NCBI GenBank assembly: GCA_022835595.1
Contig: BQUP01000007.1
Coordinates: 1,098,188 to 1,162,187, forward strand
Origin: Cystobasidium ongulense
Taxonomy: Eukaryota; Basidiomycota; Cystobasidiomycetes; Cystobasidiales; Cystobasidiaceae
DNA length: 64,000 bases
Direction of reading: 5' to 3'
Within the stretch, counting starts at the first letter, position 1. Each line of letters begins with the position of its first letter. Position numbers and translations under genes: made by a program. The notes below the pieces were generated by a model. The model worked only from the letters and a program-made list of their open reading frames with translations, had not been told where the DNA came from and made no database searches. Positions 1-64,000 of the stretch are shown piece by piece.

Positions 1-395
1 AGCAGCCTGCACTCGGGCAATACCGACCTGGGTTGCCCAACGACTGGATGGGGATTGGGGATATTGGGAAGTAGGGTGGGAAGGTCCGAGTACACGAGTC
101 GAAGGTAAGAGAAATGGAGACATAGAGTAAAGACGATGCAGTCCAACAGCGCACGTAAGTCGTCGGACATGTATGCACGGCGTTGCCGAAGCGTAGCAAC
201 ATGCGTCGGGCCGAGGGTAGCGAGGACGGTCGCAAGCCAGATCAGCACAAAAATACGTGATGGGAAGGTTTGCGGTTGGCAGGCGCAGAGGGGTAAGGGA
301 AGAATATGACCGTTGATTGACCGTTGATTGTGGAAGTGAACGAGGGGGAAAGGTGTGAGGAGAAAGCGGGATGGGGTGTATATCAATATCAACAT
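1..395 (-). CDS. possible 5' part of an unidentified gene running off the left edge
   Basis: Read on the minus strand, one frame stays open from an ATG at 395 to the window edge, 131 codons without a stop. A second in-frame ATG at about 170 starts MSDDLRALLDCIVF. Codon choice favours C/G at third positions over much of the stretch, and the residues mix hydrophobic and Pro-rich segments. No family is recognised. It would be transcribed away from the gene at 2662, sharing a 2.2-kb upstream region with it. It could equally be a chance open frame in a leader region; the sequence to the left is needed to decide. Confidence 0.3.
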   Translation of the reverse strand, partial: MLILIYTPSRFLLTPFPLVHFHNQRSINGHILPLPLCACQPQTFPSRIFVLIWLATVLATLGPTHVATLRQRRAYMSDDLRALLDCIVFTLCLHFSYLRLVYSDLPTLLPNIPNPHPVVGQPRSVLPECRL

Positions 396-2661
396 AGCAG
401 GGGGAAAGGATAGAAAGACAGGCAGTTGCTCGGTCAGCTGATCGGATAGTTCTTGTTGTTATTGTTGCTGTTGAAGGGACTTACGTCGATTTGCTTTTCT
501 TTTGCAACAACTCGCTTCTTTGCGTGTCAACGAGAAGGGAAGAGAGGCAGGAGGGGAGAATGTGACTTGTAAAGGAACTTTTGACCGCGTAGAGGAACGT
601 GGCACTTCAAGATTCTCACAACCAAAGGTCTGGACGAATGTTGTGCTACTGTAGGCCGGTCCCCGCTATCTGATCGTCTTTGATCTTTCCTGCTTGTTTG
701 ACCGGTTCCCTCCGCCGAACGAGCCTGCCCTATAGCCGAGCGCGTGTATGTGTCTTTCTACTTCTTTCTTCGACCCGTTCCACCCTTGTTACGCGCTCTT
801 GTCTCGGCGTGTCTGACTCCTTTTGCTCTTGTATCACCCCTTCGTCGCAACGGCGTTGCCGAGACGATACCCGCCGTCGTTAAGAGGAATACTCGAGTGT
901 TTCTTCTTGTTTGTAAACTCCCTTTCTGGTGTGCTTCTCTGAATAAAGTCGGGTTTGAGAAGATGTCGGAAGCGGACAGTACCTGGATCTGCAGGTACAC
1001 CTAATTCCCCTGTCAGACGGCTTCTACTGAATTCGAGGTTTCTCACGTACACCAGTGCGACGCCGTGCTTGTACCTGGAACTGTCATTGTGTCAATCTCG
1101 GCTTGTCGAACAGACTGACTGTGAGAAGGTACGGTAGAGCAGAAGGACATACTTTGTTTGCGAATAGGAAAGTCGGGTCGAGTACCGTCGCGACGTCTAG
1201 TGACTCTCTTGCTATCTGTGTGGGGATCGTACTTTCTACGGTAACTTTTCCTTTCAGCAGCTACCGCTAGTACTGCGCTGTGTTGTAGCGTAAGGAAGTG
1301 AGCGAGATGGCAGTCAGCTTGATGGGATGCGAGTATTGAAAGAGAGAGAGAGAAGGATGTACCTGACCTTTTTGCAAAGCTTGGAAGCTTGCCAAGTCGC
1401 GAGGCAGGCAGGCCTATCCATCCTACGGTACTCCTTCTCTTCTCTTCTGCCTATGCACATGCCTGTCTACCGGTACCGGTACCGCGTCATGGAAAGAAAC
1501 TTGAAGATGGGGGACGAGTCCCTTTGATAGTGTGCCTTTGACAAATCCGTTGATATTTCCTTGTTACGTTAGGTAGTTCTTCATACGGTACTTTCTTTTC
1601 TGTTGTTTGTTCTTCAGTCAGTCAGTCAGTCTCCCTTTTGTCAGTCGCAAGTACCGGGAGCACGGTACGGCACACTGCAGCGAGTAGGCATGGTATATTT
1701 TCGTGATTCACCCCGTGCATATACAGCGCCTGCCCTGCCGCACCCTTACACTGCGAACTTGTGCGAAGTGCGCCGGCTCATAGACGAGCATATCTTCGCC
1801 GCCTTGTCAATCTCAGGCGGTGTGTTCGGTGATTACGGTTGTCGGCAAGCACAGGTTCCAGCATGTCGTCATCAAGTGATGCTGGCCGTGTACTGTGGAT
1901 GTGATATGGCAAGTCTGCGTTGTGGTGCAAGCTATGGTATACGGTACACCGTCTTACTGTATTGCGCTGGAGTGTATATGGGTGATCGAGATGGGGATGT
2001 ATGGCAGAGGGTGCGATAGAGTAGAGAGAGAGAGAGGGAGAGCACGAGAGATGGTGTGACGAGGTGTAAGAGCAAGCATTGCGTGTGTCCTGCACGGTAG
2101 ACAGCAGCCATCTGTTCGCTGGGTGCTAGCAGTGAAATTGTGTGCCAGCTGCCAGAGTGTGTCAGAGGGACTGGAGGAGCGAGTGACGAGCGGGATGGAT
2201 GGTGGATGCAGCATGCCGTCGCCATGGCCCAGTCCCCACTGCATGCCATCTACAGCCTGCCCACCTCGATGCGATATCGCCTTGCAGTCGTCATGCCCTG
2301 CTCGTGGTGGTGAGGGTTCCTCGTTCCTGGGCCAGGCAGGCGGGCAGGCAAGCTACAAGCAAGCAGGCAAGACGGGACGCAGACTGGCCATCGCCCATTG
2401 CACCACGCTGCACTCACACCCTCTCATTCTGCTCTCACTCCATGCTCACTCTGCGCCCTCACTGGATTGCCCGCGATCACCCATCCATCCACCACCGCGT
2501 CGAGGGAAATCTGTCAAATCTCTCTCTCCTCAACTCGACGCACGCGCGACTGAGCTGCAAGACCACGGCATCCAGCACAGAGCAGGGCACTCGAGGAGCA
2601 CGCTCGACACTCGCCCGTCCGCTGGTCTGCTCGCTCGCATCCCACCTGACTCGCTCTCACC
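396..2661. other. 2.2-kb intergenic region with short-motif and microsatellite enrichment
   Basis: No convincing gene is seen. It contains GA-rich runs (about 1337-1353 and 2022-2041), a GCAGGC/AAGC-type repeat patch at about 2333-2372, and many copies of GTACC/GGTAC between about 975 and 1945, including a tandem CCGGTACCGGTACCG at about 1470-1486. The open frames here (for example 1603-2019) have no recognisable protein features. It is probably the promoter and leader region of the gene at 2662. Confidence 0.6.
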
Positions 2662-5600
2662 ATGGCGTCACGGCCTCGCAACATCAACCTCGATGCAAGC
2701 AAGAGCACTACGCCCGCCGCTGGTGCTGCCACTCCATCCCAAGGCAAGACGCCCACGCAAGAGACTCACCGCTTCCACGCTGCTGCTCCTGCTAACCCCG
2801 ACCAGGCTGCCAATGCCACCCCGTCCCTCTCAAAGCGACGGGGCTCCGACTCGCTCTCGATAGGCATTGCATCCAACGACTCTGCTCCATCAGGCAGCGA
2901 GAACCCAGTCCTGCCTCGCACACGCCCTAACCTCAACGCTCTAGCCTCTGTCAACGCCGCAAACGCCGCTGGAAAGGACCTCTCCACACCCCGTCCGGAC
3001 GATACCCTCGACACCCCCAACGCTTTGGGACTAAAGAGACCCTCCCCCACACCCTCCCAGATGAACAAGTCGACTGCTGTAGTCGACGACGACGACGAAG
3101 ACGACAACGACGACTCACGAAGCAACACCTCGGCCGGCGATCACGGCGATGACGAAGGTGACAGGGCAGCTGCTGCTGCAATGAGGAATGGCAGCAACAG
3201 CAATTCTGGAACTGCCACTCCCCAGTCCACACACTCGCAGCATCAATACCAGCATCATCATCAGTCACAGCACCATCATCATGCACCACACCACCAGCAA
3301 CAGCACCACGCTCGCTCATACATGGACATTCCAGCTCACGAACGAGGAAGAACTGGCAATGGACACGATTTAGAACTGAGCGGCACCCAACCTATGCGAC
3401 CACGCCAGCATCAGCGTACCTCTACAGCTTCGTCCATCGCTTCTTCATCCCGCAGAGAGCGCGAACACATGCGTCCTTTCCCAACTCCTGGAATGAAGAC
3501 ACCCAACGGTCATCACTCCCAGCATGGTCCTCAGAACGGTCACAATGCTGAAAAGGATCCTTTTGATGAAATCAAGAGTGTGGAAGAGTGCAGACTCATG
3601 GAAGCGGAAGAGAAGAAGAGACACTGGAAGAGATGGGGTCCTTATCTGTCCGAGAGGCAGTGGGTGAGTGCTTGGCGGTAACTTCTCTTCATTGATAGAA
3701 TGGTAGCACTGACAGTGCCATTCTTTTTCAATTGCTTCTTCCATTCCCTCACTCGTATTTAATTTACCCTTCCATCACTCGCATCGCTCGTTTTAGGCCA
3801 CTGTCCGCGAGGATTACTCGGCCAATGGCGACGCATGGACTCACTTTCCACACGAGCACGCTCGATCCCGAGCTTATCGATGGGGAGAAGACGGCCTGGG
3901 TGGTGTATCTGACAATCATCAAAGACTCTGTTTCGGACTAGCCCTGTGGAATGGAAAGGATCCAATCCTCAAAGAACGCTTGTTTGGAGTTACTGGACAT
4001 CAAGGCAATCACGGTGAAGATGTCAAGGAGTTGTACTATTATTTAGATTCCACTCCTACGCACTCTTACATGAAGTACCTCTACAAGTATCCTCAGAGAA
4101 GATTCCCTTATGAGAAGCTAGTAGAAGAGAGCACTCAGCGAAGCAGAGACGTCGTCGAGTATGAGATTACAGATACAGATGCCTTTGAAGAGGATAGATA
4201 CTGGGATATCTTCGTAGAGGTGGGTTGATATCGTGAAGTACGACCAAGTCTACAGAAGGCTAAGACCTGTTGCCTTCACAGTACGCCAAAGACGAAGACA
4301 ACGAGAATGGCATGTCTGTCCGCATCACCGCTTACAATCGAGGCCCAGAACCTGCAGACCTTCACATTATCCCTCAGCTATGGTTCCGCAACACCTGGTC
4401 GTGGCCCAAAGAACGTCCTACCGGCAAAGACATGCCTAACATGAAGGCAGTCTCGGAATCGACCGTTCAAATCGACCATCCCACTCTTGGCCGATACTAC
4501 TGCCATATGAACGAGTCACCCGGTCCTATTGAGCCCATCAAGCGCGGCCAACGTGGCTCTGGACCAATCCAGCCTATTATCGTTGACGAGTCTGTAGCTC
4601 CCGAGCTCATGTTCACCAACAACGACACCAACTTCCAACGACTCTATGGCGGCCAAAACGTCGTCCCATTTGTCAAGGATGCTTTCCACGATTATATCAT
4701 TCCTGGTCATCGTCCACCAGTGGACAAGAAGGAAGCTGAGGAGAAACCAGCCGTTCATGTCGCTGACTCGGGCACTGAGGATCCAAATCATGTCAGACCG
4801 GACGATGATGCGACTCCACCTGCGTCGATCCCTTCCACCCCGCAACCTACGACCAAGGTCACCGAGCCTTCACTGCCTCAACCTGAATGGCCGAACTTTA
4901 TCAATCCGGATAAAGAAGGAACTAAATTTGGTGCTCACTATACTTTCAGTCAAGTACCTCCTAATGGAGGTTGCTGTGTCGTTAGACTAAAACTTACGGA
5001 CAAGGATGAGAATGAAGACGAAGCTTGTTTAGATGAGGAATTATTCGATGATACTATTCAAGAGAGGAAAACGGACGCAGATGAATTCTATGCTAGATTC
5101 AACTCGGGCTCTATCTCTGATGATTTGAGAAATATCATGAGACAGGCATTGTCTGGTATGCTATGGTGAGTCTGATCGTGCATTGGGCATTTGAGTCGGC
5201 ATGTCTATATACTAATGACCAATGACGACGGGCAGGACCAAGCAATATTACTACTTTGTCCAGAAGGAGTGGATTGAGGGAGATCCAGGTCAACCACCCC
5301 CACCTCCGGAAAGACAATGGGTCCGCAACAGAGACTGGAAGCATTTACACTGCGAAGATATTCTCTCTATGCCTGATAAGTGGGAGTATCCCTTCTTTGC
5401 TGCTTGGGATACCGCTTTCCACTGCATTCCTCTAGCCATGGTCGATCCTGCTTATGCTAAGAATCAACTCATGTTGATGGTCAGAGAATGGTACATGAAA
5501 CCAGATGGTGCTTTGCCTGCTTACGAGTGGAAGTGAGTGTCTTTGTTTTATCATCTGATGTATACCTAGGAAAGCTGCATGATCCTGACTTTATGTTTGT

Positions 5601-7071
5601 TTTGCCTGCAGCTACTCCGATGTCAACCCTCCTGTTCACGCTTGGGCTACCTTCCGAGTTTTCAAGATCGAGCGAAAGATGTATGGTCGTGAAGATATCG
5701 GCTTCCTTGAGCGAGTCTTCCAGAAACTTCTCATGAACTTCACCTGGTGGGTCAATCGAAAGGACGCAGGTGGTAACAATGTCTTTGAAGGTGGTTTCTT
5801 GGGTCTCGACAATATCGGTATTTTCAATCGAAGTGAACCTCTACCTACTGGAGGTGTACTGCGTCAAGCGGACGGAACAGCATGGATGGCCTTCTACTGC
5901 TTGAATATGCTCAATATGGCTCTTGAACTAGCCAAGCACAATCCATCATACGAAGATATCGCATCTAAGTTCTTTGAACACTTCCTTTTCATTTCGGACG
6001 CTATGACTTTCAAGTCTGGTGGTTCCGATGATGTCAGTCTGTGGAACGAAGAAGATGGTTTCTATTATGATGCTATCTCTTGGGGTCATAACCATTTCCA
6101 ACAACTTCCTGTTAGATCTCTTGTCGGTCTCATCCCCACTTATGCTACTCTCACTCTTGAACCAAGCGCTATCAAAAAATTCCCCGGATTCAAGAAGAGA
6201 ATGGATTGGTTCATTCAGAATAGACCTGAGATTTCTGGAAGAAACGTCGCAAGCATGCAGGGTGAGTTTGTTAATCAGAGGCTGCACCTGAACTGTGTCT
6301 AATGTCTCGTGTTCTTTGCCTTGAACAGCTCGAGGCAAGAGTGACCGAAAGCTGCTCGCTCTTTGCAGTGAAGACAGATTGCGCAAGCTTCTCGAACGCA
6401 TGCTCGATGAAACCGAGTTTTTGAGTGACTATGGTATTCGATCTCTATCGAGAGCACACAAGGAAAAGCCATACAGCATGGATGTCAATGGACAGACTTT
6501 CAGCGTCGAATACTGGCCTGGCGATTCACACTCTGGCATGTTTGGCGGCAACTCGAATTGGAGAGGACCTATTTGGCTTGCTGTCAATTTCCTCCTTATC
6601 GAGTCGCTACAACGCTTCCACCAGTTCTATGGACACGACTTTAAGATTGAATGTCCTACTGGGTCTGGCGACTTTATGACGCTCGCCAATGTCGCCGACG
6701 AGATTCAGCATCGCATCATTCATATCTTTGCGCGCGACCATGAAGGAAGACGAGCGTACAATGGTGGATCAGAAAAGCTCAACAAGGATCCTCATTTCAG
6801 AGATCATTTGCAATTCCACGAGTTCTTCCACGCCGACAATGGAAGAGGATTGGGAGCTTCTCACCAGACTGGATGGACTGGTCTGGTAGCTTGGTTCATT
6901 TGGCAATCAGGACACAGTGCTCGCATGCCACGAACGCCGAGAACACCGAGGACCAGTGCGATGCACTACTTTGACGAGATTGTGCCTTCTACTCCTGGTG
7001 GATCAGAGTACGAGACCGACTATCAGACCGATGCCCTGTCGGCTAGCGAGCTGTCCCCAGATGAGCTCTAA
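2662..7071 (+). CDS. GH63-like (MGH1-type) glycoside hydrolase family protein, yeast YMR196W type
   Basis: Six exons: 2662-3663, 3797-4219, 4282-5165, 5236-5532, 5612-6261, 6329-7071, joining to 1332 residues. The first 300 or so residues are Ser/Thr/Pro/His-rich, with an acidic run and a QH-rich run, and look disordered. The conserved body begins near residue 315 ([21 protein letters not shown]) and continues through [24 protein letters not shown] and GNHGEDVKE. The C-terminal part has the (alpha/alpha)6-type blocks [17 protein letters not shown] and [11 protein letters not shown] typical of GH63-related proteins. The block order matches the fungal family represented by S. cerevisiae YMR196W, whose substrate is not established as far as I know, so the sugar acted on should not be inferred. 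No signal peptide is seen, so it is probably cytosolic. The tail carries a short RTPRTPRT repeat. The start at 2662 is the first in-frame ATG that fits; the N-terminal extension is not conserved and its start is less certain. Confidence 0.9.
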
Positions 7072-7692
7072 GCACGTCGCTATAAGCGGAATATACCAAG
7101 TCGTAATCAAAGACAAAACATCAAAACAATAAACAAGCTACATCTTCAGCATTAGAAGTCATTTTCACAGGTTTTTGCATTCGTCTTACCCTCCATCTAC
7201 TTGACAAGCCGTTTGATTGCAAGACCGGCTCGACTGAAGCTACACCAAGATCTTCATTAGCAAGAGGGAAAGGAAGAAGAAGTCTTTTGTATTGAAGGGA
7301 ATTAGCAGAGACTCGTGTCCGTCTATTGCAGACATCTTCCAGTTCGTTGTCCGCAATTAGAGAATTAGTCTACCTTTTCGTGCTAGAGGGAATACAACCA
7401 AACCACCCGGCCCCAGTCGGGCGGTCATCCACAGTGAACTGGACCTGCTGATGCTGAGCGTGCCTGCGTCTTGCCGAGGGTGTACTTGATAATGGAAGAT
7501 ATCGAGGCTGATCAACGACGGCGCGAACGAGAAAGAAAGAGGCAGCACGGCTCTGCTCTGCTCGACTCCAGCGACGACCAGCAAGAGCAGCAGCAGCAGC
7601 AGCAGCAAGACCCTCGACACGCCCGCAGAAGCACACCCGCTCGCAACAAGCAGCGCCCTCTTGCTTGCCGCTCGCTCGCTCGCTCGCTGGCC
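7072..7692. other. intergenic/leader region with CAG repeat
   Basis: This holds the 3' end of the GH63-like gene and the leader of the phosphotransferase gene. A CAG microsatellite lies at about 7587-7607. An ATG at 7492 is in frame with the downstream start and the frame is open between them, so a 67-residue Gln- and Arg-rich N-terminal extension of the phosphotransferase is formally possible, though the family normally begins at MGFF. Confidence 0.5.
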
Positions 7693-9786
7693 ATGGGCTT
7701 CTTCATTCCCGCCGAGCGAGAGCACCACCTGCGAGACTACAAGTACTCTGGACACGATGGCTCGCTGCTGTCGAGGTACATCCTCACCCCGTACTGGAAC
7801 AAGCTCGTCAAGATATTCCCGATGTGAACAGTCCGTTCTGCGCCAGCGTCGGCGGGCTTCGCTGATGCTGTCTCCATTCGTTCCATCTGCAAGGTGGTAT
7901 GCTCCCAATCTGATAACCCTGTCGGTCAGTGCAGCATGGCTTGCGTAGCAGAAATGACTGGTAGCTGATTGGCGTCGTCGTGCTCTGCTTCCAGGGCCTC
8001 GCCTTTGTCTTTGTCAACTTCATCACCATGATCTACTGGGAACCGCTGCTCGCCTGCGCTCCCAAGCCAATTCACAAGGTGAATGAACAGCACATGCTCG
8101 ACGCACTGCGTCACGTACTGACCATGCCCTGGCAGGTCCTCGGAGGCAGCTGGGATCCCCTCTTCGGCGACGGCTATCCCGTACAAACCGCCGTAAAGTC
8201 GGTAGCCGAGTCCATACGGTCTCTGTGGCATGGAGCAACATTCGACGCTGCCAACAAGTTCTGCCCTCCTGGATGGCTCTTTTACTCGTGCGTGTAGCTT
8301 GTTGTCTCGGCTTACGACCTGTCACGTCATGTCATTGCACACTGACCTACCTCTTGCCTCACTTTGCAGATGGGGAATCAGTCTCTTCATCTATCAGTCC
8401 TTGGACGCCATTGACGGCAAGCAGGCTCGTCGAACAGGCGCAAGTAGCCCTCTGGGAGAAGTCTTCGACCATGGTATGTAAACAGTCTGTGGATTTTGGT
8501 GGAGACGAATCTGACGGCAAGTGTCGTTCTAGGATGCGATGCCATCAACACAACTGTGAGCTCAAATTGGATAGTTTCGAAGTGGAAAGGCTCGTCGAGC
8601 TGATGCTTGCAAGTACTAGCTGGAAGTTCTCCTCACTGCTGCAGCGCTCAATCTCGGACAAGGCTGGTGGACGGGTGAGGAGAGCTGCTCAAATTTACCT
8701 GACTCTCTGCTCACAGCCCACATTACTCCCGCTCTTTAGTTGTCTCGCAATTCTTCACCCTCGCCAACTTCTACCTTACAACATGGGAAGAGTTTCACAC
8801 CGGTGTAAGCTGTCAGCTATTTCTCTACTTAAAGTATTCCCGCTAATGATATTCGCGCACAGACACTATACCTTTCTGCCTTCAGCGGACCAGTAGAAGG
8901 TATTCTCCTGGTCTGTATCATTTACTGTATCACAGGATATTACGGTCCGTCCCCATCGACCCAAACATACTGACGGCCAATTGCTGACGTTTCTCGTCCT
9001 CTCCCTTAACAGGCCCAGAATTCTGGGACGTCGGTATCTTTACCTTCCTCCGTATCGATCATCAGCCTATAATCAAGACACTACACCTTAAGAACCTCCC
9101 GCTGAACGAATGTTTCCTCACATTTGGATTTTTTGCTCTTCTTTTCAACATTGCAGGAAGTTACACTAATGTGTACAAAGCACGTTCAAAGAAGGGTCAA
9201 GATGTTTTCGCTCCTATTCTAGGCTTACTTCCTTTTGCAATCAATGCTGGACTTAATGTATTCTGGCTCGCTGGAAACGAATACATCAGGACGCAGCACC
9301 TTTTGCCATTCTCCCTTTTCTGGGGTGGGTCATCAACGCAGACGTAATGAATGAGACGGGATAGTTTGCTGAGCCTAGTCTTCGACAGGTCTCTCCTTTG
9401 CCTACCAAGTTGGCTTACTTATCACAGCTCATGTCTCCAAAGGATCATTCCCATACTATAATCTGCTTATGATCTGGTCCGCAATTGGTGCAGTTGACGC
9501 AAACGCATCAAAGCTCTTCGGACGCCCGACAAACTTCGTCCAGACGTCAGAATCTGCAAGTCTTACATTTGTTTACGTCAGTCTCATCATCAGTTTCGGA
9601 GTATACTGCTTCTTCGTAAGCGATACGATATCGACTTTCTGCCGGGTCTTGGACATCAACTGTCTCACTATCAAGTATTACGGCAAGCCAAAACCTTCAA
9701 CCAGCTTTGAGAAGGAACCACAAATCCCAGATAGGAATATGGCCGATGACAAGACTGCACAGAAAGGTTTGAGGCAGAGAAAGTGA
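7693..9786 (+). CDS. CPT1/EPT1: sn-1,2-diacylglycerol cholinephosphotransferase/ethanolaminephosphotransferase
   Basis: Ten exons (7693-7823, 7894-7924, 7995-8287, 8370-8473, 8533-8555, 8620-8674, 8740-8804, 8863-8944, 9013-9324, 9389-9786) join to 497 residues. The product should transfer phosphocholine or phosphoethanolamine from its CDP form to diacylglycerol, the last step of the Kennedy pathway, in ER/Golgi membranes. The start MGFFIPAE and the block YAPNLITL fit the family. The CDP-alcohol phosphotransferase signature DGxxAR(x8)G(x3)D(x3)D is complete at about residues 170-192, spread over exons 4 and 5. About seven to ten hydrophobic segments follow. A segment of about 55-60 residues between EPLLACAP and CPPGWLFYS is longer than I know from yeast Cpt1. 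Choline versus ethanolamine preference cannot be told from sequence. Confidence 0.92.
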
Positions 9787-11105
9787 ATGGTGTTGCCGAG
9801 CCATACATAAAACGGGATTTCCTCCCGACAACATGGAATAGGTTATTGCTACGTCTAGTCACTTGTTCGAAAGTAGATGATTAACAACGCATTGACTCGT
9901 AAGATATGCGTACGTGTATATATAGATTATCTGCGCTATTCGACTATACACGCGCTCCCACCAGGCTCCTGATGGATATGAATTAGATGTCAGATCAGCA
10001 CACTTAGCAAAGCAGCCTACCTTGATTATCTGGCGGTGAGGCAATGATAGCTATTAAAAGCTTTGAGCATCTTGTCTCGATCGTGTACCTCAGTATTAAT
10101 AATTGCGGTGGGCTTCTTCTCGCCTTGTTATCATCTAACTAACTTGCACAGAGGCAACCAATCTCAGTCAAGCGCAGACAGCAGCAATACAAATATTCTG
10201 TGAGCATGTCTATGGGACGAATACGACAGAAGTACGGCAGGACTGACCTTGCTGTCCCATAGAGCCATGCAAGCCAGCGCGACTTTGACAGCATCGGCAT
10301 CCACACCAGCAACGATTCTGCTCACATGCAGCGGTGAGGGATGCGACACTACTGCGCGTGTTCGAGCAGACAGAGGTGACCATACTTCAGTCCCGTTGCT
10401 CGTTGTGTCCTCTTCTTACGCCTGCTCTCGCCCATGGAAGCCGACACCGAAGAGGTCTACTGCTGGAAGGCCGACTGCGGCAAGCAGCTCGTCCAGTAGA
10501 GCTCTGCAGCGACATGCCAGGCCATGTCTATCCAGCTCTATCGTGATGCTGCTGACCTGCATCACCCTGCAGTCGAGTCTATCAGTTCTGAGCACGTGCA
10601 CATGTACAAGCTGCACGTGCTCCGAAAGAGGTACGTTTCGACGAGGATGTAAAGTTACATTAGCATTAGAGCTGATGCACACAGCCTTCATTATAGTCTG
10701 GCTTAGATTGCTCAGTGTCTCTCTCTTTCCGTTCATCGGGTCTACGAGGCAGGTGCCGAGGCCAGCCAGTGATTCCATATCCTTTTCATGTGCTTATACT
10801 TCAGCAAAGACATGCGTTGCTGGTCTGGAATTTCAACAATCTGATAATATTACCTTGCATTTTGAGTCTTATCTTATTCAAGCCGTTGCTTAGCTCCCAG
10901 CTGTAGGTCTCGGCCAGCGTCTACGTCTGGGCAACAATGTTTTGTAATCATGCTTGCCATTACTGCTTGACTTGACTGCGCGTCACTGCTGAATAGTTCC
11001 TACACTGCTTCGATATCCTACTGTCCTTGCCTCTAGTGTCCTTGTTGTCGTGGTCACTCATGATGGCAATGTTCGCATTCCAGCCTGTCTTCACCATCCC
11101 TCTGT
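9787..11105. other. intergenic region with unresolved short coding-like frames
   Basis: Between the phosphotransferase and GOS1, both 3' ends point inward. A plus-strand stretch 10437-10631 has C/G-rich third positions: MEADTEEVYCWKADCGKQ... from about 10437, a TAG near 10497, then the same frame continues (MSIQLYRDAADLHHP...) to a GTACGT donor-like site at about 10632. The opposite strand is also open over 10416-10778. Neither frame is recognised and the TAG is not removed by a plausible intron. A small gene, a decayed gene or chance are all possible. Confidence 0.25.
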
Positions 11106-11971
11106 CTATCCGAAGACATACCAGACGAGTATGAGGGCGCATACGCCGGCTACTGTGCTTAGTATCAGCGAGTCTCGCCGCCGTCTGGAATTGATCATTG
11201 AGAGTAGCGAGTTGATGCCGGGCACTTGTGCTGCATAGAATGAAAGTAGATTTGTGCAGAAGTCACTCCAAGTCAGCTCGACAACAAGTACCGCGCGAGA
11301 ACCTCCTCTCACTCACTCAGGACACTCGACATGCGTGCATTCACTCCACTGATGGCCGACCGCTGCTGCGAGAACTCTCTCCTCGTCGCGTATGCCTGTT
11401 CGAGCACTTCGTCCGTCATTCGATGCGAGTTGTCTATCCTGCCTCGCTCGCCCAACAGCATGTCGGCATCACTCGAAGCTCCCTGTTGCTGCTGACCAGA
11501 CTTGAAGTTGGAGATCTCCTCCCTCACGCTGCCCAGCAGGTTCTGCCGCTGCTGGTTCTCGACAATCTGCGCGCGCGTCCGCTTGAAGTCGCGGCTGTAG
11601 TCTTGCAGGATCTCGCGATGGCGGACCAGGCTGTGGTTCATCGCACTCGAGCTGCTCGCACCTCGACGGTCCAGCAGTGCAGTCATGTCGTCGACCAGCT
11701 TGCCGAGCTGCGTCCACACCCGTCTTCAGCTCCAGCACTCTCAAGCCAGCCTCTTCCGCAGCCCACTCACGCTCTCGAGCATCTCTGATATCTCGCCCTC
11801 CATCGCTCTTGCATCCTCTGTGCTGCTCTGGAGCGCGCTGCTTGCCTGTGCAGAGTAATAGCCCGTCGAGAGCTGACTCGCCAGCTTGCTGTAGCTCGAT
11901 ATCCGCTGGTCGAGCTCGTTTTCCGTGTTGCGCACGCTGCGCCGCAACGTGTCCCACTCTGCGCTTGTCAT
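11106..11971 (-). CDS. GOS1: Golgi SNAP receptor Gos1/GS28 (Qb-SNARE)
   Basis: Three exons on the minus strand: 11971-11771, 11707-11317, 11230-11106, giving 238 residues. The protein should be a tail-anchored SNARE acting in intra-Golgi and endosome-to-Golgi transport. Visible are an N-terminal helical region (WDTLRRSVRNTENELD), a long coiled region (LVRHREILQDYSRDFKRTR), the SNARE-motif region ending PGINSLLSMINSRRRRDS, and a single C-terminal transmembrane helix (LILSTVAGVCALILVWYVFG) with only a glycine after it. The length matches the family (about 220-250). The start ATG lies just before the conserved helix; the frame stays open further upstream, but that extension is not family-like. 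Confidence 0.92.
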
Positions 11972-12269
11972 GGTGGTGGACGGGAATGCTGTGTGGTTGA
12001 AGTGGTAAAAGTAGAGGAAAGAAAGAAAGCAGCTCGCTCGAGCTTGTACATGCAGACACGTGAAGGTGGCAAAACATGTAGATTCGTACACAGATGGACT
12101 GCATCCATACCGTTGGCTACGCTCTGTACTAATCAGAGCTGTACATGCATACTGATTGCCTTGTTCTAGCCGTGAAGGCTGCAATATCCGTTCATTGCAC
12201 TTGATTATAAAGCTAGGCTAACAGGACTTTTGATACATTCTATAGGAACGCCCTCCGCTCTTAGATAGA
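11972..12269. other. short intergenic region
   Basis: About 300 bp separating the start of GOS1 from the 3' end of the next minus-strand gene. Nothing recognisable is seen. Confidence 0.6.
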
Positions 12270-15200
12270 CTAATGGTGATGTCCGTGCGAGCCAGCGTGC
12301 GCATCGTGTGATTGCGAATGTTCGCGATGAGGTTCCTGCTCGTGCTCGTGCTCCTCCGGTATGACGTGACTTGTATGCTCACCCTGCTCGCCGTGTCCAT
12401 GTGAATGCGCATCATGTCCATGCGAGTGCCCATGACTATGCTCATGACTATGCCCATGTGACTGCCTTCCCACCTCTCCCTGCAGCGCTCGATCCTCTTC
12501 GAAGCGCATCACTTGCACGGTGAGTTCTACCTGATGCGGCTGTCGTGTCACTTTTGCCTGGTCTTGAGCTGCGCCAGGCCTTTGGGAAGTCTTGAGATCC
12601 ACTCCTCCATTCGCATACCCTGGTGAGTTGGACGAATTGGCCGAGAGCGCTGTCAGACAGCGGTCTCTCGCCCAATTCGTAAGGCGGAGAATCTCCTCAT
12701 CCGTGCATTCCGGTTTCACTTGCACATTCAGCGTAATGACCGTCACCATGGGATCTTTGTTCGTTGAAGAAGGTTGCGAAAATGACTTGCGACCAAAGGA
12801 GGATGGCTTGCTCAGCAATGTAGGCGCCGGAGGCGGATGAGGATTGAGTTGCCAGATGTGCGGCGTAGGTAAGAATACCACGGAAGCGTGATTTTCGATC
12901 TTTCAACAGAAATGACGAATCAGTCGAGCGCACTGATTGATCACACCGTAATAGTCGCATCTCACCTCTGAAATGACACGCTTCAGACGACCCATGTCTC
13001 CATCAAGCGTTTCTACTCCCGGCGGCGCAGTCTGAAGCAATACCTTTCCAGTGGTCACCGCAGCTGGATAAGCGATATAAAACATCGCGATGCTTTCAAG
13101 GAGCGCGACTACCTTGTCCAGTGGAGCTAACTGTTGAGCGGGTATAAGGAGGGACGAGATTGTCAACGTCGAAGCGAAGATCAATACTGTAAGAGTGAAA
13201 GGGTTGCAGATAATGCAATTATGTATCGATGTCATTATGCGTGATTTCGAATTGGAAGACCCGATGCGAGATGGAAGGGAATACGTGGCCGGGCCCACGG
13301 CTTCTGTCAGAGCAGCATGGTTCTTCGCTGCCAAAGCCAAGAAGAGGCAAGCTGAGACTGCAAAAACCAGCAGCTGAGTAGGAATGACGACTCTGCGCCA
13401 ACAAATCGCGGGCGTCAGGTTGTGAGATCTTTCGTCGGTAAATGTGATAGAACTCACCCTGGATCGTCCCAGTCTCCACCAGTGCCATGTCCGAGAATTT
13501 CTCCATGTCCTATACTTCCATGAGCAGCTCCATGTGTACCAAGCTCCTGCACACTTCCACCAGTTGCATCAAAGCTGCTCGACAATTCTGTCATCATCTC
13601 ATCCGGTCCATGAAGTAATAGGACATGCTCAATCGACTCTTTGCACACATAGACAGCCGAAAATATGAGATAAACACACTGTGCAAAGTGTGATAAAGTG
13701 TTTATTCTAGAAGTGCCATAAGGAAAACGAACGGCATTATCACCTGCTCGTCTGCCAGATATGATACTCCAGAGTTTTTCCGTTCCGCGAGCATTACCCT
13801 CTATCATGACGCTTGAGAGAGCGGCAAGCCCATCGAATACGACAAGATACCCTAAGCCTGTGACAGCTAAACTTTCGCCGCTCTGACCTGATATCCAGAG
13901 ACTTGCGCCGAGTGCAATCTCCAAACAGGCGACGAGAAGGACGAGTTGCGTGAAGAAAGGAATGTGAAAGAGTACGCCAACCGAAAAGCGTATTGGGAAT
14001 GGTAGGTGTGCATATTTACTGTTAAGATTTGAGATGGAAGGGATAAGGGAGGGATCGCTTGTCGTGTGTCGATGCCGCGAGGCAGGTGCGGGAACTGATT
14101 TGGGTGTACTCAAATTGGAAGGAAGGGGTGTATTGTCTGTTGAAGTGGGAGAGATGCCATTGCTATGCGAGTGCCGAGCACTTTGAGGCGATAAGTTCGA
14201 ATTGCCCGAGGTGCGTCGTGGAGATCCATCGAGAAAAGGGAAGAAGCTGCAGACCAAGATAACGTATGAGTTTGTAGCTATCTCATACATCATCGTAAGA
14301 CTCACTTATGCGACATAGAATGCCGGTGGTGATGACCACGCCTGGCATTCGGTTGAGTGGCCTGAGCCTGTTCTGCCTGCCATCCAGGTGCGAGATTCTT
14401 GATGGGCTGCTGACCATTTGCGAAGCCCCAACCTCTAGTTTGTGCGACTGGAATATCGACTTGGGTTCTGTTGTGGGCGTCGTCTTGTTCATTGGGAGAT
14501 GGGATTCCAGGGTATCCCGGTACACCCGCCTGTTCGGGTCTGGGAAAAAAGACTGAATGACGGGAGGAAACGCGTCAGAAATGCATGCAAAGCAAGTCAA
14601 AGAAGTAAGCAAGACTGACCAGAAAGATTGCGCGAATGAATGCGCGAGTGTCGTCGTGAATGTTCTCTTCTCTCGACTGCAGAGAGTGAGGAAGGTGTCT
14701 CTGGGGAAATGTTGCCCAGCGAGTCTCTGCGATATGTCGGCGAGCCATTGTTGCTCATCGAGTAGCCCGGCGTGAACGGCGAGCTCATGGGAAGGAACTC
14801 GTCGTCTTGCTCTGCAGACTCGAGGGATGGCGTCGTGTTGCCATCATCTTCCCAAGTAGTGCTATTACCTCGAGGGTTATCGTTTCCATCCGAAAAGGTC
14901 TCGGTCGCATTGCTGGGTCTGCGAGCAGCCATATTGGTGTACGGGGACAGCAGCACAGATGTGTGAGGGTCAGTAGCTGTATTTCCTGCTGAATGGTGTC
15001 CAGGCTGCTGCTCAAAGGTCGCGGCGAGTGTCTGTATCGACGAGCTGCTGGTGCGGTTGTGCAGGGTGGGCAGCGTGCTTTCGAGCAGGGACATGGATGC
15101 ACTCGAGGAGACTGCAGTGGGTGATCCAGCTGGTGCTTGTGAATGCTCTGTGTTGGCTGTTGTCGTCGTCGCTGCCGTCGTCGCTGCTGGCGGACTCTCA

Positions 15201-15350
15201 AAGCTGCGCGCGATGGACTTTACGCTGGACACACGCAACGCGTCAGGGTCTGCGATATCACATCCGACGATCCGAGTCTTACCGTCTATGCTTTGCGCCT
15301 GATGCCATGCTTGCTGTTGTCTTCGTCGCAGGCCTGTAGATGTCTCTGTA
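12270..15350 (-). CDS. ZRG17: Zrg17-like cation-diffusion-facilitator (zinc transporter) with His-rich C-terminal tail
   Basis: Minus-strand exons: (5' part)-14620, 14552-14306, 14246-13458, 13392-12966, 12899-12270. Reading phase closes at every junction. In yeast, Zrg17 pairs with Msc2 to carry zinc into the early secretory pathway. Here a long low-complexity N-terminal region (Ser/Thr/Asn-rich, acidic patches) precedes membrane segments such as VLFHIPFFTQLVLLVACLEI and FAQCVYLIFSAVYVCKESIEH; the block FPYGTSRINTLSHF fits Zrg17-type CDF proteins. A soluble domain follows (MVTVITLNVQVKPE...). The last 60 or so residues are a HGHSHEHS-type histidine-rich run ending SHGHHH. The 5' end is unsettled: the coding frame continues without an ATG to about 15350, just after an in-frame TAG, so a small first exon must lie upstream (perhaps near 15500). 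The first ATG inside the exon is at about 15095. Confidence 0.82.
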
Positions 15351-15527
15351 TGTCTATCTATCTATCCTGCAGGACGAGCGAGTGTTGCGATTCCACCGCC
15401 AGTCTGCCAGTGTCCGCCTTGTGACCCAGTCTGCTCTCCAATGTCACAGCTATCTACGCTGTCCTGTCCTTCCTTATCCTCACTCTACTCGTCCATCCAG
15501 TCGATGCTGATCCAACCCTCATGTCAA

Positions 15528-15934
15528 TCAAGACGCGTCAAGTAGACGGCGAAACATTAATGGACAAAGTGAGACTGAAAAAAGCCAAGTACACTCATTG
15601 GATGCACCTCCAAACTCGGCTCTTCAAGCTTCAGCTTCTATAGCTTCTTGCTTCAACAACAACTTCATCACCACCACCTTCCTAATGGATGCACGTGCCA
15701 GCAAGTCCACTTCTCAAGTCAAACCAGCGAAGACTTTGTATGACAGACAGTATAGATGGTACTGCATTACTCAGTTCGATTCAGTCCAAAGTCAATCAAC
15801 AATCACTCTATTCTACATCGTTTCATTCTGTCAAGTCAAATCATAGCCATGGGAAAGAGAGAACACAAACAAAAGAGCAGTAACAATAGCCTGTAACCAA
15901 CAGCCTTCAGAGTAGAGCGAGCGACTTCTAGAGT
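15528..15934. other. intergenic region upstream of the zinc transporter
   Basis: AT-richer than the genes, with no convincing reading frame. It probably holds the first exon and promoter of the ZRG17-like gene at its left side. Confidence 0.4.
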
Positions 15935-16095
15935 AGATTGTGATAGAGTGATAGCTTGAGGAGATCATAGTAGATTGATAGCTCGTGGAGATCATAGTAG
16001 ACGATAGCTTGAGCGAATCATAGTAGAATGATAGCTTGAGGATCATAGTAGCGTGATAGCTTGGAGAGATCATAGCAGAATAGTAGCTCGAGCTC
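15935..16095. repeat. minisatellite, about five to six imperfect copies of a 25-28 nt unit
   Basis: Plus-strand units vary around GATCATAGTAGA followed by TGATAGCTTGAG or TGATAGCTCGTG. Copies start at about 15961, 15988, 16015, 16039 and 16064, with a degenerate copy before. The unit length varies (24-28 nt) and a run of stop codons occurs on the plus strand, so it is not coding there. It lies between the ZRG17-like gene and the 3' end of the BAH-like gene at 16258. Confidence 0.8.
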
Positions 16096-16257
16096 ATAGG
16101 AGAGCCGAGAGACGGAGCTCAGACGATGGGCGATGAGAGAAAACACAAGCCACTCGAAGGAGTCCTGAAGAAGATCTTGAAGCAATATTCCTGCTCTTGC
16201 TTGCAGCGACGAAAGCACCGGTAGCCACTCCGACATAAGAAAACGAGAGTGCAAGAT

Positions 16258-17852
16258 CTACTCTTCATCGGTAGCCTCCTCTATCTCATCCTCCTCCTCT
16301 TCCTCTTCCATCGCTGCGCGGCCTTTTCTTGCCATTTCCTTTCTAAGCTTCGCCTCCTTGATGGCTCTCTTTTCATCCTTGATTCTGCGCTTGGCGCGCT
16401 CATCCCTAGTCTCCTTGCTCAATCTGCCAAAGTGATATTCGACGTTGCTGCCGTCCTTGTCTCCTTCATAGTTCAGCCCAAAGATGCGCTGAACACGCTT
16501 CGACTTTTGGCGCAAGGCCGGCTTCTTCATTCGCTCGATATCGTCAACGATCAACCCGTCAATCATCGTCGAGTATTCGATGCGACCTTCAGGGAAGCCG
16601 CAGAAAGCGTCAACACCGACAAAGTCGATATGATCCGACGCAAGCATCTGTATGAGCGGAAAATGACCGTCGAAGCGAGTTAGCAAAGGCCCGATGTCAG
16701 AATGTTTTTTGTACACTATCGCAACCAGATACTCACCTCGTGTTCGTCCCAGCGCTTGGCTTTCATCTTTTTCTTCCAGTCTGGATGGAGCGTCTCCAAA
16801 CGCTGCGCCTGATCTGGGGTGTAAAACCAGGCGATACGGAGCAGTCCAAGAGGCTCCTGATCTGTCCCCTGGTCTAGAGCACAGCAGTCGGTAATCCGAG
16901 CGCACCTAAAGAAGAGTCAGGAAAAAGAGTGAGCTTTGATTGAATGTCCAAGGCTCGTAAAGCTGCCTACTCACCAGTACTCGTCATCTGGGAGCTCTTC
17001 CGGTCCAATCTCGTCAGATCGGCCAGGAAGAGTTTGTGGGTCGGGTAGGAGGTAGATGATCTGGTCTCTTCGGAACTTGATCTTCTCCTCGCCGGGGAGG
17101 TGGTCGTAGTCGGCATCAATGTCCGTCTTGATGCTTGAGTGGTAGACGAGGTCCTTCATGATCTGCTCTGGCTTCATATTGATAATCTCGGCCTCCCAGG
17201 TGTAGCCTCGAGAAGAGCGGGAGCGTGTGGTGGGTACAGACTCGTCATCCGAGTCTTCGTTGGAGGTGGTGGTGCGCTTTCGTTTGTCGCCTGCTTTGGC
17301 TGTAGTGGCCTTCTTGGTGGCTGTGGACGCCTTCTTCTTCGAAGCAGCGGGTACAGCCTTTGACGATGGCTTGCTGCCAGTCTTGATAGCCTTTGAGCTG
17401 GACGAGGGTCCTTTGATGGACTGGCGGCCAGCAGCAGTCGACTTTTTGGCTGGAGAAGCCGTGGTCGACTTGGTTTGGCGAGAGGAAGCGGTCTTTCGCT
17501 TTTTTGCAGAAGCAGAGGTGAGCTCTTCAGCTACGTCGTCCGAGTCCGAGGGGTTGCTCTTGAGCTCGTCGTTCTGCTCTTGCTCGTCCTCCTCCGAGGT
17601 CTGCTCGCGCTTGCTTCGGCGGGCTGGGGCGGCATTCTCGTCTGCAGCGGGCCACCGTCAGCGGGCAGACACACACACACGACACAGCCAGCCAGCCAGC
17701 CAGCTCCTGCACCCACCATCGGACGAGTCTGCTGCCACCTGGACGCTCCTCGACGCAGGCTTGGACGCCCTCGACGCGGGCTTGCTGAGAGGCTTGCTGT
17801 TGCCGGCGGTCGACTTTCGTGCGCGGGTGGACGAGCTGCCTTTTGGGGGCAT
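16258..17852 (-). CDS. BAH-like domain protein, paralog 1 of 3
   Basis: Four exons: 17852-17717, 17641-16975, 16905-16737, 16647-16258, giving 453 residues. The first 190 residues are Lys/Ser/Thr/Ala-rich and acidic by turns, like a nuclear linker. From about residue 191 a conserved unit runs: YTWEAEI, FRRDQIIYLLPDP, DDEYWCARITDCCALDQ, LGLLRIAWFYTPDQAQ, then SDHIDFVG and VDDIERMKKP. The pattern, in particular LRxAWFYxPDxA followed by SDHxDFVG, suggests a bromo-adjacent homology fold, a chromatin reader module; this is by motif only. The tail is a charged Lys/Arg helix ending in a run of Glu. It is closest to the copy at 41913-43525 and related to the one at 23078-25194. The first intron contains CA and CCAG repeats. 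The start is the first ATG of the open frame. The molecular role is unknown. Confidence 0.82.
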
Positions 17853-18210
17853 GCTGCTGTTCAGAGGGCAGTGATGCTGCTAGTAATCACCTGTTAGTTA
17901 TCGATGTAATAATCAGACAAGAGCAGAGGCAAGCTGGATTATTAAGTTAACTGATGATTGTCGACTCGACTTGATGCAATAGTAAGTTAATGCTCGGAGG
18001 AGAATGATCGAACATCCGCCAGCAGCGAGTGGCCAGCAACACCATGGCTGGGATGGGAATGGTGGATGGCTGGGGATAAGGGTGTTGCAAGCATACGGAC
18101 ATGGACTAGAAGAGCACGCCAATCCACCCATCCAGTCAGATTCGCCATCCCGAGCATACTCTGTCTGCTAGAGGGCCCCGAAGGATTGGGCATAGGGTAC
18201 CCTCTACCGA
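17853..18210. other. intergenic region
   Basis: About 360 bp between the start of the BAH-like gene and the 3' end of HIS7. No gene is seen. Confidence 0.5.
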
Positions 18211-20404
18211 CTACCAATCCGACTTGCTCTGCACCAGATCCACCCGCGTAGCTAGCCCGCTCTCCCGCATCGCCTGCTTGACCGCCTCTATCGGCACCTC
18301 GTGTCGGTGGAAGATCCCCGCAGCCAGCGCAGCCTCGGTGTCCGTCTTGCTGAACACCTCGACAAAGTGTTCGGGACTGCCTGCTCCAGAGCTAGCAACC
18401 ACCGGAATACTGACGCTCTTCTTGACGAGATTGACCAACCTCAAGTCGAATCCACCTTTCTGCCCGTCCATGTCGACAGAGTTGAGCAGAATCTCTCCCG
18501 CTCCTAGCTCCTCCACCCCTTGGACAAGCTGGACAACATCCAGATCCCGCGTCTCGCGTCCTCCTTTCACTGTGCACTGATACCAGCAGTATCTCTCTCC
18601 ATTGGGTCCCAAGGACGACTTGATAGTCGTCGACTCTGAGGAGGACCCTGACCCGGCCAGCGAAGTAGAAGCCAGATCCACCACGCATGGTCGATGAGCT
18701 TCAGCGACATCTTCAGGCGAGCTGACATAGACCCGTTTAGGATCGACCGACACGACTACAGCTTGCGATCCATAGTTCCCGACTATGGATGTGATTGACG
18801 AAACACTCGCCGCCTTGGATCCATCACTCTGCCCTTGCTTTTTGCGCTCCAACAGCTCTTCCACCGCATATACTGCATCACTCCCTATCGAAACCTTGTC
18901 TGCACCAGCAGCAAAGTAGATACTTGCTACTTCAAGAGCGCTCCGCACTGTTCCATCTGGATCCGTCGTATCGCGAATGCCTCCTCCAACGGTCAGAGGC
19001 ACAAAGACCGTCTCTGCAGATTGAGCGACGACCGCAAGCATAGGCTGATCTGTAAGAGGACATGACCGGAAGGATGTAATGTTCAAGAAACAAATTTCGT
19101 CTGCACCTTCTGCGTAGTACCGTCTTGCAAGATCAACAGGTTTGCCCAGATTGCGAACAGCCGTTTTACTCTTTTGAGCTGATATGGACGCAGCTCCATT
19201 GGGTAGAGGAACAGCTAGGTCTGCGTTCGTGTCGTTCGCTGGCGTCTCTGGCAGATCCTTCTCTCTCACATCGTATTGATCGCCTTTGGTAACTACGAGA
19301 TCGCCATCATCGTTTGCTCGCACGTCCAAGCATGCAACGACGCGTTTCGTAAATCCATTCTTGGCAAGCGCATCTCGTCTTGATTCAATACTGACACTCT
19401 TCGTTTCAGAGACTGGAACGACACCAGTTTGCGATAGCCATGCCTTGAGTACGTTCAAACCTGCTTGTCCACTCTTTTCCGGGTGAAACTGAGTTGCAAA
19501 CACGTTTCCTTTTTGGACTGATGAGATGAATGTCTCGTCGCCGTATTGAGTGGCTGTAAGAGCCCAATCGGAGAGCTTCTCGTCGTACATTACGGCATAC
19601 GAGTGAACAAAGTAATAAGATGCGCCATTCTCGACGAAGCCATAGTGGACGGCTTCATCGGCCTCGCTTGATGTGCCGACTTTCAGGGGGATAGCTCCAT
19701 TCCAGCCTATTTGAGGGACAGCCTTCGTTTTCGAATTGAAGCGCTTGATAGAGGCTGGAACGACGCCTAGACCTTTAACATTGGGAGCCTCCTCGGATGA
19801 CTCGAAGAGGGCTTGCATGCCGATGCAGATGCCGAAGCTAAGCGTTCGAGAGTCAGCGGGTCGTTTGCATGACTTGTGACTAATATTCGGCTCACTATGG
19901 CTTGCCTGACGCAATATATCTCTTCAATGGCTCAGCGAAGCCTTTTGCTTCGAGGGATGCCATTGCCTGGCCAAACGCGCCTACGCCGGGAAAGACGAGT
20001 TGCTGAGGAGAAGAGTGTCAGTCAGGTGAAGATGTAGATTGAGAGTGAATGGGTCTTCCTACATCCGCCTTTTCAAAGTCCTCTGGGCTTTCAATCCATT
20101 TGAATTCGAATCCCTGGCTGGTGATGGCATTGGCGAGCGAGCGGACATTGCCGGCGCCGTACGAGACGAGGTAGCTGCAAGCATGGACAAGAGACGGTCA
20201 GCATGTGATTTGAGCCAGACGCGCCTTGCTGGAAGGATGCTCTGTGGAATGGAAGGATGTAGCCAGCTGCTTCTTGCCACCCGGATGGACCTGGTCAGAA
20301 GCGACCGAGACGGCGAGGCTGTTCAGATTGTCGGTCCATGGCATGCCAGCAGCTACAAAACTAGCCTGTGTCCTTCCCACCATCCACAGCGCATCCGCAT
20401 CCAT
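18211..20404 (-). CDS. HIS7: imidazole glycerol phosphate synthase, fused glutaminase-cyclase (HisHF)
   Basis: Well-supported exons on the minus strand: 20174-20063, 20002-19896, 19837-18211. The enzyme takes ammonia from glutamine and converts PRFAR to imidazole glycerol phosphate and AICAR in histidine synthesis. The glutaminase half has SYGAGNVRSL, VFPGVGAFGQAM, the nucleophile region FGICIGMQALF and the His/Glu region FATQFHPEKSGQ. The cyclase half has VVACLDVRANDDGDLVVTKG, DEICFLNIT, VGGGIRD, YCWYQCTVKGGRE and VASSGAGSPEHF, so both active sites look complete. Exon 2 begins in phase 2, so a tiny first exon is needed. A candidate is 20404-20388 (encoding MDADA plus two bases), which would give 620 residues with a 213-nt intron; this start is tentative. 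It is divergent from the PGDH gene. Confidence 0.93.
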
Positions 20405-20730
20405 CCAGCGACGAGTCATGGCACCCTCGACTAACAGCATGATTGATCTTCAAGCAAGGCCGTTTTCGCTGAATCCAACTCGGGCGCTTGCTGTGAGCAG
20501 TGTGTGCGCGGGTTGACGGTGCTTGCTGCTGGCTACTGACAATCTCCACTCCAATCCGTCTCTGTCCAAAAAGCAAAGGCGTGATCTGACCTGACTTGAA
20601 CTTTTTCAAAAAAGTAATCAACGGCCATTCGAGTCAACGACGAGCTTGACTTTGTTCCAATCTGATAGTATTGTCATTACTACAGCAGGAAGCAGGACTC
20701 TTCCCGAATAGACAGACAGAGCTGACTGCC
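20405..20730. promoter_or_regulatory. shared divergent promoter of HIS7 and PGDH with two TGACTC elements
   Basis: The region between two amino-acid-biosynthetic genes contains GAGTCA (TGACTC on the other strand) at 20413-20418 (just inside the tentative HIS7 leader) and 20631-20636. TGACTC is the core of the binding site of Gcn4/CPC1-type activators of general amino-acid control. That these sites work here is inference. Confidence 0.4.
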
Positions 20731-22487
20731 ATGTCCCAGCCCATCTCGCTGCCCAGCGTCGCCGGACTCTCGCTGAATCAACAGCCACAGCAGCAGTCGT
20801 CCTCCTCGACAGCAGCATCCAGATCCCCCCAAGCAGACCAGTTCTCGCCGCCTCGGCATCACTATGCCATCGTAGGCTCCCCCGTGGACACCAGCTCGCT
20901 TTCCAACGGCTTCGCTGCTGCCCATGCCCGCGGAGCAGCGCCAGCACACGACGCATTCAGCCCGTCGGAGCCCACATCTCTAGGCAAATCGCCTCGAGAG
21001 AGAGCTCGCTCCATGTCGGCCAACATGCAGACTCCCAAAGTCCTCACTCCGTTTGTCCCAAAAGCAGGACTGCCGCTGCCAGAGGCGCACGACGAGCAGG
21101 AGGAGGAAAAGGTCCACCCCAAGATTCTCCTGCTAGAGAACGTCAACGAGACCGCTGTGGCCATGTTCAAGGCTCAGGGATACCTCGTAGACACTGAGAA
21201 AGGTGCTCTGGGTGAAGAAGAACTCATTCAGCGACTCGTCTCTGGCGGCTACTCTGCCCTGGGAATTAGAAGCAAGACAAAAGTGACTGCAAAGGTCATT
21301 GAGAGTGTGAAGAATGTGGGTCTAATCCTATCTACATGCTCCGAAACAACACACTGACTTCAATGTACATGTCGCAGCTCATCGTCATCGGATGTTTCTG
21401 CATCGGCACAAACCAAGTCGACCTCCAAGCCGCATCACGTGCTGGATTGGCAGTATTCAACTCGCCATTCGCAAAGTGGGTTCTCAAACTACACAGGCTT
21501 GCATGCGATCACTATACTTACCCCCTCTCCCGCCCACTTCCCTCGTGCAGCTCCCGCTCGGTCGCAGAACTGGTCATTTCCGAAATGGTAGCCCTCTCCC
21601 GCCAGCTCTGTGACCGCTCTGCAGAACTGCACCAAGGCCTCTGGAACAAGGTCAGCAAAGGGTGCTGGGAAATCAGAGGCAAAGTTCTCGGAATCGTCGG
21701 ATATGGACATATTGGTGCTCAGCTCTCTGTTCTTGCCGAAGCAATGGGCGTGCAAGTTCGCTACTTTGATGTAGTACCTATCATGCCTCTCGGATCCGCA
21801 CAGCAAGTTGAAACACTCGACGAACTGCTAGCTCTCTCCGACTTCCTCTCACTCCACGTCCCCGAACTCCCAGAGACGATGAATCTGATTGGCGCAGAAG
21901 AGCTTGCCACGATGAAAAAGGGAAGCTACCTCATCAACAACGCTCGTGGCAAGGTAGTCGATATTCCTGCTGTTGTCAAGTCTTTGAAAGCAGGCCATCT
22001 TGCAGGCGCTGCAATCGATGTCTTCCCCAAAGAGCCAGCGGGTAATGGCAAGTTCTTCAACGACGACCTGAACTCTTTTACATCGGATCTAGCTTCGTGC
22101 CCGAATGTCATTCTCACACCACACATTGGAGGCAGCACAGAGGAAGCTCAGCGTGCCATTGGAGCTGAGGTAGGAAGTGCTCTTGTCCGGTATATCAACT
22201 TTGGTGCATCGATTGGTGCAGTCAACTTCCCCGAAGTCTCGCTTAAGCCTATCATTGGCGACAACATTGTTCGACTATGTCACATTCACACGAATCAACC
22301 GGGTGTGTTGAAGGCTGTCAATGCCGCTCTGGCTCCTTACAATGTTGAACGACAACTGTCCGACTCGAAGGGCGACATTGCCTATCTAATGGCGGATATC
22401 GCCGACGTCACGCAGGAGGGAATCAAGGACATCTACGACGCAATCTCGGTGCTTCCTGCAAATGTCGCGACGAGAATTCTCTATTAA
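20731..22487 (+). CDS. SER3/SER33: D-3-phosphoglycerate dehydrogenase
   Basis: Three exons: 20731-21315, 21378-21475, 21551-22487, giving 539 residues. It oxidises 3-phosphoglycerate with NAD+ in the first committed step of serine synthesis. After a 130-residue Ser/Gln/Pro-rich N-terminal extension come the substrate domain (HPKILLLENVNETA, YSALGIRSKTKVT), the NAD motif VGYGHIGAQL, the catalytic Arg region INNARGKVVD, the Glu region AAIDVFPKEPA and the His region LTPHIGGSTEEAQ. The C-terminal ACT domain (LCHIHTNQPGVLKAVN) suggests serine feedback. Introns split the active half, and phases fit. Length is close to yeast Ser3/Ser33 once the extension is allowed for. Confidence 0.95.
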
Positions 22488-23077
22488 GTCGTATCACAAT
22501 TGTACGATGAGTTTTGATTAGACTTCAGGTATCATCCTAATAGAAAAGAGCAGGCTTAACCCTGCCATTGTATCAAATATTAACAAACATCATAGACGTG
22601 CTGCACATCTGGTACAGCCGAGTAGCATATGTCGCAGATCTGGCTGTCTCGTTTCCTGCTTGCAGACCCAACCCAATTCAACATTAGAAATCAGTTCGAA
22701 ATAATCGGTGTACAATATAAATCTCTCAAGAGGGATTTGACTTCGTTGATCTTGGGTTTTGTACCTGCGAGCAACATGGTTATACCAAGCTTGCCCAGCC
22801 ATGAATACTTGCAGAGTAGAGTATTATATGAGACGCGTAGGCGTGTGGCAACTTGGGAAGATATAGTTGGCTATACTTTTGTGAGCAAACCAGCTGCAGG
22901 AGCATACCATGTGAGGGTGGAGTGATAGCATCCATTCACCTTGCTCAGACAACCCACTCGCCTCTGCATTCGCCGTGTATTCGCCCGTCCAATGCCTCTG
23001 CAGCTTGCCTTTGCTCCAACAACATCAACATTGCCATTTTATTCACCACATGCATTGAAGACGCGCTGAAGAGCAAG
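22488..23077. other. intergenic region
   Basis: About 590 bp between the PGDH stop and the next plus-strand start. An open frame at 22629-22925 has no recognisable features. Nothing else is seen. Confidence 0.5.
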
Positions 23078-25194
23078 ATGGCTCGCACAAAGCACACTGG
23101 TGGAGACACAGACACACGACGCCGGTCCGCGCACTCTGGCGTCTCGTCGTTGCGCGCTGAGCTGCCCTCGTCGTCGTCCAGGTCCGCACGCAAGCAGACG
23201 ACCTCGGCGCCTGCTTCTGGCTCCAGAGGTGAGACTGCTGGATGTACTTTGAGTGGTACACCGTGGCTGCTCCTGACGCACTCTCTTGCCATTCTTCACT
23301 GCTTCGTTATCCGCGTCTGACACTCTCGCCACAACCTTCCATTCTTCGTCTATATACCTATTCTGCACTGCTGGATTGACCCCCATGGACATGCACCTCA
23401 AGACTCAAGCAGCGACGATGATGGTCCGAGCACGAGCAATCCCGCTAAGCGAAAGCGTGCCTGTTCTCCGCAAGTAGGCCAACGCCACTCTACGCGGTCT
23501 CAAGACAGCAACAACCAGGATGATGAAGATGACGACAGCGACGACGAGAGCAACGCTCCTCAAGTGCAGCGTAGATCTGGCAAATCTCTCCCCAATCCTC
23601 CCATAGCTTCTGGATCCACTCGTCGCACATCCGGTAAAACCGTCCCAGTATCCTCCAGAGGCCGAAAGACTCTCAAAGCTGTCAGCGCAACTGCTGCTCG
23701 TCAACGCAAGCCTAAAGGTTTCACTGTGTCACACAAGACTGGAGTCACAAGCGAGGAGGATCAAGATGACGATCTATTCGACCTGGCTCCTGTCGGGGAC
23801 GACGACGATGATGACAGTGATGATGGAGAGCGCCAAGGAGATCCACCGAGGACAAGATCAGTTTCTATCGCTGGAGTAAGCGTGTATTTGTGAGCTTCCG
23901 GAGCTTGTATCACAGGCTGAACTATATTCCCACTTCATCAAGTACCAATGGAAAGCACAGGATATCCGCATTCGCCCAAATCTCGTAGTGAAATCGCTTG
24001 GCTACCATCGAGAGCGACGCTTCGAAATTCGTGTGAACAAGTCAAAAAATCAAAGGTCTGGCCGCATTTCCTCTGAGGATTCAGAAAACCATACCGATCC
24101 CGATGATCCAAATTACATCTACGAATATCAAAAGTTCAAGAGGGGACAGCTAGTGTATTTCTTGCCTGACCCGGAATATCTAGAGCACCCTCCGGAAGAA
24201 CTTGACTCCGTGACGGTAGACGACTTGAACACGGACGATTGGTGGCTTGGTCTTATTCTGGACTGCGCCGAGCTCAAATACAAAGATGGCACTACTGTTT
24301 GCGTGCTACGCGTTGCTGTGAGTCGACCTGACTGATTTGGCCTACTCTGTGACTTATTATGCTCATTCTCTGTGTCCATTCCTACTTGCTCAGTGGTGCT
24401 ACAGTCCTGATCAGGCCAAACACCTGTTTGCGAAGAATCCATCTTCCCGATGGGCCAAGCAGCTCGAGAAACACGACTTTTGGGACAATGAGGTGAGGCA
24501 CGTATCTTCCACAATGGGACGTAGATCGGTTCTAACTCTCCGGTACCAGATGATAGCCTCGGACCATGTGGACTTCGTTGGAGCGGATTCTACAGGGGGG
24601 CCATACAAGGGTGGTATGGACCAAAATGCGCAAGAAATGGTTCTGGAAGAGGAGTACAAGGAAAAGTACAACAAAGCACTCGCTCGTCACATGAAAAAGT
24701 ACCCTAAATTCGACAAAGACAGAAGGCCAGAGTTTGTTCCGCCTCGACGGAAGAGACTCCCCAAGAGCGAGAAGATTTGTATCAGGCTCTTCATTCGAGG
24801 ACTCGAGCAGTCGGACGTGGAGCGATGCAGTCTGTCCACCAAGAGACAAGGTCCAAAGCCACAGCGATGGATCGAAGAGGTACACGAGCCATTCCTAGAT
24901 CGCTTTGCCGAGAAGTGGGCCGTGCTGCTCTCTCATCAAGCGAGACGCAAACGTTTTGGCATTCCAACACAGGAAGTACGCCGCACAACGGCATCGCAAG
25001 ACGTAGAAACTGTGAAAAAACTGCAGCTCAAGGGTCTGCAATTGCAAACCTCTGGCCATGGCGGCGGAAAGGGCAAAGGTCGCGGAAAGACGATCTTACC
25101 AAGCAAAGCACAAACGTCAAGTACGGCTGGCAAAAGACAGGGCGCCAATGAAGAGCAGCACTCTGCAGCTGGCAAGAAAGCTCGCAAACATTGA
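23078..25194 (+). CDS. BAH-like domain protein, paralog 2 of 3
   Basis: Five exons: 23078-23228, 23403-23875, 23943-24317, 24394-24492, 24550-25194, giving 580 residues. The N-terminal 208 residues are low complexity with Asp/Ser-rich stretches and basic blocks; the protein starts MARTKHTGG, resembling the start of a histone H3 tail, probably by chance. The BAH-like unit begins at residue 209: YQWKAQDI, FKRGQLVYFLPDPEYL, TDDWWLGLILDCAEL, VLRVAWCYSPDQA, then ASDHVDFVG near residue 370. It is the most diverged of the three copies and has a longer C-terminal half with a second basic region (LFIRGLEQSDVERCS, WIEEVHEPFLDRFAEKWAVLL) and a Gly/Lys-rich tail. Introns at Y-x-W, A|W and E|xxxSDH match those of paralog 3. 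The role is unknown; nuclear location is inferred from composition. Confidence 0.82.
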
Positions 25195-25483
25195 GAGCTC
25201 TTTAGCTGCGTCACCTCCCTGCAGAACAGCTAGCCTACTTCGCGATTGTTCGTCTGCGCAGCTTCGCCAATCGGGCCTCTTGCCTCCCGAGTTCGCAAGG
25301 AGCAACTTTCTTTTGCCCTTCTGTATGAAGACTGGTGATTGGAAGCAGGTGGAGGTTTCGAATAAATCTCTCTCGGTTTCAACTTGTATCGATCGATCTG
25401 CTCCTGGACAAGAGTTTCAATCTAGTTCTACATCAACATTTACTTTCTTGTAGCATATTTTACAATCTGATGCTGCCAAAATA

Positions 25484-26334
25484 ATGGCATGGAAACGTCT
25501 CTCAAATCCTGATTCAGGAGCTGCTGAAATGGGTGTCGCCGCGGCCCTGGACGCCCTGAGCAGCCATAGCGCATGCATCGTCGTCTTTGCTGCCGTCGCC
25601 ATGATTGGAACAATCATCTTCGCCTCTTTTTCACGATTTGGCCAAATTGGTGAAATGAGTAGGTAGGTACCCTTGCATACGCGAATATTCATTTTATTCA
25701 CACGACTGAAAATTTTGAACGACCTGTAGCATGGATTGGATTCTTGCTTACCTACGTCGCTGGACTCGTGTTCGTCAACGCTGTCACGCAGACCGAAAGA
25801 CCAGCCGCAGCAGCCGCCGTCAGCACCATCTTCGTCTCGTATGCCGGTGTATCCGCTTGCATGCCTATCGCGGAAATGGGCAGGCCAGAAGATCACAACA
25901 CGGCGGTCGGAGCTTCCATGACTCTGGTCACCATCTCTTGCCTCATTTTCTCCCTCGTCGTCTACGCCTACTGCAGACAGTATGTCGCTTCTCCTGCACT
26001 GGGTTCCGCTGGACCCACGGTCAAGAAAGTTGCGTACGGCGTTGCTCGTCCTGGTCTCTGACTTACAAGCATCCTACACCTTCATTTGGCTGTTGAAATG
26101 CTTCTTCGTCAGAATCTCGAAGCACAGCAAGCACTTGCAGTCCAGCAGTTTCGTTCACTGGGGTACACGCATCACTACCTACTTGAAAGCATGTCCAGCT
26201 CGTGTCCGGCGCTGAATTCTGGCAATCATCTTCGCTCAGGCTATTCCATTCTTCGGCTTGCTCTTGGGTTTCATCGGTGCACTCTTCCTCGCTCCATCTA
26301 CCCTCTGCCCGTCAACAGTGGCTCGTCATGATTA
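25484..26334 (+). pseudogene. remnant of an AAAP-type amino-acid transporter (C-terminal half, disrupted)
   Basis: Translation shows family blocks of fungal Aa_trans carriers: ALDALSSHSACIVVFAAVAM, then after an intact intron TWIGFLLTYVAGLVFV, TERPAAAAAVS, and further on YVASPALGSAGPTVKKVAYG. After that the gene is broken: an in-frame TGA at 26059, a shift of frame near 26095 before KCFFVRISKHSKHLQ, and another shift near 26200 before AIIFAQAIPFFGLLLGF. No normal intron removes these. The N-terminal half (about 200 or more residues) is missing: only 290 bp of non-coding sequence separate it from the preceding gene. A decayed, 5'-truncated copy is the simplest reading; assembly errors could explain the shifts but not the missing half. 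Confidence 0.72.
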
Positions 26335-26645
26335 GAGGGATGTTCTTACAAGTCCTGCCGTAGGAGAAGTGCATGCGGCTAACAGATCTGCGACGGTGTC
26401 AACATTAGTAGTGATACTAGTTGAGCTGCAGTATATTGCCACCTGCAAGCTTCCCACCTTCTCTCTACGCTGCTGCCAGAAGCAATGCAGCACAAGATCA
26501 TAGAGATGTGCTACGTACCTCACTGTAACTCCGCCTGCGTGCAGCTTCGAAACCACCGGCTCGTCATATCCACGTGTTGCATCACCGGCCATTCCAAGCG
26601 GGCGGTCGAGGACAGCCTTTGCTTCTGCACGACATCAAGGAAGAG

Positions 26646-29600
26646 ATGAATCTCAACATGCGTGCTGCCCAAGAGGCTCTTGCCCATCCCAGCGAGCAAG
26701 TGCTCGAGACCATGCGCGGTGCAAGCAGCGAGGCGCAGGCAGCGGTCGCATCCATTGCTCCGAGCAGCTCTGCGCTGGCGAGCCTCGCTGCGAACAGCAA
26801 CGGCGCAAGTGCAGGTGAATCAGCGCAGAATGGTGGTGTGGATGGCGTGGATGGTGGTGGTGGTGGTGCGGGACAAGTCGGCGAGACCATGTCCCATCAA
26901 GACACGTCAAGACTCCAGGTGGTGGATGAGGTGAATCCATCGGAATGGCTCAGCACGGCAATGACTGACTGGACAGCCCATGTGCGCGTATAGGAACAAC
27001 ACTTTACGTGAGTAGCTCCAACACGCGACCTCAAGAGGGCCTGCCTGACGACTGGCTTTCTCGACTGCATCATGCTTTCCGCCACGAACAGCTCAAAGCT
27101 TCCCGAATACATGCAACGCTGGCATCTTTACGACGCTGGCTTCGACTACAACGTCGTCTCTGTGCTTGGTGGGTAGCCGTCTGCCATCGAACGGTCCTGC
27201 TTGACCATCGTGCTAATGCTATCTATCCTGCCCTCAACAGGCTCTCAGTCTACGGGAAAGAGTAGGTCAGACTGCTGGCTGGTGTCGTCCTGTCTGCTCT
27301 CGGATGCATTTCTGAATGCATTGCTTTCTTCTTGAAACTGCAGGCACCCTCCTCAACAGGCTGTACGGCACCACATTCGATGTGATGAGCGAGTCCGAAC
27401 GGAGACAGACCACTAAAGGTGTGTCGCATTCTATATCACCGATGTATGCCCCGAGCAGTCGCATTAATGCTGTCGTCTATTTCCCAGGCATATGGATGTG
27501 TAGAGCTCAAGGCACGAACACCCTGGTCATGGACGTTGAAGGTACAGATGGACGCGAAAGAGGAGAGGACCAGGACTTCGAACGCAAGAGTGCCCTCTTT
27601 TCACTTGCGACGGCCGAGGTACTCCTCGTCAACATGTGGGAACATCAAGTTGGCCTATACCAGGGAGGTAGGCAGCCTCTACCACTTTTTCATAATGCAC
27701 ACTAGCATCCTGACCATCACCCTCCGCATCAGCCAATATGGGCCTTCTGCGAACAGTACTCGAAGTAAACTTGGGCTTGTTCCAAGTTGCCAAATCCAAA
27801 ACACCCAATGCCCACAAGGACAAAGCACTCTTGCTCTTCGTCATTCGTGATCACGTTGGCGCAACCCCGCTGGCGAATCTCGCCGCAACTCTAAAGCAGG
27901 ATCTAAACCGGATCTGGGATGGTCTCAGCAAGGTACTTCTGCTCTGCCGACCTTCATCCACCTGTCTTTCACTGACCACCTTTGCCCTCCTTTCTTTTGG
28001 CAGCCTGAAGGTTTGGAGAAGTCGCAAATTACCGACTTCTTCGACATGGATTTCACGACGCTGCCTCACAAGCTGCTACAGCCAGACAACTTTGAAAAGG
28101 AAGTGCTGAACCTGCGAAAGCGCTTTATGGATCGCCATGCGGCGGATTATGTTTTCCGACCCGTCTACCACAAGCGGATACCTGCAGACGGTTTTGCTCC
28201 GTACATGTCGAATATTTGGGTAATTCAGAGTCTACACGTCTTCCTGATTGCTCCAGGCTGAGCGGCGTCTTCTGCAGCAACAAGTATTGCAAAACAAGGA
28301 TCTCGATCTCCCAACACAGCAAGAGCTGCTCGCCCAATTCCGATGTGACGAGATTGCAGCCGCCGCTTTCGCCGTGTTCAACGAAGCAGTCGCCCTTTTC
28401 CGCAGGCCTATCGATGGTGGCAAGATCGTAGAGGCGCTGGGCTCCTTAATGACCGAGCACCGCACAACTGCCTTGGCTGCCTTTGATATAAACGCTTCCC
28501 GCTATCACTCAGGAGTGTATCAACGGAAACGAGCCGAGTTGATGGCTCAAATGAATGCAACTTTGTCGACACTGTTCGTTTCGCAGTTAACAAACTTGCA
28601 AAAGACCATAGTAAAGCGGTTCCGGCAGAACATGCTAGACCGTTTGAAGGGCGAGGGCTACGACTTTGGTAGCCTTGTTCAAGAGGAGCAGAAGAAGGCA
28701 GAACAGGATTTCGTCCAGCAAGCTTCAAGTACGCATACTGCTGCCTTGTTAGTGTAAGCCGTGTGACTTATCGTTTTCCTCATTCTTGCAGGTATCAAGC
28801 TAGAGGACACAGACTGGTCATATGACGAAGCGCAACACCAGCTTAGACAGGATTTATCAGCCATCGCAGACCTCTTACGAGCAGAAGAGACCAAGAAGAT
28901 GGTCATCATTATCGAGGTGAGCTACTTCGCTTCGCTTGATAATGGGGTCAGCTGCTAACCTAGAGTTCTCTCTGCAGCGTAATCTCAAAAAGCAGCTTGG
29001 CCCTAGTGTTGAGTATGCTCTCAGCAAGCCATCACCCGACATGTGGGACAAAGTCCTCAAGTCTTTCAGGGAGGCTCTCGACAAGGCAGAGACAACCTAC
29101 CTACGGAAGGCTTCGAGTAAGGACTCTCATCTAATTATGCAGATGCTTGGGACTAACAAGAATCCTCGACTGACAGGTTTCAACTGCACCAACGAAGAAA
29201 GCGAAGAAGCCCTCGTTTTACTCCGAAAGCGTGCGTGGCTGACTTTGAAGAGTCTCGTCGACGAGCAAACTTCGGACACTGTTATGCTCATCAAGTTGAA
29301 GCTAGCATTCGAAGACAAGTTCCGATATCAGGATGGCGTACCCCGGGTCTGGCGACCGGAAGATGACATCGACGGCCTCTTCAAGTCCGCCCGGGAAGAA
29401 ACACTCGCTTTGATACCCCTATTTGCCAAAATTAAGCCGCAAGATGCGACCTTGGCCTTCGAATTACCCGACTCGCAGTCTACATCGCTGGAAGACCTGG
29501 AGTTCGACTTCCAGGAGACCTTGGTCGTTCTGAGCGACGCCAAGCAGATGGAGTTAGCAGAACGATTCAGGCGAGAGGCCGATGCGTATTTCCTGGAAGC

Positions 29601-30093
29601 CAAACGCAGCATGGTGTCGTCTATCAGCCAAATTCCAGTCTGGATGTACGGCGTCATAGCCGTACTCGGATGGAACGAGTTTGTGACGGTCTTGCGCAAC
29701 CCGCTCTATTTCACCCTTCTCTTGATCCTTGGAGCGGCCGCCTTTGTGACAGTACAACTCAACATGGTAAGAACTTGGCTGTTGGTATTGCTTGCTTGCC
29801 TGCGCTGACGTTTTGCTGCAGGTTGGGCCAGTCACAACGCTGGCGCGCGGCATCAGTAATGAGGTCTACAGAGTGGCTAATGACACGATGGTGAGCATCA
29901 TCTGGTCTTGAAAGCACGCCTCGTTCCCGATATTGAGCCTGTTCCGACTTAGCGCGAGCATTTCCAACAACCATTACAAAGGCAACTCGAAACGCCCCAT
30001 CGCGCCTCCTCGGGTCCAGAAACGTCCAATGGAAGGACAGAAAAAGCCCATTCGACAGAAGGAGACAGCATCGAAATGAAGAAAACGCAGTAG
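26646..30093 (+). CDS. SEY1: Sey1/RHD3-type dynamin-like GTPase for ER membrane fusion
   Basis: Fourteen exons (26646-26930, 26994-27007, 27092-27168, 27241-27261, 27344-27418, 27488-27667, 27733-27932, 28004-28219, 28257-28728, 28792-28916, 28978-29116, 29177-29766, 29822-29890, 29953-30093) join to 867 residues with phase kept throughout. The protein hydrolyses GTP to tether and fuse ER tubules. The G1 motif GSQSTGKST is made by three exons, the middle one only 21 nt; TTKGIW and [12 protein letters not shown] (G3) follow. A long helical stalk leads to two hydrophobic segments near the end ([20 protein letters not shown] and [20 protein letters not shown]) and a charged cytosolic tail. The Ala/Gly-rich first 80 residues are not conserved; translation could instead start at the ATG at 26890. 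Confidence 0.93.
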
Positions 30094-30395
30094 CGCTAAT
30101 TCACCAATTGTATCAATACGTTAATATTACATTACGATGCCAGATGCATATATGATCATCAATCAATCTCAGCATCGATTACCTGGGGTTGAACATTCGA
30201 CCAATTTCACATATTTTGGTGATGGTACGGAAGACGGCAAAGCTGGCTAATGCAAGTCGATATTACAGGTTTTCGGAGTGTTCGACGCAGCTTTTACATT
30301 GGACCGGCATATCTATATCGGCAGCCAGGTCGATTTTGTTACCTTATAAGCACGAAAGCCTAGCGCGGTATCACGCTACGCCATTCGTCTTTTGA
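30094..30395. other. convergent intergenic region
   Basis: About 300 bp between the 3' ends of SEY1 and the SDR gene. AT-rich; nothing recognised. Confidence 0.5.
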
Positions 30396-30429
30396 TTATT
30401 GCTTTGGACGGTAGCAAGCGTGTCGGCCT

Positions 30430-31684
30430 TCAGGGCGGGTCTGTCGGCTTTGCCGGCTGTGGTCTACGAAACGAGCGAGAGGTTCAGCCAAATCCTTGCG
30501 ACGCCGGTTTGGTTGAAAATGTGGAGAGCCTACTCCTCCATCTACTGGCATGATGAGACCCGTGATCCATTTTGCTTCTCTGCTGCAAAGAAACAGGATC
30601 GCATTTCCAACATCCCATGCATCTCCTTCTTGTTTCATGAGATTTTGATTGATACGCGCCTGGCGCAACTCGTCGGTCATACCTCGGCCTCGGACCTGTT
30701 TAGAACAACTCGTATGTGAATCCTTCCTTTCTTCCTGCATATCCTCAAGCTTGTCCACACTTACCATCGGAGTATATACCATTCCTGGACACACGCAATT
30801 CACGCGGATGTTTTCCACGCCATGCTGAGCAGCCATGGCGCGAGTCATCTGGATAATGGCACCTTTGGAAGTCGGATACAGCAAGGAAGGGTTACCGCCA
30901 AGAACTATTCACAAGTGTGTTAGTTTGATCAGCGTAAGCTTGCAAAGATGCGCCGCCACTTACGACCGCTGACAGAGCTCATGTTTACAATAGCACCTCG
31001 CCCTACTTTTCGCATTTCGGGTATGGCATGCCGCGCCATCAAGACCATCGACGTTACCTTGCAATCAAAAATATGTTAGGGTAGATTTCGCGGTGCTTTA
31101 TGGACAAGACCGTTGAGATTGTCACCGGACCTACATTGATGCGAAAATCTCGCTCCCATTCGTCCATATTGATAGTTGTGGCATTGCCCATTGCTCCGCC
31201 CACACCGACTGTGCGAGTATTGAGAATTCAGATATGCCATGTATCAGTCAGAAGCTCGAAGGTTGCCAGCTAGCTGCTTTCGCCATCTTACCGATGTTGA
31301 CCAAGATGTGTACAGCTCCAAAAAGGGCAACCGTCCTTTGGACCGCAGCTTTACAAGACTCTTCACTCGTCACGTCTGCTTGGATGACTTCGGATATGTT
31401 GCCTTCTTCATCAATCATACGTTTTGTCTCGTTTGCCCATTCTGTATTGTAATCCACGAGGGCGACCTTTGCACCTTGACGAGCGAGCAGGATGGCTGTA
31501 GCGCGTCCATTACCGATTTCGCCTGTGGAGGAGGATGAAGATGGGCTAGATACTTCGTGACCGCCGCTTTGTTCAGAGTGATGCGTGACTACCTACCTTG
31601 CATCCGCGAGCCAGCGCCTGTTACGATAGCTACATCGCCGCCGAAGGTGAACGCGGCAGGACGGCCGGACTGTGCTGTGGACAT
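30430..31684 (-). CDS. short-chain dehydrogenase/reductase (classical SDR)
   Basis: Seven exons on the minus strand: 31684-31597, 31522-31292, 31208-31135, 31057-30964, 30904-30765, 30695-30534, 30456-30430, giving 271 residues. It should be an NAD(P)-dependent oxidoreductase; the substrate is unknown. The nucleotide-binding start VAIVTGAGSRMQGEIG, the region ILVNIGVGG in place of NNAG, the catalytic Ser region NMSSVSG and the YxxxK motif YPTSKGA are present, and it ends in the usual MPVDGG block. If the last intron (30533-30457) is not removed, the frame runs to 30396 and adds about 40 unlike residues; the spliced form fits the family length. An Asp (ALVDYN) follows the second strand, which often goes with NAD preference. 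It is divergent from the Zn2Cys6 gene. Confidence 0.87.
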
Positions 31685-32334
31685 TTCAGAGCGGTGCAAG
31701 CGAACAATGCGGCTGTAGAATGTCGAGGGAGACAGGCTATTGCATCCATCCAGCTGGTGTCGCTTTGCTCGAGGATACCCTGAGCCTGCCGCTCGCCACC
31801 ATTTCGGCATCATCGGCTCGGCTACTTGGAGGGATCGGCTTCTTCTGCCGACTCGATTAAGCCGACAAGAAAGACGCAGGACACCTTACCTTACCTTCCG
31901 CCGTGGTGGGTGAGGTGTGGTAGTGTATGTGGTGATCCAGTGGTGTGCTGGCGGGCAGCTGCCTCGATGACCGCGCGGCGGCCTGTAGGTACCGTGTGTA
32001 TTGGGAGGATAGATTGAATTGGCCATGTTACGTAATCACACCGGGTCATGCATGCATCCATCTGTGGATGGCGTGGATCGCGTCCAAGGTCAATCAGAGC
32101 AGTCCTAGTCAACAGTCTTCTTCAGCCATCGTGTGCCGGTACTTCTAGACATCCGGGTCGTGAGGCTCGACGGCAACATGGACCCGTGTCGATCAGGCTG
32201 TTGGGGTTGTCTCCCACTCGACAGGTGCATGCTGCAGCTTCTCTGCAGAACATGGGATCTTTGGGAGTAGTCGAAAGCGGACGCAGGACGACTCTGACAC
32301 TGTAGCTGCCAGCCGGGATCCATTTCCGCCAGCC
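31685..32334. promoter_or_regulatory. divergent promoter region between SDR and Zn2Cys6 regulator
   Basis: A 650-bp region between two start codons, with no coding frame of its own. No specific operator is recognised; its position makes it the likely control region for both genes. Confidence 0.4.
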
Positions 32335-35307
32335 ATGTCAAACGAGGCTTCCGATCTACCTTTGGATACCCTTCTCGTGGCTAATCAATCATACGAAGAT
32401 CCGGATCTTACGGCGCTCATGGTAAACGCAAAGATTACAGAGTGCCGCTGCATCCAGGGCGAAGGACTGCCACGAGGTGCAATGACTGACGACATATTCT
32501 TGTATTGTATACAGAATGAATTCTTTGGACACGATACCTCGACATCCTATGGCTCACTTCACGCTTTGGTACGCAGAAGATAGCTTTCAAGTATGGCAAT
32601 GTCGCTGACTAGTGTTGCAGCCGACATTCCCCGTCTACAATGACCCCCGCCACAGTCCGTCTTTTAGCCAGCTGAACCTCGCTCACACACAATACGCGCC
32701 TCCACAGATCGCAATACCCGAAGCGAGTTCTTCAACAAACCTACAAGGAGGATGGTTCGGCAATGATACTCCCTGGCCGCATCACCAGCCTGCGGCAGCG
32801 CTCGAATACTCTAACGCTCTGCTCGATTTTAGCAATAATAGTCTTCTCAACTCGCAATCAAGTCCCAACGACAGTGCTGGCCATCTGTCACAGGCTGAAA
32901 ATAAAAGGAAAAGAGACGATGATGCGCATATATTGCACCCACCAAGCAATGCCAACAACTTCGATTACCCAGGGGCGAATGAGGTTCCTACGGCACAAGG
33001 TAATCGCGCGCCACAGGCTTGCTTTGAATGTCGAAAGGCCAGTAAGTCGTGCAGCACTTCGTGAAGCATGTCAAAAAACTAATTACGCTTTCGTCATTCT
33101 GAACTTTGTGCAATTAGAACAGCGATGCAAAGTTGAGAACACTCTGCCCTGTACGAGGTGCAAAGCAATGGGCAAACAATGTGCGTTCATCGAGGGTGTT
33201 GGACGAGGCAGAGGAAGCCGCAATCGGTAAGTCCTCTATCCAGGCAATACTTGCAACCGTGTTCAACGAAGTATTCTAGTAGAAAATCAAGCACTGCAGC
33301 TGGACTCAAAAGATCGCCGGAAGAGTCACCTACGGCGTCTCAAGTGGCGCAAGACCTGTATCAAACACCAGAACATAACAACCCGTCACCTTCAAGGGTA
33401 ATAGGAGCATTGCATACACAAGCTCAAGGGCAGACTCTGCCATCCATTCCAGAGTCGGATGCGGATCAACTATTCAAGCTCTTTTTCGAGACACTGAATG
33501 TTCGGTGGGGGCTGTTGCAGCGTGAAATGCATACGCCTGCCTTTTGTCAGAAAGTTTCACCCTTTCTCTACAATACTGGTACGTCGCTTGTCGTCTACGC
33601 GCAAACCCAAAGAGCGGCCACTCAGTCACGCTGCAGTGGCTTTCATTGCGTCTTGCTACAGTATTTCCCATGTTGGCTATCGGAAACATCTGGCGGAAGT
33701 TGTCCGCACACAAGCATTCTCAATTGGACTCATCGGAATACCTCAAATCGAGACTGTCCAGGCCTTCCTGCTCTTGTCGCTATGGGGAACGTGAGTATAC
33801 CTGCTCGATAGAAAACATTCACTGCTTACGATTACGCGACCGCTGCGCCTTGCACTCTCAGTGGTTACGGCCGCCGGGACGAACACGACTTTGCCTGGAT
33901 GATGATATCTTTCGCTGCGAGGTAGATCGAGTACCTATTGCCATTCGGGGATGCAGTACCACTGACCTGTTTCATCACAGGATGGCCTTGGATATACAGC
34001 TGTACCACACTCGATGGCACCGAACGAAGCATCACAACGCAGAGAGGACTTGGCTTTTGTGTTGGGTGATTGACCGAACAAAGAGTTCCCAGCGTGGGCG
34101 CATCCCCTCTATCCAGGTTCGATGCGATGAACAGATCCAGAGAGCTCAAGAGTGGATTGCAGAGGAACCAGATTGTCTTTTGCTGGTATTCTATGCGGTA
34201 AGTGCACAGCCTTGAAGATTCGAGTCTATACTGTTCCTTGAAAGTTGCGATTCGCTGACGATATCGCTTCAGGAGCTGCTGAATGTGACAGGAAGGACAC
34301 TAGACCTGTTGTCTTCACTGCCGAGAAACGCTCAGGAATCGGACAACATTATACGAATATACAAAGGTCAAACTACACCTTGGCTTTCCCGTTATAGGGA
34401 CAAGAGCGCGTAAGGAGCTGGATTAGCAGTTGCATACTTCTGTAACACCACTGAAACTCTGCCACTATATCGCAGTGGCTTGTCTATCCACAGCCACCTG
34501 GACCAACGCACGCAGAGCTACATGTCGTATTTGGCAGAGTTCTATGTTTCGTGTAAGCGCTCAGCACAATAATGCAAGGAAGCTAATGACCTGACTGTGC
34601 TGCTGTAGACTGGACTCTTGCTGTCTTATCTTTCGGCCTGCAGAATGCCCTGGAAGCGAGGACATCGGACCTCTCCGGCTGTAAGTCGCAGACAGCGCCA
34701 GAATGGACCAAGGCAGCTAGCTGTAGCATTGACTTTGGCCTTTTTAGATGTCGCCGAAACATCCACGCATGCACTGCGCATCCTCGAGTCCACGGCGGAA
34801 GAATTGGGTCGTGATTCCCCAGTGCGAAGCGCGCCTGATGGGCATTTTGAATTTGTCCTGCATGCTGCGGTGGGTAGCTCGCACTTCTTGAATGAACGGC
34901 AATGCCCTGACGCGGCATATACAATACAGGTCCTATTGATGAAGATAGACGCCCACTTGAGCGACGCCTCAACCCATGCTCACAGAAGTATTCAACGCGT
35001 CGCAGACTTGATGGCGGACATTTCTAAAAACCAGAGAGATACGCCTGCTCTGTATGCTGGCTTGCTCTACGAGCTCTCGCGGACAGTTCAAGACCTGACG
35101 CGCGAGACGCAAACCGACAGTCTCTTTGGGCCGGTGATAACGCAGCAGACGAAGCAGTTTGCGCATATTTTGTACCGAAGTGCAGCATGGAAGGTGAGAG
35201 GGCGAAGGTAATTATGCGCTGTTCCGAAGGCTGAGATGAGACGCCGCCTCTGGTTGCAGAACGTTGTGCTTCCCGGTCTGAATGCTGCCAGTGTGGAAGC
35301 CGGGTAG
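32335..35307 (+). CDS. Zn2Cys6 fungal transcription factor
   Basis: Twelve exons (32335-32568, 32621-33041, 33118-33226, 33280-33578, 33637-33790, 33862-33921, 33981-34197, 34273-34409, 34476-34552, 34609-34680, 34748-35193, 35260-35307) join to 757 residues. A Gln/Asn/Ser-rich N-terminal part precedes the zinc cluster at about residues 210-245, with spacing C-x2-C-x6-C-x8-C-x2-C-x6-C (ACFECRKAKQRCK, then CTRCKAMGKQCAF), followed by a basic linker RGRGSRNRRKSS. The middle holds a fungal-specific regulatory domain (AFIASCYSISHVGYRKHLAE, QAFLLLSLWGTGYGRRD, MALDIQLYHTRWH). The target genes are unknown; it is divergent from an SDR gene and near a hydrolase and a transporter, which it might control. 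Confidence 0.92.
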
Positions 35308-35549
35308 AGGGAGTACTGTAGTCGTTTTTGAATGCGTAAAGTGGCGCGAATAGTAGCAAATAGCAGCGAATAGCAGGGTTTGTCCATGTCGTTTGAATTG
35401 GTCTGCAGCAGGTCTTTGCAAGAAGAATAGAAGACTGCATATCTTCTATCCATGATCGAGGTACAAATCAGATAAGAGTGATGATGATCTACAGCATAGG
35501 CTGCCTTTTGACCACCAGCAACATTGCCGCATCAAGGATTGCGGCTGTC

Positions 35550-36795
35550 ATGGCTGACACGGTCCCAGATCCACACCAGGCAGCAGCTGCAGCCTCGCTG
35601 CGCCAGTCGCGCCGGTCAACTGCAGCTGGGCCAGCCGCGGCGACAGCATCCACAGCAGCAGCAACACCTCTGCGCCGCATCGCCAGAGGCTCGCTTGTCG
35701 CACTCAGCGCCTCGCGAACACGCGAATCGGACCTCTATGGCCCAACGCTGGGCCACCTCGCGCCAGCTTTTGCCGAACTCGCAGACGCGGTGGAAGACCT
35801 CGCAGTCAACATGGAAGCCCTCGACGCCATCAGCCAGTCGCTCGACGAGTTCAACGAGTCTTTTGCCGGTCTCATCGTTGGCCTGCGCGTCAATGCGTAT
35901 ACCACGGACTTCCTCCAGGTGTGCATGGGGTTTCGGTTGGCTGCTTTCTCAGCACATGGGCTGATTGCACGTGTCTACGTTTGCATATGCGTCTGATATC
36001 TTTACGTGTTCGCACCCTCTACGGCTACAGGCTCCTACTAGGCGGAACTTTGAACACGAAAAAGAACGTCAAGCTCGTCTCGAGGCAGAGCAGACAGAGG
36101 CAGCTCTCCAAGCCACGCGCTTAGCAGAGGAAGAAGAAAAGGCTGCGAGACAGCAAGAAGAAGTGGAGGAACAAGCAAGTGCTGCAAATGGAAACGACAC
36201 GTTCGTCACGCAGACCGGCAACAACGATAGATCTCTGGCGAATAGAGGAGGACTCGCTCGCGGCCGAGCTCGAGGAAAAGGTGCTGGAACAAGTACGGGC
36301 AGGTCTGCTGGAGCCGGCCAGAAGCAAAAGGACCTCCTTGTCAAGTTCGCTCAACCTATCATCTCGTCAATGCCCATTGATTTCAGAGAAAAGCAGGTAT
36401 GCCAGCCTAGACCCAGCTTTGCACGTGCGCTTAAGCTCACGAACCCTGTCTACTCAGCCGCAGCGGGGAGACGCAGAGACTGTTATTGGCGCCCTGAAAA
36501 CACACCCAGATGGACTCCACAGTCAGCTCCCACCCCTTATATCTTGTCGAGTCTTGCAACTAATACACACGCACCTATGGCAGTGCAAGAGCTTGTCAAG
36601 CTGTACCCGTCAATCCCTCAACACCGCATCAACGACTGCCTTCTCGCTCTCGTACGCGCAAAACACGCTATCAAGGTCAATTCAAAGGTAAGACTTGAAA
36701 TATAAGATGCGTCCCACGCGTTAGCTGACTTGCGGTTTCTGTTGCAGGGTCTATTGTACCGTCTTGATCCGCTAAAGTACCCAGCAAATACATGA
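35550..36795 (+). CDS. DAM1: DASH complex subunit Dam1 with extra C-terminal domain
   Basis: Five exons: 35550-35918, 36031-36396, 36458-36521, 36584-36687, 36748-36795, giving 316 residues. Dam1 links kinetochores to spindle microtubules as part of the DASH ring. The conserved core is at about residues 65-125: YGPTLGHLAPAFAELADAVE, LDEFNESFAGLIVGLRVNAY. A charged coiled-coil region (EKERQARLEAEQTEAALQ) and a Gly/Arg-rich stretch follow. The last 80 or so residues (DAETVIGALKTHPDGLH, ELVKLYPSIPQHRINDCLLA, AIKVNSKGLLYRLDP) resemble a small winged-helix fold and are not part of the Dam1 proteins I know. The ATG at 35478 is in frame and would add 24 hydrophobic residues; 35550 is preferred. Confidence 0.88.
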
Positions 36796-37233
36796 CGAGG
36801 ACCTCAATATTGCTTGCGATAGCATTACTCGCAGTAGCCGCTACTGCATGCTGTCTGGTTTCTCGCGCTAGGCTCCGTCGCCACGTACAACTGTGAACTC
36901 CTCCATGGTCAGATTGCACAACCACACCAATCTCAACGAGGGGTATTGATCCTTGTGGACGCCCTCGCTCACAACACTTCACAAGACCGCTGGCATGAAT
37001 CACGATGCCACACCTGCGCACACCTGCCATCAAGCGGTTGCGGGATATAGGTCTGTTCCGTAAGTCAGGCTGAAGAGGCCAGACTTCTGGGTCAGCAGAA
37101 GCAAACACAATCGGGTCCGAGCCTTCACAAAGAATTAGCAATGCAAATAAGGCAAGAAAACGTCGGCGATTTGGAGAAAGCAGCTTGTATTAGACTGTCG
37201 GCGAATTGTCACTGCTGTTGTCCTTACAGAACA
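36796..37233. other. convergent intergenic region
   Basis: About 440 bp between DAM1 and the hydrolase gene, both ending here. A minus-strand open frame (36677-37141) has no protein-like features. Nothing else is seen. Confidence 0.5.
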
Positions 37234-38379
37234 CTATCGAGACAGCCAAAAGTCAAACCACGATACTATGCCTTGAAGGCTCTGCTCCTTGACCCAACCT
37301 GAAAATAGGCGTTATCAGCCTCGCTATATTTACGCATACAGACTTGCACAAGTCACTCACGCTCATATGGAACATCTGGATTGCTTCGCAAGGCGAAGCC
37401 ATGCGACACGCCAGAGAAGAGTTGTAGGTGGTATGACTGGCTGCCTTCTTCGAGTATATCCTGCGCCCGACGTCTAGAGTCTTTAGGGAAGGTGTGATCT
37501 GTCTCTGAGCACGACATCAAGAGCGGATCTGATTGGTAAATCAGCAACAGATATGGTCGGAGCAAAGCAGCATGCCGTGCTCACTGGAGACTGCCTGGAT
37601 ATGCTCTTCTTTCAGAAAGGCGGGGTGTGCAAAGGCACCGGCTGAGACCAGATTTCCAGCCAGCTGGTTGCAGACGTAGGGGGCGCCAAAGCAGTACCTG
37701 CACTCAGACAGAGCAAAGCAGGGATGAGCGTTTGTCTGGTTTTGAGTGAAGACCCGGTAGTGTTGGCTCACCCGACTGCCGCGTAACGCGTATTACTCGT
37801 GCCAAATTGTTGCTGAACCTCTAGAACCCATCTAGGAACGGCTTGATCCGCAAATGCAATGTGCTTGCGCTTCCAAGCTTCATAGTCGAAATTAGGATCG
37901 GTAGTGGTGTCATTTCTGTCCTTTCTATGCTTCCAGACTGGGTCCTTTTTGGCCAAGGTCCCATCAGCTGTCGGAGGCTAGGTACGGTTCAACAGCAATT
38001 GCAAGCTAGCTTACTCCTCTGAAATAATCCAGTCCTAGAACGAGGTAGCCTATGGAACAGTAACTCAACTGGGCGGAACTATGGCACCTGCTTGGTTCTA
38101 CATACCTGCATCTGCGAATGCGTCCATGACAAGCAAGCCGTTTGTGAACATTCCCCAGACGTCGGCAAAGTAAAGGATGATATGCCCATTCGCTTTATGT
38201 GCTGGAGGATGCACTGCATATGTTTCCACTTCTGCGATGCTAATGAAACTCCCGCGAGGTTTGCCTTGATGGATAGTGCCTTCCAAGCAACAAGCACCAG
38301 ACGGGGCAGCTAGGTACTTTGCAGTCTTCGCGCCATTGGAGGGCTGGGAGCTATGCGAGGCACTCGACACTACAGCCAT
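37234..38379 (-). CDS. dienelactone-hydrolase-like alpha/beta hydrolase
   Basis: Six exons on the minus strand: 38379-38106, 38049-38015, 37977-37772, 37697-37585, 37528-37361, 37298-37234, giving 286 residues, a usual length. Dienelactone hydrolases open cyclic dienelactones in aromatic breakdown, but fungal members act on varied esters, so the substrate is open. The nucleophile is a Cys in GYCFGAPY. The Asp region SETDHTFP and the His region VSHGFALRS complete the triad; ILYFADVWGMFTN and GLDYFRG are family blocks. No signal peptide is evident; it is probably cytosolic. It lies 590 bp from the divergent MFS carrier, which may supply its substrate. Confidence 0.88.
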
Positions 38380-38969
38380 AGCGACTGTTCTTCAATTCTC
38401 TTTGGTGCTCATCTACGAATGGCAGCATCCAGCTTCTTGCCGGGTATCTGCACACCGCTGAAGTCGCTGGCTCTTGCCACCATTCTCGACACACGCACTC
38501 GGATTCGGCACCGATCAACCCGACGGCTTCAGCCCGAGAAGCCGACGGCAACTCCATCTTCTGCTGGCTTTGCTCGCATCAGCTTCAGAGCAGGCAGCAA
38601 CTTATTAACCGGCTGGCTGGCTGCGACCTTGGATTGCACAAGTATCCTATCGGCATCTACTTCGGAGCCAGCAAGTCGACAGCTAAAGCCGTGCTCGTCC
38701 AAATGGAGCCGATATCTATGTGGGGCCCTCGGTTTGCTTTAGACTGAAAGCTAGCACTCTTGCCTTCTCATACCCTCATCCCTTGGACACATTCTGTGAA
38801 CATCATACCTCTCTGGGCAGACCACGTCTACGAGACCCAAAGTGGCGATTCTCTTCCACCTGTTTTTTGCCTAGCGATTCCGTACCGTTTCAAGAGTGAG
38901 TCGTCATTGCGTGAACTACCCGTGTCATATTATTTTCTCAACAATATCTCTATAGTCTAACTTTCTACG
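38380..38969. promoter_or_regulatory. divergent promoter region between hydrolase and MFS carrier
   Basis: A 590-bp region between two starts. The open frames here are short and unlike proteins; no operator is recognised. Confidence 0.35.
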
Positions 38970-41501
38970 ATGAACGAGAATCTCAAGCATGTCGAGTCGC
39001 AAACCAGTGACCTCGAGAAGTCTGATGTCGAGCGTCACGCGCGCGGCCTCAGTGTCGTCCCACCCGGCCTAGACAACATCGAGGAGGTACGTCTTTAGGA
39101 ATCACGACTTTCAGTGCTGCATTAGCTGACTTGTGCATCAGCATGATGAAGCAGTAGGCTACAAGGAGTACAGGGAGGGTATCGAGGTAAGTGGAAGGAG
39201 CTACGCATACAATGCGCTCTTTGCTGACTTATCGTCGTATAGGTTGAACTATCAGACGCCGATGTAAGCCCTTTGAAAAGCTTTGCTTTGTGGTCTCAAT
39301 TCTGACTAACAGCATTGACCGCAATCGTTCAGAATCGACGAATCCGCTGGAAGATCGACTTGATGATTTTGCCCATGTTCTGGCTCATGCAAGCGCTTCA
39401 GTTCATGGATAAGACTGCCTTGAACGTGAGTAAAGCAGTACCCACGTTTAATCTGTCAGATGAGCTTACAGCCGCATATAGTACGCCAATATCTTAGGGT
39501 ACCAATCAACCCTCAACTTGAAAGGCACTCAATTTAATTATCTCTCCGCCAGTAAGCGCAAAGAGGGGTAGACGCCTCCAGATCCTGGCTAACCTTTCAT
39601 CTCATCCCATAGTGGTCTATGCTGGATACTTCTTTGGCCAATATCCATGTGCACAACTCATTGGCCGTTTCCCCGCCCAAAAGGTATTGGGGGTCACTTG
39701 CTGTAAGGCTTCTCGAGCCTTTCGGTGTCAAAAGCGCTTACAATACTGATCAATATCGAAAATCGGCAGTTATTTGGGGATTCTTTGTCTTAATCCTGAC
39801 CCAAGCGAAGACCTACGAGTCCGCAATGGCCGTCCGGTTCTTCCTGGGAGTCTTTGAAGCTTCAGTGACACCGTAAGTATTGGGCATAGCGCTACGCAGA
39901 AGAAGGTCAGTAATAACTCATACCATTTCAGTGGCCTGACCCTCATGACTGGTTTCTGGTACACTCGGCGAGAGATACCATTGCGACAATGCATTTGGTA
40001 CAGCTCTTTGGGCGGAGGCGGTATAGTGCGTCGAAGTGACTAGTTATCCCTGCCGGGTTGCTGATATTGATTCTCCTCGTCCCTTGGTAGATTGGCTCTT
40101 ACATCACTAGTAAGTTTAATGATCAGGAGACTTGCTGGTCGTACACTCACATTCGGCTCTGTGAACAGTGGCCATTTCGAAACTCCCTGAGAGTTCCAAC
40201 CCACACTTGCAGAAGTGGCAAATCCTGTTCTATATCGTAAGCAGCGTCGAGGCAACCTAATACGTACCGTAATACTGACTTTAGTCTTGTTTAACCTGTA
40301 GCTGGGTGGTTGGACAATGCTATTCGCTGTTCTCGTCTTCTTTGTTCTGCCCGATGCGCCGTCCAACGCCTGGTTCCTAAATAAGAAGGACCGCATTCTC
40401 GCAGTGAAACGCGTCGCACGCAATCAAACAGGCATCAAGAATAAGCATCTTGACAAAGGCCAGATTCTGGCAGCTTGTGAGTGATATGATTCCAATAGAC
40501 GTATTTCGGTACGATCCCCGTGACAAAGCAACTGCTGATATCGCCCCTCCAGTCAAAGACATCAAAGTTCTGCTGCTGTTCACATCGGTTTTTGCGGCAG
40601 CTATCCCCAATGGTAAATGTCGCATACAAGTTGCTTTGCTTCCCGCTAACCATTTCCCTCACTCTGAACAGGCGTCGTCAATAGCTTTTCTACCATTATT
40701 ATTAAGGATTTAGGCTTTTCGACTACCAAGACGACTGAGCTCAAGAGTGTCGGAGACGCAATCCAAGTCGTCGCTTTGGTCATCGGCGGAATCATTACCT
40801 TCAACATCCCCAACTGTGAGTAGGATTCCTTACAGTATACCGTAGGCTTTCAGAATGGGCTGTAAGCTAACGGAGTCACGTCCATACAGCACGCCTTCTG
40901 ACCGCAACAGCGGCCAACATACTGTGCACAGTTGCCGCAGGATGCACAGCGTACCTGCCTCGCGCCAATACATGGGGCAGGCTGGTATCGTTCTGGCTGG
41001 TAAAGTGAGTCGGCTTCGTTGTCATAGATGGATTGGATGACTTACCTTCTCTGCTAAACCTAGCGCTCAATCTGTTGGCTTTACTGTGTCTCTGGTATCC
41101 ATTTCGAGTAATATGGCGGGATACACTCATCGCTCGGTAGCATCGGCTGTAGTCTTTACAGCATACTGCTGGGGCAATTTTGTGCGTATCTCTGGTTTTT
41201 TTCTCCAAAAATTCGGCACCAAAGCTAAAGCGTCTGTTTGTACCCGGTTTACCAGGCTGGTCCCTTCGTAGTCAAGCCCAGTGAAGCTCCCAACTACAAA
41301 GGTGCTACTATTGGTCTGCTAGTGGGCTATGCCATCAAGCTCGTATGTCACCTCTTGCTGTTAGCGTACATGTTCACAGCGAACAAACGGCGTGATCGCA
41401 AGTACGGCAAGCCAACGCCGGAAAGTCGCGCGCGCGCAGATGAAGCCGGTATGCAGGATAAGACCGAGTACGAGAACAAAGACTTCCGGTATGTTTTGTA
41501 A
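38970..41501 (+). CDS. MFS transporter of the allantoate/anion permease (Dal5-like) family
   Basis: Sixteen exons join to 525 residues: 38970-39086, 39142-39186, 39243-39263, 39333-39425, 39482-39551, 39613-39702, 39770-39872, 39932-40025, 40091-40109, 40169-40236, 40302-40476, 40553-40612, 40672-40815, 40890-41004, 41064-41181, 41256-41501. Two are tiny (21 and 19 nt). The protein should carry small organic anions such as ureido acids or carboxylates with protons at the plasma membrane. Family blocks include WKIDLMILPMFWLMQALQF, DKTALNYANILG, YFFGQYPCAQLIGRFP, FLGVFEASVTPGLTLMTGFWY, and in the second half AAAIPNGVVNSFSTIIIKDL and SNMAGYTHRSVASAVVF, with twelve membrane helices expected. The tail is charged and cytosolic. 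The substrate cannot be read from sequence. Confidence 0.92.
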
Positions 41502-41912
41502 TCAGTCAGCAATTGCTGGATTTGTTGGAAGCTGGGTGTACTGTAGGTGGTCGCCCCCCATTATTATCGTATTTTCAATGAATGGAAGATTCCAGACAGG
41601 GAATCACATCTGCGCTTGCGGAGGCTTGCTATATTGACACGAGTGAGGTGTTAGATGGTAGCAGCACGCCAGTCTGGCAGAGTAAAGCATATGAACATCT
41701 TCTTCAGGCTTTATTAAGCGGTGGTTTTCCTGGATTCGAGTTTCTAGGCTGTCCATCGTTTGGTAACTAACATTCCGTGTAAAACAATAACAGCAACAAT
41801 TTCAAAGTATTAGACATTGTTTCAGAGAACAGTTGGACTCGGACATAACGGGCTGGGTATAAGTATTGATGCGAGGAGTGTGAGTGTAAGAGTTCAATAT
41901 CACTACTCCAAC
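41502..41912. other. convergent intergenic region
   Basis: About 410 bp between two 3' ends. No gene is seen. Confidence 0.5.
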
Positions 41913-43525
41913 TTAGACATAGTTGTACGGATCTTCGGATTTCTCAGCATCATCATCATCATCGGGCTGAATTTGCTCAAGCCTTCGCCGGGCTGGCCGC
42001 TCGTTCTGCCCTCGCTTCACACGTCTCGCTATGCCAGGATTGCGCTCGAGGTCGGCTTCTCGCGCTGCGGCGCGCTGAGCAGCGTCCTTGAGGGTGAAGC
42101 CTGTCATTCGAACTATTCTATTCGACTTTTTTCGACGGTGGGGTGGCTTCATGCGCTCGACATCGTCGACTTCGAGGCCCGATATGTTGAGGAATGTGTA
42201 TATGCCGTCGGCAAAGCCAGCAAAACATTCGATTCCGACAAAGTCGACGTGGTCGGACTTTATGCGCTGCGAAGGAAGGCAGAACAATCAGTTGCAAGGC
42301 GCGGGCAAACTTGTATATAGACAGGAATATACCTCGGGCTCGCCAAATCGGTATTTTCGGATCTTCTTCTTCCAGTCAGAGTGGAGATCGTCTAGCTTAT
42401 ACGCGTGATCTGGGCTATAATACCACTGGCACCAGAGCAGAATGAGCAAGGCAGGGAAAAACAGGCCGCCTGTAAGGCGCTTACCGCTACTCGAAGCAAT
42501 CCCAAAGTTCCTGCGCGCTGACTCTCCTGGTCTTGATCTAGTGCACAACAATCCAGTATCTCTCCTACCCACCACTCGTCGTCTGCGAGCTCGTTGATCT
42601 CGACTTCGTGGGACACTGGCGGCAGCCACTGCGGGTCTGGCAGGATCCAAATCTTGTCTCCTCGCCTATAGCGGACTCTCTCGTTCTTACCTTCGCGCTC
42701 AATGGTTGTGGTGATTGAGTTGTGGTAGGAAATGCGATGCCGGATGTCTTCGGGTTTGATCTCGAGTACTTCAACGTCCCAGGTATACTGTTAGCAGGCA
42801 GACTTAGCTTTTCAATCGGACCACGCCGAAAGCAAACGCATACTCACCCCTCTAGGACTCCTCGAGCGTACGTTGAGCGAGCTAGACTGGTCCTCCTCGG
42901 TGTCGGTCTCCTCACGCCGCCTTGCAGCTGTCTCGTCGTCCTCTATCGAATCTGACGAGGCTGTGATGGCCGCATCTGCCTTGCGCTTGTAGGAAACCAG
43001 CTTGCCGCTTTTTCCTATAGGAGCAGCAGGATAGCCTTTGCCTTTGCCTTTACCCAGGCCTGGTCTGTTTGCCCCGGGGGGGATGTTGGCGATATTGTCC
43101 TTGCCGCCTCTCCTGCTCTGGACCAGCGGCGGGAGGCTCGCGTCGGTGGATGTGGTGACGGACGAAGCAGTGTTGGCGTGTTGTAGCTGTCTGGCGTTGT
43201 TGCCGCTGCTGTTTGCTAACGAGGGCGAGGCCGTCGAGCTGCTCTTGACGGCCATGCTCCTGCTGCTCTGGGCGGGCGAGGTATTCTCGTCCTCGGACTG
43301 TTGGGCGATAGCGCGCACGACATGCTCTTCGTCGCGGTACATGCGTCCGCCAGAGCTCTTCCTTGCGAGCTTCGTCTCTTGCTGCTGCGTCTGCTGCTGT
43401 CCAGCCTGCTGCTGCTGATATCCTGCAGAGGCCGACGCACCCGACTTGCGTGCGCCGGCTGATGCGCTCTTGGCCGGCATGCTCGTCCGCACGACGCCAG
43501 AGCTGCTCCCAAAGAGCGTGCTCAT
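41913..43525 (-). CDS. BAH-like domain protein, paralog 3 of 3
   Basis: Four exons on the minus strand: 43525-42848, 42787-42485, 42425-42333, 42266-41913, each a whole number of codons, giving 475 residues. A 226-residue low-complexity N-terminal half (Gln-rich, Ser/Ala-rich, basic patches such as RRGGKD and KGKGKG) precedes the conserved unit: YTWDVEVLEI, YRRGDKIWILPDPQWL, DDEWWVGEILDCCALDQ, LGLLRVAWYYSPDHA, then SDHVDFVG at about residue 361 and VDDVERMKPPHRRKKS. The tail is Arg-rich, then Asp-rich. It shares DCCALDQ, LGLLRxAW, DWKKK and the VDDxERMK block with paralog 1, and intron positions with paralog 2. Probably a nuclear chromatin protein; the role is unknown. Confidence 0.82.
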
Positions 43526-44104
43526 GGTGCCAGTGAATGTCGTGTTGGTGGTCGAGTGGAGCGAGTTGGCGCGAGTCCAAGTAGTGCAAGAGAAGCGGTG
43601 GGCGATGAGACAGCGCGGCGAGAGAAGAGACTGGAGCATCACAGTACACAACTGCATGCGAACCACGAGTCTCAAACTCTGGCTCGAAAGCTCTTCTTCC
43701 GTGTCCGTTCTGTGCTCTGCGAGCTGTCTTCTTGACCATGCACGTGCTTGAATGCGTGTGGCCCGCAAGCCTGGACAGAGACGCCCGTGGATGCTCGACT
43801 GTGCATGGCTGGCCAGCACTGCTCAGTGGGCAACGTCGACACTCTTCCAGACCCAGCAACCCGCCAGTCCACACTTCTTCAAAGGCCGTCACTCGCCACC
43901 CGCTGTTCATGCGCGACAGGCAGCAAGCAGCTCGGCTTTCTGCTTTGCATCGACTCGACCAGACAGGAACACGGCCGTTTGGACACTTGCAGCTCGACTG
44001 GAGAGGCTTGCTCATCGTGGCTACGGAGGCTTCGCTGCAAGCGCAGTTCCAGCAAGACTGTACTGGCCTGTGCCACACGCAACGATAGCAAGCAACGACT
44101 CGCG
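43526..44104. promoter_or_regulatory. divergent region between BAH-like paralog 3 and the protein kinase
   Basis: About 580 bp. Both strands are open over long stretches, but the frames are Cys/Arg/Ser-rich and unlike proteins. It probably contains both promoters. Confidence 0.35.
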
Positions 44105-46186
<2,082 letters not shown>

Positions 46187-46766
46187 GTTCAGCATTGAGA
46201 TGACCTTCTCTGCCTGCAGTATGTAAATGACGTCAAATAGACGGTAGGCTTTTGAGACTGTTTTATACCGCGGATGATTCTTTATAGTAACTGAGATGGA
46301 AACCAGGTTGGTAGAGAAGCGGAGCATCCTCAATAACAAAAGGGTATGGCAATTGGTATTCCTGTACGTGTTGTTCGACTGAATACATGCAGCGCTCCTG
46401 TTCTTTCTTGAGTAAAACGGTGTGGGAGCTAGATATTGAGATGCACCAATGTGGACATGTCTTATCTTTCTGTCTGCTCTATTGCCAGGTTGAGCTGCAG
46501 CAGGTCTGGAGCGAGTCAAGAGCGACACCTCAACAGCCTGTCCGATGTCGCTATTGATTTGACAGCGAGGACCCACCGCCGTGACAGACCACACCAGACG
46601 TGCGTGTGACTAGCAAGTGATAGCTGCACACCATCCATGCATGCATACCACCTACTCTGCAAGACTGGTAGATTGCACGCTCTTGAAGCCCGCGATCAGC
46701 CACACAGTAGATAGCATATAGCATACTGGACGGTGTCGCTTGACCCACACACGCGCAACAGCAACA
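46187..46766. other. intergenic region
   Basis: About 580 bp between the kinase stop and the next start. No gene is recognised. Confidence 0.5.
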
Positions 46767-48211
46767 ATGAACAGCAAGCACGACACGGGCACGTCCGAGT
46801 GGATCACTGGGCCAGGCGGGACGGCCTTCTTCGCGAAAAGGCGGGTGTGCCAGCCAGCGACTTGGGTGCGCGTAAACTGACTCGGACTCGTCGCTATCCT
46901 CCAGGTGGACCGCTGAGGTCCCCAGAGCACGCATCGTCTTTGTTCATGGGTAGGTCTCTGCTGCATGGAGTAGATTCGCCCGCCTCGCTGATTCAACCGG
47001 TGTTTGCAGCCTGATTGAGCATGTACGGCGGCCTTGCTCTCGACGATGGCATAGCTGTCACTACAACACCCTCACAAGCCTGACGCTGACGCCGTTTATC
47101 ACTGGAACCCGCCCTGCAGGTCCAGCGCTACGATTATTTCTTCACCTGCCTGGCAGAAAGAGGCATATCCACCTTTGCCTTCGACCAGAGAGGATGGGGC
47201 CAGACGGGCCAAAAGACGCACTCGGAAGGCGTGACTGACTTGAAACATCAGCTTGAAGACCTAGAATTCTTCTTACAACAGGAGTTCGGTCGAAACGAGA
47301 CCCAAAGACTATTCTTGTTCGGACACAGTATGGTAGGCTGATCCGCCTTTAGGCATGCTGGTCACCGCTACTTGTCTGACAGCTGTTATTTTACTTCAGG
47401 GCGGAGGCATCGTCATGCAGTACGCATGCAACGCCTCAAATCTACGACCCTCTCTAGCCAAGCTGGCTGGTGTTATTTCGTCGTCCCCAATTACTGTACA
47501 ACCACCAGAAACTCGAGTGAATCGCCTGACTCTGTATGCAGGGGCAGCTATCGGCAAGCTCCTCCCTAGCCTGCAGATGAAGATTGATATCAAAGGCACT
47601 GTGAGAATGGACCTCGTTACAATGATATACGGCTCTGTTCTCAGACGACTAATAGAAACATTGCAGGATCTCGCCCACGACGAAGCTGTAGTGCAGGACT
47701 ACATCAAAGATCCACTTTGTCCTCCGATCGCGACCTACAAGCAGTAAGTAAGATCCTTGTTAGGCCAAGGTATGAAGAGCTTAGGTATATGCTCCCTTAC
47801 TTCTTTAAAGATTGGCGGACATGTTCTTTGGCGGCGAGGCTTTGCTCAAAAGACTGCATCGCTCCTACCCAAGCCAGCTACCTCTACTGATCTACCATGG
47901 CACCGAGGACAAAGTGCGTAATTGAACACGTATCCCGCTGTTGTAGATGGTCAGCTGACACTGCAATGCCGTCTGGACTGGCAGGTCACATGGTGCGAGG
48001 CATCCAAACAGCTCGTACAGGATATACAAGCTGCGGACAAGCAGTTTACCGGCTACGAGGGCTACTTTCACGAGTGCCACAATGAGGTGAGCCTAGCATC
48101 AATCAGCCCTATTCAATGGACTTATAAAGACTCGTGTCACTTGCGTAGCCCGGTAGCATGAAGGAAAAGATAATCGAGGATGTTTCGACTTGGATTTTGC
48201 GTCGCGCGTGA
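46767..48211 (+). CDS. YJU3: monoglyceride-lipase-like serine hydrolase
   Basis: An alpha/beta hydrolase that should release fatty acids from monoacylglycerols, as yeast Yju3 does. The first exon 46767-46846 (TSEWITGPGGTAFFAKRR) splices to 46905 (WTAEVPRARIVFVHG). HGLIEHVQRYDYFFTCLAERG, FAFDQRGWGQTG and the nucleophile FGHSM|GGG (split by an intron after the Met at about 47332) follow. Later come YPSQLPLLIYHGTEDK (Asp of the triad) and YHFHE-like GYFHECHNE (His), and the end EDVSTWILRRA. Some intron borders in the first 300 bp are less certain: the donor after 46846 is GTGCCA, weak but phase-correct. It is close to the family length of about 310-330 residues. Confidence 0.85.
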
Positions 48212-48390
48212 AGAACACATTTCAACCCCTGTTTTGATTGGTGGCAGAGGTGTTTCGTTCTAAGGTTACTGAGACACATATCCAGAAGGCTTTATCATGG
48301 TATTGCCAGCGGCAGTAACGGCAGTAGACTTGTTGTATGCTACAATACACTCATACCACACAGATGGCGTGGCAACTCTAGTAGAGCTTG

Positions 48391-49667
48391 TCAATGCGAT
48401 GCTTTCAGCTTCTCAATTGTTTCTTGTGAAAGACCTTCCAGTCTCGTCAAGAGATATTCAACCTGTGTTTGCGTTCAAGTGCAGCATGAGCCATTGTGAT
48501 CGCGTGAGCATGGCTGCAAGTTCGCTTACCTCGACCTCCTTCGTCAAAGGTATAATGTAGTCACGATACAAGCCTACTACTTCCTCGACATCTATCTTCA
48601 GATTGTCCTTTTCAACCTGGTCTAGGGTAGTCTTCGGGTTTCCGCCAGCATCAAGTTCTTGACCATAAAAAGCGGCTTTCTTAGCCAAGCGCTTGAGAAG
48701 TGCAGCCTCCACAGCAGGTTTGGTGATGAGGCCAGCGAGTGCTTCCGTGTTGCGGGTATATATGTGTGGAATGAAGTCCGCGGGCGCTGAGCGAAACTTG
48801 GATTCTGAGACGAACATTCCTGCATGAAGAGGAGGCACAATTCGGGCATACCGCAATGAGAATAGTGCCTCGAGCCTGCTATTCAAGATAAGATAGCGGA
48901 TAACTCACCATAATGTATACGCCGACTGATAGCCTGCAACGCTTCGACATCCCTGCAGGCGGCACTCCCATAGTTGCCGTCGTCATCTCTTACGCCCCCT
49001 TTTAGATTGCTCGTTGAGCGAGATGTGATCGCTGGGATAATCTTGTTTATGTAAAAGTCCTTGATTTTGTCATTGACGTTGACGGAGTTTGGGTGAAGGA
49101 GGCTGGGATAGTTGAGGGGCGGGAGAATGGGTTCGCTGAGGAGCTCTTTAGGAGTAAAGCTGTACTCGTCTGGGCTGCAGGACGGACATGGATTGAAATC
49201 GACGTAAGTATAGGTCCCAGAAGCAAATTGTGATAGATTGGTAGGGTGCTAGCAGGGGTTGTTCATTGTAGCCGGACACACCTTTCGTATCGTCGGACCT
49301 TGGCTGAAGGAGCATGAAAAAGCGCGCGAGTGAGCTGGGTGGTCTGCGATATTGTAAACGACTGCCACTCACAGTGCATCGACTCGGTCTCCCTCAAGAA
49401 CCAGTCCAGCCACGAACCCTCGTGCCCAGCTTGTGCGAGTTCGGGGATTGCACCTGGCTGATACAGCTTGGGGTTCCATGCGAACTGGGCACGCTCTATG
49501 AGGGCTGGTTGCAGGCGTGACGGAGCGAGGCGTCAGTCCAGCTGGCGCTGTGCTACAGACACGACGAAGCCCTCCTCACAGAAGATGATGGTGTCTTCCA
49601 GGCGGATCAGCGTCGCGCGTATCCTGTCCAGCGAGAGGACGTCTTCCTCTGAGCCGAGCAGGTTCAT
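48391..49667 (-). CDS. ARO7: chorismate mutase
   Basis: It converts chorismate to prephenate at the branch to Phe and Tyr. Minus-strand exons start 49667-49580 ([28 protein letters not shown]), then from 49504 ([15 protein letters not shown]), a short exon joining SKVRRYE to SPDEYSFTP, a long exon with [20 protein letters not shown] and [15 protein letters not shown], then [20 protein letters not shown] and finally [11 protein letters not shown] ending at 48391. This is the fungal AroQ type with a regulatory T-state/R-state fold (Trp activation, Tyr inhibition in yeast); residue-level regulation is not checked. Upstream in-frame sequence exists, but the family begins near this ATG. Confidence 0.92.
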
Positions 49668-50560
49668 CGCAGCGACAGGATGGCGTGTAGATGTGCTGCT
49701 TGCGGGTGAGAGTTCCAGTTGTATGCTTGCCAGGCTCTTTGCTGCAATGTCGCTGTCCAGCTTGTCGATGCGTCGCTGGCCCTTTTCGCGCGGGCCTTTT
49801 TCCAGGCGTGTCTGGCCTATCTAATCTAATCTAATCTGATATCTTCCAGCAGTGACACCACTTTAACACTGCAAAGAAAGTCCAGCCAGCGACAGTCTGT
49901 CAGTTCGGAGGAAGCAAAGAAAGACGGCTCTCGTCGGCCGCTCGTTTCGGCCGCCGTGTCCGCCGTCACGTGACCTTGTGGTCGTCCAATAGCCCTATCT
50001 GTGAGTCGTCAAAGCGAGCAGACGGTAGATATGGGCATTCCTAGGAGGACACTCCATGCACAGCTTCGACCCATTCTGCGTGTTGAGGGATGCAGCGACC
50101 GAGTGTGGCGCAGTCCAGCAGTTCCTCGTGGATCCATGATACTTCAGCTCCACAACCATGCTTGCTCAGTATCCGCTCCGATAGCAAATTATGTATGCCC
50201 CATGGTAGGTAAGCATGTGATGCGACTCTTGTGCAGTGCACCATACCGGCTTCGACAGCAGTGAGGAACGGCCAGCTACTGTTTGCTCTTCATAAGCAGC
50301 TTCCGACTACCCTCTGCAGGACAATCCTCCACATCAAGCAAACCTTTCCGAGTGCACCTAGACCTGTAAAGTACAGCTAGCCAGACGTCCACTAATTACG
50401 ATACATGCACTCCATTCCGCATTCTACTCGCCTTCTCGCTGCTGCACGTGCTGCAACGACTTTGTCGATCAGCTTTCCGTCTGCATCTCTGCTTCTTCCC
50501 ATCCAACCAACCAACCATCCATCCATCCATCACTGCGGATAGCACGCACTCCACCCAGCC
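49668..50560. promoter_or_regulatory. divergent intergenic region ARO7-CAB5 with CACGTG site and short tandem repeats
   Basis: About 890 bp. It contains a TCTAA repeat at about 49819-49837, the palindrome GTCACGTGAC at 49966-49975 (E-box, the type bound by Cbf1-like bHLH factors) and CCAACCAACCATCCATCC-like repeats at about 50506-50530. Another CACGTG-like site (GCACGTGC) is at about 50443. No gene is recognised. Confidence 0.5.
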
Positions 50561-51356
50561 ATGCTCGTCGTCGGACTGACGGGAGGGATAGCCTCGGGCA
50601 AAAGCTCGGTCGCGAAGCTCCTCCAGTCGCCCCAGCACCATCTGCCGCTGATTGACCTCGATATTGTCGCCCGCCAAGTTGTCGAGCCTGGCACTCGCAC
50701 ACTGGACAAGATAAAGACTGCCTTTGGAGACTCTGTCATTACGCCAGAAGGGACCCTCGACCGCCCCGCCTTGGGAAAGATCATCTTCAACAACGAGCAA
50801 GAGCGGAAGAAGCTGAATGCAATCATCCACCCAGCGATCCGCAAAAGACTCGCCTGGCTACTGTTCAAGCACTGGATACAAGGCGAAAAGGTCGTCGTGG
50901 TCGATGCACCCCTGCTCATCGAAGCTGGCCTTTGGCGCTTTGCCGGCAAGATTGTCCTCGTCTACTGGTGAGTGCGAAGTTCTTTCGTGCAAGCTGGAAA
51001 ATGACCAACCATTAGACACCCTTGACAGCTCGGATCAGATACAACTGCAGCGTCTCATCGCCCGTGCTGGTCCTGACGCAGATCCAGAAGATGCCAGAGC
51101 GCGGATTGCCTCGCAGGCGCCTCTGTCCAGCAAGCTCGTCTACGCAGACTACATTATCGATAACTCTGGCGACATGGCAGAGCTGGACCGCCAGGTTGGA
51201 GACGTCGTCAACAAGCTCCAGAGACAGACAAACTGGATCACCTGGCTTGCCTGCTGGCTTGTCCCGCCGTTCGGCCTTTTCAAGGGTGCCTTGACCATCT
51301 TCTGGCGCCTGGCTGTCAAGAAGGTCGGCAAGGGCAAGCGTGGAAAGAGGCGTTAG
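50561..51356 (+). CDS. CAB5: dephospho-CoA kinase
   Basis: Two exons, 50561-50967 and 51029-51356, giving 244 residues. It phosphorylates the ribose 3'-hydroxyl of dephospho-CoA, the last step of CoA synthesis. The P-loop GLTGGIASGKSS is at residues 5-16; LIDLDIVARQVVEPG, ALGKIIFNNEQERKKL, IIHPAIR and VVDAPLLIEAGL are family blocks, and QLQRLIAR is the usual C-terminal Arg region. A hydrophobic segment near the end (WITWLACWLVPPFGLFKGAL) followed by a Lys/Arg-rich tail suggests membrane anchoring, as in other eukaryotic members. The start is the first ATG, immediately before the P-loop. Confidence 0.95.
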
Positions 51357-51578
51357 ACTGTATCTCTGTACGCATGCAGCGACACTAGCAAGCCGCTAAT
51401 ACAAGCAGGAAACACATGTAGCAATGTAGCCGTATTCAAGCCCATGTACCAGCCCGTGCAGTGAGACTGTGAAGACAGGTACCTCAAACAAATGTCATTT
51501 CTTACTACACTCGTCTAGCGAACCGTTTCATAGACTCCTTCCATTGGCAGCCCTTCCAACTACTGACTGGTCTACAAG

Positions 51579-54500
51579 TTATGCACCGTTCACCGGCTGA
51601 ATGGCTTTTTGCGCTAACGAGACCTTGTCACCTAACGACAAAGCAATACCCTGTGTCTTGCTGCGAATGCGAATATGCCCTGTCAAGACACCCTCTTGCT
51701 TTTCTATACTTAAGTTGGCCAGGGCATCTTCGCCTGGATACACAAGCAGGAATGGGTCAGTTTACCGGGTCAAGCAGACAATTTTAGCTATAATCGCACT
51801 TACCGAACAAGCTGCGAGCATACATGTTCGCGGACAAGAATCCACACTCGCCCTCCAAAGCACCTTCAGGCGTCAGGCAAGACATGTTGGTAGAGGCCAT
51901 GATGTGATTGAGATATGTTCGGAGGTCGGTTATCTGTGTATTCACGTTGACCTTGTTTTCCCACTCAAACTCGGTCCACATGCTTCGGAACTGGACACCG
52001 AAAACATGCAGTATCAGCTAGCTGTATACACCGTAGTAAGCAGGTCTGGGCTTTGCCTCCTTACCTGTGACTCCGTGCAATAGGCTGGATTTATATAGTC
52101 GAGAATATCGATATGGACATCGTTGAGCACGACGCAGTGTGCATCAGACGTTGCCGGCCCATCATAGAAGATGTTACCGAAGATGACACCTGTCTCGGTC
52201 GACGAGACCTTGATGGTGGCCTTGATGCTTTGGAATGAGTGTGGACCAAGGGTGTATTGCATGGGTCGTTCAACAAGTTTCAAGTCGCCAAGGGTAGCGA
52301 ACTCGACTGAAAGATTCTGCAAAGTTTCCGTAGTCTGGTTGACCACCAGGACATCTAGAAAGGAGATATTAGCAAGGTATCATCTTGCATCTGATAGATA
52401 TAGAACTTACCGAGAATGATGTCAAATTGATGAACATGAACATACGCTTCGGCGTATACTGGATCCGAGAAACCCGTGAGCTGAACAACCCGCGACAACT
52501 TGGATAGCAAACTTTCATCCTCGTCACTTAGTCCAGCAGCCCTGGTCATAGCCGATTCGTATTCGTCTACCCCATCTTCAGCGGCATTCGCCTTCTTAAA
52601 CATGCGGAAGCTGACCAGATCATCAGCTTGAACGACTGCCTTCTTCGAATCTTTCGCTCTCTTCTCTGCCGCTTTCTTTTCTTCCTGTGCCACCATCTTG
52701 GAGTAAGCTTGCTGTGTGTCTTTGAGGAACATGTCACGAATCTCTCCTTCCTCGGCCGACTTGGGCTCGAAAGCTGCAAGGGATTGTAGGCATGTCGAGA
52801 TGCGCTCTTGAGAGTCTTCGTCAATGGGTGCAGAAACGAATTGTGACTGCCCTACTCTGATAAGAGATGTCATGATAAGCATTGCCTGTACGCGGAGGAA
52901 CATAGATTGAGTCAACGTTGTGCAAGGATCAAGGAAATAGGGAACGAACCTCTGCTCGCAGCGCGTTAACCGCCTTGGCCTCCTTGGATATCTCTCCGAA
53001 ACGTAAGACTAGCTTTGTCAGGGTGGCAGCAAGCACAGTCGCTGTATAGAAGTCACCTCCGAGTATGAGAGCACGCAGAGGTGGTTTCTGCGCATTCTTG
53101 ACGCTCTCGAGGTGGTCTTTCGAAGCTGACTGTGAGTATGCTGTCTCTGTAGCGTAGGTTCCGTCGGCCAGCACCTTTGTTGTGCTAGTGGCCTTCCTTT
53201 GCGAAGATGAGCTGCCGTTGGACTGGTCATGACCAGCAGCCTCTTCGGCAGCTGCAGCTTCTGCCTCGGCCTTTTCGAGTAGTCGCTGTTCCGAAGCGAG
53301 TATGGGGATTTCACCAAGGACCTTTCGTATTTGTTGCATGATTTCTCGCATTTCTGGTGATGGGGAGGGTTAGTAAAGCTCTGCTCACATGCGACGAGCT
53401 CAGGCTTACGCTTCATGCTTGTACCGTATTCCCCAACGATCCATAGGGCACCTCGGAACACCTTGCCGCTTTTGATCTCGCTAAATGTACTTAGCAGACG
53501 CTCTACGATGCCTGACCGGATATCAGGGAATCTTTCGACTACCTCGCGCACGAATGAGATGACATCTACGGCTGCAGCATTGTTGGAGTCGCCGAGGAAG
53601 TCCATGAGTACGTGAACGACGTTGGAGGCAACTTCACTGAAGTTGATGGCGCATGTGTGAATGGATTGAATGAGGAGCTGTCGGTATTCAATGTTCTGGG
53701 GGCAGAGTGACAGATGGTAAAGGCTAATCAGCTTGGCACGGATGCAACAAGATAGGAGTGTCGTAGCATACCTTGTCCACAGAGGAGTCCAAAGTCTTGG
53801 TGAGCTCCTTCTTGAGGAAGAGAACGAGCTCTTCGACATTCCGTCCGCTTGCCATGTCCATTGCAATGCCCAAAGCCTTTTTGCGAACATCCATGTCGGG
53901 CGATGAAAGAACGCGCAAGACATCCATTGCAAGGTCGTCTAGGACATGCTCGTGCTTATTCTTGAGTGTTTCGACGCGGTCGAGGACGATGAGCTTGACG
54001 TTGTTGTCGGACTCTTTGACGATCAGGTCGATGAAAGCACCGGCAGCTGCTTTGACAGCAGCGGGATTTTGGGTGAGGACGGTGAGTGTCGTGGCCGCCT
54101 CGTACTTGACGACGTTGGAGGTGCTGTTCAAGAGTTCAAATACGGAGCGGATGTATCGGGACTGGGTAATTGAACCATGTCAGTCGGGTTCGTTTGCAGA
54201 TGCATGTGGTCTCGCTCTCTCACCCTCGTCTGACCCTCAGACTTGACACCCTCTTTGCGAACAAGCTCTATGACAGCAAGCTGCATAAGCTCGTCTTGCG
54301 TAGCCATCGAATCGTACAGGTTGTGTACAAAGTAATCGAACGCGCGGACGGGTGCGGTGTGGATGAGCATAGTGAATGCATTCCGCTTGCATGTCGAGTC
54401 GCTTTCGGCAATAAGGAAGGTCTGCATGAGTTCAGGCGCGTCTGGAATGAGATGTTCGTGCTGCTTGTAGATCTGCATGATTGCGAATACCGCGTTCTTG

Positions 54501-55204
54501 CGGACGAACGAGTGGCGATGTTCCTGAGAGGCAGGTCCATAGAGGCGGTCAGGAACGTAACAGAGGGATGGTTCAAGCATAAGTGAATGCTCACTAAGCA
54601 TGCTCGCGCAGTAGGGACCAACGGCTCGAGCAATTCAGGCTCGCTGATCTTCTGGAGCAGGCGGAGGGTCGAGCCGCGAATGAACTCGTTGGGATGCTGG
54701 AGGTCGTTTCGGATGGCATTGCACACGAGGATCATCTCTTGCTTGAGCTTTCCGTCTTCGTTGTACTTGGGACATACTTCCCAGTAGAAAGCGAGGAGCT
54801 GTGGGCATTGCAACGTTTAGCTTTGTCGCGTTATCCTCCAGACCTCGACGCACCTTCTTGATCCGTTTGTCTTTGGAGGGCAGCACGAACTGAATGACTT
54901 GCATGAGCAGCGATGACTGCTGCGAGTAACGTGTTCATTGCGGTTGTAGGCGTTGGTGAAGGTAGCGAGCGAATCGTCGGGCATTTGGAATGCGTCGCCA
55001 AAGGGTCAGCTTTGGCTCTACAAGGCCGCCGGGAACCAGTCAACTTGCCATATCTCTCCCATTGAGCGTAGATGTGATGATTGTGCGGAGGAGACTCAGC
55101 TTGAGGTCGTCGGTTCCCTTCTGCAGCCCTGCCCGGATGTCGCCAATCTGGAGATTATCTTCGCTATCGTCGGCCACGAGGGCATAGCTCGAGGTCGACG
55201 CCAT
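51579..55204 (-). CDS. SEC26: coatomer beta subunit (beta-COP)
   Basis: Eleven exons on the minus strand: 55204-55049, 54919-54854, 54798-54595, 54523-54224, 54161-53772, 53695-53410, 53353-52950, 52885-52411, 52354-52065, 51990-51804, 51733-51579. Beta-COP is a COPI coat subunit for Golgi-to-ER vesicles. HEAT/ARM-type trunk blocks include [54 protein letters not shown] and [12 protein letters not shown]; the appendage part has [40 protein letters not shown] and [14 protein letters not shown]. The first intron (55048-54920) has a GC donor (GCAAGT) and a CAGCAG acceptor, required to keep frame between NGRDM and [10 protein letters not shown]. The Ala/Glu-rich segment near 53250 is a normal linker. 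Confidence 0.93.
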
Positions 55205-55857
55205 TTCCTGGCGTGTTCTGCGCAGACTGTGCTGCCTGAGTCTGCTCGTGCGCGTGGTGGATGGGTGGGAAGGGAACAAGCAGCGTGCGGTGGTGACTGG
55301 TGAGTGAGGATCGCGGAAACGCGTGCTGGCTGGCAAGAAGAACGAGCGAAAGAACTGGAACTGGAGGCAATCAAGCAGTGAGAGCGAAGAGCATTGTATT
55401 GGAGACATGTCCACCACAAGATGACTCTGGCTGTCCCATGGCCGAGTCGAAGAAGCTCTGCTGTGTGTTGGCTGGGACTGGACTGGACTGGACCACCACG
55501 TCAACGCAGAGCAAGCAAAGCAAAGCCGGACCTGCCTGCCTGCCTGCCTGCCTCGATACTGGACGAGACAGGCTTATGGAGGATGATGGCCCGTCTCCAC
55601 TCCAGACATCCACTTGACCGTCTCGACTGACGCTTGACGGAGGCTCACTCGGCGGCCTTCTCGTACCCTCCACAGTAAGACAAGCTCCACAACAACAACA
55701 AGCTATAATGCGACACAATAGGCTGTTGGAGCAGTCATCTACAGAGGTTACCTGACCATGCCTTACTTATTGACCGTTACAATGCTTCTCTTCTATCACC
55801 GTGGATCTTTCTGATATCCGTCAGATGGAAACATCCATACATGATTAAACAAAGTGC
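55205..55857. other. intergenic region upstream of beta-COP
   Basis: Probably the SEC26 promoter. It contains a CTGCCTGC-type repeat (about 55532-55552) and a GGACT repeat (about 55469-55489). No gene is recognised. Confidence 0.45.
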
Positions 55858-56861
55858 ATGTCCGCTGACTCCTGGAAGGCATTACAGGAACAGCTGCGAG
55901 AGCAGCTAAATACGGGGCTAGGGAGCATAAAGCTGTGCTTGTTCTGGCAGGCGCTATGAGTTATGGATTGCCTCCAGCTTCCTCTTTCCGACCTCTACGC
56001 TTTCCGCTACAATGCGCGATGGGTGGCGACGAGTGCACATTGTCAATCTCTCAACGCCCAGTGGAACTTGCTGGCATACACCTTTACAAACATTTCTCGG
56101 ATTCCCTTTATTTTACATGCTTCAACGATCTCGGACGCCAACTGACGGGTTGTCCTGCAAACACAGGATTGAGACTTGAAGTACGCAGACGAGGCTGCTA
56201 TCACCAGAGCTCTCTCCGCACCTGTCGGGACTATATGGAACTTGTTCATTCGAGTAAAGGAAGAAACATGGCAAGATCAGCGTAATCTGGCTTAGTCTTC
56301 GGGGCCTGGATACTGGAGTCTCTCTTCCAGCCACTCACTCTGGTAGAAGCGCATAGCGCTCCCACCGTCAAGCCTTTCTGTAAGGCAATGGCAAGAAAGG
56401 CGCTTGAACAAGTCAACGAGGAGAATCCAGAACTGGCACGAAAGCTGCAACACATTGCGTCGATGTCTCAGCTCCGTCGGCTTCGGACACTCGACGAACG
56501 ATTCAGTCTCTGGGGGTACTCAGATCTTCAGCACCTTCACTGTGTTGCTAGAGAAACCAATATTTCCGCAATACGCACTAAGGCTGTGGCTTCGGCAGTG
56601 GCTATCGTCACTACGCGGGAGCAGGGCCCCAATGAGCAATCCTCAGAATCTGCAAACGCTGCTTGAGAAGTGCTGAAAGCTCACGCTACGCAGATACAAG
56701 AAGGGCCAGAAGACTTGCAAACAATGTTGAGTCGAGCTCTAGCAGTTGTCAGTGAAAATGCTCCAGGGAAAGTGTCAGAAAGAGCAGAACGCGATAGAGA
56801 AAGACGAAAGCGCGAGGGAACCCATGTCAAAGTGCAAGCTGATCCGGAGAGACGAGCTTAG
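55858..56861 (+). pseudogene. possible decayed gene, family not recognised
   Basis: From an ATG at 55858 one frame reads protein-like (SADSWKALQEQLREQLN, YAFRYNARWVATSAHC, YADEAAITRALSAPV) but is cut by TGA at 55957, 56143 and 56170 and TAG at 56293. A neighbouring frame then takes over (KPFCKAMARKALEQVNEENP, to a TGA at 56664) and continues past it (EVLKAHATQIQEGPEDLQ) to TAG at 56859. No normal-length intron removes the stops. Three of the four stops before the frame change are TGA. It may be a dead gene or chance; the function is unknown. Confidence 0.35.
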
Positions 56862-57205
56862 AATAACGAAAGAGAGAGGCAGCGTTGAATCGATAAGCGA
56901 GCTAGTACTGCAAGAAGCCGCGAGATAGTTGGATTGTGACAATGTATCGAGACTGTCGAATCTCCTTGTATCAACGATGCAACACTGCAGATTCTGCTTT
57001 GAGGAATACTGTTCTGTCTTGTCTTGCCGTGGCCACCATGCTTGCTGTCCGCCTGCCTTTGCCTCGGCTCGACCAGCGGCATGCTCGACAGACACCAACA
57101 CACGCAAGCACGGATGGCCTCGTGCAAGAGGAGCAACGCAGGCGCTGCCAAGTCGCATTGATGGTGGATTGAAGACACACACTCGCGCACTTGACCCGCG
57201 CAACC
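56862..57205. promoter_or_regulatory. intergenic/promoter region of AP-3 delta
   Basis: About 340 bp, no recognised gene. It probably contains the AP-3 delta promoter and leader. Confidence 0.35.
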
Positions 57206-60200
57206 ATGGTGCGTACCGCTGGAAGACAGCGCAGAGGTGCATTGCACACCGAGCTGACCACCCCCCCACAGGCCCAGCTGTTCACTCAGCAAGTGACAGG
57301 CCTCATCAAGGCTCTGCGCAACAACAAGCAGAATGAACAGGCTGTCGTCGAGAGCGCGCTGGGAGAAATCGGCGCCGAGATCAGGTCTACCGACTTTGAA
57401 GTCAAGGCCGCCGCCGTCTTGAAGCTGGTTTACCTGGAAATGTTGGGCTACCCAGCTATCTTGAAATACTCGTTCAACGTACTGGAGATCATGAGCTCGT
57501 CTAAATATCACCTCAAGGCCATTGGTTACCTCGCAGCTGGAACCAGCTATGCAGCCAGCACAGAGGTCCTCCTGCTCGCAAACAACCTCTTGAAGAAGGA
57601 CCTGCAGACCTCTGCACACCCCTCCACCGTCATCCTCGCCCTCACTTCCTTGCCTGCCCTCGTCGTCGCATCGCCACAGCTCGCAGAAGACATCCTCCCC
57701 GACCTCTTGCGCATGCTGACCCACTCGAAGCCTCAAATAAGGCGGATAGCTACGCTCACCGTGGGCAAGATATGGTGTACATCCTATCCCAATGCTGCAG
57801 CCCTCCCCTCTATCGAGTTTTCGCACATAGAAAAGCTCAGGAGCGGACTCAGCGATGACGATCCTACCGTCGTATCCGCAACCGTCAATGTCATGCTGGA
57901 ACTCGCAAGAAGCAGGCAGGATTCGTTAACAAGCCTGCTAGGCCTGGCTCCCGAACTCTTCGACCTGCTCACCAACAGCACAAACAATTGGATGCTCATA
58001 AAGATAGCAAAGCTGGTGAGTCATGGCGAGCGAAGAGAGCCCATATTCTTGTTCATTCATAGAGCTCACGCACCCTCTCTTGATTTCCGCAGTTCTCCCT
58101 CCTTACCCCCGTCGAGCCTCGACTCGTCCGCAAGCTTCTTCCCCCACTCACCAGCCTCATCGCCACAACCCCAGCTTTTTCTCTACTCTACGAATGCATT
58201 CAGACCGTCATCACTGGAGGAATGCTCAACGACTCTGATGCAACCTCTCCCCTAGCACAGAGCTGCATCGAAAAGCTGGCCGTCTTCCTGTCTGACAAGG
58301 ATCAGAACCTACGCTACATTGCTCTCAAAGGCCTGTCTCGGCTCCTCCGCAATGCACCACACACCACTTCCCTCCTCGCTCGGCACTACGACGATATCTT
58401 GGCCTGTATCAACGAAGAAGACCTGACCATTCGCCTGAAAGCTCTCGAGCTCGTCGAGCGTCTGACAGACCGAAGCAACTGCAAAGCCATCGTCACCCGT
58501 CTCATTGAACAAATCTCGCCCTCTTCCACCACTACCACCTCATCCGCAGGGAAAAACGGCCTGAGAAGCGCTGCGGGAGCCCTGAGGGCCGTGTCGTCAT
58601 CATACGACACCTCCTCTCCATCGGGCTTATCTGGCCACACCGCCTCCACTTCGCCCGCTAGCGCATCCAGCTTTGCTCTGGCTCATTATCGCTACCGCCT
58701 TCTTTTGCTCATACTCCGTCTCACCTCGCGCTCCTCCGACGATGGTTCACAACTCTACGTCAATATCACCAATTTCGAATGGTACATTGACACTCTAATT
58801 ACTTGCGCCTACCTCTCCCTTTCGGTTCTCCCCACATTGGACAGCTCGGAGACCGCTCGGTTGGCGAGCAAATTGTCAGATTCCCTCGTCGACGTTACAG
58901 CTCGCGCTCCATCCATACGGCCTTTCGCTCTGAAACGCTGTCGACGTCTCATGGCGGATCATGGGTTCGTGTCTCTGTCAAACCCCGTCGTCGACTCCAT
59001 AACGTCCGCCTGCGCTTTTGTGATGGGCGAGTACGCGCAAGATGCGGCATATGAAGAGAACACCGAGATCCTCGTTGAAAGTACGATGCTCGGAAGCAAT
59101 TCAACTGGTGTCTGCTTGGGAGTCATGCAGAGTCTCGCAGCCTGGCTGTCCGACATGGTTCAGGTATGGCAAGACGAGCGCCTGGAAAAGATCAGGTCGG
59201 TCTTGAACTCGGTATGTCAGGCCATGCGAAAGGTCGAGAAAGAAGAAGCGTCTTTATTCGCCGACTTGATAGCGCTCGTCATTTCTGGACTGGATGGTCC
59301 TCGAACAGTGTCGGCAAAGCAGCCTCGCTCGCCATCTTCAGAGGAAGGGGCTCGAGGCGGCTCGGACAACGACCTGGACTCGAACCCATTTGCATCGTCG
59401 CATACGCCTCAAGAAGTTTTGCAGCACCATTCGAGCGAAGTTGGCACGGGTGCACCTGACTCGCTATTGCTTCTCAGCTCAATCTTCGCTGGATACGAAC
59501 TACGGCCACTAGCTGCCAATGCACAGGCTCTCGTCAATCCCCCCGACTATCTAGAACTTGATACAGTGATAAACATGGGCGGTGGGCCGCGTGCAACTCT
59601 GGCTGACCTCAAACGAGGCTCAAAGGGCGGAGTCCGTGCTGGAAGCGCTGATGTCGATGAGTACGGTCGACCTAAGGCGACTATAAATCTAGCCTCGTCT
59701 TCTTCGATAAGGTGGGACTCGTCGCAAGACAATACCGCATCTGGAGAAACGACGAGAAAGGACAAGAAGAAAACCAAGCAAGGGGACTTACTTGGGAAGA
59801 AGAAGTCGAGAAAGAAGCGCGACCAGGACCCGGCAGAGAGTGGTGAGGATATCGATTCGATTCCAATTGTCAAGCTGGAATTGTCAGATCGAGAGGGTCA
59901 GCTCGATGACAAGGGCGTGCCGGCGGTCAGGCGAGCGAGAAAGATGCAGCGAGACAAAGGGCCAGGTACCGGTACACATAGAACTCCCTCTCCACCGCCT
60001 ATTATTCTATCAGCTGGCGGTGAAGCTCCGGCAGCGCGATCTGCAGCCGGACCATCTCGAGCCGACGTAGAGAAGGGACCCGCTACACCAATGCCGGCAT
60101 CCAAGATTACGGACGAGCAGACAGAGGACCAGGCAGCAACCGTACATGATTCCGCAGCTGTCAGAGTCATCAAGAAGAAGAAGCGGAAGAAGGTGCCGGT

Positions 60201-60213
60201 GGAGATGTTCTAG
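57206..60213 (+). CDS. APL5: AP-3 complex subunit delta
   Basis: A large adaptin of the AP-3 coat, which carries cargo from Golgi to vacuole. Blocks: LFTQQVTGLIKALRNNKQNE, FEVKAAAVLKLVYLEMLGY, SSKYHLKAIGYLAAGTSY, then after the intron 58016-58092 LFSLLTPVEPRLVRKLLPPL, LRYIALKGLSRLL and TIRLKALELVERLTDRSN. The C-terminal third is charged and Lys-rich (ETTRKDKKKTKQGDLLGKKK), as in other delta subunits. 57209-57271 has a GTGCGT donor and a CAG acceptor and is 63 nt; if removed, exon 1 is only the ATG and the protein is 955 residues, starting MAQLFTQQV. If kept, 21 extra non-conserved residues appear. The spliced form fits the family better. Confidence 0.9.
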
Positions 60214-60507
60214 TGTAGCTAGCCAGCTTGTTTGTGTTTGCGGACTCGAATGCATGCATGCAAGTAGTCTGTGTGGTTTGTGCTGTTTCCCATGCAATGC
60301 ATTCCCAGACTGACTGAACACCGCCTAATACACCGCACCGAGCAGTGTATGATAATCCACGACGCCTCTTTGCTGTGGCGGGGCTGTGCACGTGATTTGC
60401 GCGTTGGACGGACCGGCACGACGAGGTTGCTCTTCTTCTTCTTCTTCACTCGCATCACGCACGACATTGCACGCTGGACCACATACGCACACTCTGACAC
60501 ACAACCG
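60214..60507. other. short intergenic region
   Basis: About 290 bp, probably the annexin promoter. CTTCTTCTTCTTC repeat at about 60431-60448. Confidence 0.4.
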
Positions 60508-62381
60508 ATGTACGGCTACACCCACCAGCAGCCGCCGTGGCCGCAGCAGGCGCAAGGACAGCCACAGCCAGCGTACGGGTACACGCCTGCAGGACCACCG
60601 CAGCAGCAGCAGCACGGCCAGTATCAGGCTCAGGGTCCTCCAGTCGCTCATCCGCAGCCTGCGTATGGCCAGCCCACGTACCCGCAGCAGCCGGCCGCGT
60701 TTGGAGCGATAGCTCCCCAGCCCTGGTACGGCGGGCCGCCCTCTGCAGCACCAGGACACCCTCAAGGCGGCAGTCTCGGATATCCTGCAGCTCCAACCCT
60801 GACTAACCCTGCTGCATACGCGCAACCAGCTTGTGCGTCGGGTGTGCGTCCCTCTGGCCGGAAATAATACTGACCACCCTTCCATTACCGCATCGCAGAC
60901 CCCGCCGCTGGCGCATATCACCAGCAAACCCCGGCAGCTCCCGCAGCACCACCCGTGTACCTTGGTGCCCTGCTCGCAGTCGACCCCCTGCAACCCTATG
61001 CCACCGTGCCGTTGAGCCTTCCGGGATACGACCCGTCCACCGATGTCGAAGCCATAAAAAAGGCGACGAAAGGGTGAGCCATGATGACATTACACGGGTG
61101 TCTGCAAGGTTGTTCCCTGAACAATCTTGTATCTACAGCTTTGGAACAGATGAAAATGCCCTTCACAGAGTGCTATGTCTCCGAGTAAGCTTGCTTTTTC
61201 GCACGTGTTTGACGCGCCCAAGTGGGAGATCCTCCGGCATACATGTTGCCCTTATCGTCACCGCAAAGGACGCAGGCAGGAAGGCTGTAGACAGCCGATG
61301 CAACTGGGGAAAAGCGGCTGACTCTTCGTACTTGATCCACCTTGTCAGACCGCGAGTCAAATGCAGGTTCTTGCGCAAGCATACAAATCACGCTACGGCA
61401 AAGATCTCATCGAGCTACTCAAGAAAGAGACCTCTGGTTATCACGAGAAGACTCTATGTTCACTGGCCATGGGCCCACTGGCGGGCGATGTACAACTCCT
61501 CCATGACGCTATTGCCGGCGCTGGAACCAAAGAGTTGCTTGTGACGGAGATACTGGTCGGCCGCCGTACGCAACGCTCCATCAGTCGCAATTTTAGCAGC
61601 GGTTGGCATAGGCTTACCCATTTTTCCTCGTGTTTTCAGATCCAAATGAAATGGTCCTTCTTCGACATGCCTTTGGACAGCAATACAACAAGTCACTTGA
61701 CAAGGAGGTTCTGGACGACTTATCTCTCAAAACCAAGGACGCTTTTGCCATTGTACTTCAAGGACGCTGGCTGGATAACGGACAAGTACAACCCCAGCTC
61801 ATTGAAAAGGATCTGCAAGAGCTTCTTCCTGCTTTCCGCTTGGGCTTCACGAACGAAATGTTAATGTAAGTTGCTCCATGAGCAGACAGTTAAACTCAGA
61901 ACTAAGTCGTTCAGTTACCTTCCAGCTGCTCCATACTCTTCGCACGGAGTCCCCTGTACCTGCAAGCCCTGGTGTCGGCCTTCAAACAGCGCAATGGCAA
62001 ATCGCTCACAAACCAGATCAAGCAGCACTTCAGTGGACATCTTCAGAACGCACTCCTATTCGCCGTTGAGGGTGGCAAGCGTGATGGTATGGGAATATGG
62101 AGGGATGCGAAACGTCTCGAAGCAGCTATGGCCGGTGCAGGCACATCCGACAATCTATTGATTGCAAGAATAGTTCGTGCTCATTGGGACAGGAACAGAC
62201 TTGAGCAAATAAAGCTAGCATACCAGCAGAAGTACAAGAAACGTAAGTACCCACAGATGTAACGTCACTGTCCTAAGTGCTGATCTTACTTTGTGTGTTC
62301 CAAGCCCTCGCCAAACGTGTTCAGGGCGAAACAAGCGGACATTATCGCGACTGTCTTCTGACTATTATCAACGGCTGCTAG
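60508..62381 (+). CDS. annexin
   Basis: A Ca2+-dependent phospholipid-binding protein. Exon 1 (60508-60832) and the start of exon 2 (60899-61073) encode a 130-residue Gln/Pro/Tyr/Gly-rich tail (MYGYTHQQPPWPQQAQGQ), a common N-terminal type in fungal and animal annexins. The core follows: repeat 1 at DVEAIKKATKG|FGTDENALHRVL, AQAYKSRYGKDLIELLKKE, repeat 2 at LHDAIAGAGTKELLVTEIL, then RHAFGQQYNKSL and the last repeat AAMAGAGTSDNLLIARIVRA and IKLAYQQKYKK. The GxGT calcium loops are kept in at least two repeats. The end is LAKRVQGETSGHYRDCLL. The intron after 61184 is about 160 nt, longer than most here. Confidence 0.9.
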
Positions 62382-63333
62382 AGCCTCCCATCCATTCGTG
62401 TTCTACTCGTTGCTTTCGCTGCCAAGAAAGGGACTTCATCAATGTTGTAGCAGTAATATCTCACTCCCCTCTTTCACTCAGGATTATTTTTTCAAACGCA
62501 AAGGACCATATGGATTGGGAAATCAGCATTTCGAGTAGTACCGTTGTTATATGTGTTGCACTATTAATTTCTTAACGTTGATGGACAGGGCTGTTGCGTT
62601 TTCTGCTGCATTTTTATGGCTTGGAATCATCCCGCTTGGTTGCGCTAGGGAACGCTGTCACTGGCCCATGTCTTTGCTGGTCTCTTTCAATAACTACCGA
62701 TGCATACAAAACTAGATGAACTCTGGTGCTGGAAAGCAAGCCCAACATGAACCCTTGAAGATCTTGACAGAAGGAAGCCCTCGCTGGAAGCGGAAAACAC
62801 ATGTTTGCTCACTGAGGCCACTATCGAACCCTTATGACAGTTACTCTACCTGATGTTATCTTAAAATGTAGACCTGCAGTCCTCTTTGGCCGCGGGCCTC
62901 CAAGTAGTCTATTTATGAACAGTTGCATGCACGACCTAGTGGTACAACACCTCTAGATCTACGACAAGCACCTTCTTTTGGCAAGACTTATGATAGAATA
63001 GTAGTGACGATACCAAGGTGCTCACACTTATGTATCGAAAGTACCCGTTAATGCTGCAGCCATACAAACAACATACAAGCAACATAGAAACACCCCGGTC
63101 ATGCCCTATTGTTGCCATCCGACATCACCGTTCTAAATAATCGTGGTCAGAACAGCTGCGAAGATGTCACGGTTTGATCTTCTTCCGAGCGAGATTTTCG
63201 TGACAGTCAGCTGAACCTCATATAACACCGTAAAGCTGCTGTCAGTCTAGCATGAGATAGGCGGAACTTGCGATTATGTGGGCGGGCTCTAGTAGGATGA
63301 TTCAAGGGCATGAAGATGGTACTCTGCGACGAG
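62382..63333. other. gene-poor intergenic region
   Basis: About 950 bp without a convincing gene. Short frames only; nothing recognised. Confidence 0.45.
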
Positions 63334-63720
63334 CTACGTTTTGTCGGCTGAAGCTCCTGCTTTCCCACGCTTGCGAGTCCATCCTCGGTGCCACAGGATT
63401 TCAAGATAGTCCTCGACGAATGTAGGCCGTCTCTCAGCATCCAATTTTAAGCGGCAAAAATCATGATGAAAATGTCAGTCTGACTTAACACACTGCACAG
63501 CAAGAGACGCTTACCTGGAACGAGACCCCTAAATGATTGTCATATCTGGGCAGGCGACAACGAGCTAGCGCCTTTTGCATTCGAACGACTATGCGAGCGT
63601 CTGATGGTTGATAACTCTGAGACTACTGGCCTCCCTCCTACTGACTAGTAACAGTATATACATAACGATATAGACTACCTTGCAGCGCAAAAACAAGATC
63701 TTGAATCCAGATGATACCTT
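63334..63720 (-). CDS. possible 3' end of an unidentified gene continuing beyond the right edge
   Basis: On the minus strand three phase-0 pieces join with GT..AG borders: about 63719-63679 (FKILFLRCK), 63616-63515 (SDARIVVRMQKALARCRL, ending VSFQ) and 63432-63334 (RRPTFVEDYLEILWHRGW, TRKRGKAGASADKT, stop). Both later pieces are whole numbers of codons and carry protein-like composition. No family is recognised and the 5' part would lie beyond or near the window end. Chance is not excluded. Confidence 0.3.
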
Positions 63721-64000
63721 AGTGGGACAAAGTTATTGGCTTCACTCTTTGTACTCAGGCAGGTCAACCAAATACGAACAGTGACTCAGATGCGAGGGTA
63801 TCCCGAGGGGGATCAATTCCAGAATTGGAATTATGCCGACTTTATGAAAATTGCTTGGTAAGGATACCACAGCTGACATTCAATCTAGCTTAGATACCTC
63901 CTGTTTGACTTCGGGCTTAATAAGACACTGAGTGCCCTTACACTTTCCAAACTATTGACATGCAATGTTGCATAGATTGGCCCAGGTACCTCTAGTTCAG

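Follow-up and report, generated by a model that had tools for sequence, protein, structure and literature searches.

A diverged, clustered BAH-like gene family in Cystobasidium ongulense and its putative methyl-lysine pocket

Three genes of Cystobasidium ongulense lie within 27 kb and encode proteins with a common, ordered set of short motifs. The locus raises the question of whether they form one family, which fold they adopt, what the proteins may do and how old their duplications are. The window, i.e., the whole stretch of DNA analyzed, is the 64-kb end of a 1.16-Mb contig; the genome has a length of 19.77 Mb. The features of the locus are summarized in Table 1.

Table 1. Coordinates of the features discussed (window positions, unless a contig is given)
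Feature	Position	Strand	Details and basis
Copy 1 gene	16258..17852	-	ATG 17852, stop 16258; four exons, 17852-17717, 17641-16975, 16905-16737, 16647-16258; introns 75, 69, 89 bp; 453 aa; splice model and translation
Copy 2 gene	23078..25194	+	ATG 23078, stop 25194; five exons, 23078-23228, 23403-23875, 23943-24317, 24394-24492, 24550-25194; introns 174, 67, 76, 57 bp; 580 aa; splice model
Copy 3 gene	41913..43525	-	ATG 43525, stop 41913; four exons, 43525-42848, 42787-42485, 42425-42333, 42266-41913; introns 60, 59, 66 bp; 475 aa; splice model
Copy 1 BAH-like core	16474..17207	-	Residues 191-382; putative pocket W268, W294, Y296, H330, D332 (W268 as cage residue by eye)
Copy 2 BAH-like core	23873..24612	+	Residues 208-387; putative pocket W309, W334, Y336, H372, D374 (W309 as cage residue by eye)
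Copy 3 BAH-like core	42096..42850	-	Residues 226-415; putative pocket W299, W328, Y330, H364, D366 (W299 as cage residue by eye)
Copy 2-specific C-terminal extension	24613..25194	+	RGLEQSDVERC, similar to GLxVDDxERM in copies 1 and 3, followed by a block that P0006-P0011 conserve; alignment
GATase + His_biosynth ORF (histidine biosynthesis)	18211-19914	-	Between copies 1 and 2, unrelated; Pfam
D-2-hydroxyacid dehydrogenase	20671-22487	+	Between copies 1 and 2, unrelated; Pfam
Sey1 three-helix bundle	28248-29808	+	Between copies 2 and 3, unrelated; Pfam
Short-chain dehydrogenase	30396-30884	-	Between copies 2 and 3, unrelated; Pfam
RSC1/RSC2-like BAH of this genome	C1:1228296-1228553		Pfam BAH over cut-off
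MTA-type BAH (by eye)	G000:C5:1671239-1671508		Pfam BAH over cut-off

Gene models and kinship of the three copies

The first-pass annotation had placed the three genes exactly; start and stop codons together with the splice models give one open product per gene. With 57-174 bp each, the ten introns are short, and all are of the GT-AG type. The N-terminal halves are of low complexity, as had been described, being rich in Ser, Ala, Lys or Asp with 0 to 2% aromatic residues, and the long N-terminal half of each protein is probably disordered. The conserved core starts with G-Y-x-W and is ~190 residues long. The C-terminal extension of copy 2 gave no Pfam match at E<=1 and may contain a further domain; its exon is kept in the database proteins P0007-P0011 (46-63% identity). 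The last exon of copy 2 is 97% identical to database protein P0006, which may come from the same species. A minisatellite of about five copies of a 27-bp unit occupies window positions 15944-16090 and ends ~170 bp downstream of the copy 1 stop codon.

The cores are similar far beyond chance in BLASTP, and the three copies form one gene family. Identity is 47% over 196 columns between copies 1 and 3 (E 2.5e-63), and 32% between copies 1 and 2 (E 2e-28) as well as between copies 2 and 3 (E 1e-25). The motifs on which the kinship had been proposed are present in the translations in the order Y-x-W; [FY][KR]RG/D with LLPDP or ILPDP; DD-x-W with I-x-DC; LR[IV]AW[FCY]Y[ST]PDxA; and SDH[IV]DFVG, as are DCCALDQ, DWKKK and VDDxERMK, which are common to copies 1 and 3. 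Copies 2 and 3 have in common an intron at A|W, as claimed, and another directly before YxW; the phase-0 intron ahead of (M/I)xSDH or RIKSDH, assigned earlier to the same two copies, occurs in all three. A phase-1 intron close to residues 45-50 is common to copies 1 and 2. At the DNA level no similarity among the copies was detected by self-BLASTN of the window, which gave only a minisatellite, and a tandem or recent segmental duplication was rejected.

Predicted fold and putative pocket

A structure was predicted for one family member, P0013, to which copy 3 is the closest of the three copies (58%). Most of the modeled domain can be superposed on BAH domains, and this prediction for one relative strongly supports a BAH fold for the family, which had been suspected from the motifs. 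The best Foldseek match was EBS and the best VIA match the SHL-H3K27me3 complex; ASH1L, ORC1b and PBRM1 followed close behind, and MTA1 and Rsc2 were also among the fold matches. The Pfam BAH profile (PF01426) did not match any of the three copies at E<=1; they fall below its curated cut-off, a curation threshold and not a biological criterion. It matched none of 16 members at E<=5 either. Weak Pfam lines for family members included BRWD_AD (0.061), SH3_2 (0.37) and DUF3104 (0.047), among others. NCBIfam gave no identification for the copy 1 core, the only core submitted, and profile searches of the PDB found no relative, the single match (a penicillin-binding protein, E 1.1) being taken as chance. 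Two places in the genome are over the Pfam BAH cut-off, neither of them in the window. The family is not described in the titles and abstract beginnings of the matches listed for BAH in Ustilago, smuts or basidiomycetes, a literature set with most subscription journals outside its scope.

When the family was aligned by profile with BAH segments of the RSC/PB1 type only, the single-comparison E was 3.5e-4; with segments of SHL, EBS and BAHCC1, which were added only after the resemblance of SDH to SHL had been noticed, it was 6.1e-6, and in both cases 0 of 100 shuffles scored as high. The profile alignment pairs W104, Y106 and S138-D139-H140-x-D142 of the copy 1 core with W63, Y65 and S-D-H88-Y-D90 of SHL. 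The W-x-Y part of the cage is kept (W in 17 of 18 rows, Y in 18 of 18), and SDHxD is found in all three copies, with H in 23 of 24 rows and D in 23 of 25, counted as residue presence only; in readers of the H3K27me3 type, this His-x-Asp makes contact with H3 S28/P30. The Trp of DD-x-W is invariant (17/17 rows) and stands at a strand start of the P0013 model; paired with SHL Y41 by eye only, it would be a putative first cage residue, Trp in place of Tyr. To judge from the W-x-Y and SDHxD positions, the family appears to keep most of the pocket used by known BAH relatives to grip methylated H3. SHL is reported to lose binding when Y41, W63, Y65, H88 or D90 is changed to alanine (PMC6013494). For AIPP3, mutants of this kind are reported to show reduced or no binding, and the authors propose a cage plus His and Asp as the criterion for a reader (PMC7718874).

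The plant BAH-PHD readers SHL and EBS and the BAH of AIPP3 (all for H3K27me3) are like the family in BAH fold and W-x-Y, and SHL and EBS also carry S-D-H-x-D at the same place. In contrast to them, the family has a Trp for Tyr as first cage residue (by eye), an insert before SDH and a sequence too far for Pfam BAH, and no PHD finger was matched at E<=1 by Pfam in any of the three full proteins. The BAH domains of BAHCC1 (H3K27me3) and TNRC18 (H3K9me3) agree in fold, W-x-Y and His-x-Asp, but show no sequence similarity to the family detectable by HMMER profile search of the PDB. The EPR-1 and BP1 BAH-PHD proteins, as described in reviews, are likewise fungal BAH proteins with proposed histone reading, and differ in the PHD, which was not found in the family. 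The BAH segment of SHL found nothing when searched against this genome, which shows little because the RSC-like BAH was missed too. The RSC1/RSC2/polybromo type, with a clear member in this genome, agrees with the family in BAH fold and W-x-Y-x-P, but no bromodomain was matched in the three proteins at E<=1 by Pfam.

The fold might also act as a protein-protein or nucleosome-surface scaffold of the MTA1, Rsc2 or Orc1/Sir3 type, without methyl-lysine reading and with structural roles for Trp and Tyr, which we consider rather unlikely. The fold matches do include the BAH domains of MTA1 and Rsc2, which are not known as methyl-lysine readers; W-x-Y-x-P is also found in the BAH segments of RSC1, RSC2 and PB1, and the usual groove could lie under the insert between W-x-Y and SDH. 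However, RSC1, RSC2, the first PB1 BAH and the RSC-like BAH of this genome are without the His-x-Asp that the family has at the SDHxD site, and the two best structural matches, EBS and SHL, are readers with His-x-Asp, although ASH1L, ORC1b and PBRM1 are close behind. The pocket points to an H3 methyl-lysine reader, with K9 or K27 not fixed.

Chromatin context and candidate ligand

The genome contains 14 SET places and two chromodomain places. From their hallmarks we take some of the SET places, by eye, to be Set1-like (two places, one gene), Set2-like, Clr4-like and AWS-type; the rest are presumably SMYD- or Set5/6-like, or unplaced. None of the 14 was judged EZH2-like by eye. Neither VEFS-box nor preSET_CXC was matched in profile searches of the genome; both searches ran without a positive control and on genes that introns split. 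The family would hence retain a Polycomb-reader-like pocket, while the searches of this genome turned up no Polycomb writer.

That the proteins truly read H3K27me2/3 in the manner of EPR-1/BP1/SHL, with a PRC2 that is present but was missed, appears quite improbable. His-x-Asp plus the cage covers most of the published criterion and the best VIA match is an H3K27me3 complex, but the searches for Polycomb components and the SET places, with the reservations given, speak against this, as does Ustilago maydis, which is reported to have no known PRC genes (PMC3814326) and is pertinent only if it is a close relative. Furthermore, His-x-Asp does not prove K27, because the BAH of TNRC18, a reported H3K9me3 reader (PMC13068663), also has it (SSHVD). 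With no Polycomb writer detected, H3K27me is no likelier as the ligand than H3K9me, for which the Clr4-like SET place (by eye) and both chromodomain places are present.

Methyl-lysine reading on H3 by the family is likely; we infer the nuclear role, the histone binding and the ligand alike. In each protein, a single BAH fold would follow a low-complexity N-terminal half and precede a tail that is charged or paralog-specific. An aromatic cage of the core (Trp, Trp, Tyr) would take up a methylated lysine of the histone H3 tail, the His-x-Asp of SDHxDF would, like that of SHL and AIPP3, hold the neighboring H3 residues, and the disordered arms would recruit partners or DNA. As a tentative possibility, a fungal lineage may, after losing Polycomb, have kept and triplicated cryptic BAH readers with a K27-type pocket and re-aimed them, e.g., at H3K9me or another methyl-lysine, with paralogs reading different marks or states.

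Clustering, relatives and age of the duplications

When three genes were placed at random in a genome of this length (2,000,000 draws), only a fraction of 8e-6 had all three within 27.3 kb; because this is so rare, local duplication is the natural origin. Genome searches with each core gave the three loci and one weak match at C2:836884 (copy 2, E 2.8), which has three stops, was rejected as a fourth member and is taken as chance. The searches ran exon by exon with a single protein and scored only the best candidates; a more diverged fourth member could be missed, because a search of this kind with copy 2 recovers copy 1 only at E 0.004-5. Within the reach of such searches, confinement of the family to this cluster in this genome is supported. 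The copies lie on both strands and are interrupted by unrelated genes, as the first-pass annotation had it. Pfam was run on 30 of the 58 window ORFs of >=150 aa, and 12 of these matched; no match was obtained for further ORFs located between copies 2 and 3 at 33-37 kb. Elsewhere in the window, ORFs matching the adaptin N-terminal region are located on opposite strands at 53018-54813 (-) and 58222-60213 (+), perhaps adjacent genes for two different adaptor-complex subunits, and exons at 61500-62400 read by eye like an annexin core; the contig ends ~1.6 kb beyond, with no telomere repeats seen by eye.

Three database searches found at least 24 related proteins among about 5.8 billion, none of them carrying a name; the number is a lower bound, the last search having scored only the 7994 candidates with most words in common. 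The best BLASTP partners are P0001 and P0003 for copy 1, P0005-P0011 for copy 2, and P0002, P0004 and P0012-P0024 for copy 3; the group sizes do not measure abundance, because the sequence heading the last search was copy-3-like. Residues resembling retained introns were left unedited in P0003, P0004, P0005 and P0014. In an unrooted tree of 14 rows, support was 96/96 for the copy 1 group, 100/100 for copy 2 and 98/97 for copy 3. A second unrooted tree, built on columns filled in copies 1 or 3 only and without rows of <70 letters (21 of 27 kept), gave 98/96 for copy 1, 100/99 for copy 2 and 98/97 for the separation of the copy-3-like rows, with P0021 and P0015 as long branches of unsure placement. 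Separate supported clades, each uniting a copy with sequences from other sources, argue that the duplications predate the divergence of the organisms behind the relatives and that the three genes are ancient paralogs. Separate orthologs for each copy had been named beforehand as evidence against a local expansion; this is partly what was found, copies 1 to 3 grouping with different relatives among the rows that entered the trees. A recent, strain- or species-level form of the local expansion first envisaged fits the presence of three copies in 27 kb with no other located in this genome, but is contradicted by identities of 32-47%, the lack of DNA similarity and the trees, and can practically be dismissed.

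The family is possibly lineage-restricted. A prokaryotic or viral home was rejected: viral contigs searched with P0013 gave three pattern matches, none a relative, and genome contigs searched with one copy-3 exon gave one 28-residue match (43%, Acidithiobacillus), taken as chance.

We regard the very diverged, anciently triplicated and locally clustered BAH subfamily as real. On balance we favor the reading that its members are ancient paralogs which recognize a methylated H3 lysine by cage and His-x-Asp. Because Pfam BAH misses the family, such fungi probably have more chromatin readers than have been counted. Given a working pocket, the proteins would be candidates for reading heterochromatin in a fungus that is not expected to have a Polycomb reader, and mutating the five residues of the pocket would be a direct test. 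Old paralogs that are still within 27 kb and have diverged to 32% would make a natural set for studying how one reader fold changes its mark.
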